Origin: Burkholderia multivorans ATCC BAA-247
GTDB taxonomy: Bacteria > Pseudomonadota > Gammaproteobacteria > Burkholderiales > Burkholderiaceae
Length of the DNA stretch: 64,000 bases
Direction of reading: 5' to 3'
Assembly: GCF_000959525.1 (NCBI RefSeq)
Contig: NZ_CP009831.1
Location: forward strand, 1,674,001 to 1,738,000
Part shown: piece by piece, positions 1-64,000 of the stretch
How positions within the stretch are numbered: position 1 is the first letter of the stretch
Layout of the letters: each line of letters starts with the position of its first letter
The notes under the pieces: generated by a model
Databases searched by the model: none
The model's input: only the letters and a program-made list of their open reading frames with translations
Told to the model about the DNA's origin: nothing
Made by a program: the position numbers and the translations under genes

Positions 1-793
1 CACGCGCAAAGGACTCGAGCTCGCGCGTCTGAAGATCGTGCCGGTGCCGGTCGATGCAGACGGCATCAACGTCGATTACGCGCTCGCGCAAGCACCCGAC
101 GCCGCGCTGGCCGTCGTGACACCCGGGCAGCAGGCGCCGCTCGGGTCGACCCTCTCGTTGCGACGGCGTCTTCAGATGCTCGAATGGGCACGCACGAATC
201 ATGCATGGATCATCGAAGACGACTATCTCGGCGAGCTTCAGCTGCAAGGCCGGCCGGCACCGGCAATGGCGTCCCTCGACGAAGGCAAGCGCGTGATTCA
301 TGTCGGCTCCTTCAGCAAGACCATCAGCCCGGCGCTGCGGCTCGGCTTCGTCGTCGCGCCTGTCGAACTCGTCAATGCGTTCTCCGAAGTCACCGCAACG
401 CTCGCCCCTGCACCGTCGCCGGTCATCCAGCTCGCCACGGCCGAATTCATGCGGCGCGGCCACTACATCCGTCGCGTGCGTCGGCTCAAGCGCCTCTATT
501 CCGCACAGCGCGACGCACTCTGCGATCAGTTGAGAATGCGCAATGCGGAATGGATAACGGCCGGCCTATCCGTCCTGCTCAGGCTTCCCGATGGCGCGCC
601 CGACACGAAAATCGTCAGGGAGGCGATGACGGTCGGCATCGCGCCGTCGCCGCTGTCCGCGTGGTTCGCGACGCCTTCCTGGACGAGGCCCGGCCTTCTG
701 CTCAGCGTCGCCACCGCACCCGAGCAGCACGTGGCGACCTCGTGCCGCCGGCTGTTCGACATCATCGAACGCCACTGCGGAAAGACGCGGTAG
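1..793 (+). CDS. MocR-family (GntR/aminotransferase) regulator, 3' part
   Basis: The reading frame is open at the left edge, so only the C-terminal ~263 residues are seen. They form the fold-type I aminotransferase-like domain of a MocR/PdxR regulator: VVTPGQQAPLG, IIEDDYLGEL and the PLP-lysine motif GSFSK followed by ALRLGFVVAP. These line up with the complete MocR protein at 12879-14309. The N-terminal winged helix must lie outside the window. In this family the domain binds PLP or an amino-compound effector and regulates transcription; the target genes cannot be told from the sequence. The gene converges on the DUF417 gene. Confidence 0.9.
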   Translation, partial: TRKGLELARLKIVPVPVDADGINVDYALAQAPDAALAVVTPGQQAPLGSTLSLRRRLQMLEWARTNHAWIIEDDYLGELQLQGRPAPAMASLDEGKRVIHVGSFSKTISPALRLGFVVAPVELVNAFSEVTATLAPAPSPVIQLATAEFMRRGHYIRRVRRLKRLYSAQRDALCDQLRMRNAEWITAGLSVLLRLPDGAPDTKIVREAMTVGIAPSPLSAWFATPSWTRPGLLLSVATAPEQHVATSCRRLFDIIERHCGKTR

Positions 794-889
794 CGACAGG
801 CCGCCAGCGATCGCGGCAGGCCGTCGACGCCGCCCCGCCGCGCCCGACCCCATCGGTTCCCGCACGCGATGCGTGCCGGCCGTAACCGG

Positions 890-1396
890 TCACTGCCGGT
901 CGATCCCGGGCTCCGCGCTTCGTACAGACGCGACGAGCAGACAAAGCGACGCGGCGAGCAGCACCAGGTCCTTGAGCAGGAACTGGCCAGGCAGCGCCGA
1001 GATGGCCGGAAAGCCGCCGGCCGTCGCTTCCGCGACACCCGGTGTGCTCAGGAAGAACGTCAGCGTGATCAGATAAGTCGCGGCCGACATCGCCGCACCC
1101 AGCGCGGACAGCACGGGCTGGAACGCACCGGCGATCAGCGCCGCAGCCGTCGAGAGTTCGAGCACGCCGATCACGTTGCTTGCGCCTTGAACGCCGAACG
1201 ACGCGTTCAGCCAACTCATGATCGGGCTATTGACGACGAACGGTGCGATGCCGTTGGCTTCATAGCCGGTGAACTTCATGCCGCCGAACCACAGAAAGAT
1301 GACGACGAGCGCCCATCGGAGCAGCGCAAGAAGCGACAGCGACCCAACACCCTTCTCAGCGATCTGCAGACGAAACTGATTTGCACGCGTGCTCAT
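890..1396 (-). CDS. DUF417 (YkgB/RclC-like) inner-membrane protein
   Basis: The 168-residue product has about four hydrophobic segments: LLALLRWALVVIFLWFGG near residues 22-40, then a stretch after NVIGVLELSTAAALIAG, YLITLTFFLSTPGVAEA and LLKDLVLLAASLCLLVA. The motif FGGMKFTGYEANGIAPFV followed by SPIMSW is typical of DUF417. E. coli members include YkgB and RclC, the latter linked to reactive chlorine resistance. I chose the ATG at 1396 because the frame upstream of it looks non-coding. The gene lies in a cluster of redox and electrophile defence genes, which suits a stress-induced membrane role, but the molecular function is unknown. Confidence 0.8.
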   Translation of the reverse strand: MSTRANQFRLQIAEKGVGSLSLLALLRWALVVIFLWFGGMKFTGYEANGIAPFVVNSPIMSWLNASFGVQGASNVIGVLELSTAAALIAGAFQPVLSALGAAMSAATYLITLTFFLSTPGVAEATAGGFPAISALPGQFLLKDLVLLAASLCLLVASVRSAEPGIDRQ

Positions 1397-1579
1397 ATTC
1401 GATATCCGATTCAAGTGAGAACTGACTTCGTTGACGAGAAAACTCACGCGCGGCCGCTCGAGCGATCGCACGTTTGCGGCACGGCCGACATCCGGACCAG
1501 CGCGGCGTTGCGTTGTCGAGTTAAGGAGCGAACGGGAAACGACTGTGTTGCGCCGTTTCGTCCTCGGGGCGGACCGACG

Positions 1580-1816
1580 CTATGGAAAGAAGGTGGGCGA
1601 CGTTCGGTCGAGGCGTTTGAGGACCTTAGCGACCACTGCAATCGCAACGGCCGGCGAAATGTCGGCGAGGCTCGCCGCAGCCGTCGTACCGGCGAAGTGG
1701 AGCACATGGACCCCGTTCGCGGCCTCGACCGCGCGCAAGGCGGCAAACGGTTTGCCGGCGCGCACGTCGCGCGTTGCGGCAAGCGACCCGAGGGCTGGAC
1801 TGGCGATGCGGTTCAT
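1580..1816 (-). CDS. hypothetical small protein (78 aa)
   Basis: No family recognised. The product is Ala/Val rich with two mildly hydrophobic stretches (VHVLHFAGTTAAASL and ISPAVAIAVVAKVLK). The main support is position: it starts about 28 bp downstream of a copy of the repeated promoter element at 1842-1920, in the same relative orientation as the nitroreductase and DUF3788 genes stand to their copies. DNA around its start codon resembles the untranslated leader of the nitroreductase gene near 7140, so the frame could be accidental. Confidence 0.4.
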   Translation of the reverse strand: MNRIASPALGSLAATRDVRAGKPFAALRAVEAANGVHVLHFAGTTAAASLADISPAVAIAVVAKVLKRLDRTSPTFFP

Positions 1817-1841
1817 GGCGTGCCTCGTTCGTCAGTGGGCT

Positions 1842-1920
1842 AGGAGTCTCCACTTTAGAGGCCGCCACTACGGATTTCGAGACTGCGGGGGCTCAACAAC
1901 ATGCCTGAAAGGATCAAACG
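1842..1920 (-). promoter_or_regulatory. repeated promoter element, family 1, copy 1
   Basis: Read on the minus strand, this has GTTTGATCCTTTC, then TTGAGC, then CAGTCTCGAA, exactly 22 bp, then GTGGAGACTC. AGTCTC and GAGACT form an inverted repeat. Copies with the same 22 bp spacing are at 7168-7247 and 11693-11770. A -10-like TAAAGT sits just before GGAGACTC with a weak -35 (TCGAAA) 17 bp upstream, the layout of an activator-dependent promoter. It faces the small gene at 1580-1816. The binding regulator is not known; the adjacent AraC proteins are candidates. Confidence 0.6.
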
Positions 1921-1963
1921 CCGGCACGGTCCATTCGACGCCACCTGCCGCGTGCAAGGCGCG

Positions 1964-2920
1964 CTATTCGCCTTCGTTCGCGAGACGCCGCCATTGTCCG
2001 GGCGTCATCCCCATCTTGTCGGTGAACACACGCCGGAATGCCGCGACCGATCGATAGCCGATCGCCTCGGCCACGGCCTCGGTGCTCATCGTCGGCTTCT
2101 TCAGCTCGTTTGCGGCCAGTGTCATCCGGATGTCCGTGAGCAGGTCCGTGGCCGAGCGGCCCAGTTTGTCCTGGAAGTGCCGCATGAAGGTCGCGCGCGA
2201 CATGTTGCACAGATCGGCCAGCTCGGGCAGGCTCCACGGTCGCGCGGGGTCGGCGAACATTGCCGAAATGGCCGGCGCCAGCCGCGGATGACCGGCCAGC
2301 GCGAGCAGCCCCGCCGGCGCCTGCCCCGATTCGCTGGCCGCGCGCAGCACGAGCGTAAAGAGCGCGGAAGTCAGGGCATTGAGGATCGCGTATCCGCCCG
2401 GCTTCTCGCCGGCCGACTCCATGCGCATCAGCGCGACGAGACTGGCGAGCTGGTTCGACGCAGAGCCGTTGCCGTCGTCGCTGCCGCCATCCGCGGAGCG
2501 CACGGTCAGTGTCGTCGGCAGGTAGTCGCGGATCAGCCGGTCATGCGGCGGCCGGATGAAGAAGCGTCCGCACAGCATGTCCAGGCGTTCGCCGCGACCG
2601 TCGTTCTCGCTGAGCATCCATCCGGCGAAACCCTGGCGATTATGCGCGCGGCCCGGCGTATGGCCGCTGCCGTCGTGCAGCACGTGCGCGGCACCGTGCG
2701 GCAGCAGCACGATGTCGCCGCTCGCCAGCTCCCTGACCGTCCCCGACTCGGTATCCTCGAGCACGGCACGCCCCTCGAGTACGACGTGGTACGGAATCTC
2801 GTGCGCGGCCGATCGATCCCACGCGACCTGCCACGGCGCACCGTACACGCAGCGGACCTCCACCCGGCCGGTGACGGTGATCATTTGCAGAAGATGGCTC
2901 AGCCAGTCGATGTCGGACAT
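1964..2920 (-). CDS. AraC-family regulator with N-terminal cupin domain (copy 1)
   Basis: The 318-residue protein has an N-terminal cupin-type sensing domain (about 10-200; EIPYHVVLEGRAVLED, IVLLPHGAAHVLHDG) and a C-terminal pair of AraC helix-turn-helix motifs (about 215-310; SLPELADLCNMSRATFMRHF and STEAVAEAIGYRSVAAFRR, ending in MGMTPGQWRR). It is closely related to the protein at 7437-8390, so the two are paralogs. Cupin-AraC proteins of this layout, such as RclR, often sense oxidants or electrophiles, and the surroundings (azoreductase, nitroreductase, GST) support that. The ATG at 2920 matches the paralog start (MSDIDWLSHLLQMITVTG). Confidence 0.9.
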   Translation of the reverse strand: MSDIDWLSHLLQMITVTGRVEVRCVYGAPWQVAWDRSAAHEIPYHVVLEGRAVLEDTESGTVRELASGDIVLLPHGAAHVLHDGSGHTPGRAHNRQGFAGWMLSENDGRGERLDMLCGRFFIRPPHDRLIRDYLPTTLTVRSADGGSDDGNGSASNQLASLVALMRMESAGEKPGGYAILNALTSALFTLVLRAASESGQAPAGLLALAGHPRLAPAISAMFADPARPWSLPELADLCNMSRATFMRHFQDKLGRSATDLLTDIRMTLAANELKKPTMSTEAVAEAIGYRSVAAFRRVFTDKMGMTPGQWRRLANEGE

Positions 2921-3022
2921 GGGATTTCAAAACCGGAAGCGTTCAGGCGGTTCGGGCATTTTATGGCGGTTTCGCGCGACCGTACGCGCGTGCGATAGCG
3001 CCTTCGACGGCGCGCGAACGGG

Positions 3023-4231
3023 TCAGACGAATCGCTTCCTGTACTGGACGAAATCCGATCGCTCGGCGACGCGATCGTAAAGCTGCATCGCCCGATAGTT
3101 CGTCTTGTGCGTCAGCCAGTACACGCGCGGTACGCTGCGACGCGCCGCGTCGGCATAGACGTGCTCGATCAGCGCGCGGCCGGCTCCGCGACCGCGCGCG
3201 TCGTCCGCGACGAACAGGTCCTGCAGATAGCAGTAGTCGTCGGTCGTCCACGTCGATCGGTGATACAGCCAATGCACGAGCCCGAACACCTGTTCGCCGG
3301 CGACCGCGAGCGCGGCATGCATCAGCTCGGACGGATCCATAAAGCGCGCCCACGTCGCCTGCGTCACGGAGTCCGGAATATCGACCTCGTAAAAGCGCTG
3401 ATAGCCCTTCCACAACGAATACCAGACGTCGAAATCGCCGCGCTCGACCGGTCTGATGTCGACGCGCGGCAGCGAGCGCGCCCGATCGTGCGCACCGCGC
3501 AGCCACGCATCCAGACCGATACGGCCGACACGCGCTGCGCGCGACGGCACCAGCGAATCGTGCTGGAGCCGTCCGCCGAAATATCTCGCATCCGCATCCT
3601 TGGCGACGCTTCGCCGGTCGCCGACCGACCTCAGGCAGCGCGCGACGATGTCGTCGAACGGCGCCCGCTCGGGGCCCGCGATTTCGACGATCGCGTTCCG
3701 TGGCGTCGCGAGCGCCACTTGCGCGACGATGGCCGCGACGTCGTCGGCCGCGATCGGTTGAAGCAGCGCCGACGGCAGTCTGACGACGTCGCCGTCCGTA
3801 TGCGCGTCTGCGATATCGCGCAGGAACTCGAAGAACTGCGTCGACCGAACGATCGTATACGGGATGCCCGATGCCTCGACCTGATTTTCCTGGGTCATCT
3901 TCGCGCGGTAATAGGGCTGATCCGGCACGCGGTCCGTGCCGACGATCGACAGCACGACATGATGCCGCACGCCCGCCGCCGCTTCCGCCGCAAGCAGGTT
4001 GCGACCGGCCGTCTCGAAGAATGCCTGCACGGCCGCTGCGTCGGACGAACGCCTGTCCGACAGATCGATCACGACGTGTGCGCCGGCGACGGCTGCGTCG
4101 AGGCCGGCGCCCGTGAATACGTCGACACCCCGTTTGCGCGACGCTGCTACCACCTCGTGTCCGCCGGCCTGCAGAACGGCAACCGTCTTCGCACCTATCA
4201 GGCCGGTGCCGCCGATCACGACTATCTTCAT
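3023..4231 (-). CDS. NmrA/SDR-like NAD(P)-binding domain fused to GNAT acetyltransferase
   Basis: A single 402-residue frame carries two domains. Residues 1-250 form an atypical SDR/NmrA fold: nucleotide-binding IVVIGGTGLIGAKTV, VVIDLSDRRS, and PYYRAKMTQENQVEASG in the catalytic region. Residues ~262-402 form a GNAT domain: IRPVERGDFDVWYSLW, LQDLFVADDARGRGAGRAL (acetyl-CoA loop) and VYWLTHKTNYRAMQLYD. These domains are usually separate proteins. I see no stop or frameshift at the join near 3480. An ATG at 4231 with GGGAG upstream was preferred over the GTG at 4240. It follows azoR by about 16 bp and is probably cotranscribed. The substrate is unknown. Confidence 0.8.
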   Translation of the reverse strand: MKIVVIGGTGLIGAKTVAVLQAGGHEVVAASRKRGVDVFTGAGLDAAVAGAHVVIDLSDRRSSDAAAVQAFFETAGRNLLAAEAAAGVRHHVVLSIVGTDRVPDQPYYRAKMTQENQVEASGIPYTIVRSTQFFEFLRDIADAHTDGDVVRLPSALLQPIAADDVAAIVAQVALATPRNAIVEIAGPERAPFDDIVARCLRSVGDRRSVAKDADARYFGGRLQHDSLVPSRAARVGRIGLDAWLRGAHDRARSLPRVDIRPVERGDFDVWYSLWKGYQRFYEVDIPDSVTQATWARFMDPSELMHAALAVAGEQVFGLVHWLYHRSTWTTDDYCYLQDLFVADDARGRGAGRALIEHVYADAARRSVPRVYWLTHKTNYRAMQLYDRVAERSDFVQYRKRFV

Positions 4232-4247
4232 GATTGCCACTCCCTGT

Positions 4248-4874
4248 TCAATGGCCCGACACGGCCGCCCGAATCGCCGAAACGTCGATTGCCGCGAGGG
4301 CCTGCTCGACTGCAGATGCCGCTTGGTCCGGCGACAGAAACGCAGTGCCCTGCACCGGAAGAAACTGCAGCGAGTTCAACCCGATACAGCCGAATGCGGC
4401 CGATAGATACGGCGTCAGGAAATCCGGCTGATTCGCGCGTTCGCCGCTAAAGACGCCGCCGGCAGCGACGCCCACGAACACCGGACGGTCGCGGAGCAAG
4501 CCGATCTTGCCGGTCGGCGTCGACTTCATCGTCCGCCCGACGCGCAGCACATGGTCGATCCACGTCTTGAAGCCTGACGGAATCGTGAAGTTGTTCATCG
4601 GCGTACCGATCGCGATCACGTCGGCCGCCTCGACATCCCGAATCAGCGTTTCGGAGAGCGCCAGCGCCGCCTGCGGCGGATTGGCCAACGTCGCGGGCGT
4701 CGAGAGCGCAGTCGCATAGCCCGACGTCGCGTGCGGCAACGGAACGGCACCGAAGTCGCGCCGGCTGATGCTCGCACCCGGCGAAATCTCGAGCAGCTTC
4801 GCGACGATCGCCGCCGACAGCTGGCGGCTGTACGATTCCGCTCGCGGGCTGAAATCAATATGAAGAATGTTCAT
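4248..4874 (-). CDS. azoR: FMN-dependent NADH-azoreductase
   Basis: The 208-residue flavodoxin-like protein has the AzoR hallmarks: MNILHIDFSPR with SYSRQLS (FMN phosphate loop), AADVIAIGTPMNNFTIPSGF, and LRDRPVFVGVAAGGVFSGE. The family reduces azo compounds and quinones by two electrons with NAD(P)H, avoiding semiquinone formation, in the cytosol. It sits in a minus-strand run with the AhpD-like, GST and NmrA-GNAT genes, all short-spaced. Length fits the family (about 200 aa). Confidence 0.92.
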   Translation of the reverse strand: MNILHIDFSPRAESYSRQLSAAIVAKLLEISPGASISRRDFGAVPLPHATSGYATALSTPATLANPPQAALALSETLIRDVEAADVIAIGTPMNNFTIPSGFKTWIDHVLRVGRTMKSTPTGKIGLLRDRPVFVGVAAGGVFSGERANQPDFLTPYLSAAFGCIGLNSLQFLPVQGTAFLSPDQAASAVEQALAAIDVSAIRAAVSGH

Positions 4875-4896
4875 GCGATCGATTCCATTCGTTCCG

Positions 4897-5592
4897 TCAG
4901 CTCGCCGCCACCTGCAGCCCGCGCTGCACCGCCGGTCGCGCGAGACCGCGTTCGAGCCACGCGTTCACGTGAACAAAGCGGTCGAAGCCGACCAGCTCGC
5001 GCGCTTCGTAAAAGCCGATCAGATTGCGCACCCAGCCGAGCAGCGACATGTCCGCGATGCTGTAATCGGCACCCATCACCCAGTCGCGGCCCGCAAGACG
5101 TTCGTCGAGCACGCCGAGCAGCCGCGCGGACTCCGTGACGTAGCGGTTCAACGGACGCTTGTCTTCATACGCTTTACCGGCGAACCGGTTGAAGAAGCCG
5201 ACCTGACCGAACATCGGCCCGACACCGCCCATCTGCCACATCAGCCACTGCAGCGTCTCGTATCGCGTGTGCGGATCGGCCGACAGGAATTGCCCGGTCT
5301 TGTCGGCGAGATAAATGAGGATCGCGCCGGATTCGAATAGCGCAAGCGGTCGGCCGCCCGGTCCGTTCGGATCGTAGATCGCCGGAATTTTGCAGTTGGG
5401 GTTGAGCGCGACGAAGGCCGGCTCGTGATGCGCGTTCGCGAGAATGTCGATGCGATGCGCCTCGTACGCGAGGCCCGTCTCTTCCAGCATGATGCCCACC
5501 TTCACGCCGTTGGGCGTCGGCAGCGAAAAGAGCTGGAGCCGATCGGGATGGCGCGCCGGCCAGCGCGTGAAAACGGGATGATCGAGTGTCAC
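4897..5592 (-). CDS. glutathione S-transferase, YghU/YfcG (Nu) type
   Basis: The N-terminal thioredoxin-like domain contains LFSLPTPNGVKVGIMLEE, NPNCKIPAI and LFESGAILIYLAD (glutathione-binding E-S pair). The C-terminal helical domain follows (WLMWQMGGVGPMFGQ, VMGADYSIADMSLLGWV). The SLPTPNG motif with Thr and Asn instead of a catalytic Tyr/Cys is typical of Nu-class GSTs, which act as disulfide or peroxide reductases in E. coli. No ATG fits; a GTG at 5592 preceded by AGGAGC gives a 231-residue protein of normal length. A dyad CCTGCAAATGCAGG overlaps the ribosome-binding region. It starts 23 bp upstream of azoR. Confidence 0.88.
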   Translation of the reverse strand: MTLDHPVFTRWPARHPDRLQLFSLPTPNGVKVGIMLEETGLAYEAHRIDILANAHHEPAFVALNPNCKIPAIYDPNGPGGRPLALFESGAILIYLADKTGQFLSADPHTRYETLQWLMWQMGGVGPMFGQVGFFNRFAGKAYEDKRPLNRYVTESARLLGVLDERLAGRDWVMGADYSIADMSLLGWVRNLIGFYEARELVGFDRFVHVNAWLERGLARPAVQRGLQVAAS

Positions 5593-5735
5593 TTTCTTGC
5601 TCCTGCATTTGCAGGTCGAACGCGCGGCCCGGATACTACCTGCATGCCTTCGTGGTCGCATCCGGGCGCGTCGGCGCTATACCTGCATTGCGTCGACGTT
5701 CCGCCAGCGCGCGAAGCCGCGCGCCATGACGGCGG

Positions 5736-6281
5736 TCAAATCGCGCCCGCCGGCGGAACGGCCGGAAAATCCTGCTCGGGATCGAACACGTTGTTGAAAA
5801 AATTTGTCAGCGAGTACATCGCCACGAGCGCGACGATCTCCATCACGTTCGCATCCGTATAGCCGGCGTCGCGAACGGCCTTCAGATCGGCGTCGTCGAC
5901 TTTGCCGCGCGTTTCGATCACCTTGCGCGCGAACTGCACGGCGGCGTCACGCTTCGGATCGGTCGCGTGCCCCTTGCGCGCCAGAATGATTTCATCGGCA
6001 GGCAGCTTGGCCATGTGCTCGGCGGTCATGCTGTGAACCGTCAGGCAGTAGTTGCAGCCGTTCACTTCCGACACGGCCAGGCCGATGCTATCGCGCGTCT
6101 TGACGTCCAGCGCCTTGCTCAGCGCACCGAGCAGCGTGGCCCATGCATTGAACGCGATCGGGCTTTGCGCGAAGCTCGCCATCATGTTCGGCGTAAAGCC
6201 GATGTTCTTCGTAAACGCGGCGAGCGTCGGCTTCGATTCTGCCGGCACCTGTTCCGGCGTGAGCACTGCAGTCCTTGCCAT
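5736..6281 (-). CDS. carboxymuconolactone decarboxylase / AhpD-like alkylhydroperoxidase
   Basis: The 181-residue all-helical protein has the AhpD core motif EVNGCNYCLTVHS, with the CxxC dithiol and downstream His of the CMD superfamily. In AhpD this pair reduces peroxiredoxin or peroxides. Three ATGs occur in tandem (6287, 6284, 6281). The sequence GGAG directly precedes the first, which leaves a 6 bp gap to the third, so 6281 is preferred. It probably begins the minus-strand run of GST, azoR and NmrA-GNAT genes. Confidence 0.85.
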   Translation of the reverse strand: MARTAVLTPEQVPAESKPTLAAFTKNIGFTPNMMASFAQSPIAFNAWATLLGALSKALDVKTRDSIGLAVSEVNGCNYCLTVHSMTAEHMAKLPADEIILARKGHATDPKRDAAVQFARKVIETRGKVDDADLKAVRDAGYTDANVMEIVALVAMYSLTNFFNNVFDPEQDFPAVPPAGAI

Positions 6282-6424
6282 CATCATCTCCGTGAGTGAC
6301 TCGTATCACTGATCGACGAAAGCCCGTGCAGGCGCCGTCCGTCGGGTTGCTTCGTCCCCGGGTGTCGGGGCGAAATGGGTTCTCGAGCGGGTAGCCCCGC
6401 TGCGATTGACGCGGTCGCGGCCGT

Positions 6425-7060
6425 CTAGACGAGGTCCAGCACTTCGGTCACCGGACGGCGCGGCTTCTGCGCCCAGTTCCCCGGACGCTCGGCACCGATC
6501 GCCAGCAGCATCACCGGCACTTCGTCGTCGGCGAGTCCGAACTCGCGGTGCACCGCATCGGCATCGAAGCCGATCATCGGCGTCGAACCGAGCCCGAGCG
6601 AGCGCGCCGCGTAGATCATCGCGGCTGCGCCGAACGTCGCGGTGCGCACGGCTTCGTCGCGGCGGCGTTGCGGATACTCCATGTACAGGTTGCGCGCGGG
6701 GATTTCCCACTCCGCCACCATCGATGCCGGCATCACGCCCGCTTCGACTAGCGGCGCGAGACGCTCGGGAATCACGCTGGTCTCGACGAGCTGGCCGCAG
6801 ACGATGAAGGTCACGGCGGCCTCGGTGACCGCCGGCTGATTCCATGCGATCGGGCTCAGGCGCGCCTTCGCTTCGCGCGTGCGCACGGCGATGAAGCGCC
6901 AGTTCTGCAGGTGAAAGGACGTCGGCGCGCTGGTGCCGATTCGCACGAGCTCCCGGATCTGGTCGTCGGTCAGCGTCGCGTCCGGGTCGTAGTATTTCGC
7001 CGCGCTTCGGCTCAGGATGCACTCGATCACGGCGTTGGTCGTGGCAGTTCCGTTGCTCAT
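6425..7060 (-). CDS. nitroreductase-family NAD(P)H:FMN oxidoreductase
   Basis: The 211-residue protein has nitroreductase signatures: RSAAKYYDPDATLTDDQI near the N-terminus (FMN phosphate contacts), TSAPTSFHLQNWRFIAV, and GLGSTPMIGFDADAVHREFG near the C-terminus. Such enzymes reduce nitro compounds or quinones. The ATG at 7060 has a strong AAGGAGTGACC upstream. The leader of about 110 bp carries the second copy of the repeated promoter element (7168-7247), so it probably shares regulation with the genes at 1580 and 11814. A decayed fragment of a related gene lies at 8399-8462. Confidence 0.9.
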   Translation of the reverse strand: MSNGTATTNAVIECILSRSAAKYYDPDATLTDDQIRELVRIGTSAPTSFHLQNWRFIAVRTREAKARLSPIAWNQPAVTEAAVTFIVCGQLVETSVIPERLAPLVEAGVMPASMVAEWEIPARNLYMEYPQRRRDEAVRTATFGAAAMIYAARSLGLGSTPMIGFDADAVHREFGLADDEVPVMLLAIGAERPGNWAQKPRRPVTEVLDLV

Positions 7061-7436
7061 GGTCACTCCTTGGGTGAGGAAATCGGTTCGACTACTCGTA
7101 TGCTGCGGCGCTGCTCGATCGCGCGGGTCGCGATGCGGGTCGTTGCGCGCCTCGTTCGGCAGCGAGCGAGGAGTCTCCACTTTAGAGTTCGCGGATACCG
7201 ATTTCGAGACTGCGCGTGCTCAATAAAATGCTCGAAAGGATCAAACGCGAAAGACATCCGTTCGCTGCCTGCGGAGCCGTGCCGCGCACGCCACTTCGTG
7301 CGGACAGCACCGGCATTCGGCACGCTGCGGACGACGACGAACGCGGTAACGATCGTTCGCATCCGACATTCGAGCGCCGCTCGGTATCGAGCCCGCTACG
7401 CGGTTCGTTCGGACTGTAGACCGGCGTGCAGACGCG
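7061..7436. other. intergenic region between nitroreductase and AraC copy 2
   Basis: The 376 bp hold the nitroreductase leader and the second repeated promoter element (7168-7247). I see no convincing gene between 7250 and 7436; open frames there lack a good start and family resemblance. Confidence 0.6.
7168..7247 (-). promoter_or_regulatory. repeated promoter element, family 1, copy 2
   Basis: On the minus strand it reads GTTTGATCCTTTCGAGC, TTGAGC, CAGTCTCGAA, 22 bp, GTGGAGACTC, the same arrangement as at 1842-1920 and 11693-11770. CTCTAAAGT supplies a plausible -10 (TAAAGT). It directs toward the nitroreductase gene, about 110 bp away. The similarity to copy 1 continues past the element into the leader (GAACGAGGC then a CCGCATCGC stretch). 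Confidence 0.65.
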
Positions 7437-8390
7437 TCATTCGACTTCGTCGGTCCGACGCCGCCACTGTCCCGGCGTCATCCCCATCTTGTCGGTGAAC
7501 ACGCGCCGGAATGCCGCGACCGATCGGTAGCCGATCGATTCGGCTACCGCCTCGGTGCTCATCGCCGGCTTCTTCAGTTCGTTGGCGGCAAGCGTCATCC
7601 GGATGTCGGTGAGCAGATCCGTCGCGGAACGGCCGAGCTTGTCGTGGAAGTGGCGCATGAACGTCGCGCGCGACATGTTGCATAGATCGGCCAGCTCGGG
7701 CAGGCTCCACGGTCGCGCGGGGTCGGCGAACATCGCGGCAATCGCGGGCGCCAGCCGCGGATGGCCGGCCAGCGCGAGCAGCCCCGCCGGCGCTTGCCCG
7801 GCTTCGCTTGCCGCGCGCAGCACCAGCGTGAACAGCGCGGAGGTCAGCGCGTTCAGCGTCGCGTATCCGCCCGGTCTGTCGCCGATCGACACCATCCGCA
7901 TCAGCTCGACGAGACTCGCCAACTGGTTCGATGCGGAGCCGCTGTCGTTCTCGCCGCCGCTCACGTAACGCACCGTCAGCGTTGTCGGCAGATAGTCGCG
8001 AATCAGCCGGTCATGCGGCGGTCGGATGAAGAACCGTCCGCACAGCAGGTCCAGACGCTCGCCGGAAGCATCATCGCTGCTACGCGGCCGTCCGCCCGAG
8101 CCATGACGGTTGCAGGTGACGCATCGCACCTGTCGGCTGCCGTCGTGCAGCACGTGCGCGGCGCCGTGCGGCAGCAGTACGATGTCGCCGCCGACCAGTT
8201 CCGTGATCGCTCCCGTGCCGGCATCCTCGAGCACCGCGCGTCCGTTGAGCACGACGTGGTACGGAATCTCGTGTGCGGCGGCCCGGGCCCACGTCAACTG
8301 CCACGGCGAACCGTAACCGCAGCGCACCTCGAGCTGGCCGGTGACGGTAATCATTTGCAGAAGCTGGCTCAGCGAGTCGACTTGGGACAT
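7437..8390 (-). CDS. AraC-family regulator with N-terminal cupin domain (copy 2)
   Basis: The 317-residue paralog of the regulator at 1964-2920 has the same cupin (EIPYHVVLNGRAVLEDAG, IVLLPHGAAHVLHDGS) and double helix-turn-helix (SLPELADLCNMSRATFMRHF, AVAESIGYRSVAAFRR). The C-terminal DNA-binding half is almost identical in the two, while the central sensor part differs more (residues ~95-170), so they may bind the same site with different signals. The frame continues upstream of 8390, but the start is set by alignment with the paralog (MSQVDSLSQLLQMITVTG). Just upstream is a nitroreductase relic. Confidence 0.9.
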   Translation of the reverse strand: MSQVDSLSQLLQMITVTGQLEVRCGYGSPWQLTWARAAAHEIPYHVVLNGRAVLEDAGTGAITELVGGDIVLLPHGAAHVLHDGSRQVRCVTCNRHGSGGRPRSSDDASGERLDLLCGRFFIRPPHDRLIRDYLPTTLTVRYVSGGENDSGSASNQLASLVELMRMVSIGDRPGGYATLNALTSALFTLVLRAASEAGQAPAGLLALAGHPRLAPAIAAMFADPARPWSLPELADLCNMSRATFMRHFHDKLGRSATDLLTDIRMTLAANELKKPAMSTEAVAESIGYRSVAAFRRVFTDKMGMTPGQWRRRTDEVE

Positions 8391-8706
8391 AGGTTTTTGG
8401 AATTCGAGTTGGCCGTGCACTGCGTGGGCATCGAAGCGGACCATCGTCGCGGCGCCGTGCATGTCGCCGCGTAGTGCGCGCGGGCGCGGTCTCCACGTCC
8501 ATACGCTTCGCGCCGCGCATTTCCGGCACGGCGCCGTGCCTGCGCGGTACGCGTTGCGTGCATGCGGACGCTGCCCGATCGAACACGCGACCGGCCGCGC
8601 CGACAACGCGCCCTCGTCGTCAATGACGCACTTCGCGTCGACGTTCACAACGCAACCGGACTGCTGCCGTTCGTATGCGGCTGCTATTCGGCTGCTCGGA
8701 TCGCGC
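8391..8706. other. intergenic region upstream of AraC copy 2
   Basis: The 316 bp contain the nitroreductase relic next to the AraC start and otherwise no recognisable gene. The remaining ~240 bp lie between the AraC start and the 3' end of the cupin gene. Confidence 0.5.
8399..8462 (-). pseudogene. fragment of a nitroreductase gene
   Basis: Translated on the minus strand in the frame that runs into AraC copy 2, this stretch gives TMVRFDAHAVHGQLEF. It matches TPMIGFDADAVHREFGL near the C-terminus of the intact nitroreductase at 6425-7060, at both protein and DNA level. Only some 20 codons survive and no other nitroreductase segment is seen around it, so it is a relic left by duplication or rearrangement. 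Confidence 0.55.
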
Positions 8707-9123
8707 TTATCTGATCGGTGTGGTGAGCTTCTTGTCGTCGCTGTCGACGACGAACACGGCGAGCAGCTTCGCCGGCTCGGTCCTGCTCGCGTTCCGGCTG
8801 ATCGAATGAGTCGCACCGGGCGGTTCGGACCAGCTCTCGCCGGCGCGGTACACGCGCACGTCGCCGTCGTTCACCTTCGACTCGATTGCGCCCGACACCA
8901 CATACGCGTAGATGAAAGCGGACTTCGCGTGCACGTGTGGCGCGGAAGCGGCGCCCGGCGGATACTCGACCTCTACCGCGACGAGCGACTTGCCCGGCAG
9001 GTTCGGGATCGCTTGTTCGAAATTCGGCTTCACGATTTCGCCGGCGCGATGGGCGGCAGCGAAGGCGCTCGCGACGATGACGGATGTCGCGAATGCCGCA
9101 ATCAGAATCGGACGGACGTTCAT
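8707..9123 (-). CDS. secreted single-domain cupin protein
   Basis: The 138-residue protein begins with a signal peptide (MNVRPILIAAFATSVIVA, likely cut near AFAAA) and then one cupin barrel: PPGAASAPHVHAKSAFIYAYV (two His and an acidic/aromatic metal-site region) and GESWSEPPGATHSISRNAS. Small periplasmic cupins of this kind are common beside oxidative-stress genes, but no reaction is established. GGGGGAG lies upstream of the ATG at 9123. Its promoter region holds the TTGGT direct-repeat element shared with the SDR gene at 10822-11532. Confidence 0.85.
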   Translation of the reverse strand: MNVRPILIAAFATSVIVASAFAAAHRAGEIVKPNFEQAIPNLPGKSLVAVEVEYPPGAASAPHVHAKSAFIYAYVVSGAIESKVNDGDVRVYRAGESWSEPPGATHSISRNASRTEPAKLLAVFVVDSDDKKLTTPIR

Positions 9124-9157
9124 CGTCGGCTCCCCCGTGTTGGCGTTCGCATTCTGT

Positions 9158-9211
9158 ACCAACCATGGTACGAACTGAAGAACCAAGAATTCCGGATTTT
9201 GTGTGTACCAA
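9158..9211 (-). promoter_or_regulatory. TTGGT direct-repeat element, family 2, copy A
   Basis: On the minus strand TTGGT occurs at 9207-9211 and 9182-9186, exactly 25 bp apart, with a third at 9158-9162. The flanks are conserved with the element at 11623-11652: TTGGTAC-CAC-AAAA, then TTGGTTCTTC. The third copy is part of GTACCAACCATGGTAC. The element lies 35-90 bp upstream of the cupin start codon, a natural operator position. The factor is unknown. Confidence 0.5.
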
Positions 9212-9370
9212 GGCGCGCATCGAATGAGACGATCGAGCAGCAGGTTGCGCCTTTCATGCATTCACGAACCGATGCGCGTTGCCTACACTGCACGCAGGCC
9301 GTCAGCGACGGATCGCGACAGCAAACGCGATGCGATCGTCGCATGCGGCCGCTCGATCAGGAGTCAGGCA

Positions 9371-10768
9371 ATGCGCACGATCACCACGAATGTCGCCGTC
9401 ATCGGCGCTGGCACGGCGGGCCTCGCCGCTTATCGCGCGGCGCGGGCCGAAGGTGCGTCCGCCGTCATTATCGAAGGCGGCCCATACGGCACGACCTGTG
9501 CGCGCGTGGGCTGCATGCCGTCGAAGCTGCTGATCGCGGCCGCCGAGGCCGCGCATGCGGCGAACCACGCCGCACCGTTCGGCATCGCGGTCGGCAACGT
9601 GCGCGTCGACGGAGAAGCGGTGATGGCGCGCGTGCGGCGAGAACGCGATCGTTTCGTCGGATTCGTCGTCGACGGCGTCGAAGCATTGCCCGTTGAAGAT
9701 CGACTGGTCGGGTACGCACGCTTCGTCGATGACGGTCTGCTGCAGGTCGACGATCACACGCGGGTGCGTGCGGCGAGCGTCGTGATTGCGACGGGCTCGA
9801 CGCCGACCATTCCGGATGTCCTGAGCGGCGTTCGCGATCGCGTCGTCGTCAACGACGACGTGTTTGCGTGGACGACGCTGCCGCGCAGCGTCGCCGTAAT
9901 GGGGCCCGGCGTGATCGGCCTCGAACTCGGGCAGGCGCTCGCGCGGCTCGGCGTACGCGTGAGCGTGTACGGCGCGCGCGGCAGCGTCGGTCAACTGACC
10001 GACCCGAAGCTCGTGGAGGCCGCACGCGCGATCTTCGGCGACGCATTTCATTTCGAGCCGAGCGGCACGATGCTGAGTGCGACGCGCGTCGACGACGGCG
10101 TCACGCTACGCTACCGCCGCGCCGACGGATCGACGATCGACGCGACATACGAGTACGTGCTCGCCGCCACCGGCCGGCATCCCGACGTCCGCAATCTGGG
10201 GCTCGCGAACACGTCGATCGAACCGGGCGAGCATGGCGTGCCGCAATTCGATCCGCAGACGCTGCAGGTCTACGGTCACCCGGTGTTCATCGCCGGCGAC
10301 GCGAACGGCGTCCTGCCGCTGCTGCACGAAGCAGCCGACGAAGGGCGCGCGGCCGGCCGCAACGCCGCACGCTATCCGGACGTTGCAAAAATCGAGCGGC
10401 GTGCGCCGCTGGCGATCGTGTTTTCCGATCCGCAGATCGCGCTCGTCGGCGCACGCCATCGCGAGCTGCGTGCGGACACGTTCGTGACGGGCGAGGTGAG
10501 CTTCGAAGACCAGGGACGCAGTCGCGTGATGTTGAAAAATCGCGGGCGCGCGCATGTCTACGTCGACCGCGCGACACGGCGATTCGTCGGCGCAGAGATG
10601 CTGGGCCCGTCCGCCGAACATATCGGGCACTTGCTTGCGTGGAGCTTGCAGATGGAACTCACCGTCGATGCGATGCTGGCGATGCCGTTCTATCACCCGG
10701 TCGTTGAAGAGGGATTGCGTACCGCGCTCAGGGATGCCGCGGCCAAACTTGGCACGCGGCAGCAGTAG
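9371..10768 (+). CDS. dihydrolipoyl dehydrogenase-like pyridine nucleotide-disulfide oxidoreductase
   Basis: The 465-residue flavoprotein has FAD-binding VAVIGAGTAGLAAYRAA, the redox disulfide TTCARVGCMPSK (Cys43 and Cys48), an NAD-binding VAVMGPGVIGLELGQAL, FIAGDANG (second FAD motif) and a C-terminal dimerisation domain with FYHPVVEEGL, where His-Pro and Glu match the catalytic HP...E of lipoamide dehydrogenases. No 2-oxoacid dehydrogenase genes are nearby, so a detoxification or stress role (as for RclA-like or mercuric reductase-like relatives) is as likely as a metabolic one. The ATG at 9371 starts the conserved domain; the open frame upstream looks non-coding. Confidence 0.88.
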   Translation: MRTITTNVAVIGAGTAGLAAYRAARAEGASAVIIEGGPYGTTCARVGCMPSKLLIAAAEAAHAANHAAPFGIAVGNVRVDGEAVMARVRRERDRFVGFVVDGVEALPVEDRLVGYARFVDDGLLQVDDHTRVRAASVVIATGSTPTIPDVLSGVRDRVVVNDDVFAWTTLPRSVAVMGPGVIGLELGQALARLGVRVSVYGARGSVGQLTDPKLVEAARAIFGDAFHFEPSGTMLSATRVDDGVTLRYRRADGSTIDATYEYVLAATGRHPDVRNLGLANTSIEPGEHGVPQFDPQTLQVYGHPVFIAGDANGVLPLLHEAADEGRAAGRNAARYPDVAKIERRAPLAIVFSDPQIALVGARHRELRADTFVTGEVSFEDQGRSRVMLKNRGRAHVYVDRATRRFVGAEMLGPSAEHIGHLLAWSLQMELTVDAMLAMPFYHPVVEEGLRTALRDAAAKLGTRQQ

Positions 10769-10821
10769 CGCATTGCGCGGATCGCGCGACCCTCTCGCGG
10801 GCGTTCGGCACGTGGTGCATC

Positions 10822-11532
10822 TCAGTGGCCCGCGCTCTGACCGCCGTCGACATGCAGGATCTCGCCGGTGATGAACGGTGCTGCATCGAGAAACAGGATT
10901 GCGTCGGCAATATCGCCCGCTTTACCGAGGCGGCCGACAGGATTGAACGCGCTTAGCGCTTCGTGAATTTCCGGTGCGTGCATCGGTGTATCGATGTTGC
11001 CCGGTGCCACAGCGTTGACGCGGATGCCCTTCTTTGCATATTCGATCGCGAGCGATTTCGTCGCAGCGTTGATGCCGCCCTTCGTCAGCGCAGCCAGAAC
11101 CGAGTACACGCCGCCGATCGCGACCTGGTCGATGCTGGCCGTGACGCTGACCACGTGGCCGCTTCCCTGCTTCTCCATCTCGGCGATCGCGAGCTGCGTG
11201 ACGTGATAAAAACCCGCCATGTTGACCTTCATCACGGCTTCGTAGTCTTCGACCGTGTGTTCGGTGAACGGCTTGCCGATGTAGATGCCCGCGTTGTTGA
11301 CCAGCGTATCGATTCGACCAAACCGCGCGACGCCTTCGTCGATTACGCGTCGTGCCGTCGCCCGATCGCCGATGTCGCCGGCGATGCATAAAACGTTGTC
11401 GTCGTTCGACGGCTTGATCGAGCGCGACGTCGCGACGATCCGGTAGTCGAGCTGTCGAAACGCGTCGACGACTTTCGCGCCGATGCCCTGCGACGCGCCG
11501 GTAACGACGACAACCTTCTTCGATGTGCTCAT
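10822..11532 (-). CDS. SDR-family oxidoreductase with atypical active site
   Basis: The 236-residue Rossmann protein has VVVVTGASQGIGAKVVDAF (cofactor loop), IDTLVNNAGIYIGKPF (NNAG) and a C-terminal FITGEILHVDGGQSAGH. The usual YxxxK active site is not intact: the region reads GGVYSVLAALTKGGINAATK, placing the Lys eight residues after the Tyr. A subgroup of SDRs shares the LTKGG form. Reaction and substrate are unknown. The TTGGT repeat element lies about 90-120 bp upstream of the ATG. Confidence 0.85.
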   Translation of the reverse strand: MSTSKKVVVVTGASQGIGAKVVDAFRQLDYRIVATSRSIKPSNDDNVLCIAGDIGDRATARRVIDEGVARFGRIDTLVNNAGIYIGKPFTEHTVEDYEAVMKVNMAGFYHVTQLAIAEMEKQGSGHVVSVTASIDQVAIGGVYSVLAALTKGGINAATKSLAIEYAKKGIRVNAVAPGNIDTPMHAPEIHEALSAFNPVGRLGKAGDIADAILFLDAAPFITGEILHVDGGQSAGH

Positions 11533-11622
11533 GCTTTACCCGCGAGAATCGGTCAAGGAACCACGGTTGCACTCCGCCGTGCCGTCTTGTCATTCTTCGT
11601 CATCGACTGTGCGCGCGGAAGA

Positions 11623-11652
11623 ACCAAGATTGCCGCTTTTCGTGCGTACCAA
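11623..11652 (-). promoter_or_regulatory. TTGGT direct-repeat element, family 2, copy B
   Basis: TTGGT at 11648-11652 and 11623-11627 on the minus strand, 25 bp apart, with the same flanks as copy A near 9182-9211 (GTAC after the first repeat, TCTTC after the second). It sits upstream of the SDR gene starting at 11532. Confidence 0.5.
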
Positions 11653-11692
11653 ACGCACGCTTCGGGCGCTGCCATTCCGCTCGGCCGCGCTG

Positions 11693-11770
11693 CGTTGATC
11701 CTTTCGAGCATGTCATTGAGCCGGTTCAGTCTCGAATCCGTTATTCGACCGCACTACAGTGGAGACTCGT
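11693..11770 (+). promoter_or_regulatory. repeated promoter element, family 1, copy 3
   Basis: In plus orientation: CGTTGATCCTTTCGAGC, TTGAGC, CAGTCTCGAA, 22 bp, GTGGAGACTC. TACAGT would be the -10. It points to the DUF3788 gene, whose ATG is 44 bp downstream. In all three copies the GGAGACTC end faces the gene, which argues for a real promoter and not a random repeat. Confidence 0.65.
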
Positions 11771-11813
11771 TAACCGCTGACGCGAATGTCCTGCGAGGAG
11801 GCGCTGTCGAGCC

Positions 11814-12305
11814 ATGAAACAAGTCCACCAGATCGGTGACCGGATCACCGACCCATCCATACCGCCCGATGAAGACACCGTGCGCGCGTGGCTCGGGCCG
11901 AAGGCTTTCAAGCATTGGCGCGAACTGCAAAGCTGGATCGACGCGTCGTACCCCGGTGTTTTCGAACCGGACTGGATTTACGGCGGCAGGAAACGCGGCT
12001 GGTCGCTGCGCTACAAGAAAACGAGAGCGCTGTGTACGCTGGTTCCGTCATACCGGCACTTGTCGGTGCTCGTGGTCCTGGGAAAAGCCGAGCGCGAGAA
12101 GTTCGACGAGCGACGCTATTCGTGGAGCCCGCAACTGGTCCAACTCTACGACGAAGCGCGCGCGTATCCGGACGGCAAATGGTTGACCATCGAAATCGCG
12201 TCCGCGGACGGTAGACGCGAGTTGACGGACCTGATCGGGATGAAACGCGCCCCCGTCGATCAACCGTTGAAGCGCGCCGTGCCGTTACGTGCCTCACGCA
12301 TTTGA
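11814..12305 (+). CDS. DUF3788-family protein
   Basis: The 163-residue product has the features of DUF3788: VRAWLGPKAFKHWRELQSWI, GGRKRGWSLRYKKTRALCTL, then a compact alpha/beta region with WLTIEIAS near the end. No biochemical role is established for the family. It is the third gene behind the repeated promoter element, so it probably belongs to the same response as the nitroreductase. Confidence 0.75.
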   Translation: MKQVHQIGDRITDPSIPPDEDTVRAWLGPKAFKHWRELQSWIDASYPGVFEPDWIYGGRKRGWSLRYKKTRALCTLVPSYRHLSVLVVLGKAEREKFDERRYSWSPQLVQLYDEARAYPDGKWLTIEIASADGRRELTDLIGMKRAPVDQPLKRAVPLRASRI

Positions 12306-12355
12306 TCGTCGGCACCGATGCGTGCATTCGGCACGATCGCATGCTTCGTATGCCT

Positions 12356-12787
12356 CTATAGCTGCTGGCGGAAATGCATGCCGAACGACAACAGACCCTG
12401 ACGGAAATAGAAGCGTTGCGCGCGCGCATTCCCGAGCCCGGTATCGAGCACGAAGTTCGCGCACTGTTGCCTTCGGGCTTCGTCGCGCAACGCGTCGATC
12501 AGCATCGCGCCAAGCCCGTGCTGACGGGCACCGGCGGTCGTCACCAGATCGTCGACGTAGAGAAACCGTCCGTACAGCAGGTTCTCCTGCACGCGATAAC
12601 CGGCGAGTGCCGCTACCTGTCCGTCTTGCCACACGGCCAGCAGCCGATACCCGTGCGCGGCCTGGCGACGCACCTGCGCGGCAAACGCGGCGGCATCCGT
12701 CAGGTGAGGGCGCAGTTCGCGCATCACACTGAAAGCGGCCTCGTAGTCCTGCTCGCTGTCGAGATGATTCAGTCGGAAAGGCGTCAT
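12356..12787 (-). CDS. GNAT-family N-acetyltransferase
   Basis: The 143-residue GNAT domain has LAGYRVQENLLYGRFLYVDDL (beta 4), QHGLGAMLIDALRDEA (acetyl-CoA loop, QxxGxG-like) and NARAQRFYFRQGLLSFGMHF at the C-terminus. The ATG at 12787 starts the conserved MTPFRLNHL; the open frame beyond it would run into the divergent MocR gene. The substrate is unknown. The 91 bp gap to the MocR start probably holds both promoters, and MocR proteins often regulate the divergent neighbour. Confidence 0.85.
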   Translation of the reverse strand: MTPFRLNHLDSEQDYEAAFSVMRELRPHLTDAAAFAAQVRRQAAHGYRLLAVWQDGQVAALAGYRVQENLLYGRFLYVDDLVTTAGARQHGLGAMLIDALRDEARRQQCANFVLDTGLGNARAQRFYFRQGLLSFGMHFRQQL

Positions 12788-12878
12788 CGGTGTTCCTCGT
12801 CGTCCTGCGATCAAATTTACAAAACCGATGATCTGCCCGACAGGGACAAGAACGGACCGATTGAATGGGACATGATCG

Positions 12879-14309
12879 ATGGACTGGCCATATGTCGAAT
12901 CGCCTCGGGAAGACGATGCGCCCATCTACCTGCAGCTCTATCGCCGCTACCGCGACGCGATAACGGCCGGCAAGCTGCGCCCGGGCGACCGAGTGCCGTC
13001 CGTGCGCAGCCTCGCGAGCGAACTGAACCTTGCGCGCGGTACGGTCGAGGCGGCCTACCAGATGCTGTCGAACGAAGGATATTTCGTGACGCTCGGTGCC
13101 GCCGGTACGCGAGTCGCGCCGGCTCTCGCGGATCCGGCCCAGACGGTCGCCCGCCACGCGAAGGTGCGCGTCGTTCGCGAATCGCTGCACGCGCCGACCG
13201 TCACGAGCAATGTGCGGCCGTTCCAGCTCGGCGTGCCCGCACTCGACGCGTTCCCGAGGAAGACCTGGGCGCGTATCGCGGGACGCAGCCTGCGCACGCT
13301 CGACGCAGCCGCGATGATGTCGCCCGATCCGGCCGGCTACCTGCCGCTGCGGCGCGCCATCGCGGCCTATCTGCAGATCTCGCGCGGCGTCGCGTGCACG
13401 TACGAGCAGGTATTCGTGACCGCCGGCTATCGCGGCGCACTGGAACTCGTGCGCCGCACCTTACTGCATGCCGGCGATCTCGGGTGGTACGAGGATCCGG
13501 GATACGCGCTTGGCCGGCACTACCTGGAACTCGCGGACCTGCGACTCGCACCGGCACCGGTGGACGACGAGGGGATCGACGTCGCGGCGGCGCTGCGGCG
13601 CGCGCCGCAGGCGCGCTTTGCAGTAGTCACGCCGGGTCGCCAAAGCCCGACCGGTGTCGCGCTGTCGCCGACACGCAGGCTGGAACTGCTGGAATGGGCA
13701 ACGCGCCGCCGCGCATGGATCGTCGAGGACGATTACGACAGCGAGTTTCACTACCACGGCCGCCCTGTGCCGGCGCTGCAGCATCTCGATCGCGATGGAC
13801 GCGTGCTTTACACCGGCACGTTCAGCAAGGTGCTGTTGCCCGGACTGCGGCTCGCCTATCTGGTCGTTCCGGAGGTGCTGGTCGGCCGATTCGCGCACGT
13901 GGCCGGCCGTCTTCCGGGCCCCGGATCGATCCTGCCGCAGGCGACCGTCGCCGCTTTCATGGAGCAAGGGCACTTCGCTCGCCACTTGCGCAAGATGCGC
14001 GCGCTGTATGCCGAGCGGCGCGCGTTTCTGGTCGATGCGCTCGCCCGGACGCTTGACGAACATCTGCACGTCCGGCCGCAGGCAGGCGGCGTACACGTAC
14101 TCGCGTATCTGAGCGACCGGCACGACGACAAGCGCGTCGCCGCGGCCGCCGCAGCCGACGGGCTTGGCGTGCAGGCATTGAGCGACTGGCGGATGCGCGC
14201 GTCCGCGCAAGGCGGGCTGCTGATGGGGTTTGCGAACTTCGCAACGGCGGAAGACGCGCGCGCTGCCGTACAGCGCTTGTCGGCGCATCTTGTCGAGGGA
14301 AAAGGCTGA
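12879..14309 (+). CDS. MocR/PdxR-family transcriptional regulator
   Basis: The 476-residue protein has an N-terminal GntR winged helix (about 13-78; IYLQLYRRYRDAITAGKLRP, VPSVRSLASELNLARGTVE) and a fold-type I aminotransferase-like domain (about 120-470). The PLP-binding lysine is Lys317 in GTFSK, followed by LRLAYLVVPE; the Asp of IVEDDYDSEF matches the PLP N1 contact. The family senses PLP or amino acids and usually controls an adjacent, often divergent gene, here the GNAT gene. It resembles the partial gene at the left edge. Confidence 0.92.
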   Translation: MDWPYVESPREDDAPIYLQLYRRYRDAITAGKLRPGDRVPSVRSLASELNLARGTVEAAYQMLSNEGYFVTLGAAGTRVAPALADPAQTVARHAKVRVVRESLHAPTVTSNVRPFQLGVPALDAFPRKTWARIAGRSLRTLDAAAMMSPDPAGYLPLRRAIAAYLQISRGVACTYEQVFVTAGYRGALELVRRTLLHAGDLGWYEDPGYALGRHYLELADLRLAPAPVDDEGIDVAAALRRAPQARFAVVTPGRQSPTGVALSPTRRLELLEWATRRRAWIVEDDYDSEFHYHGRPVPALQHLDRDGRVLYTGTFSKVLLPGLRLAYLVVPEVLVGRFAHVAGRLPGPGSILPQATVAAFMEQGHFARHLRKMRALYAERRAFLVDALARTLDEHLHVRPQAGGVHVLAYLSDRHDDKRVAAAAAADGLGVQALSDWRMRASAQGGLLMGFANFATAEDARAAVQRLSAHLVEGKG

Positions 14310-14557
14310 CGCGTGTGCGGACCGCGCGCGTGTTCGACCGCACAGCCGGCTGGCAAACGGCTTGAGGAAGCCGCGCATCGCCGATTGTCAGGCGAGCGCG
14401 GGCGTTCTGCGCTGCGGCACGAGAAAGCCGCGCCGGCGCGGCGGAGCCCGGCGATACGAAGACGACCGCCAGCGCCGCGATAGCGGCGCGACGAAATCGC
14501 TCGGTGTCCCTTTAAATCGCCTGCTTACAAAATGCGACCGGCCTCGCGGCGACTCGA

Positions 14558-15205
14558 CTACTCGTTTTCCTCGAAGTAATGCCCGAACTTCACCTGCTTG
14601 GTCCGGATATAGCGCTCGTTTTCCTCGCGCACCGGTACCGCGAGCGCGACGCGTTCGCAAACGGGAATGCCGTGCTTCACGAGCGTGTCGAATTTCTTCG
14701 GGTTGTTGCTCATCAGGCGCACCGACGTCACGCCGAGCATACGAAGAATCGCGGCGGCCGAATCGTATTCGCGCGCATCGTCCGGCAGCCCGAGGTCGAG
14801 GTTCGCCTCGACGGTGTCGCGCCCCTGCTCCTGCAGCGCATATGCGCGGATCTTGTTGCTAAGGCCAATGCCGCGCCCCTCGTGGCCGCGCAGATACAGC
14901 AGCACGCCGCGCCCTTCGGCCGCGACGTAGCGCAATGCCAGATCGAGCTGTTCGCCGCAATCGCAACGATACGAGCCGAACACGTCGCCGGTGAGGCATT
15001 CGGAATGCAGCCGCGTCAGCACGGACTGCTCGCCGGTCACGTCGCCCATCACCAGCGCGAGATGTTCGGCATCGCTGCCCGATACGCGAAACGCGTAAGA
15101 CGTGAACGTACCGTAGCGCGTGGGCAGCGACGCGGTGGCAACGAGCGTCACGCACTCGTCGGCGTGGCCATTGCCCGGCGCGGGCGATTGGGGACGCGAA
15201 GACAT
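14558..15205 (-). CDS. ribA: GTP cyclohydrolase II
   Basis: RibA opens GTP to 2,5-diamino-6-ribosylamino-pyrimidinone phosphate plus formate, the first step of riboflavin synthesis. The zinc site [18 protein letters not shown] and the substrate loop [11 protein letters not shown] are intact, as is [10 protein letters not shown] near the C-terminus. The product is about 215 residues, a stand-alone RibA and not a RibB-RibA fusion. Two ATGs (15208, 15205) give the same protein apart from one Met. A T-rich stretch and GAAAACGAG follow at its 3' side, without a clear terminator. Confidence 0.93.
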
Positions 15206-15386
15206 CATGGATTCAATCGAAACGAACAGGAATGTAGGAATTTTCTGGATGGTGCGTGACGGGAGTTTACCGCTAATCTGCAAACGTCACGCGACTGCCG
15301 CTGCCTGCCCGGCTATACTGGGTTTCATCGGGTGACGCGCATCACGCCCTGCCTTCCCTGGATCGTCCCGCATACGGAGAAAGCGA

Positions 15387-15848
15387 ATGAGCACGACTGT
15401 GGCGCAAATTCTCAAGGCCAAGCCGGATTCCGGTCGCACCATCTACACCGTCACGAAAACCGATCTCGTGTACGACGCCATCAAGCTGATGTCGGACAAA
15501 GGCATCGGCGCGCTGCTCGTGATGGACGGCGACGACATCGCGGGCATCGTCACCGAGCGCGATTACGCGCGCAAGGTCGTGCTGCAGGATCGCTCGTCGA
15601 AAGCCACGCGCGTCGAGGAAATCATGACGACGAAGGTGCGCTACGTCGAACCGTCGCAGACGAGCGACGAGTGCATGGCGCTGATGACCGAGCACCGGAT
15701 GCGCCACCTGCCCGTTCTCGACGACGGCAAGCTGATCGGCCTCGTGTCGATCGGCGACCTGGTGAAGAGCGTGATCGCCGATCAGCAGTTCACGATCAGC
15801 CAGCTCGAGCACTATATCCACGGCACGCCGGCCGTCACGTCGACCTGA
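15387..15848 (+). CDS. tandem CBS-domain protein
   Basis: The 153-residue protein is made of two CBS domains only: residues ~8-65 (IYTVTKTDLVYDAIKLMSDK, DIAGIVTERDYARKV) and ~75-133 (VEEIMTTKVRYVEPSQT, HLPVLDDGKLIGLVSIGDLV). CBS pairs bind adenosine nucleotides and gate a partner protein. No partner domain is fused and no obvious partner gene is adjacent. Confidence 0.9.
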   Translation: MSTTVAQILKAKPDSGRTIYTVTKTDLVYDAIKLMSDKGIGALLVMDGDDIAGIVTERDYARKVVLQDRSSKATRVEEIMTTKVRYVEPSQTSDECMALMTEHRMRHLPVLDDGKLIGLVSIGDLVKSVIADQQFTISQLEHYIHGTPAVTST

Positions 15849-15860
15849 CCAGCCCCGCTC

Positions 15861-15898
15861 CAACAAAAAGGCCCAGACGCGCGAGCGCCTGGGCGGAA
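15861..15898 (-). terminator. rho-independent terminator
   Basis: A hairpin with arms GCCCAGACGC and GCGCCTGGGC around GCGA (15871-15894, one mismatch) is followed on the minus strand by CTTTTTG. It would end transcripts from the DUF4148 gene and may also act on the convergent CBS gene. Confidence 0.7.
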
Positions 15899-16004
15899 AG
15901 CCGCCGGGATGCGGCGACGGAGGTTCTGCTCCTGCGGACGGACGATGCGGGCGGGGCGCGTCGTCGATTGACCGGTGCGCGCGGGCAGAGCCGGGGCGTG
16001 CGTT

Positions 16005-16334
16005 TTAGTGACCGAAGTAAACCGAGTTCACCGGGTTCGGCGCTTCACGCGTGATCGGGCGGCCCGACTGTGCTGCGCCCGTCGCGGCGGCACCGTAGCC
16101 GCTCGTATCGGCATGGGCGAGCATCGGCTGGTTCGGCTGAACGCGCTGTTCGGCCGCGAGGATGTCGTTCGGGTATTGCGAATCGCTCGCCTGCGGCTTG
16201 TAGCCGTTTTGTTCCAGTTGCACGAGTTCGGCGCGGACCTGTTCGCGGGTCAGCCCTTGCTCGGATTGCGCAAACGACGCGATCGGGGTGGCGATAACGG
16301 TAGCGGCAATCGCTGCGTAGATGATCGACTTCAT
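16005..16334 (-). CDS. DUF4148-family exported protein
   Basis: The 109-residue protein has a signal peptide (MKSIIYAAIAATVIATPIAS, cut near SFAQ) and the DUF4148 core LTREQVRAELVQLEQNGYKP with a following SQYPNDILAAEQRV. The family is abundant in Burkholderiaceae and its function is unknown. The start is fixed by GGAGGTCC upstream of the ATG at 16334. It ends at the terminator near 15871. Confidence 0.88.
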   Translation of the reverse strand: MKSIIYAAIAATVIATPIASFAQSEQGLTREQVRAELVQLEQNGYKPQASDSQYPNDILAAEQRVQPNQPMLAHADTSGYGAAATGAAQSGRPITREAPNPVNSVYFGH

Positions 16335-16848
16335 GATGGACCTCCGAAATGTGTTCTGTTTTGCCTTCGCCTCGGGCGGAATTGTCTGAAGCGAATGACT
16401 GTAGTCTAGTCGGCGTTCCTCCAAGGGAAAACCCTTAGTTAGCATATACAGTGTTGCGATTTTGGAAAGGATTTGCGCCCTTTGGCCAAGCCGAACTGCG
16501 ACATTTACGTTACTGACAGAACAATCGCTGACGAAGTGCTGACGAATCGATCGCGTCGCCGCAAGCTTGTGTTGTAGAATCGAAAGGTTTTCATCGCCAG
16601 CCGATACGTCCGCTCACTCACCATGTACGCGCCCACGCCCCTGAAGCTTTCGCCGTCCGGTCCGGCCGGCGTGCGTGCGCGCGTCGGTCGTCTGGCGCGT
16701 CCCCTCGCTCGACCCTCGGCCCAAGCGCCGCTCGCCGCCGCCCGGCGCCTGATCTGACGCCCGCTCTCCCCGGAGCCGGTCAGACAGGCTCCGGGCGATC
16801 ACTTGAAGGCGCGTCCCGCCTGCCCTGCCGATCATTTGGAGAACCGTC
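16335..16848. other. intergenic region upstream of DUF4148 gene and rnk
   Basis: The 514 bp separate the divergent DUF4148 and rnk genes. They hold a weak short frame (16623-16757, 44 codons, no good ribosome site) and a strong dyad CCCGGAGCC / GGCTCCGGG at 16769-16777 and 16787-16795, without a T tract, about 55 bp before rnk. TTGTGTTGTAGAAT near 16567-16580 could supply a -10. Confidence 0.5.
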
Positions 16849-17247
16849 ATGAAGCAACGCCTTTACCAGCTCACCGAACTCGATGTCGCGCGTCTCGAAA
16901 AGTACGCGGAACACAACCCGCGCTTTCAGGCGATGCTCGACACGCTGCTCGAACGCGCCGAAATCGTCCGATCGGACGCGATCAAAGCCAACGTCGTCAC
17001 GATGAATTCCCAGATCACGCTGCTCGACGAAGCGACCCAGGAGCCGGCCACCTGGACCATCGTGTATCCGGATGCCGCGAACCTCGAACTCGGCCGTCTG
17101 AACGTGTTCTCGCCGGTCGGGATGGCGCTGTTGGGCACGCAACGCGGCCAGTCGGTGAAAGTGATGCAGCCGAGCGGCACGGAAAAGCTGATGAAGGTCG
17201 CGGAAATCGTGTTCCAGCCGGAAGCGAACGGCGAATACACGCGCTGA
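16849..17247 (+). CDS. rnk: nucleoside diphosphate kinase regulator
   Basis: The 132-residue protein has the Rnk N-terminal helical hairpin (LTELDVARLEKYAE, LLERAEIV) and a C-terminal GreA/GreB-like FKBP domain (VVTMNSQITLLDE, TWTIVYPDAANLELGRLNVF, VGMALLGTQRGQSV). Rnk binds RNA polymerase like Gre factors but does not stimulate cleavage, and in Pseudomonas and E. coli affects nucleotide pools. Length matches E. coli Rnk (136 aa). GGAG upstream of the ATG. Confidence 0.92.
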   Translation: MKQRLYQLTELDVARLEKYAEHNPRFQAMLDTLLERAEIVRSDAIKANVVTMNSQITLLDEATQEPATWTIVYPDAANLELGRLNVFSPVGMALLGTQRGQSVKVMQPSGTEKLMKVAEIVFQPEANGEYTR

Positions 17248-17292
17248 CGCCGCGCGGTGGCGCGACGGCGGAGCGCCCGCGGGCCGAAAATG

Positions 17293-17322
17293 AAAAAGCG
17301 AGGCATGAGCCTCGCTTTTTTT
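17293..17322 (+). terminator. rho-independent terminator after rnk
   Basis: Perfect stem GCGAGGC / GCCTCGC (17298-17304 and 17309-17315) with flanking A and T runs (AAAAA before, TTTTTTT after), 46 bp after the rnk stop. Confidence 0.9.
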
Positions 17323-17376
17323 GTGCGTGCGCCGCGATGAGGCCACCGCACAGACCGGTTCTGCCCGGCACATGCG

Positions 17377-17405
17377 AAAAAAAGGCGCCCGAAGGCGCCT
17401 TTTTC
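17377..17405 (-). terminator. rho-independent terminator after the porin gene
   Basis: GGCGCC CGAA GGCGCC with A7 on one side and T5 on the other can terminate in both directions. It lies 26 bp past the porin stop on the minus strand. Confidence 0.9.
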
Positions 17406-17430
17406 GAAGCTGGTTACCCAGCCGTCACGC

Positions 17431-18522
17431 TTAGAAGCGGTGACGCAGACCAACCGTTGCTGCGGTTTGGTTGATCGACGAGCTCGGCAGCGTGTCGATG
17501 TTGCCGTTGTAGATCGACGCGTTCGCGCCGCTAGCACGCTGGTACACAGCCTGTGCGTACACGTCGGTACGCTTCGACAGTGCGTAGTCAGCCTGCAGGC
17601 CAACTTGGTGCCAGTGAGCGCTGTCCTGACCCAGACGCGCGTTCGAGTACGTGTAAGCAACGCCCAGACCCAGAGCCGGCGTCAGGTTGTACTTGCCGTT
17701 GACTTCGTAGTTATCGATGCGAACCGACGTACCGGTCGCGCCCGTGTTGTCCAGACGAGCTTGCGTCCATGCCGCGCCGACTTGTGCCGGGCCGAATGCG
17801 TAGCCAGCAGCTGCGCCGTACGTACGGACGCGGCCTTGCGTTGCCAGCGTGTCAACTGCGCCGCCGGTCGTTTGGCCCGGGTTGTTCAGTTGCGAGTACG
17901 CACCTGCGATCTTCAGGCCTTGGAACTGGTACGACACGCCGCCGCTGTAAGCACGGTTGTTGCCGAAGTTCGTGTTGTTCGAGAACGAGTACGTGCCGCC
18001 GAATTGCAGGCCAGCGTAGTTAGCGCTCGTGAACTTGATGCTGTTGTTCGGCGAGTAGCCACCGTTCGTGCTCAGGTTGTCGAAGTTGCCGACGTGCGCG
18101 AAGTACGTACCACCCCAGCTGCCCGTTGCGGTCAGCGGAGCCAGGTAGTCTTGAACGGAGTCATACTGCTTGCCCAGCGTGACGGTGCCGTACTGGCTCG
18201 ACAGACCGACGAAAGCCTGACGGTTGAACATGCCGCCGTTGTTACGGAAACGGCCGTTGCCGATGTCGAAGCCGCTCTCCAACGTGAAGATCGCCTTCAG
18301 GCCACCACCGAGGTCTTCCGAACCACGCAGGCCGAAGCGGCTCTGGTCAATGCCCGAGCCCATCGACCACAGCGACTTGCCAGCCTGGCCCGGGGCCGGC
18401 TGAACGTTGCTTTGGTACGTGATGCCTGCGTCCAGCACGCCGTACAGCGTGACGCTGCTTTGCGCGTGAGCGACGGTTGCGAACGATGCTGCAGCTGCTG
18501 CAACGATCAGAGTCTTGTTCAT
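17431..18522 (-). CDS. Gram-negative general porin (OmpC-like)
   Basis: The 363-residue precursor has a signal peptide (MNKTLIVAAAAASFATVAHA) and then mature SSVTLYGVLDAGITYQSN, the typical opening of a betaproteobacterial trimeric porin. GSRFGLRGSEDLGGGLKAIF-type strands follow (here DQSRFGLRG and FTLESGFDIG), and the protein ends ATVGLRHRF, the terminal Phe required for outer-membrane assembly. Codon use is less GC-rich than its neighbours, as expected for a highly expressed gene. A terminator follows directly. Confidence 0.95.
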   Translation of the reverse strand: MNKTLIVAAAAASFATVAHAQSSVTLYGVLDAGITYQSNVQPAPGQAGKSLWSMGSGIDQSRFGLRGSEDLGGGLKAIFTLESGFDIGNGRFRNNGGMFNRQAFVGLSSQYGTVTLGKQYDSVQDYLAPLTATGSWGGTYFAHVGNFDNLSTNGGYSPNNSIKFTSANYAGLQFGGTYSFSNNTNFGNNRAYSGGVSYQFQGLKIAGAYSQLNNPGQTTGGAVDTLATQGRVRTYGAAAGYAFGPAQVGAAWTQARLDNTGATGTSVRIDNYEVNGKYNLTPALGLGVAYTYSNARLGQDSAHWHQVGLQADYALSKRTDVYAQAVYQRASGANASIYNGNIDTLPSSSINQTAATVGLRHRF

Positions 18523-19098
18523 TCGTGGAGCTCCCTTCTAAAAAGAGGCAGGTCTCGCGACCTTGTTTCATAAACGGTCTCAACCGCCCGGGAACGCCAT
18601 CGGTCCTGCTGGCTGCGCCCGGATAGTTGCCCGTTTGGGAACCGTGAGTTTAGGGGTGTACCCTAGGGGAGCGATCCGCAAATAAAGAAATAAGCTTTTC
18701 CAGAACTAGAAATAATGAAAGTGGGGTCTAGTTATAAGTATTTGTTTTGCCTTAGTTTTTTGACTTCTTGACGAAAGCATTTTGGTCGCTTCTATCGCAC
18801 CATTCTTTCATGTCACCGTCTTGACGGTTGCATAGAAACAACAGGCGGATCCGAGCCGACAGCGCCAAATCGGTACTTTTTACCCGATTCTGTCTCAAAT
18901 TCTGGGTGGCAAGACCTAAAACCAGTGGTTCCGCTTGGTAAACAGGAGGCCCATCGCACGAACGGGCCGCACATGCCCGGCGAGCGCTCCGACGTTGCGC
19001 GCGTGACACACCGTAACACCGCTGGCAGCCGTCGTAACGCGCCCGCGCGGCCGGCACGCTAATGTAATGCGGCATCCGACATTCGAACAGGACATCCC
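18523..19098. other. intergenic region upstream of the porin gene
   Basis: The 576 bp include an A+T-rich stretch (about 18640-18780) well below the window's usual GC content. This is a likely promoter/regulatory region for the porin. I could not identify specific operators. No coding frame in the stretch shows family resemblance. Confidence 0.5.
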
Positions 19099-19440
19099 AT
19101 GAATCGACGCTCGTTGTTGCGCGCGATCGGCTTGACTGCTGCGTTCGTCGGCTCGGGCGGTTCGCTACGCGCGGCCTGGGCTCGGCCGGCGCCGCCCGAT
19201 CGGCCGCCCCGTTCGAACCGTCCCGATCGCGCGCCGCCGCCGCCGCGTCACGATCGTCGGCCTCGACCGCCGCGCCCGCACGGCTATATCTGGACGGACG
19301 GCTACTGGCGCTGGCAGCACGGCCGCTATATATGGGTGCCGGGCCGCTGGGTCGCGCGACGCCCGGGCCGCCGCTGGGTGCCCGGCTACTGGCGCCGCCA
19401 GGGACACGCGTGGATCTACGTCGACGGCTACTGGCGGTAG
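19099..19440 (+). CDS. YXWGXW-repeat exported protein
   Basis: The 113-residue protein starts with a twin-arginine-like signal (MNRRSLLRAIGLTAAFVGSG) and then a Pro/Arg-rich linker. It ends with short aromatic repeats: GYIWTDGYWRWQ, GRYIWVPGRWV, RRWVPGYWRR, WIYVDGYWR. These are of the YXWGXW type found in many proteobacterial envelope proteins. Function is unknown. Confidence 0.8.
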   Translation: MNRRSLLRAIGLTAAFVGSGGSLRAAWARPAPPDRPPRSNRPDRAPPPPRHDRRPRPPRPHGYIWTDGYWRWQHGRYIWVPGRWVARRPGRRWVPGYWRRQGHAWIYVDGYWR

Positions 19441-19524
19441 CCGCGAGCAAACGGCGCGACCGCAATCGGGATCGCGCTTGGGCCGGATGGCGGTGTCGTA
19501 CACGCGCCTGGGGATACGCGCCTC

Positions 19525-19577
19525 GCCCGTGACGCCCGTGACGCCCGTGACGCCCTGACGCCCTGACGCCCTGACGC
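19525..19577. repeat. short tandem repeats (GTGACGCCC / TGACGCCC)
   Basis: About three units of GTGACGCCC are followed by about three of TGACGCCC, between the convergent YXWGXW and isochorismatase-like genes. Slipped-strand copy change is possible but no coding frame is affected. Confidence 0.85.
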
Positions 19578-19579
19578 CG

Positions 19580-19606
19580 CCGCGGCGGCCGAATCGGCCG
19601 CCGCGG
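19580..19606. terminator. GC-rich hairpin between convergent genes
   Basis: Perfect 11 bp arms CCGCGGCGGCC and GGCCGCCGCGG around GAATC, 4 bp from the isochorismatase-like stop. It has no T tract, so intrinsic termination is uncertain. Confidence 0.5.
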
Positions 19607-19609
19607 TCC

Positions 19610-20221
19610 TTAACCCACGCGCAGCGCGAGCAGCTGCTCGGTCGTCAGCACGTCGGCGAACGTATCGGACAGCGCGGCGAGCGTCGCGCGATGAAGGTCG
19701 CGGTGCGCGACGGTACCGCCGTCGGCCATGTCGAGGTCGCGCGTCGCGCACGCATCTTCGATGACGATCGCCGAATAACCGAGCGGCACTGCATCGCGCG
19801 TCGCGCCGGCGACGCACGCGTGCGTCATCAGTCCGGTGACGATCAGCGTGTCGATGCCCGCCGCCTTCAGCCGCGCGTCGATGTCGGTCGTCGGAAACAC
19901 GCTGACCGACGTCTTCTTCACGACCGCGTGATGCGGCGCCGGCTGCAGGTCGGCATGGAAGCGAAAACTGTCGCTACCGTCCGCAAAGAGCGGGCCATCG
20001 GCCGGACCGACGTGCTGCACGTGAAAGACCGGCATCCCGGCCCGATCGGCGAACGCGACCACGCGCTGCGCGTTCGCGAGCGCGCGCGAGCCTTCGGGAA
20101 TGGGCAGGCGTCCGCTGAAATATTCGTTCTGGAAATCGATCACCAGCAGCGCGGTGCGGGCAGCGTCGATCGACGTCGGCGCCGTTGCGCCGGCAAGGTT
20201 ACGGATGGTCGGATGTTGCAT
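19610..20221 (-). CDS. isochorismatase-like cysteine hydrolase
   Basis: The 203-residue protein has the catalytic Asp in ALLVIDFQNEYFSG, the Lys in AVVKKTSVSVF and the nucleophile Cys in GLMTHACVAGATRDA, the triad of the family. Members hydrolyse amides or vinyl ethers such as nicotinamide, N-carbamoyl compounds or isochorismate; the substrate here is not clear. The ATG at 20221 begins the conserved region. It stands alone. Confidence 0.85.
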   Translation of the reverse strand: MQHPTIRNLAGATAPTSIDAARTALLVIDFQNEYFSGRLPIPEGSRALANAQRVVAFADRAGMPVFHVQHVGPADGPLFADGSDSFRFHADLQPAPHHAVVKKTSVSVFPTTDIDARLKAAGIDTLIVTGLMTHACVAGATRDAVPLGYSAIVIEDACATRDLDMADGGTVAHRDLHRATLAALSDTFADVLTTEQLLALRVG

Positions 20222-20454
20222 GGTCGTTCTCTCGGTTGGCACATCGTACGGAGCGGCGGCCCGGCGCTGCCGGCGCCGCCACGCGCGGCGGGCGAGCCGT
20301 TCACACCGGAAACGGGCTCGCGTCGACCGCGAGGCGCCAGTGTCGGTCCGCACGGCCGGGCGCGACAGTGGCCCGCGGGACAAGCTCCGACAGGATTGGG
20401 CCAAGCCGTGCGGCAGGCGCCGGCGCACGACAGCGCGACCGCTCTCGCACCGCC

Positions 20455-20556
20455 TTATGCGTCCCCGTACGCAACGGTCATCAGGAGGCCGAGTACCAAG
20501 CCGGCGCCGCCGGTCAGCAACGGGCCGGTTTCGCCGCGCGCCGGCAGCAGGCTCAT
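20455..20556 (-). CDS. possible small membrane protein (33 aa)
   Basis: ATG to TAA frame with one hydrophobic segment, GPLLTGGAGLVLGLLMTVAY. It may equally be a piece of a decayed transporter. No homology recognised. Confidence 0.25.
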   Translation of the reverse strand: MSLLPARGETGPLLTGGAGLVLGLLMTVAYGDA

Positions 20557-20863
20557 GCGCGCCCATCACAACCGACGCGACAGCCGTCACCGAGCCGGCG
20601 ATGCCGAGCACCGGCCTTGCCGCTCCTCGCTGACGGCATCCGGGAACGCGGTGTATACACAGCACAGGCGGATGAGGCCGTCGAGATGAAATTCGGTCGC
20701 AATTTCGACAAGATGCGCCGCGTGCTCGCGCGTCGCGTGCTATCTGGAGCGCGCCGGCGATCGTCGTATGGGCAACCATGTCGATGCACCGACGACCGCC
20801 GCGAGAGCGCACGCAGCGCGGGCTCGTGCGGAAACACCCGACGATCGCTGAATATCGCGGCCC

Positions 20864-20953
20864 TCATCGACAGTGCACGAGCCCGAAGCCCATCGCCGCC
20901 ATCGCGATGGCGAGCAGACAGATGCCGAGCAATGTGCAGTCGAGCCGGGACAT
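20864..20953 (-). CDS. possible small membrane protein (29 aa)
   Basis: An ATG to TGA frame encodes one transmembrane-like segment, LLGICLLAIAMAAMGFGLV, preceded by a short polar N-terminus. The composition is unlike random high-GC translation. No family recognised and no strong ribosome-binding site. Confidence 0.3.
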   Translation of the reverse strand: MSRLDCTLLGICLLAIAMAAMGFGLVHCR

Positions 20954-21127
20954 ACCAGTGGTCCGAACCGCGTCCGAATAATCGCCAGCGTCACGATCGG
21001 CCGGCGGCCCCAGTAGACTGCACCTGCGATGCTAGCCATCGAACGGTCCGATACCGATAGTCGCCCTGCGGCCCGCGCCGAGGCCATGACCGCGCGGCCA
21101 GCCGCCCGGCGCGGGCGCCAAGCCGCT

Positions 21128-22450
21128 TTACTCGGCGCTGGTCACCGGCTCACGGCGAAACTGCCGCCGCGCGAGCACGCACGGTGCGCCGTCGCGCATG
21201 AACACGCTCGCGGCCAGCCCGAACGACGCCGCGAACAGTACGTACCAGGCAGGCGCGACGGGCGAGCCGCTCGCGCGCGTCAGCCATGTAACGATGAACG
21301 GCGCGAAGCCGCCGAAGATCATCACCGCGATGTTGTACGCGAGCGCAATACCGGTCGAACGCATGCGCGTCGTGAACTGCTCGGCGAGCGCCGTCGGCGC
21401 GGGACCGTAGGTCACGCCGATGATCGTGCAGATCACCAGCTGCATCACGAGCAGCCGGCCGATGCTCGGCGCGGCGGCCAGCCACGAGAACAGCGGATAG
21501 GTGACCGTCAGCAGCGCCAGCATGCCGGCGAGCAGCACCGGCCGGCGGCCGATACGGTCGGACACCATCGCCGCCACCGGGATCGTCAGCGTCAGCAGCG
21601 CGACCGCCGCCATCTGCGCCTGGAACACCTCGTCGAGCGGCAGCCCGAAGGTCCGGTTCACGAACGTCGGCATATTGACGAGCATCACGTAGAACACGGC
21701 CGTGCCCGTGATCGTCTGCCCCATCGACACCAGCACGCCGCGCAGATTGTCGCGCAGCACGCGCGCCACGCTGGCGGGCGGCTCGGCCGGCGACTTGCTG
21801 GCTTGGACGAACGCATCGGTCTCTTCCATGTGGCGGCGGATCCACAGGCCGACCGGCCCGATCAGCAGCCCGAGCGCGAACGGCACGCGCCAGCCCCAGC
21901 TGTCGAGCGCACCGGCCGACAGCGACTGCGTCGCCCACGCGCCGATCGCCGCGCCCGAGAATACCGCGAGACACTGGCCGATCAGCTGCCACGATCCGTA
22001 CAGGCCGCGCCGGTGCGCGGGCGCACTTTCGACGAGGAACGACGTCGCGCTCGCGTATTCGCCGCCGGTCGCGAAGCCCTGCAGCAGCCGCGCGATCACG
22101 ATCAGGATCGGCGCGGCAGGGCCGATCGCCGCATACGTCGGCGCGAACGTGATCATCGCGATCGACAGCGTCATCAGCAGGATGATCAGCTGCATCGCCG
22201 CCTTGCGGCCCTTGCGGTCCGCATAGAGCCCGAGCAGGATGCCGCCCACCGGACGCATGAAGAAGCCGACGCCGAACGTCGCGAGCGACATCAGCAGCGA
22301 TGCGTACTGGCTGTCGGCCGGAAAGAACAGTCTCGCGATGATGGCGGAGAAGAACCCGTAAACGATGAAGTCGTACCACTCGAGGGTATTGCCGATGACA
22401 GCGGCAACCACTTGCCGATGTCGCGTGCTCCGACCTGAATCAGCGCGCAT
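21128..22450 (-). CDS. MFS transporter, metabolite:H+ symporter (MHS) type
   Basis: The 440-residue protein has 12 predicted helices and MHS-family signatures: GNTLEWYDFIVYGFF in helix 1, GGILLGLYADRKGRKAAM in loop 2-3, and LLQGFATGGEYASATSFLVE in helix 4, with APAHRRGLYGSW after it. Relatives (ProP, KgtP, ShiA, CitA) import organic acids or osmolytes with protons. CAGGAG sits 7 bp before the ATG at 22450, which decides the start over upstream Met codons. Divergent from the LysR gene, its likely regulator. Confidence 0.9.
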   Translation of the reverse strand: MRADSGRSTRHRQVVAAVIGNTLEWYDFIVYGFFSAIIARLFFPADSQYASLLMSLATFGVGFFMRPVGGILLGLYADRKGRKAAMQLIILLMTLSIAMITFAPTYAAIGPAAPILIVIARLLQGFATGGEYASATSFLVESAPAHRRGLYGSWQLIGQCLAVFSGAAIGAWATQSLSAGALDSWGWRVPFALGLLIGPVGLWIRRHMEETDAFVQASKSPAEPPASVARVLRDNLRGVLVSMGQTITGTAVFYVMLVNMPTFVNRTFGLPLDEVFQAQMAAVALLTLTIPVAAMVSDRIGRRPVLLAGMLALLTVTYPLFSWLAAAPSIGRLLVMQLVICTIIGVTYGPAPTALAEQFTTRMRSTGIALAYNIAVMIFGGFAPFIVTWLTRASGSPVAPAWYVLFAASFGLAASVFMRDGAPCVLARRQFRREPVTSAE

Positions 22451-22843
22451 GCGTATCTCCTGCAGTCTCATGAGGCCGCGCCGCGCGATGCGTCGCGCCA
22501 TGCCGCCGGCACGACGCGTGCGGCCTGCCTGTTTGGTGTACGCCGGCCCGCGCGGCGCGACACACGCCCGCATCCAGCCGCCCTCTGCCGGTATAGGTCC
22601 GACGTGAACCGATGATAGGCACGCAGCAAATGCGCATCAATTAAGCCGGATGGCGAAGCATTAGCCGCAGATTAAATGTCGGCACCGGCCGCGAACGAAG
22701 TAGCCGCGATCGCGTTCACGCGGCCGCCGTCCCGCTCTCGCGCGAACGGCCCACTTGCGCGCCGTTCGCCCGGCTTTTCGCGCATTGTGACGACCGCGGT
22801 TCTCGGGCAGAATTTTCGATCGACCTGCTTCCGCCGTCCGACC
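22451..22843. other. divergent intergenic region, MFS/LysR
   Basis: The 393 bp presumably contain the LysR-type operator and both promoters. No gene is supported; an in-frame extension of the LysR gene to 22676 looks non-coding. Confidence 0.5.
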
Positions 22844-23761
22844 ATGCGCAATCGCATCAACGAAGAGATCACCTTCCGCAAGCTCGAGGTGCTACTCGCG
22901 TTCATGGAAGCCGGCAGTCTCGCGAAAGCGGCCGAAGCGCTGGGCGTCAGCACGGTGAGCGTGCACCGTGCGCTGCATACGCTCGAAGAAGGCATGCATT
23001 GCGCGCTATTCCGTCATGAAGGCCGCAACCTGCTCCCGACCGAAGCCGCACAGGTGCTGGCCGAAGTCGCCGACGAAGTGATCAAGACGATGACCGACGG
23101 GATTCGCGCGACGCGCGAGGCGGCCGGCTACGGCGCGGGTCAGTTGAAGATCGGCTCGCTCTATTCGCTCACGATCCGCACCGTGCCCGAAGTCGTGATC
23201 GCGCTGAAGGAGCGCCGTCCGCAGCTGCAAGCCGAGCTCGTGCTCGGCTCGAACGCGGACCTGCTCGACAAGCTCAGGCAAGGCGCAATCGACGCGACGC
23301 TGATGGCACTGCCCGAGCCCGACGCGGAAATCGAATCGATCGCCCTGTTCGAGGACGAGATGTTCTTTGCCGCGCCGGTCGATTCGCCGTATGCGCGCTG
23401 CGATGCGATCGATCTCGGCGCTTGCCGCGACGAGCCGTTCGTATCGCTCGGCGACGGCTTTGCGACGCATCAGGGCTTCACGGAAGCGTTCCGCGCCGCC
23501 AGCATTACGCCGAACATCGCGATGCGGGTGGGCGACATCTTCTCGCTGATCAACCTCGTGTCGGGCGGCGTCGGCTATTCGCTGCTGCCGGGCCGCGTGC
23601 GCGACCTGTTCGCGCACAAGATCACGCTCGTGCCGATCGCCGGGCACACGATCCGCCAGACGATCGGCCTGAGTTTCCTCCATCGTCGCGAACGCGACCC
23701 GAACCTGCTCGCGCTCGCGACGGTCTGCAGGCTGACGGTCAAGGCGTCGAATCGGGGCTGA
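22844..23761 (+). CDS. LysR-family transcriptional regulator
   Basis: The 305-residue protein has an N-terminal winged helix (RKLEVLLAFMEAGSLAKAAE, LGVSTVSVHRALHTLEEGM) and a LysR substrate-binding domain from about residue 95 (LKIGSLYSLTIRTVPEVVIA). The ATG at 22844 begins the conserved domain. It is divergent from the MFS transporter and convergent with the NCS1 permease, so the transporter is the likely target. Confidence 0.88.
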   Translation: MRNRINEEITFRKLEVLLAFMEAGSLAKAAEALGVSTVSVHRALHTLEEGMHCALFRHEGRNLLPTEAAQVLAEVADEVIKTMTDGIRATREAAGYGAGQLKIGSLYSLTIRTVPEVVIALKERRPQLQAELVLGSNADLLDKLRQGAIDATLMALPEPDAEIESIALFEDEMFFAAPVDSPYARCDAIDLGACRDEPFVSLGDGFATHQGFTEAFRAASITPNIAMRVGDIFSLINLVSGGVGYSLLPGRVRDLFAHKITLVPIAGHTIRQTIGLSFLHRRERDPNLLALATVCRLTVKASNRG

Positions 23762-23814
23762 CGCGCGCGGCGGCATCATTGGCGAACGCGACGCAGCGTA
23801 GCGAAACGCGACGC

Positions 23815-25332
23815 TCAGTACCCCTTCGGCTGAATCGCCGGCGCGCCGCCGCTGCGCGCGGACGCCGTTCCCCCGCGCACGAAGCGGCGCCCTTGCGGCC
23901 CGTATACGCCGTCCGGCTCCGGATACAGTGTCAGCAGCAAGATATACAGCGCGGCACCGACCACGAACGACACCGGCACACTCAGGTCGAGCCCGCCGGC
24001 CAGACGACCGAGCGGCCCCACGAACTGGCCCGGCAGGTTCACGCATGCGAGACCGACGAACGCGGCCGGCAGCCATGCGCCCATCGCGCGCAGATTCCAC
24101 CCGTGCGCGAACCAGTAATGCCCGCCGCGCAAACCGCGGTTGAACACCTGCAGGTCGTCCGCGAGGTAGTAGCCGCGTCGCGTCACGTAGCCGATCACCA
24201 TGATCGCCATCCACGGACAGCTGAACGTGCAGATCAGCGTCGAGAACGTCGACACGCTTTCGACGAGATTGAACCAGAAGCGGCCGATGAAGATGAACGC
24301 GATCGCGATCGTGCCGATCAGCAGCGTCGCGCGCACGCGCGTCAGCAAGCGCGGGAACATGCTCGACACGTCGAGCCCGGTGCCGTACAGCGCCGTCGTG
24401 CCGGTCGACATCCCGCCGATGATCGCGATGAGGCACATCGGCAGCAGAAACCAGCGCGGCGAGATCGCAAGCAGGCCGCCGACATAGTCGTTCGACGCGA
24501 TGAACGCAGGCGCCTTCGATGCGATGATCGTCGCGGTCGCGAGGCCGAAAAAGAACGGCACGAACGTCGCGATCTGCGCGGCGAACACGGCGCCCATCAC
24601 GCGACGCTTCGGCGTGTGCTGCGGAATGTAGCGCGCCCAGTCGCCGAGCGTCGACGCGAACGACACCGGATTGCTGAGCGCAACGAGCACCGCACCGACG
24701 AACGCGGCCCAGAAACCCGCGCTGCCGTCGTGCAGCGTACCGGCATAGTTCACGTCGAACAGCCCGGCAAAAGCGAACAGCCCGGCGACGAACAGCATGC
24801 TTGCCGCCCACACCGCGATCTTGTTGACCCACAGCATGAAACGAAATCCGTAGATGCAGACGATCAGCACGAGCACGGCGAACACCATGTACGCGGCGCC
24901 GAGCGTGAAGCCGTTGACCGGCACGCCGACCATGTCGTGCGCGCCGCCGACGAGCGCATCGCCGGAACTCCACACGGCGAGCGAGAAAAACGCGATCGAC
25001 GTGAGCAGCGCGAGAAACGAGCCGACGATCCGGCCGTGGATGCCGAAATGCGCGCCGGACGATACCGGGTCGCTCGTGCCGTTGCGCGGCCCGAACAGGC
25101 TCATCGGCGCGAGGATGCAGGTGCCGGCGAGCACGCCGAGCACGATCGCGCAAACGCCGGCCTTGAACGACAGCCCGACGAGCACCGGAAAGCTGCCGAG
25201 CACCGACGTGGAAAACGTATTGCAGCCGCCGAACAGCAGCCGGAACAGATCGATCGGCCGCGCGTAGCGCGACGCGTCGGGGATGCGCTCGAAACCGAAC
25301 GACTCGACTTGCGTAATCCTGCCTTCAGCCAT
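23815..25332 (-). CDS. NCS1-family nucleobase/cation symporter
   Basis: The 505-residue protein has about 12 helices and NCS1 features: RPIDLFRLLFGGCNTFSTSV (helix 1), SSGAHFGIHGRIVGSFLALL, SNPVSFASTLGDWARYIP, and YYLADDLQVFNRG. Family members (CodB, Mhp1, purine-cytosine permeases) import nucleobases, hydantoins or thiamine precursors with Na+ or H+; the substrate is not predictable here. TAGGAG lies before the ATG at 25332. No catabolic gene adjoins it. Confidence 0.88.
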   Translation of the reverse strand: MAEGRITQVESFGFERIPDASRYARPIDLFRLLFGGCNTFSTSVLGSFPVLVGLSFKAGVCAIVLGVLAGTCILAPMSLFGPRNGTSDPVSSGAHFGIHGRIVGSFLALLTSIAFFSLAVWSSGDALVGGAHDMVGVPVNGFTLGAAYMVFAVLVLIVCIYGFRFMLWVNKIAVWAASMLFVAGLFAFAGLFDVNYAGTLHDGSAGFWAAFVGAVLVALSNPVSFASTLGDWARYIPQHTPKRRVMGAVFAAQIATFVPFFFGLATATIIASKAPAFIASNDYVGGLLAISPRWFLLPMCLIAIIGGMSTGTTALYGTGLDVSSMFPRLLTRVRATLLIGTIAIAFIFIGRFWFNLVESVSTFSTLICTFSCPWMAIMVIGYVTRRGYYLADDLQVFNRGLRGGHYWFAHGWNLRAMGAWLPAAFVGLACVNLPGQFVGPLGRLAGGLDLSVPVSFVVGAALYILLLTLYPEPDGVYGPQGRRFVRGGTASARSGGAPAIQPKGY

Positions 25333-25652
25333 TTGTCTCCTACTCCTCTGGTGCATCGGTACGGTCCGCTGCTGCGGCCGCACGACGCATCGTCATCGAT
25401 TCGCGGCCACTCTAAACCAGATCGGTACGCGCAAATATTGCGCATTTGAGACGTTTACGACGAAGGAGAACAATGTTTTCCCGGCGGGCGCGCACGCGGC
25501 ACGACGCGCTCGGGATATCGCGCCGGATGGCGGGCGAGCGTTCGCTGCGGCGGCGGGCGCGAGCCGGTCGTCCGCACGCGGCGCGCCCGCTACGACGACC
25601 TGGCCACCTGGCGACCCGGCGACCGCGACCAGCGCACCCGCCGCAACGACCG
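25333..25652. other. intergenic region between NCS1 permease and efflux operon
   Basis: The 320 bp contain the dyad GCGCAA-ATA-TTGCGC at 25429-25443, 97 bp upstream of the permease start, a plausible operator. The remainder, next to the 3' end of the efflux operon, shows no gene. Confidence 0.45.
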
Positions 25653-27128
25653 CTAAGGCCGCGCGTCGGCCCGCTGCGCCGGTTCGCGCGCCCCGGCCGA
25701 AGGCGGCCATCCGCCGGCGAGTGCCTTGTACAGCGCGACCGTCGACGCGGCGCTGCGCATCCGGCCGTCGGCCGCCGCATCCTGCGCCTGCAGCAGCGTG
25801 CGCTGTGCATCGAGCACTTCGTAGTAGTCGATCGCACCGGCAGAAAACCGCGTCTGCGCGAGCTGCGCGGCGCGCGCGCTGTCGGCGGCCGCGCGCGTCA
25901 GATGCGCGGTCTCGTCGCGCGTGCGCGCAACGCGCAGCAGCGCGTTCTCGGTCTCCTCGAGCGCGCCGAGCACGGTTTGCCGGTATTGCGCGAGCTGTCC
26001 CGCCGCTTCGGCGTCGCTTGCGGCGATGCGCGCGCGCACGCGGCCGACGTCCAGAAACGACCAGTCGATGCCGAGTGCGATCAGGTTCGTGTCGCTGCCC
26101 GCACGGAAAAATCCGTAGTTGCTCGTCGCGCTGCCGAGCAGGCCCGACAGCGTGAAGCGCGGAAACAGATCGGCCGTCGCGACGCCGATCCGTGCGGTCG
26201 CCGCGTGCAGTCGCGCCTCTGCCGCCGCGACGTCGGGACGCCGGCGCAGCAGGTCGCCCGGCGTGCCGGGATCGACGTCGGCGGCAAGCGTCGGCAACGG
26301 CGCGCCGGCCGGCGCGTCGAATCGACCGACCAGCGCATCGGGCCGCTGTCCGGTCAGCACCGCGAGCCGATGCTCGTCGACGCCGATTGCCGCTTCATAG
26401 ACGGCGATCCGCGAGGTCGTCGCCTCGTACTGCGCGCGTGCGCGCGCCGCATCGAGGTCGGAGCCGCGGCCCGCGGCGACGCGCGCATTGATGAGCGCGA
26501 GCGTCTGCTGCTGGTTCGCGGCGTTGTCACGCGCGATCCGCAGCCGCTCCTGCGAGCCGCGCAAGTCCACGTACGTGGCCGCGACCTCGGCCGCGATCGC
26601 GACCCGCACGGCCCGCACGTCGGCCGCGCTCGCGGTCGTTTCGGCGCGCTGCGATTCGATCGAACGGCGCACGCGGCCGAACAGATCGAGCTCCCAGCCG
26701 GCGTTGATGCCGACGCTCGAAATCGGCGTGTCGCGCTCGCTGCGCGGCGCGCCGAACGCCTGATCCTTGCTCGTCAGCTGATGGCCGATCCGGCCGCTCG
26801 CGGTGACCGTCGGATAGCGATCGACGCGCGCCTGCGACAGCAGCGCGGTCGATGCGTCGTAGCGCGACACCGCCAGTGCCAGATCCTGATTCGCGGCAAA
26901 CGCGGCATCGATCAGCGCACTCAGCGCCGGATCGCCGAAGCCGCGCCAGAATGCGGCGTCGGCATCGGCCGACGCATCGGGCGGCGAGCCGTCCTGCGTC
27001 GCCGGATGCGCGTCGCGCGCGAAGCGTGCGGCCGTGACCGTATCGGGCCGTACAAAGTCCGGGCCGACCGCACACGCCGACAGCATCGCGGCCAGCGCGA
27101 GCGCTGAAAATCGGAATGCGGCGCTCAT
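25653..27128 (-). CDS. RND efflux outer-membrane channel lipoprotein (NodT/OprM family)
   Basis: The 491-residue protein has a lipoprotein signal (MSAAFRFSALALAAMLSAC, Cys19) and two OEP repeats (about 65-250 and 275-465). These include DAAFWRGFGDPALSALIDAA, QDLALAVSRYDAS, and PGDLLRRRPDVAAAEARLHA. It is the TolC-like exit duct of the tripartite pump. Its ATG overlaps the pump gene stop by 4 bp (ATGA), showing translational coupling; it is last in the adaptor-pump-channel operon. Confidence 0.93.
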   Translation of the reverse strand: MSAAFRFSALALAAMLSACAVGPDFVRPDTVTAARFARDAHPATQDGSPPDASADADAAFWRGFGDPALSALIDAAFAANQDLALAVSRYDASTALLSQARVDRYPTVTASGRIGHQLTSKDQAFGAPRSERDTPISSVGINAGWELDLFGRVRRSIESQRAETTASAADVRAVRVAIAAEVAATYVDLRGSQERLRIARDNAANQQQTLALINARVAAGRGSDLDAARARAQYEATTSRIAVYEAAIGVDEHRLAVLTGQRPDALVGRFDAPAGAPLPTLAADVDPGTPGDLLRRRPDVAAAEARLHAATARIGVATADLFPRFTLSGLLGSATSNYGFFRAGSDTNLIALGIDWSFLDVGRVRARIAASDAEAAGQLAQYRQTVLGALEETENALLRVARTRDETAHLTRAAADSARAAQLAQTRFSAGAIDYYEVLDAQRTLLQAQDAAADGRMRSAASTVALYKALAGGWPPSAGAREPAQRADARP

Positions 27129-30100
27129 CGGTTCTCTCCTTCCAGCGTGCCGTGCTGTTCGTGCCACACGGTCGGCGTACCGCCGGCGAGCTTGCGGATC
27201 GTCACGTAGAACACCGGCGTCAGGAACAGCCCGAACAGCGTGACGCCGAGCATCCCCGCGAACACGGTCACGCCGGTGGCCGCGCGCACCTCGCTGCCGG
27301 CACCGCTGCCGATCAGCAGCGGCACCGAACCGGCGATGAATGCAACCGAGGTCATCACGATGGGACGCAGACGCAGCCGGCACGCTTCGAGCGCCGCGTC
27401 GATCGTGCGCTTGCCCTGGATCTCGAGCTCGCGCGCGAATTCGACGATCAGGATCGCGTTCTTGCACGCAAGTCCCATCAGCACGACGAGACCGACCTGC
27501 ACGAATACGTTGTTGTCGCCGCCGGACAGCCACACGCCGAACAGCGCCGCGCACATACAAACGGGCACGATCAGGATCACCGCGAGCGGCAGCGTCCAGC
27601 TCTCGTACAGCGACGCGAGCACGAGGAACACGAGCATCACCGCGAGCGGAAACACGACGATCGCTGCATTGCTCTGCGTGACCTGCTGATAGCTGAGGTC
27701 GGTCCATTCGAGCGTGATGCCCGGCGGCAGCACGTCCTTCGCGATCTGTTCGAGCTTCGCGATCGCCTGCGACGACGACATCGTCTTCGGATCGGTGTCG
27801 CCGATCAGGTCGGCGGCGGGATAGCCGTTGTAGCGTACGACCGGGTCCGGCCCGTACGCGGGCACGACCGTCACCATCGAGCCGATCGGCACCATCTCGC
27901 CCTTCGCGTTGCGCGTGCGCAGGTTCGCGATGTCGGCGGCCGTCTGCCGGTGGCCGGCATCGGCCTGCGCCATCACGCGATACACGCGGCCGAACGCGTT
28001 GAAGTCGTTCACGTACATCGAGCCGAGATAGACCTGCAGCGTGCTGAACAGATCGGTCAGCGCGACGCCCTGCGCCTTCGCCTTCAGCCGGTCGACCTTC
28101 ACTTCGAGTTGCGGAATGTTTGCCTGGTATGAGCTGACCGGATAGGTCATCCCCGGCGTCTTCGCGACCGCGGCCTGGAACGCGACGAGCGCGTTTTGCA
28201 ATGCGCCGTAGCCGAGCCCCGCGCGATCTTCAAGATACAGCGCATAGCCGGACCCGTTGCCGAGCCCCTGAATCGGCGGCGGCATCAGCGCATACGTGAT
28301 GCCGCCGCCGATCGTCGCGAACCGCGCGTTCAGCTCCGCATTGATCTGCGCGGCGCTGCGGCGCCGCTGATCGAACGGCTTCAGGATCACGTACGCGTTC
28401 GTGACGTTCGGCGTGTTGACACCCTGCAGCGCGTTGAGCCCGGCAAATGCCGGCACCACCTCGACGCCGTCGGTCTGCAACGCGAGCTTCGTCATCTGCT
28501 CGGTGATCGCGCTCGTGCGTGCGAGCGATGCGCCCTCCGGCAGCTTCGCGCCCGCGAACAGGTACAGCTTGTCCTGCACGGGGATAAAGCCGCCCGGCAC
28601 CGCGTGCAGCAGCAGTGCGGTCGCCGCAAGCAGCGCCGCGTAGACGGCGAACACCGCGCCGCGCCGCTTCAGCGCGCGAGCGACGACGCCGTGATAGCGA
28701 TCGGAACTGCGCTCGAAGAAGCGGTTGAACGGACGAAACAGCCAGCCGAAGCCGCGGTCGAGCGCGCGCGTCAACGCATCCGTCGGCGCGCCGTGCGGAT
28801 GCAGCAGCTTCGCCGCGAGCGCCGGCGACAGCGTCAGCGAGTTGATCGCCGATATCACGGTCGAAATCGCGATCGTCACGGCGAACTGCTTGTAGAACTG
28901 GCCGGTCACGCCCGACAGGAACGCCATCGGCACGAATACCGCGCACAGCACGAGCGCGATCGCGACGATCGGCCCGGAGACCTCGCGCATCGCCTGATGC
29001 GCGGCGTCGCGCGGCGTCAGCCCCTGCGCGATGTTGCGCTCGACGTTCTCGACGACGACGATCGCATCGTCGACGACGATCCCGATCGCAAGCACGAGCC
29101 CGAACAGCGTCAGCGTGTTGATCGAATAGCCGAGCAGATAGAGCCACGCGAACGTGCCGACCACCGACACCGGCACCGCGACGAGCGGAATGATCGACGC
29201 ACGCCAGGTCTGCAGAAACAGGATCACGACGAACACGACGAGCACGACCGCCTCGATCAGCGTGTGCTGCACCGCGCGGATCGATTCGCGCACGAACACG
29301 GTCGGATCCCACACGGGCCGGTATGCGACGCCGGGCGGGAAGCGCTTCGACAGCTCGTCGAGCTTCGCATACACAGCCTTCGCGACGTCGAGCGCGTTGG
29401 CGCCCGGCGACAGGAAGATGCCGACCACCGCCGAATGCTTGTCGTTGAAATACGAGCGCAGCGTGTAGTCGCCGGCGCCGAGCTCGATGCGCGCGACGTC
29501 GGACAGCTTCACGACCTGCCCGTCGTCGCCCGTGCGCAGCACGATGTCGCCGAACTCCTGCTCGGTGCGCAGACGGCCGCGCACGTTGATCGACACGAGG
29601 AAATCGTGCGCCTTCGGCGTCGGCTCCGCACCGAGCTGGCCGGCCGACACCTGCACGTTCTGCTCGCGCACGGCCGCGATCACGTCGCTCGCAGTCAGCC
29701 CGCGCGAGGCGAGGCGGTTCGGATCGAGCCAGAGCCGCATCGCGTAATCGCCGGAGCCGTACACGCCGACGTCGCCGATACCGGTGAGCCGCGACAGCTC
29801 GTCCTTCACGTGCAGCGTCAGATAGTTGCGCAGATACAGCGAATCGCGGCTGTTGTCCGGCGAATAGAGGCTCACGTACATCAGCGGCGTCGGCGACTGC
29901 TTCTGCGTGGTCACGCCGTACTGTCGCACCTCGTCGGGCAGACGCGAAAGCGCCTGGCTCACGCGGTTCTGCACGCGCACGGCCGCCGTGTCGGGATCGA
30001 CGCCCGGCAGGAACGTGACGACGACCTGCAGGCTGCCGTCCGACCCGGCAACCGACTTCATGTACATGATCCCTTCGACGCCGTTGATCGCTTCCTCGAG

Positions 30101-30298
30101 CGGCTCGGCCACCGATTCGGCGATCTCCTTCGGGTTCGCGCCCGGATAGGTCGCGCGCACCACGACGCTCGGCGGCACGACTTCCGGATACTCGCCGGCC
30201 GGCAGCATCGGGATCGCGATCAGACCGAGCGCGAAGATCACGATCGACAGCACGACCGCGAAGATCGGGCGGTCGATGAAGAAACGGGAGAAATCCAT
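27125..30298 (-). CDS. RND efflux pump permease, HAE1 (MexF/OqxB-like)
   Basis: The 1057-residue inner-membrane pump begins MDFSRFFIDRPIFAVVLSIV and has the HAE1 proton-relay motif GIVVDDAIVVVENVERN in helix 4, GFIPVQDKLYLFAGAKLPEG in the second porter domain, and 12 helices with two large periplasmic loops. It exports hydrophobic or amphipathic drugs by proton exchange. The sequence is closest in feel to the MexF/OqxB branch, but without a search this is approximate. The promoter is upstream of the adaptor gene and carries a SoxR-like site. Confidence 0.93.
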   Translation of the reverse strand: MDFSRFFIDRPIFAVVLSIVIFALGLIAIPMLPAGEYPEVVPPSVVVRATYPGANPKEIAESVAEPLEEAINGVEGIMYMKSVAGSDGSLQVVVTFLPGVDPDTAAVRVQNRVSQALSRLPDEVRQYGVTTQKQSPTPLMYVSLYSPDNSRDSLYLRNYLTLHVKDELSRLTGIGDVGVYGSGDYAMRLWLDPNRLASRGLTASDVIAAVREQNVQVSAGQLGAEPTPKAHDFLVSINVRGRLRTEQEFGDIVLRTGDDGQVVKLSDVARIELGAGDYTLRSYFNDKHSAVVGIFLSPGANALDVAKAVYAKLDELSKRFPPGVAYRPVWDPTVFVRESIRAVQHTLIEAVVLVVFVVILFLQTWRASIIPLVAVPVSVVGTFAWLYLLGYSINTLTLFGLVLAIGIVVDDAIVVVENVERNIAQGLTPRDAAHQAMREVSGPIVAIALVLCAVFVPMAFLSGVTGQFYKQFAVTIAISTVISAINSLTLSPALAAKLLHPHGAPTDALTRALDRGFGWLFRPFNRFFERSSDRYHGVVARALKRRGAVFAVYAALLAATALLLHAVPGGFIPVQDKLYLFAGAKLPEGASLARTSAITEQMTKLALQTDGVEVVPAFAGLNALQGVNTPNVTNAYVILKPFDQRRRSAAQINAELNARFATIGGGITYALMPPPIQGLGNGSGYALYLEDRAGLGYGALQNALVAFQAAVAKTPGMTYPVSSYQANIPQLEVKVDRLKAKAQGVALTDLFSTLQVYLGSMYVNDFNAFGRVYRVMAQADAGHRQTAADIANLRTRNAKGEMVPIGSMVTVVPAYGPDPVVRYNGYPAADLIGDTDPKTMSSSQAIAKLEQIAKDVLPPGITLEWTDLSYQQVTQSNAAIVVFPLAVMLVFLVLASLYESWTLPLAVILIVPVCMCAALFGVWLSGGDNNVFVQVGLVVLMGLACKNAILIVEFARELEIQGKRTIDAALEACRLRLRPIVMTSVAFIAGSVPLLIGSGAGSEVRAATGVTVFAGMLGVTLFGLFLTPVFYVTIRKLAGGTPTVWHEQHGTLEGENR

Positions 30299-30311
30299 CG
30301 CATGCCTCCCG

Positions 30312-31514
30312 TTATTGCGCGGCCGGCCCGCCGGCATCGGCGACGGCCTGCGCGCCGCCGCCCGGTTCCGCATCGGCGCGCGCCGGTTGCGGCTTCGGCT
30401 TGACCTGCGCGCCCGGATAGTAGATGCGCTGCACGCCGTCGACGACCACGCGATCGCCGGCGTTCAGCCCCTTCTCGACGATCCGCTGGCCATCGAGATC
30501 GCGGCCGATCGTCACGTCGCGGCGCAGCGCCTTGTCGCCGGGGCCGATCACGTAGACGTACTTGCGGTCCTGATCGGTCAGCACGGCCTTGTCGTCGACG
30601 AGCAGTGCGCTCCGCTCGCGCCCGCTGACGAGCTGCACGCGTGCGTACAGCCCCGGCGTGAAGGTGTGGTCTGCATTCGGCAGCCGCACGCGAGCGCGGA
30701 TCGTGCCGGTTTGCGGGTCGAGCCGGTTGTCGAGGAAGTCGACCGTGCCCGCGTGCGGGAAGCCCATTTCGTTCGCGAGGCCGACACGCACGGGATCGGC
30801 GCCGATCGCACGATGCGCCGGATCCGCGCGCTGTGCGTTGTAGCGCAGATAGCTCTGTTCGTCGCAGTCGAAGTACACGTAGACGGGATCCTGCGATACG
30901 ACGGTCGTGAGCAGCGTGTCGTCCGCACGCGCGAGATTGCCGGCCGTCGCGAGCGCACGGCCGACGCGGCCCGAGATCGGTGCGCGCACTTCGGTGAAGC
31001 CGAGGTTCAGCTTCGCGTCGGCGACGGCCGCATCGGCCGCCTGCAAATCGGCGCGCGCCTGCTCGGCCGCCGTACGCGCATTGTCGAGTTCTTCCTGCGA
31101 CGTCGCATGCGCGTCGATCAGCGTCTGCACACGCTGCAGCTGCACGCGCGCGAGGTGCTCGGCGGCACGCGCGCGCTGCTGCTGCGCGATCGCGCGATCG
31201 AGCGCGATCCGGTAAGGACGCGGATCGATCTCGAACAGCACCGCGCCCTGCGCGACGAGATCGCCTTCCTTGTATCGGATCCGTTGCAGATAGCCGCTCA
31301 CGCGCGGCCGCAATTCGACCGCATCGACGGCTTCGACGCGGCCGTTGAATTCATCCGCGATCCTCACGGTACGCGGCACGACGGTCGCAACCCCGACCTC
31401 GGGCAACGGCGCGCTCGGGGCGCCGCCCTGGCCGTCGTGACAGCCGGACAGCGCCAGCAGCAGGACACAGGCCGCGCTCAACGGCGAGGTCCTGCGGAAA
31501 GAGAGGGAGAGCAT
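30312..31514 (-). CDS. RND efflux periplasmic adaptor (MFP) lipoprotein
   Basis: The 400-residue adaptor has a lipobox at LALSGC (Cys25), a biotinyl-lipoyl region (RVEAVDAVELRPRVSGYLQR), a coiled-coil hairpin (IAQQQRARAAEHLARVQLQR, EELDNARTAAEQARADLQAA), the second lipoyl half (LGFTEVRAPISGRVGRAL) and a beta-barrel (FLDNRLDPQTGTIRARVRLP). First gene of the operon. Its promoter at 31545-31575 has the MerR/SoxR layout. Confidence 0.93.
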   Translation of the reverse strand: MLSLSFRRTSPLSAACVLLLALSGCHDGQGGAPSAPLPEVGVATVVPRTVRIADEFNGRVEAVDAVELRPRVSGYLQRIRYKEGDLVAQGAVLFEIDPRPYRIALDRAIAQQQRARAAEHLARVQLQRVQTLIDAHATSQEELDNARTAAEQARADLQAADAAVADAKLNLGFTEVRAPISGRVGRALATAGNLARADDTLLTTVVSQDPVYVYFDCDEQSYLRYNAQRADPAHRAIGADPVRVGLANEMGFPHAGTVDFLDNRLDPQTGTIRARVRLPNADHTFTPGLYARVQLVSGRERSALLVDDKAVLTDQDRKYVYVIGPGDKALRRDVTIGRDLDGQRIVEKGLNAGDRVVVDGVQRIYYPGAQVKPKPQPARADAEPGGGAQAVADAGGPAAQ

Positions 31515-31544
31515 GTTGCCTCGCGACGGGTTAAACTGCCGCGT

Positions 31545-31575
31545 AGCTTAAAAGTTCAAGTTAACTTCAAGTCAA
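31545..31575 (-). promoter_or_regulatory. SoxR-type promoter of the efflux operon
   Basis: On the minus strand -35 TTGACT (31570-31575) and -10 TAAGCT (31545-31550) are separated by exactly 19 bp, the elongated spacer of MerR-family promoters. The spacer centres on the palindrome AAGTTAACTT within TGAAGTTAACTTGAAC, close to the known SoxR box CCTCAAGTTAACTTGAGG. It lies in the 79 bp between the divergent adaptor and soxR genes. Confidence 0.85.
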
Positions 31576-31593
31576 GCTTTCCCGGAGGGCATC

Positions 31594-32073
31594 ATGGGTA
31601 TCCAGGAAGTCCCGCAATGGCCGCTGATGTCGATCCGCGAAGTCGCCGCGCGCAGCGGCGTGCCGGCTTCGACGCTGCGCTTCTATGAAGCGCGCGGACT
31701 CATCAAGTCGCACCGGAACGGGTCGAGCCACCGTCACTATTCGCGCGCCGTGCTGCGGCTGATCGCATTCATCGTGTTCGCGCAGAAGATCGGCTATACG
31801 CTCGACGAAATCGCCGAGCAGCTCGTGAGCCTGCCGGAAGATACCGCGCCGACGAACAAGGACTGGCAGCGGCTGTCGCGCGGCTGGAAGCAGCGCGTCG
31901 CAAGCCGCATCGAAGAATTGCAGCGGCTTTACATCAATCTCGACGAATGCATCGGCTGCGGCTGCCTGTCGCTGAAGCGCTGCAAGCTGACCAATCCCGA
32001 GGACCGCGCGGGCCGCAACGGGCCCGGCGCGCGGCGCTGGCTCGGCGATCCGCCGCCGGCCGATCCGGAATGA
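31594..32073 (+). CDS. soxR: redox-sensing activator SoxR
   Basis: The 159-residue MerR-family protein has the winged helix (LMSIREVAARSGVPASTLRF, GLIKSHRNGSSHRHYSR), a dimerisation helix, and the [2Fe-2S] cluster motif ECIGCGCLSLKRC with four cysteines in SoxR spacing. SoxR is activated by oxidation of its cluster, often by redox-cycling compounds. In non-enteric bacteria it commonly controls efflux pumps directly and not soxS, and the divergent RND operon with a SoxR box fits that. CGGAGG precedes the ATG. Confidence 0.93.
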   Translation: MGIQEVPQWPLMSIREVAARSGVPASTLRFYEARGLIKSHRNGSSHRHYSRAVLRLIAFIVFAQKIGYTLDEIAEQLVSLPEDTAPTNKDWQRLSRGWKQRVASRIEELQRLYINLDECIGCGCLSLKRCKLTNPEDRAGRNGPGARRWLGDPPPADPE

Positions 32074-32112
32074 AGTGCGTGATGCGGATCACGGCAGGCG
32101 CCGGCCGGCATG

Positions 32113-32874
32113 TCACCCCACCCGCCAGCCGCCGTTCACCGCGATCGTCGCGCCCGTGACGAACGCCGCGCGCGGGCTCGCGAGCCAGGCGACCGCATCC
32201 GCGATATCGGCAGGATGCCCGGCGCGGCCGACCGGCGTCTGCTCACGGATGGTCGCTGCGATGTCCGACGCGACGCCGCCGTCGCCGAAAAAGCGCGTAT
32301 CCGCGATATAGCCCGGCGCGACCGTATTGACCGTGACGCCGCGCGGCCCCAGTTCGCGCGCGAGCGCGACGGTGAACCCTTCGACGCCCGCCTTCGCCGC
32401 CGCGTACGCGAGGCCGCCCGGCAGCAGGCTGCCCGCGCGCGCAGCGATCGAGCCGACGTTGACGATGCGCGCGTCGTGCGCGGCCAGATGCGGCAGCACG
32501 GCCAGCGTCGTGACGAACGCGCTCTTCAGGTTCGCTTCGATTACCGCATCCCATGCCGCCTCGGCATCGTCGGGCGGCGTATCGGCGCTGACTCGCCGCG
32601 TCAGGCCCGCGTTGTTGACCAGCACGTCGATGCGCGGCCAGCGCGCGACGATTGCGGCGACGGCCGCTTCCGCGTCGCGCCGCACGCTGAGGTCCGCCGC
32701 GTGCCCGAGTGCCGCGTCGCCGAGTTGCGCGACCGACGCTGCCAGCCGCTGCGCGTCGCGCGCCACGATCGCGACGCGATAACCGTCGTCGATCAAGCGC
32801 CTCGCGATCGCGAAACCGATCCCGCTCGACCCGCCCGTCACCAGCGCCGTGCGCTGCGGTTCAATACCTGTCAT
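32113..32874 (-). CDS. SDR-family oxidoreductase (FabG-like)
   Basis: The 253-residue protein has TALVTGGSSGIGFAIARRL (cofactor loop), IDVLVNNAGLTRR, VNVGSIAARAGSLLPGGLAY with AAAKAG (Ser, Tyr and Lys of the catalytic site present) and TGATIAVNGGWRVG at the end. The canonical classical-SDR active site is intact, unlike the SDR at 10822. The substrate is unknown. Divergent from a LysR gene 108 bp away, its probable regulator. Confidence 0.9.
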   Translation of the reverse strand: MTGIEPQRTALVTGGSSGIGFAIARRLIDDGYRVAIVARDAQRLAASVAQLGDAALGHAADLSVRRDAEAAVAAIVARWPRIDVLVNNAGLTRRVSADTPPDDAEAAWDAVIEANLKSAFVTTLAVLPHLAAHDARIVNVGSIAARAGSLLPGGLAYAAAKAGVEGFTVALARELGPRGVTVNTVAPGYIADTRFFGDGGVASDIAATIREQTPVGRAGHPADIADAVAWLASPRAAFVTGATIAVNGGWRVG

Positions 32875-32982
32875 GACCTGCCCTCCCGAACGTCGATAAT
32901 GAATGACACCGGAAGTCTGGCCGACGCCGCGCGATAGATAAAATACGAATTCGATGATCAACTGATACATGGAAGGTATCGC

Positions 32983-33894
32983 ATGATCGATCTGCGCCAG
33001 TTCCGGCAATTCATCGCCGTCGCCGAGACGCTCAGCTTCCGGCGCGCCGCCGAGCGCCTGCACATGGCACAGCCGCCGCTCAGCGCAGCGATCCGCAAAC
33101 TCGAGGACGAACTCGGCGTCATGCTCCTCGCCCGCGACAATCGCGGCACGGCGCTCACGCCGGCCGGCGACGCGTTCCTGCTCGAAGCGCGGCGCGCGCT
33201 GGAGCAGGCCGAGCGCGCGATGATCGCAGCCCGCCGTGCCGGTGCGGGCCTCGGCGGCACGCTGCGGTTGCGGTTCGTCGACAGCACCGTCAATGCACTG
33301 CTGCCCCCGATTCTGCGCGCGTTCCAGGAGCGGCATCCGCACGTCGATTTCCAGCTCGAGGAAGACACGACCGCCGAGCAGGTGCTGGCGCTGCGTCAGG
33401 ACCGCACCGATGCCGGGCTTGTCGTGTTGCCCGTGCCGGATGCCGGCGACATTCAGATCGAGCCGCTCTTGCGCGACCGCATGGTCGCCGCGCTGCCAGA
33501 TGGACACCGGCTGGCGCGCCGCCGGCGCATCGCGCTCGCGGAACTGGCGGATGAACCGTGGGTGCTGTTTGCCGCGCATCACGGCCCAGGCATGCATGCG
33601 CGGATCGTCAGCGCGTGCGCGCAGGCCGGCTTCACGCCGCGCGTCGTGCAGCAGCCGCGTCAGATGCAGACGACGGCCGGGCTCGTCGCCGGCGGTATCG
33701 GTGTTGCGCTGATGCCGCGCCTGTTCGTGCCGGTGCAGCCGCCCGGCATTACGTTTTGCGAATTGAAGGGCGCCGGCTGCCCGCTCCCGTACGAACTGGC
33801 GCTCGCCTATCGCACGTCGTCGCCGCTCGTCGATGCCTTGCGCGACACGGCGCGGCACGCGGTGCGCGAGCTGGGGCTTATCGCGGCGACGTGA
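32983..33894 (+). CDS. LysR-family transcriptional regulator
   Basis: The 303-residue protein has the N-terminal helix-turn-helix (LRQFRQFIAVAETLSFRRAA, MAQPPLSAAIRKLEDELGV) and an effector domain from about 92 (LRLRFVDSTVNALLPPILRA). The BenM/CatM-like sequence RLHMAQPPLS suggests the aromatic-compound subgroup, which is only a hint. Divergent from the SDR gene at 32113-32874. Confidence 0.9.
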   Translation: MIDLRQFRQFIAVAETLSFRRAAERLHMAQPPLSAAIRKLEDELGVMLLARDNRGTALTPAGDAFLLEARRALEQAERAMIAARRAGAGLGGTLRLRFVDSTVNALLPPILRAFQERHPHVDFQLEEDTTAEQVLALRQDRTDAGLVVLPVPDAGDIQIEPLLRDRMVAALPDGHRLARRRRIALAELADEPWVLFAAHHGPGMHARIVSACAQAGFTPRVVQQPRQMQTTAGLVAGGIGVALMPRLFVPVQPPGITFCELKGAGCPLPYELALAYRTSSPLVDALRDTARHAVRELGLIAAT

Positions 33895-33918
33895 GCGCGC
33901 GCGTGGCGCGCGTGACGC

Positions 33919-34572
33919 TCAATCGCCGAGCAGATTCAGCGCGACTTCGAGCACGGTCCGTTTGAACTCGGCCTGACGCGTCGGCAGCGCCGTGTACTCG
34001 AGCATCATGTGGCTGTACGAAACGGTCATGCCGATCGCGCTTGCGACCATGAAGAACAGCACGTTCGGATCGGTCCGGCGGATCGCGCCGGCCTGCATCG
34101 CCTCGTCGAGCAACGGCACCATCGCGTCGTGATACGGGCGCACCAGCCGCTCCTGCAGCCGGTCGAGCCGCGCGCCCTCTTCGGTCGCCGCCGTTGAAAA
34201 AAACATGCCCATGTCGGGCTCGTCGAACTCGTGATCGACGCATAGCTCGATCGCACGCCGCACGCGCTCGCGATGCGGCAGCGACGACGTGCGCAGTGCG
34301 CGCAGCGCATCGAACATCGGTTCGGCCAGTTCGACGATCTGTTCGACGACGGCCAGCCAAAGCGTTTCCTTCGAGCCGAAATGATGGGCGATCAGCGCCG
34401 CGTCGACGCCAAGTTCGCGTGCGACTTCGCGCACGCTCGTCGCGTCGTAGCCGCGCTTCGCGAACGTGCGGCGCGCACTGCGCAAGATCACATCCGGCCC
34501 GACGGTCTGGCCCGCCGACGGCCGCCCGCGCGTGCGCCGCTTCGATGACGCGCGCTCAGTAACTTCAACCAC
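33919..34572 (-). CDS. TetR-family transcriptional repressor
   Basis: The 217-residue protein has a TetR DNA-binding domain (ILRSARRTFAKRGYDATSVR, ELGVDAALIAHHFGSKE) and a helical ligand domain. I chose a GTG at 34572 because AGGAG lies 9 bp before it; ATGs at 34626 and 34692 lack this. It is divergent from the NAD(P)/FAD oxidoreductase gene, and a perfect dyad CATCACGTGATG at 34701-34712 in the gap is a likely operator. Confidence 0.88.
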   Translation of the reverse strand: MVEVTERASSKRRTRGRPSAGQTVGPDVILRSARRTFAKRGYDATSVREVARELGVDAALIAHHFGSKETLWLAVVEQIVELAEPMFDALRALRTSSLPHRERVRRAIELCVDHEFDEPDMGMFFSTAATEEGARLDRLQERLVRPYHDAMVPLLDEAMQAGAIRRTDPNVLFFMVASAIGMTVSYSHMMLEYTALPTRQAEFKRTVLEVALNLLGD

Positions 34573-34700
34573 GTGTTGCCGCTCCTGTCGAGTGGTTCGA
34601 TCGCCGGTGTTCAGCCCCCGTTTCATGCGATCAGAAAAACGGGCGCCCGCTCCACTCCGTTGACACCCGGAGCCGGAAAGCGCTAGGATCATACATTATT

Positions 34701-34712
34701 CATCACGTGATG
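34701..34712. promoter_or_regulatory. palindrome, probable TetR operator
   Basis: Perfect 12 bp inverted repeat CATCACGTGATG, 9 bp before the start codon of the oxidoreductase gene and in the divergent gap with the TetR gene. Confidence 0.5.
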
Positions 34713-34720
34713 ATTTATTC

Positions 34721-36013
34721 ATGACAACCCCTACTCGCATCGTGATCGTCGGCGGCGGGATCGCCGGATTGCAGCTCGCCACGCGTCTGGGCGAGCGGCT
34801 CGGCAAGTCCGGCCGCGCGCAGGTCACCGTCGTCGACCGCAGCCCGACCCACGTGTGGAAGCCGATGCTGCACACGATCGCGGCCGGCACGCGCGACGTG
34901 CAGCAACAGCAGGTGATCTTCGTCGCGCATGCGTGCGAGCACGGTTACACGTATCAGCCCGGCGAGCTTCAAGGGCTCGACCGCAGGCGTCGGCGCGTGC
35001 GGCTCGGCGAGATCCGTTCGCAGGACGGCGCACTGGTGCTCGAGGCGCGCGAACTCGAATACGACGTGCTGATCCTCGCGCTCGGCAGCCAGGCCAACGA
35101 CTTCGGCGTACCGGGCGTGCGCGAGCACTGTTACTTCATCGACAGCCAGCGTCAGGCCGAAGCCTTCAACGAAGCATTGCGGATGCGGGTGTTTCGCAGC
35201 GTGGCGCGCGACGAAGCGCTGCGCGTCGCGATCGTCGGCGCGGGCGCAACCGGCGTCGAGCTCGCGGCGGAACTGAGCCGGCTGCTCGAAGTCGCGCAGG
35301 CGTACGGCGATGCAACGGTGCGCGAGCGGCTGCAGCTCACGCTGCTCGAAAGCGGCCCGCGCATCCTCGCCGCGTTTCCGCCGAAGATTTCCGCGTCGGC
35401 GCAGCAACAGCTCGAACGGATCGGCTTCCGGGTGCTGACGTCCACACGCGTGACGTCGGCCGCGCCGAACGGCTTCCACTACGGCGACGATTCGTTTGCC
35501 GAAGCGGATCTGATGGTGTGGGCGGCCGGCGTGAAAGCGCCCGAGTTCATGCAGGCGCTCGGCGGCCTCGACACGAATCGCGCGAACCAGATCGTCGTCG
35601 GCCCGACGCTGCAGGCAACGGCGGACGAGCACATCTTCGCGATCGGCGATTGCGCGAGCCTGCTGCCCGACGGCCAGGAGCGGCCGCTGCCGCCAACCGC
35701 GCAGGTCGCGACGCAGCAGGCCGAACATCTGGCGAAGCACCTGCCGGCATGGCTCGACGGCAAGCCGATGCCGGCTTTCGCGTTCCACGACTTCGGTGCG
35801 CTCGTATCGCTGAGCGACTACGACGCATTCGGCACGCTCGGGCAGTTCGGCTTCTTTCGCGGCGGCTTCATTCGCGGCCGGTTCGCGCAGCTCAGTCATC
35901 TGATGCTGTACCGGCGACACCAGCAGGCGCTGCACGGGTTCCGCAAGGCCACGATGCTGTGGATCGCCGAACGCATCAACGGCTGCGTGCAGCCGCGCAT
36001 CCGCCTGTCCTGA
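34721..36013 (+). CDS. NAD(P)/FAD-dependent oxidoreductase, type II NADH dehydrogenase-like
   Basis: The 430-residue flavoprotein has the FAD motif IVIVGGGIAGLQLATRLGER, an NADH motif VAIVGAGATGVELAAELSRL, LMVWAAGVKAPEF and IFAIGDCASL (second FAD contact) with PPTAQVATQQAEHLAKHL. This is the NDH-2 arrangement: electrons from NADH to quinone without proton pumping, on the inner face of the membrane. The C-terminal amphipathic region fits membrane attachment. Likely repressed by the adjacent TetR protein. Confidence 0.88.
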   Translation: MTTPTRIVIVGGGIAGLQLATRLGERLGKSGRAQVTVVDRSPTHVWKPMLHTIAAGTRDVQQQQVIFVAHACEHGYTYQPGELQGLDRRRRRVRLGEIRSQDGALVLEARELEYDVLILALGSQANDFGVPGVREHCYFIDSQRQAEAFNEALRMRVFRSVARDEALRVAIVGAGATGVELAAELSRLLEVAQAYGDATVRERLQLTLLESGPRILAAFPPKISASAQQQLERIGFRVLTSTRVTSAAPNGFHYGDDSFAEADLMVWAAGVKAPEFMQALGGLDTNRANQIVVGPTLQATADEHIFAIGDCASLLPDGQERPLPPTAQVATQQAEHLAKHLPAWLDGKPMPAFAFHDFGALVSLSDYDAFGTLGQFGFFRGGFIRGRFAQLSHLMLYRRHQQALHGFRKATMLWIAERINGCVQPRIRLS

Positions 36014-36056
36014 TGCCGCGCGCCCGGCATCGCGTAGTGTTTCGAGGAAAACAGAC

Positions 36057-36455
36057 ATGGACAACAGTGCAACATCCTGGATCAGAACCGTCGCCGAGAT
36101 CGGCAGCTTCGACATGCCGCCCGCGTCCTGGCAGGCGCCGCGGCGCCGCACGGTGACGCGCGACCGGCTGCCGCCCTGGGATCCGGCGAGCCGGCCGACG
36201 ATCAGCGTACTCGAGCGGCCGACGCCGGACACCGCGATGATTTCGTGGCGAGATGCGTGTACCGGGCATTACGGGTATCAGAAGTGGCGGTTGTTTACGA
36301 CGCGGCGACGGGGCGTCTGTGCGCTGTCGGGGCAGCCGATCGAGATCGGCGATAGCGTTTATGCACCGCAACTGCTTGGATCGACGCCCGGGAATGCGGC
36401 TGCAATGGTGCTGGCGACGTGCCTCGATGCGGCTCGCACCGCCGAAGCGGCGTAA
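36057..36455 (+). CDS. DUF3331-family protein
   Basis: The 132-residue product has the DUF3331 pattern: ISVLERPTPDTAMISWRDA, GHYGYQKWRL, RRGVCALSGQPIEIGDSVY and P-x-Q near the end. The family is essentially confined to Burkholderia and relatives, and its function is unknown. GAGGAAAAC precedes the start. Confidence 0.8.
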   Translation: MDNSATSWIRTVAEIGSFDMPPASWQAPRRRTVTRDRLPPWDPASRPTISVLERPTPDTAMISWRDACTGHYGYQKWRLFTTRRRGVCALSGQPIEIGDSVYAPQLLGSTPGNAAAMVLATCLDAARTAEAA

Positions 36456-36849
36456 ATGGCGTGAAGCCTTGAAGGTCTGATGGCCTGATTGCCCGCGCTC
36501 GGGCGGCCGTGATGCGATGCGCGCGATGGGTCAGTTCGTCGCAGCGCGCCTCGACTTCGGCTTCGACTTCGGCTTCGGCTTCGGCTTCGGCTTCGGCTTC
36601 GGCTTCGGCTTCGGCTTCGGCTTCGGCTTCGGCTTCGGCTTCGGCTTCGGCTTCGGCTTCGGCTTCGGCTTCGGCTTCGGCTTCGGCTCCCGGCATCATC
36701 TCGCATTCGCGGTCGCCGCGCCCGCGATCGGCCTACCCGCCGCGTTCGTGGCCTCCCGGCTCGAGTCGACCAGCGCATCGACACCGACGATCAATAGCAT
36801 TCGATATGGTATCGATCGCGGAGAATCGCCAGCGCCACGTTTTCCCGCG
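36456..36849. other. intergenic region with hexanucleotide tract
   Basis: Between the DUF3331 gene and the 3' end of the T6SS operon. It contains the (CTTCGG)n tract at 36552-36688. I find no supported gene: frames through the tract translate to poly-FG, AE or SR depending on frame. Confidence 0.6.
36552..36688. repeat. (CTTCGG)n hexanucleotide tandem repeat, ~20 pure units
   Basis: Pure CTTCGG units run from 36566 to 36688, preceded by two imperfect CGACTT units. The length of about 137 bp makes it a strong candidate for copy-number variation between strains. A 6 bp unit keeps any reading frame open. Confidence 0.95.
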
Positions 36850-38067
36850 TTATTCCGCGACGATGACTTCGACGCGACGATTCCTCGCCCTTCCCGACTC
36901 GGTACCGTTGTCCGCCAACGCGTCTGCATCCCCGCGCCCTTCCACGCGGAGGCCATGCGCCGGTACGCCGGCCGCGACAAGAATGCGGGCGACATCTTCA
37001 GCACGTGCTTCGGAAATTGCCTGATTGGAGATCTGACGCGCGGACCCGGCCGGCGCGCTGTCCGCGTATCCCACTACCCGGACGACCGCACCTTCAGCGA
37101 TCGAGGCAATTTCCCGCCCAGCCGACGCCACGACGGAAGCACCCCAAGGGGCCACCGTTACCGCGCCCGGTACGAACATGCCGGCAAAGCGGAGCGTCAA
37201 CACATGGTGTGCGGGATCCCGGATCAGTTCGACATTCCCTGCTGCGACTTCGTCACGGAGCCGCCGTTCCAGATTGCGAGCCAGCGCATCGAACGGCGAC
37301 AGGCGTTGCGCCTCTCTCGAGACGACCCAACGGTCCACAGCGGCATATCCGGCGGCTCCGAGCAGCAACGCCGCGGTTATGGCGACGACAGCCCCGACGC
37401 GCGACGATCGCCGCATCGCCAATGGACGCACCCAAGGGTCGACCGTCCGCCGCCATTGTCGAAGCGGCTCCCTTGCGAAATTCGCGCCCACCCCGCCCGT
37501 CACGACCACGTCGTGCACGCGCTCGCGAACGCGCTTCAAGCGTTGCTGTCCGTCGCGCTCGAATCGATAACGCCCGCGAAAGCCGAGATCGAGGATGTTC
37601 TGGTACAGCTCGATCAGATCAAGGTTCTCGCGCGGGCTGCATAACGCCTCGTCGATCAGCTCGAAAACGCGGTCGCCGCCTTGACGATCGTGACCCATCG
37701 CCGCGGCGAGCCCATCGACTTCCCATGCGACGCCGGTTGCCTCTCCTTTGCCCCAACGCGTCTGCATCGCAGACTCGTCGAGCGCCGAACACAGGCAATA
37801 GCTCGCGCTCCCGATATGCTCCGGCGGGAGCCCGAGTTCAGCGCCGAGCCGCGCAAATAGCCGGAGTTCATGCTCGAGCCACCGTCGCCGCCGGGCTACC
37901 GAATCGGCATCGAGCACATCGGGCGTATCCGCCAACGCGCTCAACAGGACGCGCGCCGCTTCGAGCAGCGGGTTGACCGACTGCTCCGCCCGCTTGAGCC
38001 TCGTCGCGACGGACGGCAACGCCAGGCTCCCGCCCTGGCTTTGCGGATCGGCTGTGATCAGACTCAT
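36850..38067 (-). CDS. tssL: T6SS DotU/OmpA-domain protein, second TssL-like
   Basis: The 405-residue protein has an N-terminal DotU domain (about 25-200; NPLLEAARVLLSALAD, SASYCLCSALDESAMQTRWG, LIELYQNILDLGFRGRYRF), one transmembrane helix (VGAVVAITAALLLGAAGYAA) and a periplasmic OmpA-like peptidoglycan-binding domain (VVRVVGYADSAPAGS, NQAISEARAEDVARIL, GRARNRRVEVIV). This is the extended TssL layout. It follows tssM by 19 bp and is the last gene of the operon. It is a divergent paralog of the tssL at 42210-43514, so one of the two may be accessory. Confidence 0.88.
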   Translation of the reverse strand: MSLITADPQSQGGSLALPSVATRLKRAEQSVNPLLEAARVLLSALADTPDVLDADSVARRRRWLEHELRLFARLGAELGLPPEHIGSASYCLCSALDESAMQTRWGKGEATGVAWEVDGLAAAMGHDRQGGDRVFELIDEALCSPRENLDLIELYQNILDLGFRGRYRFERDGQQRLKRVRERVHDVVVTGGVGANFAREPLRQWRRTVDPWVRPLAMRRSSRVGAVVAITAALLLGAAGYAAVDRWVVSREAQRLSPFDALARNLERRLRDEVAAGNVELIRDPAHHVLTLRFAGMFVPGAVTVAPWGASVVASAGREIASIAEGAVVRVVGYADSAPAGSARQISNQAISEARAEDVARILVAAGVPAHGLRVEGRGDADALADNGTESGRARNRRVEVIVAE

Positions 38068-38086
38068 CTTGATCGCCCCTCACGAT

Positions 38087-41000
38087 TCAACGGGAAACGC
38101 TTCCGGCGTTCATCGGCAACATGCCGTGTGGCAATCCCGGCGGCGGACCGCTGTCCGGCAAACTGAACGTCGCCATCGAGGTGGGGCACCGGAACGTCTT
38201 CAACACATCGCTCGTCAACGGATTCGCGACACTGCCGGCGCTTGCGACGTCGAGCACCGCTTCGCGACCGTCGAAACTGAACGCGACACGCGTGCGGCCC
38301 GGCGTGGCCGTCGCGATCACCTTGCCTTTCTGCAGCAGCCTCATCAACGCCCAAGGCCCATCGGCGGAAATCGTCGATGTGTCCGGCCGGATCCGCGGGC
38401 TGGCCGTGATCTCGGCGTGCGCGCCGCCGCGCGGCCCCGGCCACGCAATCGGGAACGGCGCGACCGGACCGTGCTGGTAAAGCGTCGTCTGCCCGTCGAT
38501 GTCGAGCGACAGGCTCATGATCGTCGGCGTGAGCTCCGGAACGCGGATGTCGGCCTTCCACGTCATCTGCTTGTGGTCCGGATCGTTGAAGAAGATGTCG
38601 CGAATCGCCTTCGCATGCTCGAACGGCTCCAGGCTCGGCCCCTGCACGGGTTCCGTCGCGCCCGGCAGCGTTCGATAGCGCCACGGTTTCGCGGACGTAT
38701 CGACAAACGGCGCCAGCGTCTTCACGAAGAAATCGTCGATCACGCCGCCCTGTGCGAACACGCGCGTGAAGTCGTCGATTCCGACGTCGCGCTGGCTGTC
38801 CGGAGAGAACGGATAGTTTCCTTCGATCGTCAATCGGCAGGTATCGCCGACTACCGCCTGCATCTGGCGCGACAACAGTTGGCCGATCCCATGATTGACC
38901 TCGCGCGACCCGTCGGCCGCGAGCTTGAGCAATATCGCGCGGAACGGCGCAGGCATCGTGTCGGCGGCCATCTTGAGCTTCGCGGCCGTGTCGCTCGCCG
39001 GCGGCATGCTGTTGTTCGACAGCGCGTTATCGGCGACGGTCAGCGCCGTGTAGTAGTCGTTCAGCAGATTGACGACGCCGTCGAGTCCCGTCTTGTCCGC
39101 CCGGGTGCCGGCCGAGTGCGCGTCGGGCAGTGCATCGGCGCTTCCCGTCACGACCTCGCGCAACGCCGCGAAACGATTGTCGACCAGTTCCCGCTCGACA
39201 CGCTCCGAGGCTCGAATGCCAAGCGCCTTGTCGGCTTTCTGGTTCAGTTGGTCGGCCGCCTTTTGCAACAGCGAACCGTTCGACGCAACCGGTTGCTGCG
39301 TGAGCGTCGTCTCGCGCACTGCGGCACGGGCAAGACGCGCAAGCGGCGAATCGGGCGCCGCGAAGCTGCGCAGCACTTTCAGATTGAACGCGAGACTCGT
39401 GCCGCTCACGGTCCGGATGTCGTCGAGAAACGCCGCCCACTGTTGCGCATACTCCGTCAGGTATTCGCGGCGAACGGCGTCGGTCAACGCGTCGTCCGCA
39501 CCGGCCGCGCCATTGACGATCTCAGCCGTTTTTTTTTGAGCCTCGCCGAGATACGACCGCCCCATCACCCAAGCGTCGTCGTCGCGTGCGAGTTGCACGA
39601 ACTCGCGCAGTCGCTTGTCGAACAGATTCCGATAGCCGTCGAACGTGAAGAGACCCGACACGCCGCGCGACAACGGCGCGTCGCTCGCTCGCGTGAACAC
39701 CGTTCCGGCCTGCGGGCCGACCGCGCGCAGCAACGTGAACTCGTCGGGTGCTTCCATGAGCATCGCGGCCTTCGCGCGCTGGTACAGACGATCGGTCGCA
39801 TTGCTGCCGTCAAGGAACGCGCGCGTCTGCCGTACCAGCGCGTCGTTGCGGATCAGCGAAGACTGCACGACACGCTCCCCGGAGAAGAGCTGTTGCACGT
39901 GCTCGATCATCGACGCCCTGCCGCCGAAAGCGGCGGCGCTGTCGTTCTTCGCCCAGTCGTCGAGTACCCATGCCTTGACGTCGCCGGCATTGAACTTCGC
40001 CTTGTCGTAGAGCATCAGGTATACGCGAAGCGCGTCGTACGCGGCCTTTGCATCCTTGTTCGCGATCGCACCGGACATGACGTCTTCCAGACGATGCACG
40101 ATCTGCGGCAGCAGCAGGTTGTCTTCCAGTACGTCGTAAGTGCGGCGACTTTCGGCGGCAATGTCCGTCGGCGTGTACAGACCGTAGCGCCATGCACTGT
40201 CCGGATCGGACAGGTCGAGCCCCGAAAACGTGGGCAGATTGCGCGCCTCGGTCAACGTGTCGGGCACGGCTTGCAGTTCGCGCGTCTTGTACAGCGCCGC
40301 GACGCGGGCGGCAAGCGCCTGCGCCTTGCGGCCCATCGCGTCGAGATAATCGCTGTTGTTGCCATAGCTCACGCGCAAACCGGTCGCCAGCCAGACGAAC
40401 AGCAGCAGCGCCAGCGTGTGGCCGATCAGGCGCAACAACCTGTAGCGATATTCCCAACGCAGGTTGGGGCTCACGAGATGCGCCTCGGGGAACACGACAC
40501 GGGTCAGCAGATCGTGCAGGAAGAATCCCTGGTTCCCCTCCGCGCGCGACGGTGCGACCGCGGCGGGCTTCTCGGTCGACAGAAGACGTTGAACGACCGT
40601 ATGGCGTTCCGCCACGATCTCGCTGCCCTGTTGCCGGGCACTCGTGAAATACACGCCGCGCAACGTCGAATGGAGCTGCGTATTGTCGTAGCGGGAATCG
40701 AGGAATACGCGGTCGATCAAGTCGAGCAGCGGTTCGAGCAGTGCCGAAAACGCCTCAGGCAACGCGGCAAGCTTTCGACGCTTGGTCAGGTCGTATTCGT
40801 CCTGCAGATGCGTATCGATCGAGCCCGTCAACCGTTGCACGAGTTGCGCGAGTTCGTGGTGACAACGCGCACGCAGCCCTTCCTTCGCAACCGTTTCCTT
40901 GCCGTATGGAAGCGTGAAACCCCAGACTTGCGCCCGCCCCTCGGACGTGAGCGTCCCGAAATACTCGGCAAAGCCCGCGAGGCGGTCCATCTTCGTGATC

Positions 41001-42184
41001 GTCAGGTAAACGGGGAAGCGAACGCCCAGTTCCTCTCTCAGTTCGGCCAGCCTTGCGCGCAATGCGACAGCCTCGGCGACGCGCGCCTGTTCATCCGCGC
41101 TTGCCAGCGTCGCAAGATCGACCGTCAGCAATGCGCCGTTGATCGGCGCACGAGGCCGGTGTCGACGCAATAGGCCGAGAAAGCCGAACCACTCCGCGCG
41201 ATCGATCTGCTGCGGAAGCTCGCGCCTGTCGGCAGCACGCGGTACGACATCGACGCTCGACTTCGAGCCAGCCGTCGCCTCCGATTTCGCAGGCGCGCCC
41301 TGTTGCGTGCCATCGGCGGAACGTTCCGGGCTCGCCTGCGCGTTGGCGGCATCCTTGTCGGCCACGTCAGCTGCCGGCTTGTCCTGTTCTGCGACGCGTG
41401 TATCGGCGGCCTCGGCCGTCGACATGCCATGACGCGTGTAGTAGCCGGTCGTGTCGATCAGCACTGCGTCATTCGTCAGCCACCAGTCCACGGCGGCGGC
41501 ATCGGCAGCCGGTTTCGCGGCCGCGCGCTGCATCTGCTCGGCAACGGGAAATGCCAGCCCGCCGTTCATCAGGATGCTCGTCTTGCCGGATCCTTGCGAG
41601 CCGAGCGTGATGTACCAGGGCAGCTCGTACAAATAGCGCTTGCCCTGGAACAGCTTGCCGAGGCCGCGTGCTCCGGTACGCATCGATTTCAGGCGCGCGA
41701 GCGCGCTCGTCACGCCGCCTTCGACTTTCTCAAGACGTGAAGCCGCGAGCGGGTCCGCCTTCTTGCGATCCAGACGCAGCATCTTCTTCATGAACGCAGC
41801 GTCTTCGCGCATTTTTTGCCAAATGCGGAACATGCCGACGACGACGAAAACGGCTGCCACCACGGCGATCGCGCCAAGACGTGCCGACGCCGATTCCAGC
41901 GGCGCCGTGCGACCCAACGCAAGCAATGGGCCCGCGTACCAGATCAGCAAGCAAAGCAATGCCGCCAACACGATGCTGATCGACCATCCGACGAGCCAGA
42001 GCAGCACGCCGGCGAGCAGCAACGCGATCAGCAGCGCACGCATGCCGGCATCCGCGAATGGCTTGAGCCCGCCAAATGTGAAGAACGGACCGACGAACCA
42101 GATCACCAGTGCGACGACGATCAGTGCGAGGAACGCGAGGAACTGGCGCGAGGCCAGAAACGGCAGGAACGGAAACTTCTTCAT
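38087..42184 (-). CDS. tssM: T6SS membrane complex protein TssM (IcmF)
   Basis: The 1365-residue protein has N-terminal membrane helices (FLAFLALIVVALVIWFVGPF, then two more to about residue 95), a cytoplasmic NTPase-like domain with an intact Walker A (LGSQGSGKTSILMNGGLAFP, about 195-205), a third anchor near residue 580 (LIGHTLALLLFVWLATGL), and a long periplasmic part with IcmF-related and C-terminal beta domains. TssM with TssL and TssJ spans the envelope as the T6SS membrane complex. It lies 25 bp after tssL. A Gln/Ala-rich insert (about 255-325) is present in the cytoplasmic domain. Confidence 0.95.
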   Translation of the reverse strand: MKKFPFLPFLASRQFLAFLALIVVALVIWFVGPFFTFGGLKPFADAGMRALLIALLLAGVLLWLVGWSISIVLAALLCLLIWYAGPLLALGRTAPLESASARLGAIAVVAAVFVVVGMFRIWQKMREDAAFMKKMLRLDRKKADPLAASRLEKVEGGVTSALARLKSMRTGARGLGKLFQGKRYLYELPWYITLGSQGSGKTSILMNGGLAFPVAEQMQRAAAKPAADAAAVDWWLTNDAVLIDTTGYYTRHGMSTAEAADTRVAEQDKPAADVADKDAANAQASPERSADGTQQGAPAKSEATAGSKSSVDVVPRAADRRELPQQIDRAEWFGFLGLLRRHRPRAPINGALLTVDLATLASADEQARVAEAVALRARLAELREELGVRFPVYLTITKMDRLAGFAEYFGTLTSEGRAQVWGFTLPYGKETVAKEGLRARCHHELAQLVQRLTGSIDTHLQDEYDLTKRRKLAALPEAFSALLEPLLDLIDRVFLDSRYDNTQLHSTLRGVYFTSARQQGSEIVAERHTVVQRLLSTEKPAAVAPSRAEGNQGFFLHDLLTRVVFPEAHLVSPNLRWEYRYRLLRLIGHTLALLLFVWLATGLRVSYGNNSDYLDAMGRKAQALAARVAALYKTRELQAVPDTLTEARNLPTFSGLDLSDPDSAWRYGLYTPTDIAAESRRTYDVLEDNLLLPQIVHRLEDVMSGAIANKDAKAAYDALRVYLMLYDKAKFNAGDVKAWVLDDWAKNDSAAAFGGRASMIEHVQQLFSGERVVQSSLIRNDALVRQTRAFLDGSNATDRLYQRAKAAMLMEAPDEFTLLRAVGPQAGTVFTRASDAPLSRGVSGLFTFDGYRNLFDKRLREFVQLARDDDAWVMGRSYLGEAQKKTAEIVNGAAGADDALTDAVRREYLTEYAQQWAAFLDDIRTVSGTSLAFNLKVLRSFAAPDSPLARLARAAVRETTLTQQPVASNGSLLQKAADQLNQKADKALGIRASERVERELVDNRFAALREVVTGSADALPDAHSAGTRADKTGLDGVVNLLNDYYTALTVADNALSNNSMPPASDTAAKLKMAADTMPAPFRAILLKLAADGSREVNHGIGQLLSRQMQAVVGDTCRLTIEGNYPFSPDSQRDVGIDDFTRVFAQGGVIDDFFVKTLAPFVDTSAKPWRYRTLPGATEPVQGPSLEPFEHAKAIRDIFFNDPDHKQMTWKADIRVPELTPTIMSLSLDIDGQTTLYQHGPVAPFPIAWPGPRGGAHAEITASPRIRPDTSTISADGPWALMRLLQKGKVIATATPGRTRVAFSFDGREAVLDVASAGSVANPLTSDVLKTFRCPTSMATFSLPDSGPPPGLPHGMLPMNAGSVSR

Positions 42185-42209
42185 GGATTATTCCGGAAAC
42201 GGATCTGGC

Positions 42210-43514
42210 TTATCGTGCGACGTCGATCTCGACACGGCGGTTTTGCGCGCGGCCCTGCGCGGTGCGGTTGTCGCCGACCGGATCGGAATCGCCCTTGCCA
42301 ACGGCTTCCAGGCGGTTCGCCGGTACGCCGGCGGCTTGCAGCATCTGCATGACCTGGGTGGCCCGCTCTTCCGACAGCGCCTGATTCGACGCGAACTGGC
42401 GGCTGCGAATCGGCACGTTGTCCGTGTAGCCGACGATCGTGACCTTGCCGGGAACCTTGGCGATCTCTGCCGCGATCTTCGCGATCAGCGGATTCATCGA
42501 GGCCTGGACCGAGGCGCCACCGGGCCGGAACATCGCGTCGCCGCGGAACGTGACGACGCTGCGGCGAGCGTCCTCGTCGACGCTGACCGTGCCGGCGGCG
42601 ATTTCATCCTTGAGCAACTGCTTGAGGTGCAGTTGCGGCGGCGGCGCAGGCGGCGGCGTCATGCGGGCAATGTCGGCAATCTGCTTCTGAACGTCCGCGC
42701 TGTGATTGGAGAGTTCGTACTTGAACCATCCGAACAGGCCGAGCAGGACCACCGACAAAAGCGTTGCGGTAATCCACACGGGGAAATCGTGGAACGACGG
42801 GCGCCTGCCCTTTGTGCCGGGTTGCCAGTGGGGCGACAAAGTCAGCGGCACGGGGTCGCGTTGCGATGTGATGACGTTGTAGAGCCTCTGGCGAATCGCA
42901 TCGTGCTTGCGCGTGCCGTCGGCTCCGCCGCGGTAGCGCCCTTCGAAGCCGAGACTGAGCGTCCGATAAATCACTTCGAGCAGGTCTCGATGCTCGTGCG
43001 GATCTTCGAGTAGACGTCCGATCAGCAGGTAGACCTTGTCGCCTCCGGCGAGATCGCCGTGGAACGTCGTGGCCAGCCCGCCTTTGATCCATGCAATCCC
43101 CGCCGATCCGGCTTTGCCCCAGGCGGTTTGCGTGGCCGTCTCGTCCAGCGCCGTGCACAGGCAATATCGGGCGCCGATCATATGATCGCGACGGATGTTG
43201 GCCTGCTCGCATAGCTTCTCGAATGTCCGAACCTCCTGCTCGAGAAGCGCGCGTAACGACGCGACCGCATTCTTCGACGCGAATTTCTCCGGCATGTCGG
43301 CCTGTGCGCGCAGCAGGACGCGCGATGCCTCGAGCAATGGATTTGATGCCGCCTTCACCTGGATCAGGCGCTGCTCAAAAGCCTCCGGAGGTGCCATGTC
43401 CTCGCTAGTCGACGCATCGTCTTCCCGGTTGAGCGCAGTAGCCAGCGTCTCCGGCTCGTCCAGCGACGTGTGCAAGGAATCGATCGGTGCGCTGGATTTC
43501 CTTGGAGTCGACAT
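42210..43514 (-). CDS. tssL: T6SS protein TssL (DotU domain plus OmpA domain)
   Basis: The 434-residue protein has a DotU domain (about 55-255; NPLLEASRVLLRAQADMP, GARYCLCTALDETATQTAWG, LLEVIYRTLSLGFEGRYRGG), one transmembrane helix (WITATLLSVVLLGLFGWF) and an OmpA domain ending in VTIVGYTDNVPIRSRQFASN and GRAQNRRVEIDVAR. It is probably the main TssL because it precedes tssM. The start at 43514 lies 3 bp from the PAAR stop. Its 5' three-fifths is nearly duplicated at 51690-52450. Confidence 0.92.
   Translation of the reverse strand: MSTPRKSSAPIDSLHTSLDEPETLATALNREDDASTSEDMAPPEAFEQRLIQVKAASNPLLEASRVLLRAQADMPEKFASKNAVASLRALLEQEVRTFEKLCEQANIRRDHMIGARYCLCTALDETATQTAWGKAGSAGIAWIKGGLATTFHGDLAGGDKVYLLIGRLLEDPHEHRDLLEVIYRTLSLGFEGRYRGGADGTRKHDAIRQRLYNVITSQRDPVPLTLSPHWQPGTKGRRPSFHDFPVWITATLLSVVLLGLFGWFKYELSNHSADVQKQIADIARMTPPPAPPPQLHLKQLLKDEIAAGTVSVDEDARRSVVTFRGDAMFRPGGASVQASMNPLIAKIAAEIAKVPGKVTIVGYTDNVPIRSRQFASNQALSEERATQVMQMLQAAGVPANRLEAVGKGDSDPVGDNRTAQGRAQNRRVEIDVAR
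42604..43363 (-). repeat. tssL direct repeat, copy 1
   Basis: About 0.76 kb of tssL coding DNA (DotU domain, transmembrane helix, Pro-rich linker) is nearly identical to 51694-52451, in the same orientation and about 9.1 kb away. Boundaries are approximate, from eye alignment. Confidence 0.8.
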
Positions 43515-43516
43515 GA

Positions 43517-43798
43517 TTAGCGCCCTACCTTCGCCGTTGACGTGGCAATCAGCCGGCAACCACATTCGGTCCGGTGACCATGCAGTGCCACGTAGCGACC
43601 ACCGACACTGAGCGTCGGATGTGCTTCGATGATCTTGTTGATGCCGTGCGGACGACCGTCCGGATAGGTTTCCGGGCAATCGACGAGATCATGTAGGCGG
43701 GCAATTTTCCTGCCGCCGATCGTGTGCGTATCAGAGCCGGTAATGATCCGGCCGCCATGGTCGGTTGCGTCTCCGACGACTGCGATGCTGATTGACAT
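43517..43798 (-). CDS. PAAR-domain spike tip protein (cassette A)
   Basis: The 93-residue PAAR protein opens with AVVGDATDHGGRIITGSDTH and ends ALHGHRTECGCRLIATSTAK; the His and Cys residues fit the zinc site of PAAR cones. It sharpens the VgrG spike and may attach the neighbouring DUF2235 effector. It is a paralog of the PAAR at 52626-52907. Confidence 0.92.
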   Translation of the reverse strand: MSISIAVVGDATDHGGRIITGSDTHTIGGRKIARLHDLVDCPETYPDGRPHGINKIIEAHPTLSVGGRYVALHGHRTECGCRLIATSTAKVGR

Positions 43799-43822
43799 GG
43801 TGCTATCCGTAGGCTGGCGCGC

Positions 43823-46198
43823 TCAAAAGCGCGGAAACGTGCTGAAGTCGACTTTCACCGGCGGCGGCAATCTTCCGGACTGCTCGGCGAGGTAGTTGCC
43901 GCGATCCGCCGCCGCTACCCTGGCACGCTCGGCGGCAATGTGCGCGGCATCGTTCTTCAGGCCGAGCGACCGAACGCGCCTGTCGTTGCCGACGAAGAAC
44001 GTCCGCGCCCAGCCGTAGCCACCCGGTGCATATTCATGGAAATAGGGCACGCGGAACCATGCGCGGCTATCGTGTACGAAATCGTCGAGCAAACGGATCA
44101 CGGCACGAGGCAGCTTTCGCACCGCTGCCTCAGACGTGTGCTCGAGCAGGAACGGCAGCATTTCCTGGGGCGGCGCGAGAACATAATCCAGGACTGGTTG
44201 ATACGGGGCCAGGGCACCAAGCAGCTGCAGCACGCGATCATGTCCTCCCATCCAGACAGCCGTCGACCCTTGCCGACGGCGCATGGCAACGTCCTTCCGT
44301 TCAACCGTCAAGTAATAGGCATTGACGTCCTGTTCCAACGCAAACGGCCCGCTGGCCCTTCCCATCTTCACGTTCAACTTTTCCGCCGGCGGGTGAGCCC
44401 AGTACACCTGCCAGCGCCAGCGCTGATCGGGATACAGGTATGCCAGCAAGAGTCGGAACTCCTCCGCGGCTTCGAGCAGGTCGGTCTTGTCGTTGGTCGT
44501 TATGTCCGTCGTACCCTCGCCGGGCCGCGGCGGTTTGCCTGCTGCAGCCGCCATGATCTCGGCGTCCTTCTTCTTGATCTGTTCACCAAGTTCGGCCGCG
44601 CTTTTCCTGAAGGGATTCGCCAGTGCTGGAATCGCAAGCATGCTGAGCGCAGCGGCCTCGAGGCCCGCCCTTTTTTTCTCGAGCTCGCTCTTCTCGCGCT
44701 TCAGATTATCAAGCCGAGAATTCGATGCTGCCTTGCTCGCGACTCGCGTCTCGAGTCCGTAGGGCGTGACCTCATCCTCTGGCGCATGACGGAAGAAGGG
44801 CTGCGACGTCACGTAGGCTTGCGGATTTCCATAGTCGGCCCGCAAGGTACGCCATGCGAGCGACTGGCCCATGCCTATGCGAAGTGCCGATTCGATGCTG
44901 TCGAGGGGTTTTTGATTGACGGTTGAGAGCCAGTCGTTGAAGGCGCGGGCGACGGATGACGAGATTCTGAAATCATCTTCCATGACTTTCGGAAGCGGTG
45001 ATTCCTCGGCCTGCACAGATAATGGCACGCCGGCTTTCAATGCTTCGATATACATGTTGTGCAAGGTGATCTGACTAAGCTTGCTACCGTCACCGTCTCG
45101 AGATTTGCCCTCTTCATTGAACGCGTAACCGCCGCCCACGTCCGAATGCACACCCGGGTAAGCGACCTCAATTCTGCGCGGCGCGCCGACAGGATAGGCA
45201 TGCCGCTCGCGAATGGAATCGAGCGGGAAGCTCATCCGCTGTTCGTGAATCGAGAAGAAATGCACACACTTCTTCACCGAAGCGGGAATATTAAGGGCAC
45301 CGTTAGCGGTCCATACCCAATGCCCGTCCAGATCTGCGATATCGATTGCCGCAGTGACGGTATCCGGCAACCCAACCGACGCGACTGTATCGAAAATTCC
45401 GAGAAAATTGACCTCGTACGGAATCGCACCCGCGATCATGCCACCCGGTGCCCAGGTATTGAGGAGACGGTTAACGAATACGCGTGCGCCTGCCGCACCG
45501 CGCGAGAATCCGAATACGTTCACCCATACCTTTTTGATCGAACGATTCAACTGACCACCCGGTCCGCCATGCTTCTTCTGCAGGGCGAACAGTGCCCCGT
45601 GAAGACGCTCCAGCTGCGCCCGCGATTTGTATCCGTAGTACGCCTGCGACGCCGTTACTACAGGACTCGCCATGGGGAACGCCTTGGACGCCGCTCCAAC
45701 AATTTGAGGCAGCTTGCCGTTCGAGGCCGTGACGTCAGTGTCAATCAACGAGCAAAGAGCACGGGCCTCTGGGTCATCCAGCAATCGACTTCCCGTCATA
45801 GCGATGTGCAGAGCGTTTAACAAGCGGGTATATCCCCATGCAACGCGCATACCGAAACCAAGGGCGAATGCCTTGCCTTCAGATGTGAAAACCATTTCGC
45901 CAATTTCATAAAACGGTGTACCAACACCAGGAACGTACTCGGAGAAAATTCCTGCCTCTTTTTTTTGTGGGCAAGCACGAAACAATCTCGCGACATTACT
46001 ATGCGTCGGCCGGTCCAAATTCTTGGCATCCCATTCCCGATTGTTATTCGTACCGTCGAAAAACAGATTAACGTGGAGCACCAGCCGGCAGTCCGATGGT
46101 TCCCCCGCTAGCGCGCTCTTGCCCATCGCTCCGGCCGCTTCGCCCTCGTCCAGACGCCCCTGTTCGTTGAATGGCTCAGGCCATCGAATGACGCTCAT
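43823..46198 (-). CDS. DUF2235 T6SS phospholipase effector, Tle1-like (cassette A)
   Basis: The 791-residue alpha/beta hydrolase has LFFDGTNNN at about 47-55, the nucleophile elbow VFGFSRGAAGARVFVN (Ser near 231), FDTVASVGLPDT with the probable catalytic Asp, and YPGVHSDVGGGYAFNEEG with the probable catalytic His. These are the Tle1 signatures; Tle1 proteins hydrolyse membrane phospholipids of rival cells. A helix-rich segment (about 485-560) and a C-terminal half without a recognised domain follow. Its start overlaps the immunity gene 3' end by 23 bp, and a DUF4123 adaptor, VgrG and PAAR lie in the same cassette. Confidence 0.9.
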   Translation of the reverse strand: MSVIRWPEPFNEQGRLDEGEAAGAMGKSALAGEPSDCRLVLHVNLFFDGTNNNREWDAKNLDRPTHSNVARLFRACPQKKEAGIFSEYVPGVGTPFYEIGEMVFTSEGKAFALGFGMRVAWGYTRLLNALHIAMTGSRLLDDPEARALCSLIDTDVTASNGKLPQIVGAASKAFPMASPVVTASQAYYGYKSRAQLERLHGALFALQKKHGGPGGQLNRSIKKVWVNVFGFSRGAAGARVFVNRLLNTWAPGGMIAGAIPYEVNFLGIFDTVASVGLPDTVTAAIDIADLDGHWVWTANGALNIPASVKKCVHFFSIHEQRMSFPLDSIRERHAYPVGAPRRIEVAYPGVHSDVGGGYAFNEEGKSRDGDGSKLSQITLHNMYIEALKAGVPLSVQAEESPLPKVMEDDFRISSSVARAFNDWLSTVNQKPLDSIESALRIGMGQSLAWRTLRADYGNPQAYVTSQPFFRHAPEDEVTPYGLETRVASKAASNSRLDNLKREKSELEKKRAGLEAAALSMLAIPALANPFRKSAAELGEQIKKKDAEIMAAAAGKPPRPGEGTTDITTNDKTDLLEAAEEFRLLLAYLYPDQRWRWQVYWAHPPAEKLNVKMGRASGPFALEQDVNAYYLTVERKDVAMRRRQGSTAVWMGGHDRVLQLLGALAPYQPVLDYVLAPPQEMLPFLLEHTSEAAVRKLPRAVIRLLDDFVHDSRAWFRVPYFHEYAPGGYGWARTFFVGNDRRVRSLGLKNDAAHIAAERARVAAADRGNYLAEQSGRLPPPVKVDFSTFPRF

Positions 46199-46727
46199 CG
46201 TCCTCGCCTCGTTTCTTGTTCAATTCCGGATCGAGTACACCATGTACGATGTATGGATCGTTATCCGCGGGTTTCTTTGCCATTGCCGGTTTGTCCTCAA
46301 TCTCCACACGAATTCGGTCTCCGGGCAGGAAATGCACCACGAAACCGTAAGTCCGCGGCCCATACGGCGGCACCTCGGTGGTCGCCGTGTACCAAGTACC
46401 AAGATGCTTTCCATCCAACACTTTGTCGACATTCCACTTGACGACCAGCTTCATGTTTGGACGCCAGCGGGCGGGTATACCGATACAGCACGATCCACCG
46501 CTTTCCGAGCGGAGCTTTCCTGTCTCCTTCGGCAAAATATTTGAACCACCCGCCGACATTTCGTGCCCCTCGCCCGCGATCAGAAATTGATCAATGTAAT
46601 AGTCGGTGTAGTTGTATCCGCTGACGCTCGACGGATTCCTTTCATTCGAATCCGAGCAACCGATCATCGTTAGCAACAGCGAACCGATAAGCAAGAGAAG
46701 GAAATATCTCCGAACAGTGATGTTCAT
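46176..46727 (-). CDS. DUF3304 lipoprotein, probable Tle1 immunity protein (A1)
   Basis: The 183-residue lipoprotein has a lipobox at MIGC (Cys24), then SGYNYTDYYIDQFLI, GGSCCIGIPARWRPNMKLVV and VVHFLPGDRIRVEIED, the DUF3304 pattern. Periplasmic lipoproteins next to Tle1 genes commonly neutralise the cognate lipase. Overlaps the effector start. It is the copy directly linked to an intact effector, and two further copies follow upstream. Confidence 0.85.
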   Translation of the reverse strand: MNITVRRYFLLLLIGSLLLTMIGCSDSNERNPSSVSGYNYTDYYIDQFLIAGEGHEMSAGGSNILPKETGKLRSESGGSCCIGIPARWRPNMKLVVKWNVDKVLDGKHLGTWYTATTEVPPYGPRTYGFVVHFLPGDRIRVEIEDKPAMAKKPADNDPYIVHGVLDPELNKKRGEDDERHSMA

Positions 46728-46748
46728 CTCAAATAAATCTCCTTTTAT

Positions 46749-46889
46749 TCAGGACAAAGACGACCCGTAGCGTCTGCGCGCAGCAACAGAACCGCCTGCC
46801 AATGCACTCTTACCCGTTGCTCGAGCTGCTTCGCCCTCACCCAAACGTCCCTTTTCGTTGAATGGCTCAGGCCATCGAATGACGCTCAT
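46749..46889 (-). pseudogene. relic of the Tle1 effector 5' end (copy 1)
   Basis: Starting at an ATG that overlaps the stop of DUF3304 copy A2 (ATGA), the frame gives MSVIRWPEPFNEKGRLGEGE, then AARATGKSALAGG, then stops after 46 codons. This matches the first ~35 residues of the intact effector at 46198. The fragment was carried along when the immunity gene was duplicated. Confidence 0.8.
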
Positions 46890-47425
46890 CGTCCTCCTCC
46901 TTGTTTCTTGTTCAACTCCGGATCGAGTACACCCTGCACGATGTATGGATCGTTATCCGCGGGTTTCTTTGCCATTTCCGGGTTGTCCTCAATCTCCACA
47001 CGAATTCGATCTCCGGGCAGGAAATGCACCACGAAACCGTAAGTCCGCGGCCCATACGGCGGCACCTCGGTGGTAGCAGTAAGCCATTGATCACCGCTGC
47101 GATCTTTGTCGTAGGGTCTACTGTCCCGCCGCCACTTGATCACGAGCTTCACGTTTGGACGCCAGTGGGCGGGAATACCGATACAACATGATCCGCCACT
47201 TTCGGAGCGTAGCTTTCCGGCATCCTTAGGATAAATATTTGAACCGCCAGCCGATAATTCGTGACCTTCGCTCGTAATAATAAATTGATCAATGTAATAG
47301 TCGGTGTAGTTGTATCCGCTAACGCTGGACGGATTGCTGTCATTCGACTCCGAGCAACCGATCGTCGTTAGCAACAGTGAACCGATAAGCAATAGAAGGA
47401 AATATCTCTTAACGGTGTCATTCAT
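46886..47425 (-). CDS. DUF3304 lipoprotein, probable immunity paralog (A2)
   Basis: The 179-residue paralog of A1 keeps the same signal peptide (RYFLLLLIGSLLLTTIGC, Cys24), GYNYTDYYIDQFIITSEG and VVHFLPGDRIRVEIEDNP. The middle segment differs (IKWRRDSRPYDKDRSGDQ here, shared with A3), so it is a mosaic of A1- and A3-like parts. Its 3' end abuts an effector relic and not a live effector gene, which fits an orphan immunity gene. Confidence 0.85.
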   Translation of the reverse strand: MNDTVKRYFLLLLIGSLLLTTIGCSESNDSNPSSVSGYNYTDYYIDQFIITSEGHELSAGGSNIYPKDAGKLRSESGGSCCIGIPAHWRPNVKLVIKWRRDSRPYDKDRSGDQWLTATTEVPPYGPRTYGFVVHFLPGDRIRVEIEDNPEMAKKPADNDPYIVQGVLDPELNKKQGGGR

Positions 47426-47589
47426 CTAAAGTAAATCTCCTGTTGTTTATTCAGGACAAGTACGACCGTAACGTCTGCGCGCAGCAATAGAACAGTCTGC
47501 CAATGCACTCTTGCCCGTTGCTCTGCAGGTTCGCACTCGCCTAAACGTCCCTGTTCGCTGAATGGCTCAGACCATCGAATGACGCTCAT
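47422..47589 (-). pseudogene. relic of the Tle1 effector 5' end (copy 2)
   Basis: From an ATG overlapping the stop of DUF3304 copy A3, the frame gives MSVIRWSEPFSEQGRLGECE, matching the effector N-terminus, then loses the effector frame through a small indel. It runs 55 codons to a stop that overlaps the ATG of A2. The pairwise overlaps could keep translation coupled through the array. Confidence 0.75.
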
Positions 47590-48128
47590 CGCCCTCTCCT
47601 CGTTTCTTGTTCAATTCCGGGGTCCAGTACGCCCTGTACGATATAGGGATCGTCATCGTCGATTTCCGGAAGAATTCCTCTCTCATCCCTGATCTGGATT
47701 CGAATCCGATCGCCCGACAGAAAATGCACCACAAAGCCCGCTGTGCGTGGTCCATACGGCGGCACCTCGGTGGTCGCAGTAAGCCATTGATCACCGCTGC
47801 GATCTTTGTCGTAGGGTTTCGTGTCCCGCCGCCATTTGATCACGAGCTTCATGCCCGGATGCCAATGGGCAGGAATGCTGACACAGCACACGAATCCCCC
47901 TCCTCCCGAACGCATCTGACCGTCCTTTTTAGGAAAAATATTCGGCCCACCCGCGGGGAACTCGTCGCCTTCACTCCCGACGCGGAATCCCGTGATGTAA
48001 TAGTCGGTATAGTTGTAACCGCTCAGTTCTGACGGGTTACTCTCGTTTTCGTCCGAGCAACCAAGAATCGTTGCCAGAGAGAAAACAATTGAAAGACCGG
48101 CAAAGCGTTTCAAAACGAGCACGATCAT
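47586..48128 (-). CDS. DUF3304 lipoprotein, probable immunity paralog (A3)
   Basis: The 180-residue lipoprotein (lipobox ATILGC, Cys24) has SGYNYTDYYITGFRVGSEG, CCVSIPAHWHPGMKLVIKWR and FVVHFLSGDRIRIQI. It is the most divergent of the three cassette-A copies. Start overlaps the DUF4123 stop by 4 bp (ATGA). It ends next to an effector relic. Confidence 0.85.
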   Translation of the reverse strand: MIVLVLKRFAGLSIVFSLATILGCSDENESNPSELSGYNYTDYYITGFRVGSEGDEFPAGGPNIFPKKDGQMRSGGGGFVCCVSIPAHWHPGMKLVIKWRRDTKPYDKDRSGDQWLTATTEVPPYGPRTAGFVVHFLSGDRIRIQIRDERGILPEIDDDDPYIVQGVLDPGIEQETRRGR

Positions 48129-49009
48129 CTTTCATCCTCCTGTCCATCTGGAGGCTTCGCTCGACTGCCGACATCACGCATCAAATCTCGCCAGATATAT
48201 GCGGGAACCAGCTCAAACGCTTGCAGCAACGACGCCTCGTCGGCAACAGCCAATCGGATTGCCGATCGAATATCACCCTGCCGGTCGAACGCCTCGCCAT
48301 ACTGATACGAGGCCACGCAGAATGCGTGACGGTCTGCCCGAAGAGTCAGCCCCCATTGAATCGCGCGATCATATCGGCGAAGAAAATCCCGGTACCTGAT
48401 GGCATATGGCTGATTTGCATCGATCAAGCCAAGGTCGCTCAACTCGCTCATGAGCGCATGCGGCTCGTCGTGCTTTTCCAACGCATCGAGTTGCCGCTGA
48501 TCGAGTGACAGCGAAAACTGCCCTACATGGTCGCCGTGCGAATGGTCGTCAATAGCGAGGTACTGCCACTCCGAGTTCGCACCGCGGTACATCCATGTGG
48601 TTATCGGGTGCATGAGTTCAATGCTCGCTGCTTTGCCGAAGACATCCACAATCGACGGAAGCGAGCGTGGATCGAACCAGCGAAGCAGAACCTGCATGCC
48701 TTCGCCGATGTCCGCAAAAAGAAAGCGTTGAAAATGAATCTTGAGCCCATCGATATCGAGCGCACTGCGCATCACCGTGAAGCATGGTCGATACCGATCC
48801 ATCAGATCGACATGACGAACCCATTCACTATGCGCGTCGTCGATCTCGAAAAGAATCGGCGCCGCGTGCCCGGCCTCCTCCTCAGGCAACCCTTCAAATA
48901 GCGACCGCACCTCCGGCGAAAACTCGAGCACCCATGTAGCAAGCGCCTCCGGGTACTGCGCCCCATCGGCCAGTCCGTAGAGTTTTCCGTTGTCGTCTGC
49001 TGTTTTCAT
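48125..49009 (-). CDS. DUF4123 T6SS effector adaptor/chaperone (cassette A)
   Basis: The 294-residue protein has the DUF4123 N-terminal part (YGLADGAQYPEAL, SLFEGLPEEEAGHAAPILFE, HFQRFLFADIGEGMQVLLRW, FDPRSL) and a helical C-terminal part. DUF4123 (Tap/Tec) proteins load a toxin onto its VgrG and are encoded between the two, as here. The ATG at 49009 lies 10 bp after the vgrG stop. Same length as the paralog at 52919-53803. Confidence 0.88.
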   Translation of the reverse strand: MKTADDNGKLYGLADGAQYPEALATWVLEFSPEVRSLFEGLPEEEAGHAAPILFEIDDAHSEWVRHVDLMDRYRPCFTVMRSALDIDGLKIHFQRFLFADIGEGMQVLLRWFDPRSLPSIVDVFGKAASIELMHPITTWMYRGANSEWQYLAIDDHSHGDHVGQFSLSLDQRQLDALEKHDEPHALMSELSDLGLIDANQPYAIRYRDFLRRYDRAIQWGLTLRADRHAFCVASYQYGEAFDRQGDIRSAIRLAVADEASLLQAFELVPAYIWRDLMRDVGSRAKPPDGQEDER

Positions 49010-49019
49010 ACGACCAGTC

Positions 49020-51551
49020 TCAAAGCCGCGGCACAATCGATGCACCGCTCTTCGCAGCTTTCAGCAGACATTCGATGCATACCTTGGGAACGTGAAGCTC
49101 AACGGGTACTTCGTCGGGTTTCGGGAAATAGTGGGTCGCTGCATGTGCCACCCAGACACCGCTGGTGCCGCTTTTGATGCTGCCCTGCTCAAGCTCGATA
49201 TAGCTTCCGCCACCGTTGAGAACCAGTTTCTTCCGGGCCTTGATATGGATCGTGTCGCTGGTGACGTTGATCTCGAGTAGAGCCAGCAGATTGATCGCTT
49301 TCTGCAGTGCGTGTATGTCGATATCGCCATCCGCCGCGACGGACTTCATGCCTCCACGCGCTGCAAAATGACGCACCGAGTCCTGAGCGCTGACGAGGAC
49401 GCTCTCGCTCGCCGATGCCGCAATGTGTGCCCCGCTCGTCAACGCGACGTGCTGACCGCTCGCGATATGCGTTGTCGCGGGGGTGGTGGTCTGGATACCG
49501 GCCGCGCCGGCAATGACGACGTGCGGCGCACCCAGTTCGGGAAAAACGTCGTCGGCGCGGCTTTGAGGTCCGCGTACGGCGGCGTTCTGTTTGGCCAGCG
49601 CCTCGGCGACTTCTTCCTGATGGGCGTTCGTGTCTTGCGCCGTGGCCTGTTGCGCAAGTTGAGCAATCGTCGACTGCCAACGCGCGGCCTCCTCCAACCG
49701 TGCAGTCGTTTCGCTCATGTCGGTCATATGGGCTTGCGCATTCGGACGTGTTTCCGTTGTAAGCAGCATCCCTCGTCCCGCACGAAACACGCCGTGGCCG
49801 TCCGTCCGCAGCTCCACCCCGCGCCCCCGCTCCTCCTGCCGCCCGGCATTCCCCGCAATACGCGTGATGTACCCCAGATTCAACTGCGAACACCCTTCAT
49901 CGCTCGACAGATGCGTCTGGATCTTGCCGTTCGTATCGTCGAAAGCCAGCGTATTCGCTCGACGGCCGCCGATTTCCTTGCTGCGATAGCCGGCGAGCGC
50001 CTGATTCGCCGGCAAGGCGAACGGCGGCATGTTGAATGCGTTCACCGCGCTTCCCACGACGATCGGCAAGTCCGGATCGCCATTGACGAAGGCAACCTCG
50101 ACCTCCTGCCCCCGACGCGGAAGAAAAACGCCGCCGAACTGATCGCCGTGCCACGCGCCGGCAACGCGCACCCAACAACTGGAACGCTCGTCGTTCTTGC
50201 CGAGCCGGTCCCAGAGAAACTGCAGCTTCACGCGCCCGTAGGCATCGGTCCAGATTTCCTGGTTGTCGGGACACGTCACGACGGCATACTCGACGCCGTT
50301 CATCCGCGGCTTCGCAATCGTGCGCAATAGACGAAACGGCTCATTGGTCGGCTGCACCGTGAACTGCGCTTCGCACCGATACTGCTGACCGGCCCCGGAA
50401 GCTTCGCCGATCTCTTCGATCGTCAGCCGGCAAGCAATCACGGCATACTCGCGATTCGCCGCCTCTTGCGGGTAGTGCGAGAGCACGAACGTCTGCCCGG
50501 CGACCATGCCGCGCAAATTGCCCTTGCCGTGTGCCCTCAATCCCTGACACCGCCACGCCTGCATCTGCACCAGCGTGAGGTATTCCGCTTCGGTGCGCGG
50601 CTCGTTGTGCGCGCCGGAGAGTCCGGCCGCACCCGCTTGCGGCTGTGCATAGTCACCCCACGAATAGCGCTCCTGATGGGCGAGGCCCGTATCGCGAGGA
50701 TCTTCGCGCGTCACGGTCAGATTCGCGCGCGGCAACGTGTAGTCGTAGTCGACAGCCGTCACCGCGCCCGTCGTCAGCGCATGTGACACCGAGAATTCGT
50801 GGATATGTTCCTCGTCGATGCGCCGATTGTTCGGCGGTTCGTAGCGAAGCTCGGCATAGGCGTCGCCGAGCGGCTGGAGCGCGCCCATCGAATCGCAAAG
50901 TACGAGCCGATGCTTGCCTTCGCCGTGCTCGAAGAAGTAGTAGATGCCCCACTCTTCCCACAACCGTTGCAGGAACGTCCAGTCGCTTTCGAAATGCTGG
51001 CGCTGAATGTCGCGCTTGGGCCATACCTTGTTCGGCCGAGGCGTCGTCAGCCGTTTATCCACCGGAAACGGATAGACCGACAGCACGGCGTCCGTGATCT
51101 CGACAACCGACATGTCCTGGAAAATGCGGCAGTCGCTATTCTTGGTCGCATGCCAGAGCCACGGTCGCAGCGTCAGCGCATAGACGATCGATCGGCCGTC
51201 TTCGCGAACGATCATCGCCTGACTGACAATGCCGGTGATCTCGCGCATGCCTGCGCCGATATTTCCCATTCCGGCACCACCGGCAAGGCCCGGAATGAAA
51301 TGCCCACGGCCCTCGAGCTGAATCGATACGGTCACTTCCGTGCCGATCAACGCATCGAGATCGACGTTCGCCGCGATGCTCGGCGAGAACGCGAGCGCGT
51401 CCGGCGTCTTCAGTTCCAGGACGTATTCGAACAACTCGCCTATCGTCTCGCCGCCCGTGAGCCTCACCGGCGTCAGGAGCGATTGGCCACCGTACGTCGG
51501 CAACGCCGCGCCGGAAACCGATAGCGTCCGTGATGCGTCAAACAAAGCCAT
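49020..51551 (-). CDS. vgrG: VgrG spike protein (cassette A)
   Basis: The 843-residue VgrG has a gp27-like part (from ~20; LLTPVRLTGGETIGELFEYV, ESDWTFLQRLWEEWGIYYFF), a gp5-like OB domain (DAYGRVKLQFLWDRLG, WVRVAGAWHGDQFGGVFLPR, GQEVEVAFVNGDPDLPIVVG) and a DUF2345 C-terminal extension after about residue 600. Residues 1-575 are nearly identical to the VgrG at 59031-61553, but the C-terminal extension is different. The extension is likely to select cassette-specific cargo. Confidence 0.95.
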   Translation of the reverse strand: MALFDASRTLSVSGAALPTYGGQSLLTPVRLTGGETIGELFEYVLELKTPDALAFSPSIAANVDLDALIGTEVTVSIQLEGRGHFIPGLAGGAGMGNIGAGMREITGIVSQAMIVREDGRSIVYALTLRPWLWHATKNSDCRIFQDMSVVEITDAVLSVYPFPVDKRLTTPRPNKVWPKRDIQRQHFESDWTFLQRLWEEWGIYYFFEHGEGKHRLVLCDSMGALQPLGDAYAELRYEPPNNRRIDEEHIHEFSVSHALTTGAVTAVDYDYTLPRANLTVTREDPRDTGLAHQERYSWGDYAQPQAGAAGLSGAHNEPRTEAEYLTLVQMQAWRCQGLRAHGKGNLRGMVAGQTFVLSHYPQEAANREYAVIACRLTIEEIGEASGAGQQYRCEAQFTVQPTNEPFRLLRTIAKPRMNGVEYAVVTCPDNQEIWTDAYGRVKLQFLWDRLGKNDERSSCWVRVAGAWHGDQFGGVFLPRRGQEVEVAFVNGDPDLPIVVGSAVNAFNMPPFALPANQALAGYRSKEIGGRRANTLAFDDTNGKIQTHLSSDEGCSQLNLGYITRIAGNAGRQEERGRGVELRTDGHGVFRAGRGMLLTTETRPNAQAHMTDMSETTARLEEAARWQSTIAQLAQQATAQDTNAHQEEVAEALAKQNAAVRGPQSRADDVFPELGAPHVVIAGAAGIQTTTPATTHIASGQHVALTSGAHIAASASESVLVSAQDSVRHFAARGGMKSVAADGDIDIHALQKAINLLALLEINVTSDTIHIKARKKLVLNGGGSYIELEQGSIKSGTSGVWVAHAATHYFPKPDEVPVELHVPKVCIECLLKAAKSGASIVPRL

Positions 51552-51669
51552 TCCGATATCTCCGTCGAATCACCGATTAGCGACTGCGTCCGGCCCGTTC
51601 GTGCCCAGTCGCTTACGCACGGACACCCCAAAGTTCCAGCTTGAGCGACGGAAACTCTCCCGCCACATG
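49820..51669 (-). repeat. vgrG 5'/tssK 3' direct repeat, copy 1
   Basis: About 1.85 kb, covering the vgrG codons for residues 1 to ~575 plus 118 bp upstream, is almost identical to 59822-61671 (offset 10,002 bp, same orientation). In the second copy the upstream part includes the true 3' end of tssK; here it is joined to a tssL fragment. Edges are from eye alignment. Confidence 0.85.
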
Positions 51670-52622
51670 CCGCTCACCGTGCCGACTGCGACTTCATCCT
51701 TGAGCAACTGCTTGAGGTGCAGTTGCGGCGGCGGCGCCGGCGGCGGCGTCATGCGGGCGACGTCGGCAATCTGCTTCCGAACGTCCGCGCTCTGACTGGA
51801 GAGTTCGTACTTGAACCATCCGAATAGGCCGAGCAGGACCACCGACAAGAGCGTTGCGGTAATCCACAGGGGGAAATCGTAGAACGACGGGCGCTTGCCC
51901 TTTGTGCTCGGTTGCCAGTGCGGAGACAACGTCAACGGCACGGAGTCGCGTTGCGATGTGATGACGTTGTAGAGCCTCTGGCGAATCGCGTCGTGCTTGC
52001 GCTTGCCGTCGGCACCGCCGCGGTAGCGCCCTTCGAAGCCGAGACTGAGCGTCCGATAAATCACTTCGAGCAGGTCTCGATGCTCGTGCGGATCTTCGAG
52101 TAAACGTCCGATCAGCAGGTAGACCTTGTCGCCTCCGTCGAGATCGCCGTGGAACGTCGTGGCCAGCCCGCCTTTGATCCATGCGATCCCCGCCGATCCG
52201 GCTTTGCCCCAGGCGGTTTGCGTGACCGTCTCGTCCAGCGCCGTGCACAGGCAATATCGGGCGCCGATCATATGGTCGCGCCGGATGTTGGCCTGCTCGC
52301 ATAGCTTCTCGAATGTCCGAACCTCCTGCTCGAGAAGCGCGCGCAACGACGCGACCGCATTCTTCGACGCGAACTTCTCCGGCATGTCGGCCTGTGCGCG
52401 CAGCAGGACGCGCGATGCTTCGAGCAATGGATTTGACGCCGCCTTCACGGAGGCGAGTCGTTCGGCAAACGACTCGGGCGGCGGCATCTCCTTCGACGGC
52501 GCCGAGTGGCTCGCAGAGTTTTCGATCGCCGCTTTTACGCTTGCGGACGATGTCGATTCACGGGCATGGACCGCGTCCTCATCCAAGACCGCGGACTCCA
52601 CGGTTCCTCTCACTTTTGCCAT
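51570..52622 (-). CDS. truncated tssL paralog lacking the OmpA domain
   Basis: The 350-residue frame keeps the DotU domain and transmembrane helix (WITATLLSVVLLGLFGWF), nearly identical to the tssL at 42210, up to LLKDEVAVGTVS. The last ~33 residues, from GMWRESFRRSSWNF, are an out-of-frame reading of copied tssK 3' DNA. The OmpA domain is gone. The N-terminal ~55 residues are unrelated to those of the intact tssL. It could be a DotU-only protein or non-functional. Confidence 0.8.
   Translation of the reverse strand: MAKVRGTVESAVLDEDAVHARESTSSASVKAAIENSASHSAPSKEMPPPESFAERLASVKAASNPLLEASRVLLRAQADMPEKFASKNAVASLRALLEQEVRTFEKLCEQANIRRDHMIGARYCLCTALDETVTQTAWGKAGSAGIAWIKGGLATTFHGDLDGGDKVYLLIGRLLEDPHEHRDLLEVIYRTLSLGFEGRYRGGADGKRKHDAIRQRLYNVITSQRDSVPLTLSPHWQPSTKGKRPSFYDFPLWITATLLSVVLLGLFGWFKYELSSQSADVRKQIADVARMTPPPAPPPQLHLKQLLKDEVAVGTVSGMWRESFRRSSWNFGVSVRKRLGTNGPDAVANR
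51694..52451 (-). repeat. tssL direct repeat, copy 2
   Basis: Partner of 42604-43363. Similarity begins a few tens of bases past the junction with tssK-derived DNA (near 51669) and ends in the codons for VKAASNPLLEASR. Confidence 0.8.
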
Positions 52623-52625
52623 ACC

Positions 52626-52907
52626 TTAGTCCCCTACGCTCGCCGTACCGCTACCAATCAGCGTGCAACCGCATTCGCAGCGGTGGCCGTGCAAAGCGAC
52701 TCGCCGGCCATTGATCGTGAACGTCGGATGAGCCTCGATGATCTTGTTGCGGCCATGTGGACGTCCATCCGGATACGTCATGGGGCAATCGACCAAATCG
52801 AAAAGGCGTGCGATGCCCTTGTCCCCGACCAGATGTGTTTCAGAGCCGGTTACGACGCGTCCACCGTGTGATGTGACGTCACCGACGACAATAATTTGCA
52901 ACGCCAT
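52626..52907 (-). CDS. PAAR-domain spike tip protein (cassette B)
   Basis: The 93-residue paralog of the cassette-A PAAR has IIVVGDVTSHGGRVVTGSET, IEAHPTFTINGRRVALHGHR and CECGCTLIGSGTASVGD. The ATG at 52907 matches the paralog start. An ATG at 52922, overlapping the DUF4123 stop by 4 bp with CCTCCTC nearby, would add five residues and is an alternative. Confidence 0.92.
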   Translation of the reverse strand: MALQIIVVGDVTSHGGRVVTGSETHLVGDKGIARLFDLVDCPMTYPDGRPHGRNKIIEAHPTFTINGRRVALHGHRCECGCTLIGSGTASVGD

Positions 52908-52918
52908 GTTGTTCTCTC

Positions 52919-53803
52919 TCATGAGGAGGTACCGCTGGACGACCGGGAACGTGAACGGCTCTCGCGATCGAGCTCACGCCAGACGTGCGATGGCACTTCG
53001 TCCATCGCCGAGTAAAACGTCGTACCAAGCTGCGTTCGCCTGTCCAGCGCTTCCGCAATTTGCGGATTCCGATCGAACGCGATTCCATATCGATATGTTT
53101 CCCGGCAGAAACCGAGTTTGTCGGACGGCTCGGTCAGCATCCAATTCAGCGCTCGTTCGTAGCGCGGCATGAAGTCGGCCAGTCGATCGAGATAGGGCAG
53201 CGCACCGTCGACCAGACCAGCGTCGGTCATCACCGCGAGCAATTCGTCCGGCTCGGTGTGCGCGGTCAACGCATCGACATCCTCCTGTTCGAGTTCGATC
53301 AGGATGGAGCGGCAAATTTTTGCGCCATGCAGCGTGTCGTTCTCGACGCGCTGCCAGTCGCGGTGCCGCCCGCGATACATCCACCGGTCGATCGGCCCCA
53401 TGAAAATGTCGCGAATCGATTCGCCCCATACGCTGAACACGGCGCCGGTGTTACGAGGGTCGAAGAATCTGACCATTGCCGTCACACCATCGCCGATGTC
53501 CGCGAACAGAAAGGCACGAAGGTGAACCGCCAATTGATCGATCGGCACACGCCCCCAGACGACCGACAGACAGGGAGAATGCCGATCGATACGATCGAGC
53601 TCGGCTACCCATGCCGCCTCCGGATCCTCCACGGGCACGAGAAAGAGCGACGCCAACCCGGACTCGGCCTCCGGCAGTCCCTCGTAGACGTTCACGAACT
53701 TCACGCCGGCTTGCTCGCGCACGGCTTGCAGTCGTTCAGGGGCCGCCGCGCCATCAATGAGCGCGAATAGACGAATATGCGTTTCGTCGAATTGGGATTG
53801 CAT
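52919..53803 (-). CDS. DUF4123 T6SS effector adaptor/chaperone (cassette B)
   Basis: The 294-residue protein has FALIDGAAAPERL, VYEGLPEAESGLASLFLVPV, HLRAFLFADIGDGVTAMVRF and FDPRNTGAVF, parallel to the cassette-A adaptor. The ATG at 53803 lies after the effector stop (53871) and gives exactly the paralog length. An open frame upstream overlaps the effector and is not used. Here the adaptor gene lies downstream of the effector; in cassette A it is between vgrG and the immunity array. Confidence 0.88.
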   Translation of the reverse strand: MQSQFDETHIRLFALIDGAAAPERLQAVREQAGVKFVNVYEGLPEAESGLASLFLVPVEDPEAAWVAELDRIDRHSPCLSVVWGRVPIDQLAVHLRAFLFADIGDGVTAMVRFFDPRNTGAVFSVWGESIRDIFMGPIDRWMYRGRHRDWQRVENDTLHGAKICRSILIELEQEDVDALTAHTEPDELLAVMTDAGLVDGALPYLDRLADFMPRYERALNWMLTEPSDKLGFCRETYRYGIAFDRNPQIAEALDRRTQLGTTFYSAMDEVPSHVWRELDRESRSRSRSSSGTSS

Positions 53804-53870
53804 GTATCTGACCGATATTGCTGTTTCGAATGGCGCTGTTTCGGTTGCGCGATGTGTCGCGGAAACCACG

Positions 53871-56096
53871 TCAAGCAATCGCCGCTTCTGCTCCGTCAAA
53901 CTCTCGGAGCGCGACCGCGAGCGGATCCTGGCCAAGCCATGACAGGCGTTCCTTGCCGACAAAGACCACGCGCGGCCATCCGTATCCGCCCGGCGCGTAT
54001 TCGTGGAAATACGGCACGCGGAACCAGCACCGGCTGTCGTGGACGTAGTCGTCGAACAGTTTGACTGCGGCTTGGGGTAGCGAACTGAGCGCGTGCATCG
54101 ATGTGTGCTTCTTCAGAAACGATTCCACTTCCGCGACGGGCTTCGGCAACACGTCGTCAGCAACGTTGTACGTTTGCATCAAGGAAGTACGCGTCGCATG
54201 AAACTTGATCGCGCCGACGTCTACCAACGACATTCGCGGCGAATCGACGTCGGAAGCATCGTCGAGCGGGGGTGCGTGTCGCACCGAGAGAATCCGCTTC
54301 GGTTGCGCATCCCCGTCATGGCTCGGCGGTATAACGGTCGCGTCGGATACGTCGACTGAAAGATCGGTACGCTGTTCAGGGTGAAGATGCGCCAATAGCA
54401 AACGCATTTCCTCCGCGCCCTGGAGCAGATCCGTTTTGTCGTTGGCCGTGATATCGCCTTCCCCTTCTCCTGGGCGGCCCGACCGCGGACGCTTGTCCTG
54501 AGCGACGTCGGCGTAGGCAATCTCCGCGTAGATCTCTTCCAGCCGGCTCCGGATCTCGAGGTCTACGGCATCAAGTTCTTTCTGGGCGGCATCGATCGCA
54601 GGAATATGCTGCGGATACGGTCGACTTGTTTTCGCATGCCACAACTTTGCCAATGCCTTATTGCGCTTGGCATTCAACTCCCGAAGGCGCGCATCATTCG
54701 GTTTGGCCTTCTCGACCGCCTGCGTCATCTTGCGCGGCGTCAGCCGATCTTCTCGCGCGCGCTTGTAAAAGCCCTGGTTCGTGACATAAGAGCCCTTCGT
54801 GAACTGTGCCCGCAATGCACGCCAGCTCAGCATCTGAGACATACCGAAGGACATGGCTTCCTCGACGCTACTGATCGGGCTGGTTGTTTTCAGCCAGGCA
54901 TTGAAGGCTGCGATGGTGTCGGCGTGGAGTTTGAAATCCTCGGCCAAATAGTCAATTGCGAGAATATCGCTCGCCTTCATCATCGGCACGCCGTACCGAA
55001 GGGCTGCGATATACATGTCGTGCAGCGCAATCTGGCTGAGCTTTCTTTCGTCCATTCCGTTTCCGGACTCATCGCAGCCCTTGCCCTGGTCGCCCGGTCC
55101 ATATCCACCACCCACGTCCGAATGCACGCCCGGATATGCGATCTCTCGACGCACCTCACCGCCGGTGTAACCGCCACCCTGCCGAATGGAGTCAAGCGGA
55201 AAACTCATGCGTTGCTCGTGAATCGAGAACGCGTGGACGCAACTGCGAACCCAGTCGGGAATCGCCAGACCATCATCGCTGGCGAAATGCGCATGTCCAT
55301 CGAGGAGGTCCAGATTCAACGCGGTACGAAAAGAATCTGGCAATCCTACGGATGCAACCGTGTCAAACAGGCCCATGAAGTTCACCTGATAGGGCAACGT
55401 TGGACCGTGCTCCGGCTTCCCCAGCATGCCGCTCGGCGCCCATTCGTTCACGAGTTTGTTCACGAACGCTCGCGCCGCAGCCGCGCCACGGGAAAAACCG
55501 ATCGCGTTGATCCAGATCTTCTTGATCGTGTTTTCCGTTTTTGCGTTGGCATGTGCGACTTGGAGTATTTTCAGTCGATCATCGAAGTGCAGGTCGAACG
55601 TGGTTTTGTCGCAGAAAGCGCCGATGTTGCTCAGTTGTTTTGCGTCATCGTCAGGAATTAGCTCCCATCGCGAATCTTCCAGAATTGCGCCGTAGACTGA
55701 ATTGAGTACGCGCGTGTACGCCCATACGCATCTTTGATTGAATCCTTTCGCAAGCGCCTTACCGTCTTGAGAATACGTGCCTTCACCAATTTTCTCGAAA
55801 GGCGTGCCAACACCCGCGATGTAGTATTTATATATACCGTCATTGGGCTCAAAAATCGCCGCCTTGTACAGTCGTGCGACGTTTGTATGACACCAGGTGT
55901 TGGAGTCTCTCCACCTCGGATTATCTTCGTCATCGTTGTTGTTCGTACCGTCAAAGAACAACGAAATATGCAAACTCCGTTGACACGACATCACCGAACC
56001 CGCGACATGGCAATACCCCGTCACCCACGCATCGTCCGCTTCGTGGTTCGTCAACCGCCCGCCTTCCGACATCGGTTCCGGCCATTTCAGGTTCAT
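53871..56096 (-). CDS. DUF2235 T6SS phospholipase effector, Tle1-like (cassette B)
   Basis: The 741-residue paralog of the cassette-A effector has SLFFDGTNNNDDED in variant form (HISLFFDGTNNN), the nucleophile elbow AIGFSRGAAAARAFVNKL (Ser near 201), FDTVASVGLPDSF and AYPGVHSDVGGGYGPGDQG. All triad candidates are kept. Sequence outside the catalytic core differs strongly from cassette A, suggesting separate immunity specificities. Its start overlaps the stop of DUF3304 copy B1 by one base (TAATG). Confidence 0.9.
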   Translation of the reverse strand: MNLKWPEPMSEGGRLTNHEADDAWVTGYCHVAGSVMSCQRSLHISLFFDGTNNNDDEDNPRWRDSNTWCHTNVARLYKAAIFEPNDGIYKYYIAGVGTPFEKIGEGTYSQDGKALAKGFNQRCVWAYTRVLNSVYGAILEDSRWELIPDDDAKQLSNIGAFCDKTTFDLHFDDRLKILQVAHANAKTENTIKKIWINAIGFSRGAAAARAFVNKLVNEWAPSGMLGKPEHGPTLPYQVNFMGLFDTVASVGLPDSFRTALNLDLLDGHAHFASDDGLAIPDWVRSCVHAFSIHEQRMSFPLDSIRQGGGYTGGEVRREIAYPGVHSDVGGGYGPGDQGKGCDESGNGMDERKLSQIALHDMYIAALRYGVPMMKASDILAIDYLAEDFKLHADTIAAFNAWLKTTSPISSVEEAMSFGMSQMLSWRALRAQFTKGSYVTNQGFYKRAREDRLTPRKMTQAVEKAKPNDARLRELNAKRNKALAKLWHAKTSRPYPQHIPAIDAAQKELDAVDLEIRSRLEEIYAEIAYADVAQDKRPRSGRPGEGEGDITANDKTDLLQGAEEMRLLLAHLHPEQRTDLSVDVSDATVIPPSHDGDAQPKRILSVRHAPPLDDASDVDSPRMSLVDVGAIKFHATRTSLMQTYNVADDVLPKPVAEVESFLKKHTSMHALSSLPQAAVKLFDDYVHDSRCWFRVPYFHEYAPGGYGWPRVVFVGKERLSWLGQDPLAVALREFDGAEAAIA

Positions 56097-56686
56097 TATT
56101 GAATCCCCCGCATCACACCCTTCGGATACTCATAATTCCATTCTTCATCGGGAGCGCCCTGTACCACGTACGGATCGCTAGCTGATGGTGGCCCAGCGTT
56201 GGGCGCAAGATCAGATGCACTGGGATTCCCAACTACAATCTTTACACGATCTCCTGGGAGAAAAATCGCCCACACACCCGCTGTCTGACCGGTGATATAG
56301 GGCTCAATTCGAACATTCTCGGCCTTGTACCAACCCGACGTCTTCTTGTTCTTTTTGTCGACCAACCACCGGATCGTCAACCGGAGGTCAGGCTGCCATT
56401 CTCTCGGGTAGCGCGTGCAGCATTGGCCTCCCGCTTGACCTGGGCTACCGTCCTCCCTCATCGCACGCATATTCCCACCTCCGCCACCGATTCTTGTTCC
56501 CTTTGGCCCAGAGATCGAGAATTTATGGATGTACCACGGCGTATAATTCATCGAACGCGAGTCACCACTGCTCAGCTCGATTCTCTTCGGAATCTCGACC
56601 GTAGACGACTCATCGGCATGCAGGCCAGCGCATCCCGCGAGAAGCACCAGCAACACCACCACACCAATAAATCGATTCGTTTTCAT
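56096..56686 (-). CDS. DUF3304-like lipoprotein, probable immunity protein (B1)
   Basis: The 196-residue lipoprotein (lipobox LLAGC, Cys19) has MNYTPWYIHKFSISGPKGTR, GGGGGNM, GGQCCTRYPREWQPDLRLTI and WAIFLPGDRVKIVVGN. It is the copy directly coupled to the effector start. The B copies are closely alike and form a group separate from A1-A3. Confidence 0.82.
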   Translation of the reverse strand: MKTNRFIGVVVLLVLLAGCAGLHADESSTVEIPKRIELSSGDSRSMNYTPWYIHKFSISGPKGTRIGGGGGNMRAMREDGSPGQAGGQCCTRYPREWQPDLRLTIRWLVDKKNKKTSGWYKAENVRIEPYITGQTAGVWAIFLPGDRVKIVVGNPSASDLAPNAGPPSASDPYVVQGAPDEEWNYEYPKGVMRGIQ

Positions 56687-56715
56687 TCATCAACCTTGTA
56701 TATGTTTTCAAACCG

Positions 56716-56832
56716 TCATCGAGCAGGAATAACTGCTTCTTTCGCGGGCACGACATCGTGGATTGATCGCAATGTCGCTTGTGTGTGCCGTTTAAGTGGC
56801 CACGCTCTCTCCAACGTTCCATCCACGTTCAT
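56716..56832 (-). pseudogene. short coupled frame, possible effector 5' relic
   Basis: An ATG at 56832 overlaps the stop of copy B2 in the same TAATG arrangement as the real effector start at 56096. The 38-codon frame starts MNVDGTLERAW. A near-copy of the DNA at 58184-58306 shifts frame, so protein coding is unlikely. Similarity to the effector N-terminus is weak. Confidence 0.4.
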
Positions 56833-57431
56833 TATTTAATCCTCCGCATCACGCCCTTCGGATACTCATAATTCCATTCTTCGTCGGGAACACCCTGCGC
56901 CACATCAGGATCGTCGTCTCCCGGACGTACCGCTACCGAATTACGACCATTGGCGTTGCCGTCAGCCACCATAAGCTTGACCCGATCTCCCGGTAAAAAG
57001 ATCGCCCATACGCCCCCTGATCGGCTTCCGTCATACTGCGGAATTCGAACATTCTCGGCCTTGTACCAACCCGACGTCTTCTTGTTCTTTTTGTCGACCA
57101 ACCACCGGATCGTCAACCGGAGGTCAGGCTGCCATTCCATCGGATAACGCATACAGCATTTGCCTCCGGATTGCCCCGGATTACCGTTGTCATCCATCGG
57201 CGACATGTTCCCACCTCCACCACCGATTCTTGTTCCCTTTGGCCCAGAGATCGAGAATTTATGGATGTACCACGGCGTATAATTCATCGAGCGTGAATCA
57301 CCACTATTCAGCTCGACTGTCTTCGGCATCTTGACCGTAGACGGCTCATCGGCATGTAGGCCAGCGCATCCCGCGAGAAGCACCAGCACCAGCACCACCG
57401 CCACTACACCACTAAATCGATTCTTTTTCAT
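56832..57431 (-). CDS. DUF3304-like lipoprotein, probable immunity paralog (B2)
   Basis: The 199-residue paralog of B1 has a longer signal (MKKNRFSGVVAVVLVLVLLA, Cys22) and a variant C-terminal half (VRIPQYDGSRSGGVWAIFLP, then a different linker before DDDPDVAQGVPDEEWNYEYP). The ATG at 57431 equals the B1 start; two more codons upstream are possible. It is no longer next to a live effector. Confidence 0.82.
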   Translation of the reverse strand: MKKNRFSGVVAVVLVLVLLAGCAGLHADEPSTVKMPKTVELNSGDSRSMNYTPWYIHKFSISGPKGTRIGGGGGNMSPMDDNGNPGQSGGKCCMRYPMEWQPDLRLTIRWLVDKKNKKTSGWYKAENVRIPQYDGSRSGGVWAIFLPGDRVKLMVADGNANGRNSVAVRPGDDDPDVAQGVPDEEWNYEYPKGVMRRIK

Positions 57432-57567
57432 TCGCATTCCAAATCATTACCCCCTGAAGCTAACAAGAAACGTCGAAACATATCATGCCTACTGCAAGCT
57501 TTAATATCCGGTTTTCAAAACACCTTTCGAGCAACTGCTTTCCGGCATCGATACCGCACGCTTACGT

Positions 57568-58161
57568 TCATTTCTTCGATCCGCGGTAACGATACAAGCG
57601 ATTCCATTCCTCATCGAGCGTACCCTGTACGACGTATGGATCGCTAGCCGCCGGTGGTCCTGCATTGCGTGCAAGATCGCGCGCGTTCGGGTTACCGACT
57701 ACGAGCTTGACGCGATCACCAGGCAAGAAAATCGCCCATACCCCCGACGTCTGACCGGTGATATATGGCTCAAGTCGAACATTGTCGGCCTTATACCAAT
57801 AACCCGGAGTTTTGCCGTCCATCTTCTTGTCGACCTTCCATCGCACCGTCAACCTCAGGTCAGGCTGCCATTCTCTGGGGTAGCGCGTACAGCATTGGCC
57901 TCCGGAATGCCCTGGATAACCGTCCTCTTCCATCGGCCACATGTTCCCACCTCCACCACCGATTCTTGTTCCGTTCGGCCCAGAAATCGAGAATGTGTGG
58001 ATGTACCACGGCGTATAGTTCATCGAACGCGAGTCACCACTGCTCAGGTCGACTCTCTTCGGCGTCTCGACCGTAGGCAACTCATCGGCATGCAGGCCAG
58101 CGCATCCCGCGAGAAGCACCAGCAACACCGCCACCACACCACTAAATCGATTCGTTTTCAT
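57568..58161 (-). CDS. DUF3304-like lipoprotein, probable immunity paralog (B3)
   Basis: The 197-residue paralog (Cys20 lipobox LLAGC) has YTPWYIHTFSISGPNGTRIG, CCTRYPREWQPDLRLTVRWK and WAIFLPGDRVKLVVGNPNAR. The C-terminus diverges (GTLDEEWNRLYRYRGSKK instead of YEYPKGVMRRIK). Its stop overlaps an ATGAACGT sequence like the effector start context. Confidence 0.82.
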   Translation of the reverse strand: MKTNRFSGVVAVLLVLLAGCAGLHADELPTVETPKRVDLSSGDSRSMNYTPWYIHTFSISGPNGTRIGGGGGNMWPMEEDGYPGHSGGQCCTRYPREWQPDLRLTVRWKVDKKMDGKTPGYWYKADNVRLEPYITGQTSGVWAIFLPGDRVKLVVGNPNARDLARNAGPPAASDPYVVQGTLDEEWNRLYRYRGSKK

Positions 58162-58183
58162 TCATCAACCTTGTATATATTGT

Positions 58184-58306
58184 TCAAACCGTCAACAAGC
58201 AGGAATAACCGCTTCTTTCGCGGGAACGGCATCGTGGATTGATCGCAATGTCGCTTGTGTACCGTTTAAGTGTCCACGCTCTCTCCAACGTTCCATCCAC
58301 GTTCAT
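58184..58306 (-). pseudogene. short coupled frame, possible effector 5' relic (second)
   Basis: Starts at an ATG overlapping the stop of copy B4 (TAATG) and reads MNVDGTLERAWTLKRYTSD before diverging. It is a DNA near-copy of 56716-56832 with small indels that change the frame, which indicates non-coding relics duplicated with the immunity genes. Confidence 0.4.
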
Positions 58307-58899
58307 TATTTAATCCTCCGCATCACGCCCTTCGGATACTCATAATTCCATTCTTCGTCGGGAGCGCCCTGCACCACATACGGATCGCTAGCTGCTGGTG
58401 GTCCGGCGTTGGGTGCAAGATCAGATGCATTGGGATTTCCAACTACAACCTTCACGCGATCTCCTGGGAGAAAAATCGCCCACACACCCGCTGTCTGACC
58501 AGTGATATATGGTTCAATTCGAACATTCTCGGCCTTGTACCAACCCGACGTCTTCTTGTTCTTTTTGTCGACCAACCACCGCACCGTCAACCGGAGGTCA
58601 GGCTGCCATTCTCTGGGGTAACGCGTACAGCATTGGCCTCCCGAATGCCCTGGATAACCGTCCTCTTCCATCGGCGACATGTTCCCACCTCCACCACCGA
58701 TTCTTGTTCCCTTCGGCCCAGAAATCGAGAATGTGTGGATGTACCACGGCGTATAATTCATCGAACGTGAATCACCGCTATTCAGCTCGACTGTCTTCGG
58801 CATCTCGACCGTAGACGACTCATCGGCATGCAAACCAGCGCATCCCGCGACAAACACCAGCAGAACCACAAGAACCCCACTCAATCGATTTGCTGTCAT
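58306..58899 (-). CDS. DUF3304-like lipoprotein, probable immunity paralog (B4)
   Basis: The 197-residue paralog (Cys20 lipobox FVAGC) has nearly the same mature sequence as B1 (YTPWYIHTFSISGPKGTRIG, WAIFLPGDRVKVVVGNPNAS, ending EYPKGVMRRIK). It is the first of the array after vgrG. It differs from B1 mainly in the signal peptide and a few residues in the Gly-rich loop. Confidence 0.82.
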   Translation of the reverse strand: MTANRLSGVLVVLLVFVAGCAGLHADESSTVEMPKTVELNSGDSRSMNYTPWYIHTFSISGPKGTRIGGGGGNMSPMEEDGYPGHSGGQCCTRYPREWQPDLRLTVRWLVDKKNKKTSGWYKAENVRIEPYITGQTAGVWAIFLPGDRVKVVVGNPNASDLAPNAGPPAASDPYVVQGAPDEEWNYEYPKGVMRRIK

Positions 58900-59030
58900 T
58901 CGATACCTCTATCGCTAGAGAACTACACTCACGCCTCAGCGCGTTGTGCGATTTTCCCGACCGCCTCGTTAAGGTTCTTGGCGTCCAAGCGTCACATCAT
59001 CAGAAAACTTCACTTTCCAGGTCTCCCCGT

Positions 59031-61553
59031 CTATCTCAATACAAGTGCCGTCCCACTTCGCGCTGCCTTCATCAAGCATTCGATACAAATCTTCTTCGGA
59101 GCGAGATCGACTGCCTGGCTCAAAGGCCCCGGAAGCTGGTGAAACGACGCATGGGCAAGAAATTTTCCGGACGTGCCGTGCACGATTCCCGACGCATCCA
59201 TATTCGTGAAACTACCGTTGACCTCGAAACGGATTTTTCGCTTCCCGCGCAAGATGATTTCGTCTGCCTCGAGAAGGATCTGCTTCTGCGCACGCGCAAC
59301 GATCGATTGCGTCAACGCGTGAAGCACGATATCGCCGGCCGCTGAAACAAATTTCACGATCCCCTTTTGGGCGACAAAACGGATGGTGTCGCGTATGCTC
59401 GCGAAAAAACTGCTACCGCTCGCGATCCCGATATGCCCCTCGCTGGTCACGGCGACCTGTTGCGCAGCGACGTGCGCGGTGGCGGGCGTAACGAGTTGAA
59501 CGCCCGCCTTGCCGGCAATCACGAGATGCGGCTCGGCCAATTCGGCAAACGGATTCGCCTCGCTTGCTCGGCCGCGAATCTGTTCGTTCTGTCGGGAAAT
59601 CGCTTTGGCCACATCCGACTGGTGCCCGTCGACATCCTGCGCCTCCGCCTCCTGAGCCGCCTTGCTCATGAAGTCGTGAAGCCTATGGGCGTCGTCGAGT
59701 TGGGACAGCGTCTCGGACATGCTCTTTACTTGCCCATCCGCTCCCGGCCTACCTTGGGTGGTAATCAGCATTCCCATCGCCGATCGCACTACCCCCCACA
59801 AACCCGTTGCAAGCTCAAAGCCTCGACCCCGCTCCTCCTGCCGCCCCGCATTCCCCGCAATACGCGTGATGTACCCCAGATTCAACTGCGAACACCCTTC
59901 ATCGCTCGACAGATGCGCCTGGATCTTGCCGTTCGTATCGTCGAAAGCCAGCGTATTCGCCCGACGGCCGCCGATTTCCTTGCTTCGGTAGCCGGCGAGC
60001 GCCTGATTCGCCGGCAACGCGAACGGCGGCATGTTGAATGCGTTCACCGCGCTTCCCACGACGATCGGCAAGTCCGGATCGCCATTGACGAAGGCAACCT
60101 CGACCTCCTGCCCCCGACGCGGAAGAAAAACGCCGCCGAACTGATCGCCGTGCCACGCGCCGGCAACGCGCACCCAACAACTGGAACGCTCGTCGTTCCT
60201 GCCGAGCCGATCCCAGAGAAACTGCAGCTTCACGCGCCCGTAGGCATCGGTCCAGATTTCCTGGTTGTCGGGACACGTCACGACGGCATACTCGACGCCG
60301 TTCATCCGCGGCTTCGCAATCGTGCGCAATAGACGAAACGGCTCATTGGTCGGTTGCACGGTGAAATCCGCTTCGCACCGATACTGCTGACCGGCCCCGG
60401 AAGCTTCGCCGATCTCTTCGATCGTCAGCCGGCAAGCAATCACGGCATACTCGCGATTCGCCGCCTCTTGCGGGTAGTGCGACAGCACGAACGTCTGCCC
60501 GGTGACCATGCCGCGCAAATTGCCCTTGCCGTGGGCCCTCAATCCCTGACACCGCCACGCCTGCATCTGCACCAGCGTGAGGTATTCCGCTTCGGTGCGC
60601 GGCTCGTTGTGCGCGCCGGAGAGTCCGGCCGCACCCGCTTGCGGCTGTGCATAGTCACCCCACGAATAGCGCTCCTGATGGGCGAGGCCCGTATCGCGAG
60701 GATCTTCGCGCGTCACGGTCAGATTCGCGCGCGGCAACGTGTAGTCGTAGTCGACAGCCGTCACCGCGCCCGTCGTCAGCGCATGTGACACCGAGAATTC
60801 GTGGATATGTTCCTCGTCGATGTGCCGACTGGTCGGCGGTTCGTAGCGAAGCTCGGCATAGGCGTCGCCGAGCGGCTGGAGCGCGCCCATCGAATCGCAA
60901 AGTACGAGCCGATGCTTGCCTTCGCCGTGCTCGAAGAAGTAGTAGATGCCCCACTCTTCCCACAAACGCTGCAGGAACATCCAGTCGCTTTCGAAATGCT
61001 GGCGCTGAATGTCGCGCTTGGGCCATACCTTGTTCGGCCGAGGCGTCGTCAGCCGTTTATCCACCGGAAACGGATAGACCGACAGCACGGCGTCCGTGAT
61101 CTCGACAACCGACATGTCCTGGAAAATGCGGCAGTCGCTATTCTTGGTCGCATGCCAGAGCCACGGTCGCAGCGTCAGCGCATAGACGATCGATCGGCCG
61201 TCTTCGCGAACGATCATCGCCTGACTGACAATGCCGGTGATCTCGCGCATGCCTGCGCCGATATTTCCCATTCCGGCACCACCGGCAAGGCCCGGAATGA
61301 AATGCCCACGGCCCTCGAGCTGAATCGATACGGTCACCTCCGTGCCGATCAACGCATCGAGATCGACGTTCGCCGCGATGCTCGGCGAGAACGCGAGCGC
61401 GTCCGGCGTCTTCAGTTCCAGGACGTATTCGAACAACTCGCCTATCGTCTCGCCGCCCGTGAGCCTCACCGGCGTCAGGAGCGATTGGCCACCGTACGTC
61501 GGCAACGCCGCGCCGGAAACCGATAGCGTCCGTGATGCGTCAAACAAAGCCAT
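59031..61553 (-). CDS. vgrG: VgrG spike protein (cassette B)
   Basis: The 840-residue VgrG has the same gp27/gp5-like body as the VgrG at 49020, nearly identical over residues 1-575. Beyond this it carries its own DUF2345 extension (GFELATGLWGVVRSAMGMLI, VTSEGHIGIASGSSFFASIR, LEADEIILRGKRKIRFEVNG). It starts about 60 bp after the tssK stop. It probably represents the ancestral position after tssK from which the other copy arose. Confidence 0.95.
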   Translation of the reverse strand: MALFDASRTLSVSGAALPTYGGQSLLTPVRLTGGETIGELFEYVLELKTPDALAFSPSIAANVDLDALIGTEVTVSIQLEGRGHFIPGLAGGAGMGNIGAGMREITGIVSQAMIVREDGRSIVYALTLRPWLWHATKNSDCRIFQDMSVVEITDAVLSVYPFPVDKRLTTPRPNKVWPKRDIQRQHFESDWMFLQRLWEEWGIYYFFEHGEGKHRLVLCDSMGALQPLGDAYAELRYEPPTSRHIDEEHIHEFSVSHALTTGAVTAVDYDYTLPRANLTVTREDPRDTGLAHQERYSWGDYAQPQAGAAGLSGAHNEPRTEAEYLTLVQMQAWRCQGLRAHGKGNLRGMVTGQTFVLSHYPQEAANREYAVIACRLTIEEIGEASGAGQQYRCEADFTVQPTNEPFRLLRTIAKPRMNGVEYAVVTCPDNQEIWTDAYGRVKLQFLWDRLGRNDERSSCWVRVAGAWHGDQFGGVFLPRRGQEVEVAFVNGDPDLPIVVGSAVNAFNMPPFALPANQALAGYRSKEIGGRRANTLAFDDTNGKIQAHLSSDEGCSQLNLGYITRIAGNAGRQEERGRGFELATGLWGVVRSAMGMLITTQGRPGADGQVKSMSETLSQLDDAHRLHDFMSKAAQEAEAQDVDGHQSDVAKAISRQNEQIRGRASEANPFAELAEPHLVIAGKAGVQLVTPATAHVAAQQVAVTSEGHIGIASGSSFFASIRDTIRFVAQKGIVKFVSAAGDIVLHALTQSIVARAQKQILLEADEIILRGKRKIRFEVNGSFTNMDASGIVHGTSGKFLAHASFHQLPGPLSQAVDLAPKKICIECLMKAARSGTALVLR

Positions 61554-61671
61554 TCCGATATCTCCGTCGAATCACCGATTAGCGACTGCGTCCGGCCCAT
61601 TCGTGCCCAGTCGCTTACGCACGTACACCCCAAAGTTCCAGCTTGAGCGACGGAAACTCCCCCGCCACATG
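59822..61671 (-). repeat. vgrG 5'/tssK 3' direct repeat, copy 2
   Basis: Partner of 49820-51669. Here the repeat continues into the last ~18 codons of intact tssK, so this is the likely donor copy. Confidence 0.85.
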
Positions 61672-62961
61672 CAACGCGATCCCGCCGTGACGCACCACCT
61701 CCTCCCACAGCGCCCCGCCCTGTGTCAGCTCGTAATAGATATATCCCGCGTTGAACGGAATCTGCCGCGGCGGCACCGGCAGCGCCTGCATGCCGATACC
61801 CGGCAAATGACTGCGCACGAGGCTCGGCAGCTTTTCCGACGGCCCCGCCTTCACCTGCGCGAGAAACTGCTGACGCAGCACGTCGGGCGGCATCGCCGCA
61901 TGCACGGCGAGCACCAGCGAAGCGAAACCCTGCATATCGGCCGGATCGACCACCGCATTGCGCATGCCGTGCCCCCGATCCTCGAGCGCGATGCTCTGCG
62001 CGCTACGCACGAGCACGGCATTGAGCAGCCGGTGCGTGTCGTCGACGAGCGGCTTCAGGCAAAGATGCGGAGTCGTATGCCGATAAGGCGGATGCGTATC
62101 GAGCGGCCGGCGCGTGTCGGTGCGTAGATGGGTCGACAGCTCGCCCGCCATCGCGATCAGCAGCGTGTAGACCTCCGCCGGCGACGTGGTCGGCACGCGC
62201 AGCATGTGCTGCAGCAAGGGCTCGTACCGGTTGAGAATCTGCAACAGCAGGTAATCCGTAACCGTCGCCGCGCTCGCGGTCGTGTCGTCCGTGCCGGCCA
62301 GCCGCTGCGACAGCGCATTTGCGCGCAGATGAGCGAGATCGTGGATCTTCGTGACCCAGCTCGTCAGCAAATCGCTCGCGCCATAGCCCGATACGGGCGG
62401 CACGATCGTGTCGTCCAGTTCGATGCTGCCGTCCGCGCGAATGGTCTTTACACTCGTCAGTGCAAGACCGATCCATGCGTTGCCGAGTTCCTTCTCCGGC
62501 ACCAGACGCAGCCGCAGGTTCGACAGCTGGACGGACTCAGGCGCCAGCCCGACCGAATTCGAGTCGCGCAGCTCGGCATCGAACACTTGATAGCGCGCCA
62601 TCGAATCGGGCGTATCCTCGAACGTCGTTTCCTCGCAGTTCGGCAAACGTACCGGCACGGCCAGATAGATCACCTGGTCGAGGTGTTCCGGACGAACGGT
62701 CAACGGCGGCGGCAGCGGCGTATTGCCCGGCGCATCGAACGGCGTGCCGTCGGCGAACACGCCGGCGGCCGACTTGACGATCACTTTCCCGAGCGCGAGC
62801 GACTCCAGATCGAGCGCGTAATGCACGAAACCGAAGAAAAACGGCGACAGCGGCGCCGCACGCATGTGCGCGTATCTCTCGAAGTAGCGCTCCTGTTGCT
62901 GGAAAAGCTGCGGTCTGAAAAACAACCCTTCCTGCCAGGCGACCTTGGCGTACCAGCTCAT
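61615..62961 (-). CDS. tssK: T6SS baseplate protein TssK
   Basis: The 448-residue protein starts KVAWQEGLFFRPQLFQQQER, the TssK signature, and has a trimeric baseplate-binding body with HPPYRHTTPHLCLKPLVDDT and the C-terminal receptor-binding region (IPFNAGYIYYELTQGGALWE, FPSLKLELWGV). TssK links the baseplate to the TssJLM membrane complex. It follows tssJ by 31 bp. In most T6SS operons tssL comes next; here two effector cassettes intervene. Confidence 0.95.
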   Translation of the reverse strand: MSWYAKVAWQEGLFFRPQLFQQQERYFERYAHMRAAPLSPFFFGFVHYALDLESLALGKVIVKSAAGVFADGTPFDAPGNTPLPPPLTVRPEHLDQVIYLAVPVRLPNCEETTFEDTPDSMARYQVFDAELRDSNSVGLAPESVQLSNLRLRLVPEKELGNAWIGLALTSVKTIRADGSIELDDTIVPPVSGYGASDLLTSWVTKIHDLAHLRANALSQRLAGTDDTTASAATVTDYLLLQILNRYEPLLQHMLRVPTTSPAEVYTLLIAMAGELSTHLRTDTRRPLDTHPPYRHTTPHLCLKPLVDDTHRLLNAVLVRSAQSIALEDRGHGMRNAVVDPADMQGFASLVLAVHAAMPPDVLRQQFLAQVKAGPSEKLPSLVRSHLPGIGMQALPVPPRQIPFNAGYIYYELTQGGALWEEVVRHGGIALHVAGEFPSLKLELWGVRA

Positions 62962-62992
62962 ACGTCTCGTCCGTTTCGTTGCACGACGTGTT

Positions 62993-63496
62993 TCATTTCT
63001 TCGTTTCCTCGATCGCGACGGCCTTGGCCGAGAGATCGACAGTCAGTTTCAGCTTCGGTGTAACAAGCCGGTACCACGCCTTGTCGGGCGCGGCAGGCAT
63101 CGTGTAGACCGACCGCCATACCGCATTCGGCAGATCGCGATAGGCCGCGATCACGCCGATGGCAGTCGTTTCCGGATCGGGCCGCCGGACAACCTTCCGA
63201 TGCTCGCCGGGGCGCAACTGGAACTGGTCGCGCTTGACGACGTCGGCCGCCAGCACCGTCTTCTCCTGTGTTTCCAGCGAAAAGAAATCCGCCGCTTCGA
63301 ATGCGTTGCCGTTCTTCAGCTCATAGAGACGCACCAGAATCGGCGCCGCGTGCCCGCGATCGTCCGGATTCACGTCGGATGCCGCGTTGATGGCCAGTTC
63401 GAGCCGAATGGGCGCCTTCGGCTTCGGTTCACCGCTCGCGCAGGCGGAGAGCAGCACGGCGACGGCGAGCGAAGCGGCGGTCAGAATCGAACGCAT
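62993..63496 (-). CDS. tssJ: T6SS outer-membrane lipoprotein TssJ
   Basis: The 167-residue lipoprotein (lipobox LLSAC, Cys19) has a transthyretin-like fold signature: IRLELAINAASDVNPDDRGH, PILVRLYELKNGNAFEAADF and IGVIAAYRDLPNAVWRSVY. TssJ anchors TssM to the outer membrane. The ATG at 63496 gives the proper signal peptide; the frame upstream is not used. Confidence 0.93.
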   Translation of the reverse strand: MRSILTAASLAVAVLLSACASGEPKPKAPIRLELAINAASDVNPDDRGHAAPILVRLYELKNGNAFEAADFFSLETQEKTVLAADVVKRDQFQLRPGEHRKVVRRPDPETTAIGVIAAYRDLPNAVWRSVYTMPAAPDKAWYRLVTPKLKLTVDLSAKAVAIEETKK

Positions 63497-63574
63497 ACGG
63501 AATTCACCTCGATGAACTGCCAATGCGCCGCACGCGGAGAACGCGAATGCGCTGCCGCGCGCGACGCATCGCGC

Positions 63575-64000
63575 TTACGCTTCCTTGTTGCCCTTGATGT
63601 CGAAGCTCGCCGTGACGGCGCCGCCGCTGCCGCCCTGTGCGTTCTGCACGACATACTCCTGCTTCACCTTCGAGAACGACAGCGACACCGTCTCGCGGCT
63701 CTTTTCCTCGCCGGCCTTGCTGCCCGACGGCTTTACGCGCGTAACGATCACGTCGCTCATCGTGAGCTTCAGGTATTCGAGCGGGTTGCCGCCGGCCTTG
63801 CGCATCACCAGCACGGCCTGGTCGATGTGCTTGCCCGTCAGCGCGTACTTCATCAGGTTCGGGCTCGCGCGGTCGATGTTGTGTTCGAACGTGAGATCCT
63901 TGACGGTCGCCTTCCCGGCGCCGCCGCCGCTACCCGAATGCATCGACGATTCCTGCAGGATTTCCCAATCCCAGTTCAGGATCTCGATCTCGTCCTTGTG
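63575..64000 (-). CDS. hcp: Hcp tube protein (5' end outside window)
   Basis: The frame is open to the right edge and gives ~141 residues: EILNWDWEIL, then SGSGGGAGKATVKDLTFEHN, LMKYALTGKHIDQAVLVMRK, LEYLKLTMSDVIVTRV and a C-terminal GAVTASFDIKGNKEA. These are Hcp/TssD signatures; Hcp hexamers form the inner tube. The N-terminal residues and the upstream tssB/tssC part of the locus are beyond the window. Confidence 0.93.
   Translation of the reverse strand, partial: HKDEIEILNWDWEILQESSMHSGSGGGAGKATVKDLTFEHNIDRASPNLMKYALTGKHIDQAVLVMRKAGGNPLEYLKLTMSDVIVTRVKPSGSKAGEEKSRETVSLSFSKVKQEYVVQNAQGGSGGAVTASFDIKGNKEA

What the first reader, a model, noticed from the sequence alone, without database searches (positions are those of the whole stretch)
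42210..61671. Two paralogous effector cassettes inserted between tssK and tssL, each flanked by duplicated operon parts
Seen: on the minus strand tssK is followed by cassette B (vgrG, four DUF3304, DUF2235, DUF4123, PAAR, truncated tssL) and cassette A (vgrG, DUF4123, three DUF3304, DUF2235, PAAR, intact tssL), then tssM. The vgrG/tssK repeats (49820-51669 and 59822-61671) and the tssL repeats (42604-43363 and 51694-52451) lie in direct orientation. Known: Tle1-type lipases and DUF4123 adaptors travel with VgrG. Inference: recombination between the vgrG repeats would delete cassette B, and between the tssL repeats cassette A. Either event would leave an intact tssK-vgrG-effector-tssL-tssM operon. 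This is a built-in cassette exchange system within a structural operon.
Basis: partly seen in the sequence, partly recalled or inferred. Interest (0 to 1): 0.82.

Follow-up and report, generated by a model that had tools for sequence, protein, structure and literature searches.

The report
Two toxin cassettes sharing one slot
A Burkholderia type VI secretion operon has a slot between two structural genes where close relatives carry one interchangeable toxin cassette or none; this genome carries two different cassettes in tandem, separated by broken copies of those structural genes, which looks like an evolutionary swap that was never completed.

Summary
Minus-strand order: tssK, cassette B, truncated tssL, 58-bp tssK scrap, cassette A, intact tssL, tssM. 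Direct repeats are V (1,861 bp, 98.4%) and L (778 bp, 95.5%). They meet at a joint (51671/51670) found as one piece only here, 1 of 65 genus genomes.

Of 20 genus genomes (this one included) with a close tssK (88% or more) and tssL on one contig, 17 carry one cassette, 2 none, 1 two. A B. multivorans strain has B alone; B. pseudomultivorans has A. Five cassette types use the slot.

Best reading: an effector slot exchanged by recombination in the vgrG core (or just before vgrG) and in tssL; one illegitimate tssL'|tssK' joint left two cassettes as a tandem merodiploid. Swapping near vgrG and duplicated vgrG islands are in print for other genera. New here: the position, the duplicated structural-gene parts, and an ectopic second case with operon scraps. 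New variant of a known kind.

The parts
61615..62961 (-). tssK (T6SS_VasE), left border of the slot
   Evidence: Pfam PF05936, E 6e-137; 97.3% DNA identity to B. multivorans L033 over 1,289 nt
59812..61672 (-). repeat V, copy B: last 58 bp of tssK (stop included), 61-bp spacer, first 1,742 nt of vgrG_B
   Evidence: self-blastn 98.4% over 1,861 bp; 97.0% to L033; recount
59031..61553 (-). vgrG_B (840 aa); cassette-specific tail 59031-59811
   Evidence: Pfam Phage_GPD, T6SS_Vgr, DUF2345; tail 95.9% to L033
56096..58899 (-). cassette B immunity array: four DUF3304 genes (58306-58899, 57568-58161, 56832-57437, 56096-56686)
   Evidence: Pfam PF11745 in 4 of 4; VAGC/LAGC lipobox-like motif in 4 of 4
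53871..56096 (-). tle1_B, Tle1-like phospholipase effector, GFSRG motif at residue 200
   Evidence: Pfam PF09994, E 2e-29; motif; 95.2% DNA identity to L033
52919..53962 (-). DUF4123 adaptor gene of cassette B
   Evidence: Pfam PF13503
52626..52922 (-). PAAR gene of cassette B
   Evidence: Pfam PF05488
51570..52622 (-). tssL': truncated tssL, whole DotU domain, no OmpA match, frame runs over the joint
   Evidence: Pfam PF09850 only; sequence
51671..52448 (-). repeat L, copy B
   Evidence: self-blastn 95.5% over 778 bp
51670..51671 (-). joint tssL'|tssK'; no clear microhomology by eye
   Evidence: sequence; 181-bp probe over the joint matched as one piece in 1 of 65 genus genomes and 1 of 150 family genomes, this one both times; 32-base pattern 0 hits in viral contigs
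49810..51670 (-). repeat V, copy A: 58-bp tssK scrap, spacer, vgrG_A core
   Evidence: self-blastn
49020..51551 (-). vgrG_A (843 aa); tail 49020-49809 is 98.2% identical to B. pseudomultivorans L034
   Evidence: Pfam
48125..49045 (-). DUF4123 adaptor gene of cassette A
   Evidence: Pfam PF13503
46176..48128 (-). cassette A immunity array: three DUF3304 genes (47586-48128, 46886-47425, 46176-46727); the two gaps between them begin like the 5' end of tle1
   Evidence: Pfam PF11745 in 3 of 3; gaps
43823..46198 (-). tle1_A, Tle1-like phospholipase effector, GFSRG motif at residue 230
   Evidence: Pfam PF09994, E 3e-30; motif; 93.6% DNA identity to L035
43517..43798 (-). PAAR gene of cassette A
   Evidence: Pfam PF05488
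42210..43679 (-). intact tssL (DotU + OmpA); the 489-aa frame starts inside the PAAR gene, so the true start is probably further in
   Evidence: Pfam PF09850 and PF00691
42581..43358 (-). repeat L, copy A
   Evidence: self-blastn; 97.9% to L033
38087..42184 (-). tssM, continuation of the structural operon after the slot
   Evidence: Pfam PF14331, PF06761, PF06744; 98.4% to L033

Best explanation
The gap between tssK and tssL is an effector slot. In most Burkholderia genomes with a close copy of this T6SS it holds one cassette (vgrG, adaptor, toxin, immunity genes, PAAR), exchanged between strains by homologous recombination with one edge in the shared vgrG core (or just before vgrG) and the other in tssL (edges shown by comparison; the exchange itself inferred). 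In this genome one event joined tssL to the end of tssK by illegitimate recombination instead of completing a replacement, so two cassettes lie in tandem with a truncated tssL and a tssK scrap between them (anatomy shown; route inferred). Either a B-type segment was duplicated and one copy was later swapped to A through the vgrG core, or a fragment with one cassette was inserted next to the other by one homologous anchor and one illegitimate joint. The strain should deliver two Tle1-type phospholipases on two VgrG-PAAR spikes, each with its own adaptor and immunity set (inferred from open, full-length genes). The state should be able to collapse to A alone or B alone by general homologous crossing over (inferred).
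For: Repeats and abutting joint. Single-cassette loci: B in L033, A in L034/L035; of 20 genus genomes, this one included, 17 single, 2 empty, 1 double. A 181-bp joint probe matches as one piece in 1 of 65 genus genomes; the other 20 with a match fit one side of the joint at a time. Five cassette types in the same slot: A, B, VasX-type, PLD-type, reprolysin-like. On a tssK+tssM tree the four nearest rows are AB, B, A and X; 11 type changes on 21 tips against a shuffled mean of 12.3, 284 of 2000 shuffles as low, so type is hardly tied to backbone descent. Against the window's B copy, loci of types A, X and P lose similarity at the same tile of vgrG; window against L036: tssL 5' tiles 57-90%, then 97-99% into tssM. 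V_A and V_B share 17 two-state sites against L033 and L034. G012 holds a second cassette elsewhere with a tssK scrap, a tssL and a tssM scrap; its vgrG core is 99.2% identical over 1,867 bp to the main-slot copy.
Against: Only one genome shows the tandem state, and only two strains of this species were available. The order of events is not resolved: L_B's first 400 nt are 99.0% to L033 but its last 378 nt are 93.4% to both L033 and L_A, with no near match among the loci held. L_B does not look clearly decayed (10 synonymous, 9 nonsynonymous private changes, p 0.008 against neutral; in its last 378 nt alone 7 and 9, p 0.08), so much of its divergence may predate the joint, or it may still be used. 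Expression and secretion are unknown. V is 1.9 kb, so a short-read assembly could misorder the cassettes; the joint itself would remain.
Confidence: 0.75

Rival explanations
1. A built-in exchange system: the repeats are kept by selection so that the population can switch between A, B and AB.
For: Both deletion products would be intact operons. The vgrG cores of the two copies stay 98.4% alike; in G012 the main and ectopic cores are 99.2% alike with 7 of 15 differences in the last 240 of 1,867 bp, next to the cassette edge, which fits continuing gene conversion.
Against: The joint was found as one piece in 1 of 65 genus genomes. No recombinase family was matched in the cassette and operon proteins scanned. 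The L copies have drifted to 95.5%.
Confidence: 0.1
2. An old internal tandem duplication whose two cassettes simply diverged in place.
For: Abutting direct repeats are the classic form of a tandem duplication.
Against: Gene order differs between A and B. Immunity arrays aside, A is 93.6-98.2% identical to B. pseudomultivorans L034/L035 and B is 95.2-96.6% identical to B. multivorans L033 piece by piece. The DUF3304 proteins fall on two sides of a well supported branch, one for A loci and one for B loci.
Confidence: 0.05
3. Assembly artefact: A and B are variants of a mixed culture, or lie in different places.
For: V (1.9 kb) is longer than short reads; the sequencing method is not known to me.
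Against: The two V copies differ at 30 sites. The joint is a short junction that matches as one piece in no other of 65 genus genomes. The genome is 3 contigs, listed as 100% complete and 0.03% contaminated.
Confidence: 0.05

Closest known systems
Effector swapping in Pseudomonas aeruginosa T6SS islands (PMC11751169, passages seen)
   Same: A dominant breakpoint at the 3' end of vgrG; homology-facilitated illegitimate recombination; the authors infer that some vgrG islands arose by duplication, followed by effector swapping.
   Different: In the passages seen the swapped unit is an effector gene beside vgrG; here the swap and the double lie inside the structural operon and take pieces of tssK and tssL along.
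Sequential displacement of effector-immunity modules in Vibrio cholerae (PMC5361080, passages seen)
   Same: One homologous anchor plus one illegitimate end; leftover genes mark past events.
   Different: There the displaced effector is lost and immunity genes remain; here the whole second module survives with vgrG, adaptor, toxin and PAAR.
vgrG loci of agrobacteria (PMC8546570, passages seen)
   Same: Recombination hot spot inside vgrG, after the conserved part; adaptor, effector and immunity genes move together.
   Different: Accessory loci and the 3' end of the hcp operon rather than the tssK-tssL gap; no tandem double with structural-gene scraps in the passages seen.
Tle1/Tli1 module of P. 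aeruginosa (PMC13133936, passages seen)
   Same: vgrG, DUF4123 adaptor, Tle1 and DUF3304 lipoprotein immunity genes in one island.
   Different: Two immunity genes there; three and four here (seven in L033), in two families tied to two cassette types.

Membership tests
Tle1-type T6SS effector module | Tle1-like catalytic domain with GxSxG motif | tested here: met
   PF09994 in both, GFSRG at 200 and 230
Tle1-type T6SS effector module | vgrG, DUF4123 adaptor, PAAR and DUF3304 immunity genes linked | tested here: met
   Pfam, both cassettes
Tle1-type T6SS effector module | toxic lipase activity, neutralised by the DUF3304 proteins | not testable with these tools
   needs assays; DUF3304 as Tle1 immunity is from PMC13133936
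Homology-facilitated illegitimate recombination product | one end joined without homology | tested here: met
   joint at 51671/51670, no clear microhomology by eye
Homology-facilitated illegitimate recombination product | other end anchored in shared sequence | tested here: inconclusive
   V and L are both shared sequence next to the cassettes, but which served as anchor is not resolved
Homology-facilitated illegitimate recombination product | identifiable donor for the inserted piece | tested here: inconclusive
   B is nearest to L033, A nearest to L034/L035; L_B 3' half has no near match
Tandem duplication (merodiploid) | direct repeats abutting at a novel joint | tested here: met
Tandem duplication (merodiploid) | the two units are copies of one another throughout | tested here: not met
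   outside V and L only three short stretches are alike between the units; so a duplication with one unit swapped, or an insertion
Dedicated cassette-exchange system (integron-like or invertase-like) | recombinase gene in or beside the cassettes | tested here: not met
   no such Pfam match among 20 cassette and operon proteins
Dedicated cassette-exchange system (integron-like or invertase-like) | specific recombination site at the cassette edges | not tested
   no separate site search was made; the edges seen lie inside vgrG and tssL coding sequence

The most novel reading that the evidence does not exclude
The double locus is a selected, lasting double-armed state: two Tle1 spikes in one operon, vgrG cores kept alike by gene conversion, the short TssL' (DotU plus membrane segment, no OmpA domain) still made and used, and subpopulations carrying A alone or B alone arising by recombination over V or L.
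Probability: 0.15. Interest if true: 0.65.

Novelty: new variant of a known kind. Interest (0 to 1): 0.48.

Why it matters
In the papers whose passages I saw, T6SS effector swapping is inferred by comparing strains before and after. Here one genome seems to hold an in-between state, with both cassettes, both candidate homologous anchors and the illegitimate joint visible. That makes the steps testable: which anchor is used, how stable the double is, and whether carrying two toxins helps. It also suggests that the 5' part of a core structural gene (tssL) travels with the toxin cassette, and that stray copies of operon edges (G012) can seed extra modules elsewhere in a genome.

Tried and rejected
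Simple in-place divergence of one duplicated cassette: rejected because each cassette has close single-cassette relatives elsewhere. Donor of L_B: no near match to its last 378 nt among the loci held. Reading L033 as a collapse product of an AB ancestor: its tssL is nearer L_B in the first 400 nt (L_B 99.0%, L_A 98.0%) and nearer L_A in the last 378 (L_A 97.9%, L_B 93.4%), which fits, but an ordinary B locus with an odd L_B fits as well; left open. L_B as a decaying pseudogene: 19 private changes, 3 in the first 400 nt and 16 in the last 378, 10 synonymous and 9 not; p 0.008 against neutral over the whole, 0.08 for the last 378 nt. Descent test of cassette type on the backbone: 11 changes, shuffled mean 12.3, 284 of 2000 as low, so clustering by descent is weak at most. 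Promoter and terminator scan: 2 promoter-like and 15 terminator-like sites, fewer than the shuffle means of 7.5 and 18.4; no use. Joint in viral contigs: none.

Literature: searches, of an open-access library only. In their listings and in the passages read I saw no report of two cassettes between tssK and tssL; one search found no paper, and one search listed one review holding 'truncated tssL', which I did not open. No paper was read in full; passages only, of PMC5361080, PMC8546570, PMC13133936, PMC5813230, PMC11751169 and PMC9711863.

The species name rests on 98.4% tssM identity and 96.2% over the matched 42% of window 1-25000 to one B. multivorans record; it could be a very near species.
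Full report
WHAT IS THERE. Pfam scans name the genes as claimed. Self-comparison of the window gives two pairs of direct repeats: V, 49810-51670 and 59812-61672, 1,861 bp, 98.4%, and L, 42581-43358 and 51671-52448, 778 bp, 95.5%, both without gaps. V starts 58 bp before the end of tssK (stop included) and ends at nt 1,742 of vgrG, where the two VgrG proteins become cassette-specific. L covers the DotU and membrane part of tssL. L copy B ends at 51671 and V copy A begins at 51670; at that joint I see, by eye, no clear shared bases between the tssL and tssK sides. A 181-bp probe over the joint matches as one piece in 1 of 65 genus genomes, this one; 20 others match one side of it at a time, or both sides in separate places. 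A draw of 150 family genomes gave the same, 1 of 150.

CASSETTES. Cassette B: vgrG, four DUF3304, Tle1, DUF4123, PAAR. Cassette A: vgrG, DUF4123, three DUF3304, Tle1, PAAR. Both Tle1 proteins keep a GFSRG motif. DUF3304 proteins are described as Tle1 immunity proteins (PMC13133936, passages). The truncated tssL' keeps its whole DotU domain and, by eye, a hydrophobic stretch, and has no OmpA match.

RELATIVES. The slot was followed in 65 genomes of the genus. In 20 of them, this one included, a close tssK (88-100%) and a tssL lie on one contig: 17 have one cassette (gap 7.3-8.7 kb), 2 have tssK next to tssL (about 0.1 kb), and this genome has two (17.9 kb) (distances; contents). Nine further loci with tssK at 66-78% have tssL directly beside it. 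A B. multivorans strain outside that set (NZ_CP143551, L033) has cassette B alone, with seven DUF3304 genes. B. pseudomultivorans has cassette A, cut by contig ends in the immunity array (L034/L035). Other genomes hold a VasX-type cassette (L036, L044), a PLD-type one with Sel1/DUF6396 proteins (L041, L045), or one with a weak reprolysin-like match (L042, L047; L049 put with them by layout only). Of 12 loci whose record titles name other genera, 10 have the empty slot and 2 (Paraburkholderia phenoliruptrix, Bordetella sp.) have a vgrG there, so an empty slot may be ancestral; this is inference.

EXCHANGE. On a tree of tssK plus tssM the four nearest rows are AB, B, A and X. Cassette type changes 11 times on 21 tips, close to shuffled labels (mean 12.3; 284 of 2000 as low). 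Against the window's B copy, loci of types A, X and P lose DNA similarity at the same tile of vgrG; type R loci lose it already around the vgrG start while tssK is shared; B-type loci fall less or not at all. On the other side, window against L036 shows 57-75% in the 5' part of tssL, 90% in the next tile and then 97-99% through tssL and into tssM. So the exchanged tract seems to run from the vgrG core (or, for R, from about its start) into tssL. Breakpoints in or at the end of vgrG are reported in agrobacteria and P. aeruginosa (PMC8546570, PMC11751169; passages).

HISTORY OF THE DOUBLE. V_A and V_B are nearer each other (30 differences) than to L033 (66 and 56) and share 17 two-state sites against L033 and L034. 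The tssK-vgrG spacer is 61 bp in both copies and in L033, but 466-478 bp in L034, L036, L037 and L038. So cassette A sits here behind a B. multivorans-type vgrG start, while its vgrG tail is 98.2% identical to B. pseudomultivorans. The short spacer may be a trait of the species rather than of cassette B, so this does not say which cassette came first. L_B is a mosaic: 99.0% to L033 in its first 400 nt, 93.4% in its last 378. I infer at least one illegitimate joint and at least one exchange inside vgrG; their order is open.

A SECOND CASE. Genome G012 has a B cassette in the main slot and, about 0.85 Mb away, a PLD-type cassette bordered by a tssK scrap on one side and by a tssL and a tssM scrap on the other; the two vgrG cores with their tssK ends are 99.2% identical over 1,867 bp. 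Genes near it match CoA-transferase, chemotaxis-receptor and MgtC families. G040 has a further DUF4123-PAAR-tssL set beside porin and folate-enzyme genes. Operon edges thus travel with cassettes more than once.

VERDICT. The find is real and well described. It is best read as a tandem merodiploid at an effector slot, a caught intermediate, rather than a purpose-built exchange device. Swapping at vgrG, illegitimate joints and duplicated vgrG islands are in print; the position inside the structural operon and the duplicated tssK and tssL parts are what I found no report of in the searches named under Tried and rejected.

Noticed in passing
46728-46885 and 47426-47585 (cassette A); also L034, L037, L038 (A type) and L040, L052 (B type): Between DUF3304 genes lie stubs that begin like the 5' end of tle1, as if each immunity gene once stood before a toxin gene that was lost, or the unit was duplicated with a breakpoint in tle1.
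   Followed up: partly
L033 20063-25089 against window 56096-58899: The immunity array of cassette B has seven DUF3304 genes in one strain and four in the other; copies of the two strains are partly intermixed in a tree.
   Followed up: partly
36850-38067: A second DotU-OmpA gene follows tssM in this genome and in the single-cassette relatives L033 and L035-L052, so the operon normally has two tssL-like genes.
   Followed up: no
L057 (G012): Ectopic PLD-type cassette with tssK and tssM scraps and a tssL; vgrG core 99.2% identical to the main-slot copy.
   Followed up: partly
L058 (G012): A third tssL-like gene near a vgrG and a gene with an M23 peptidase match.
   Followed up: no
L053 (G025): PLD-type effector, PAAR, tssL and tssM present, but no tssK at E 1e-60 in the genome and no vgrG match in the stretch fetched; looks like a decayed or rearranged operon.
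   Followed up: no
1803-2927 and 7130-8397: Two paralogous AraC-type regulator genes with Cupin_6 domains, with neighbouring DNA, 83% identical, in direct orientation about 5.4 kb apart.
   Followed up: no
36548-36688: Short tandem repeats whose self-hits step by 6 bases, in a low-complexity stretch next to the T6SS operon.
   Followed up: no
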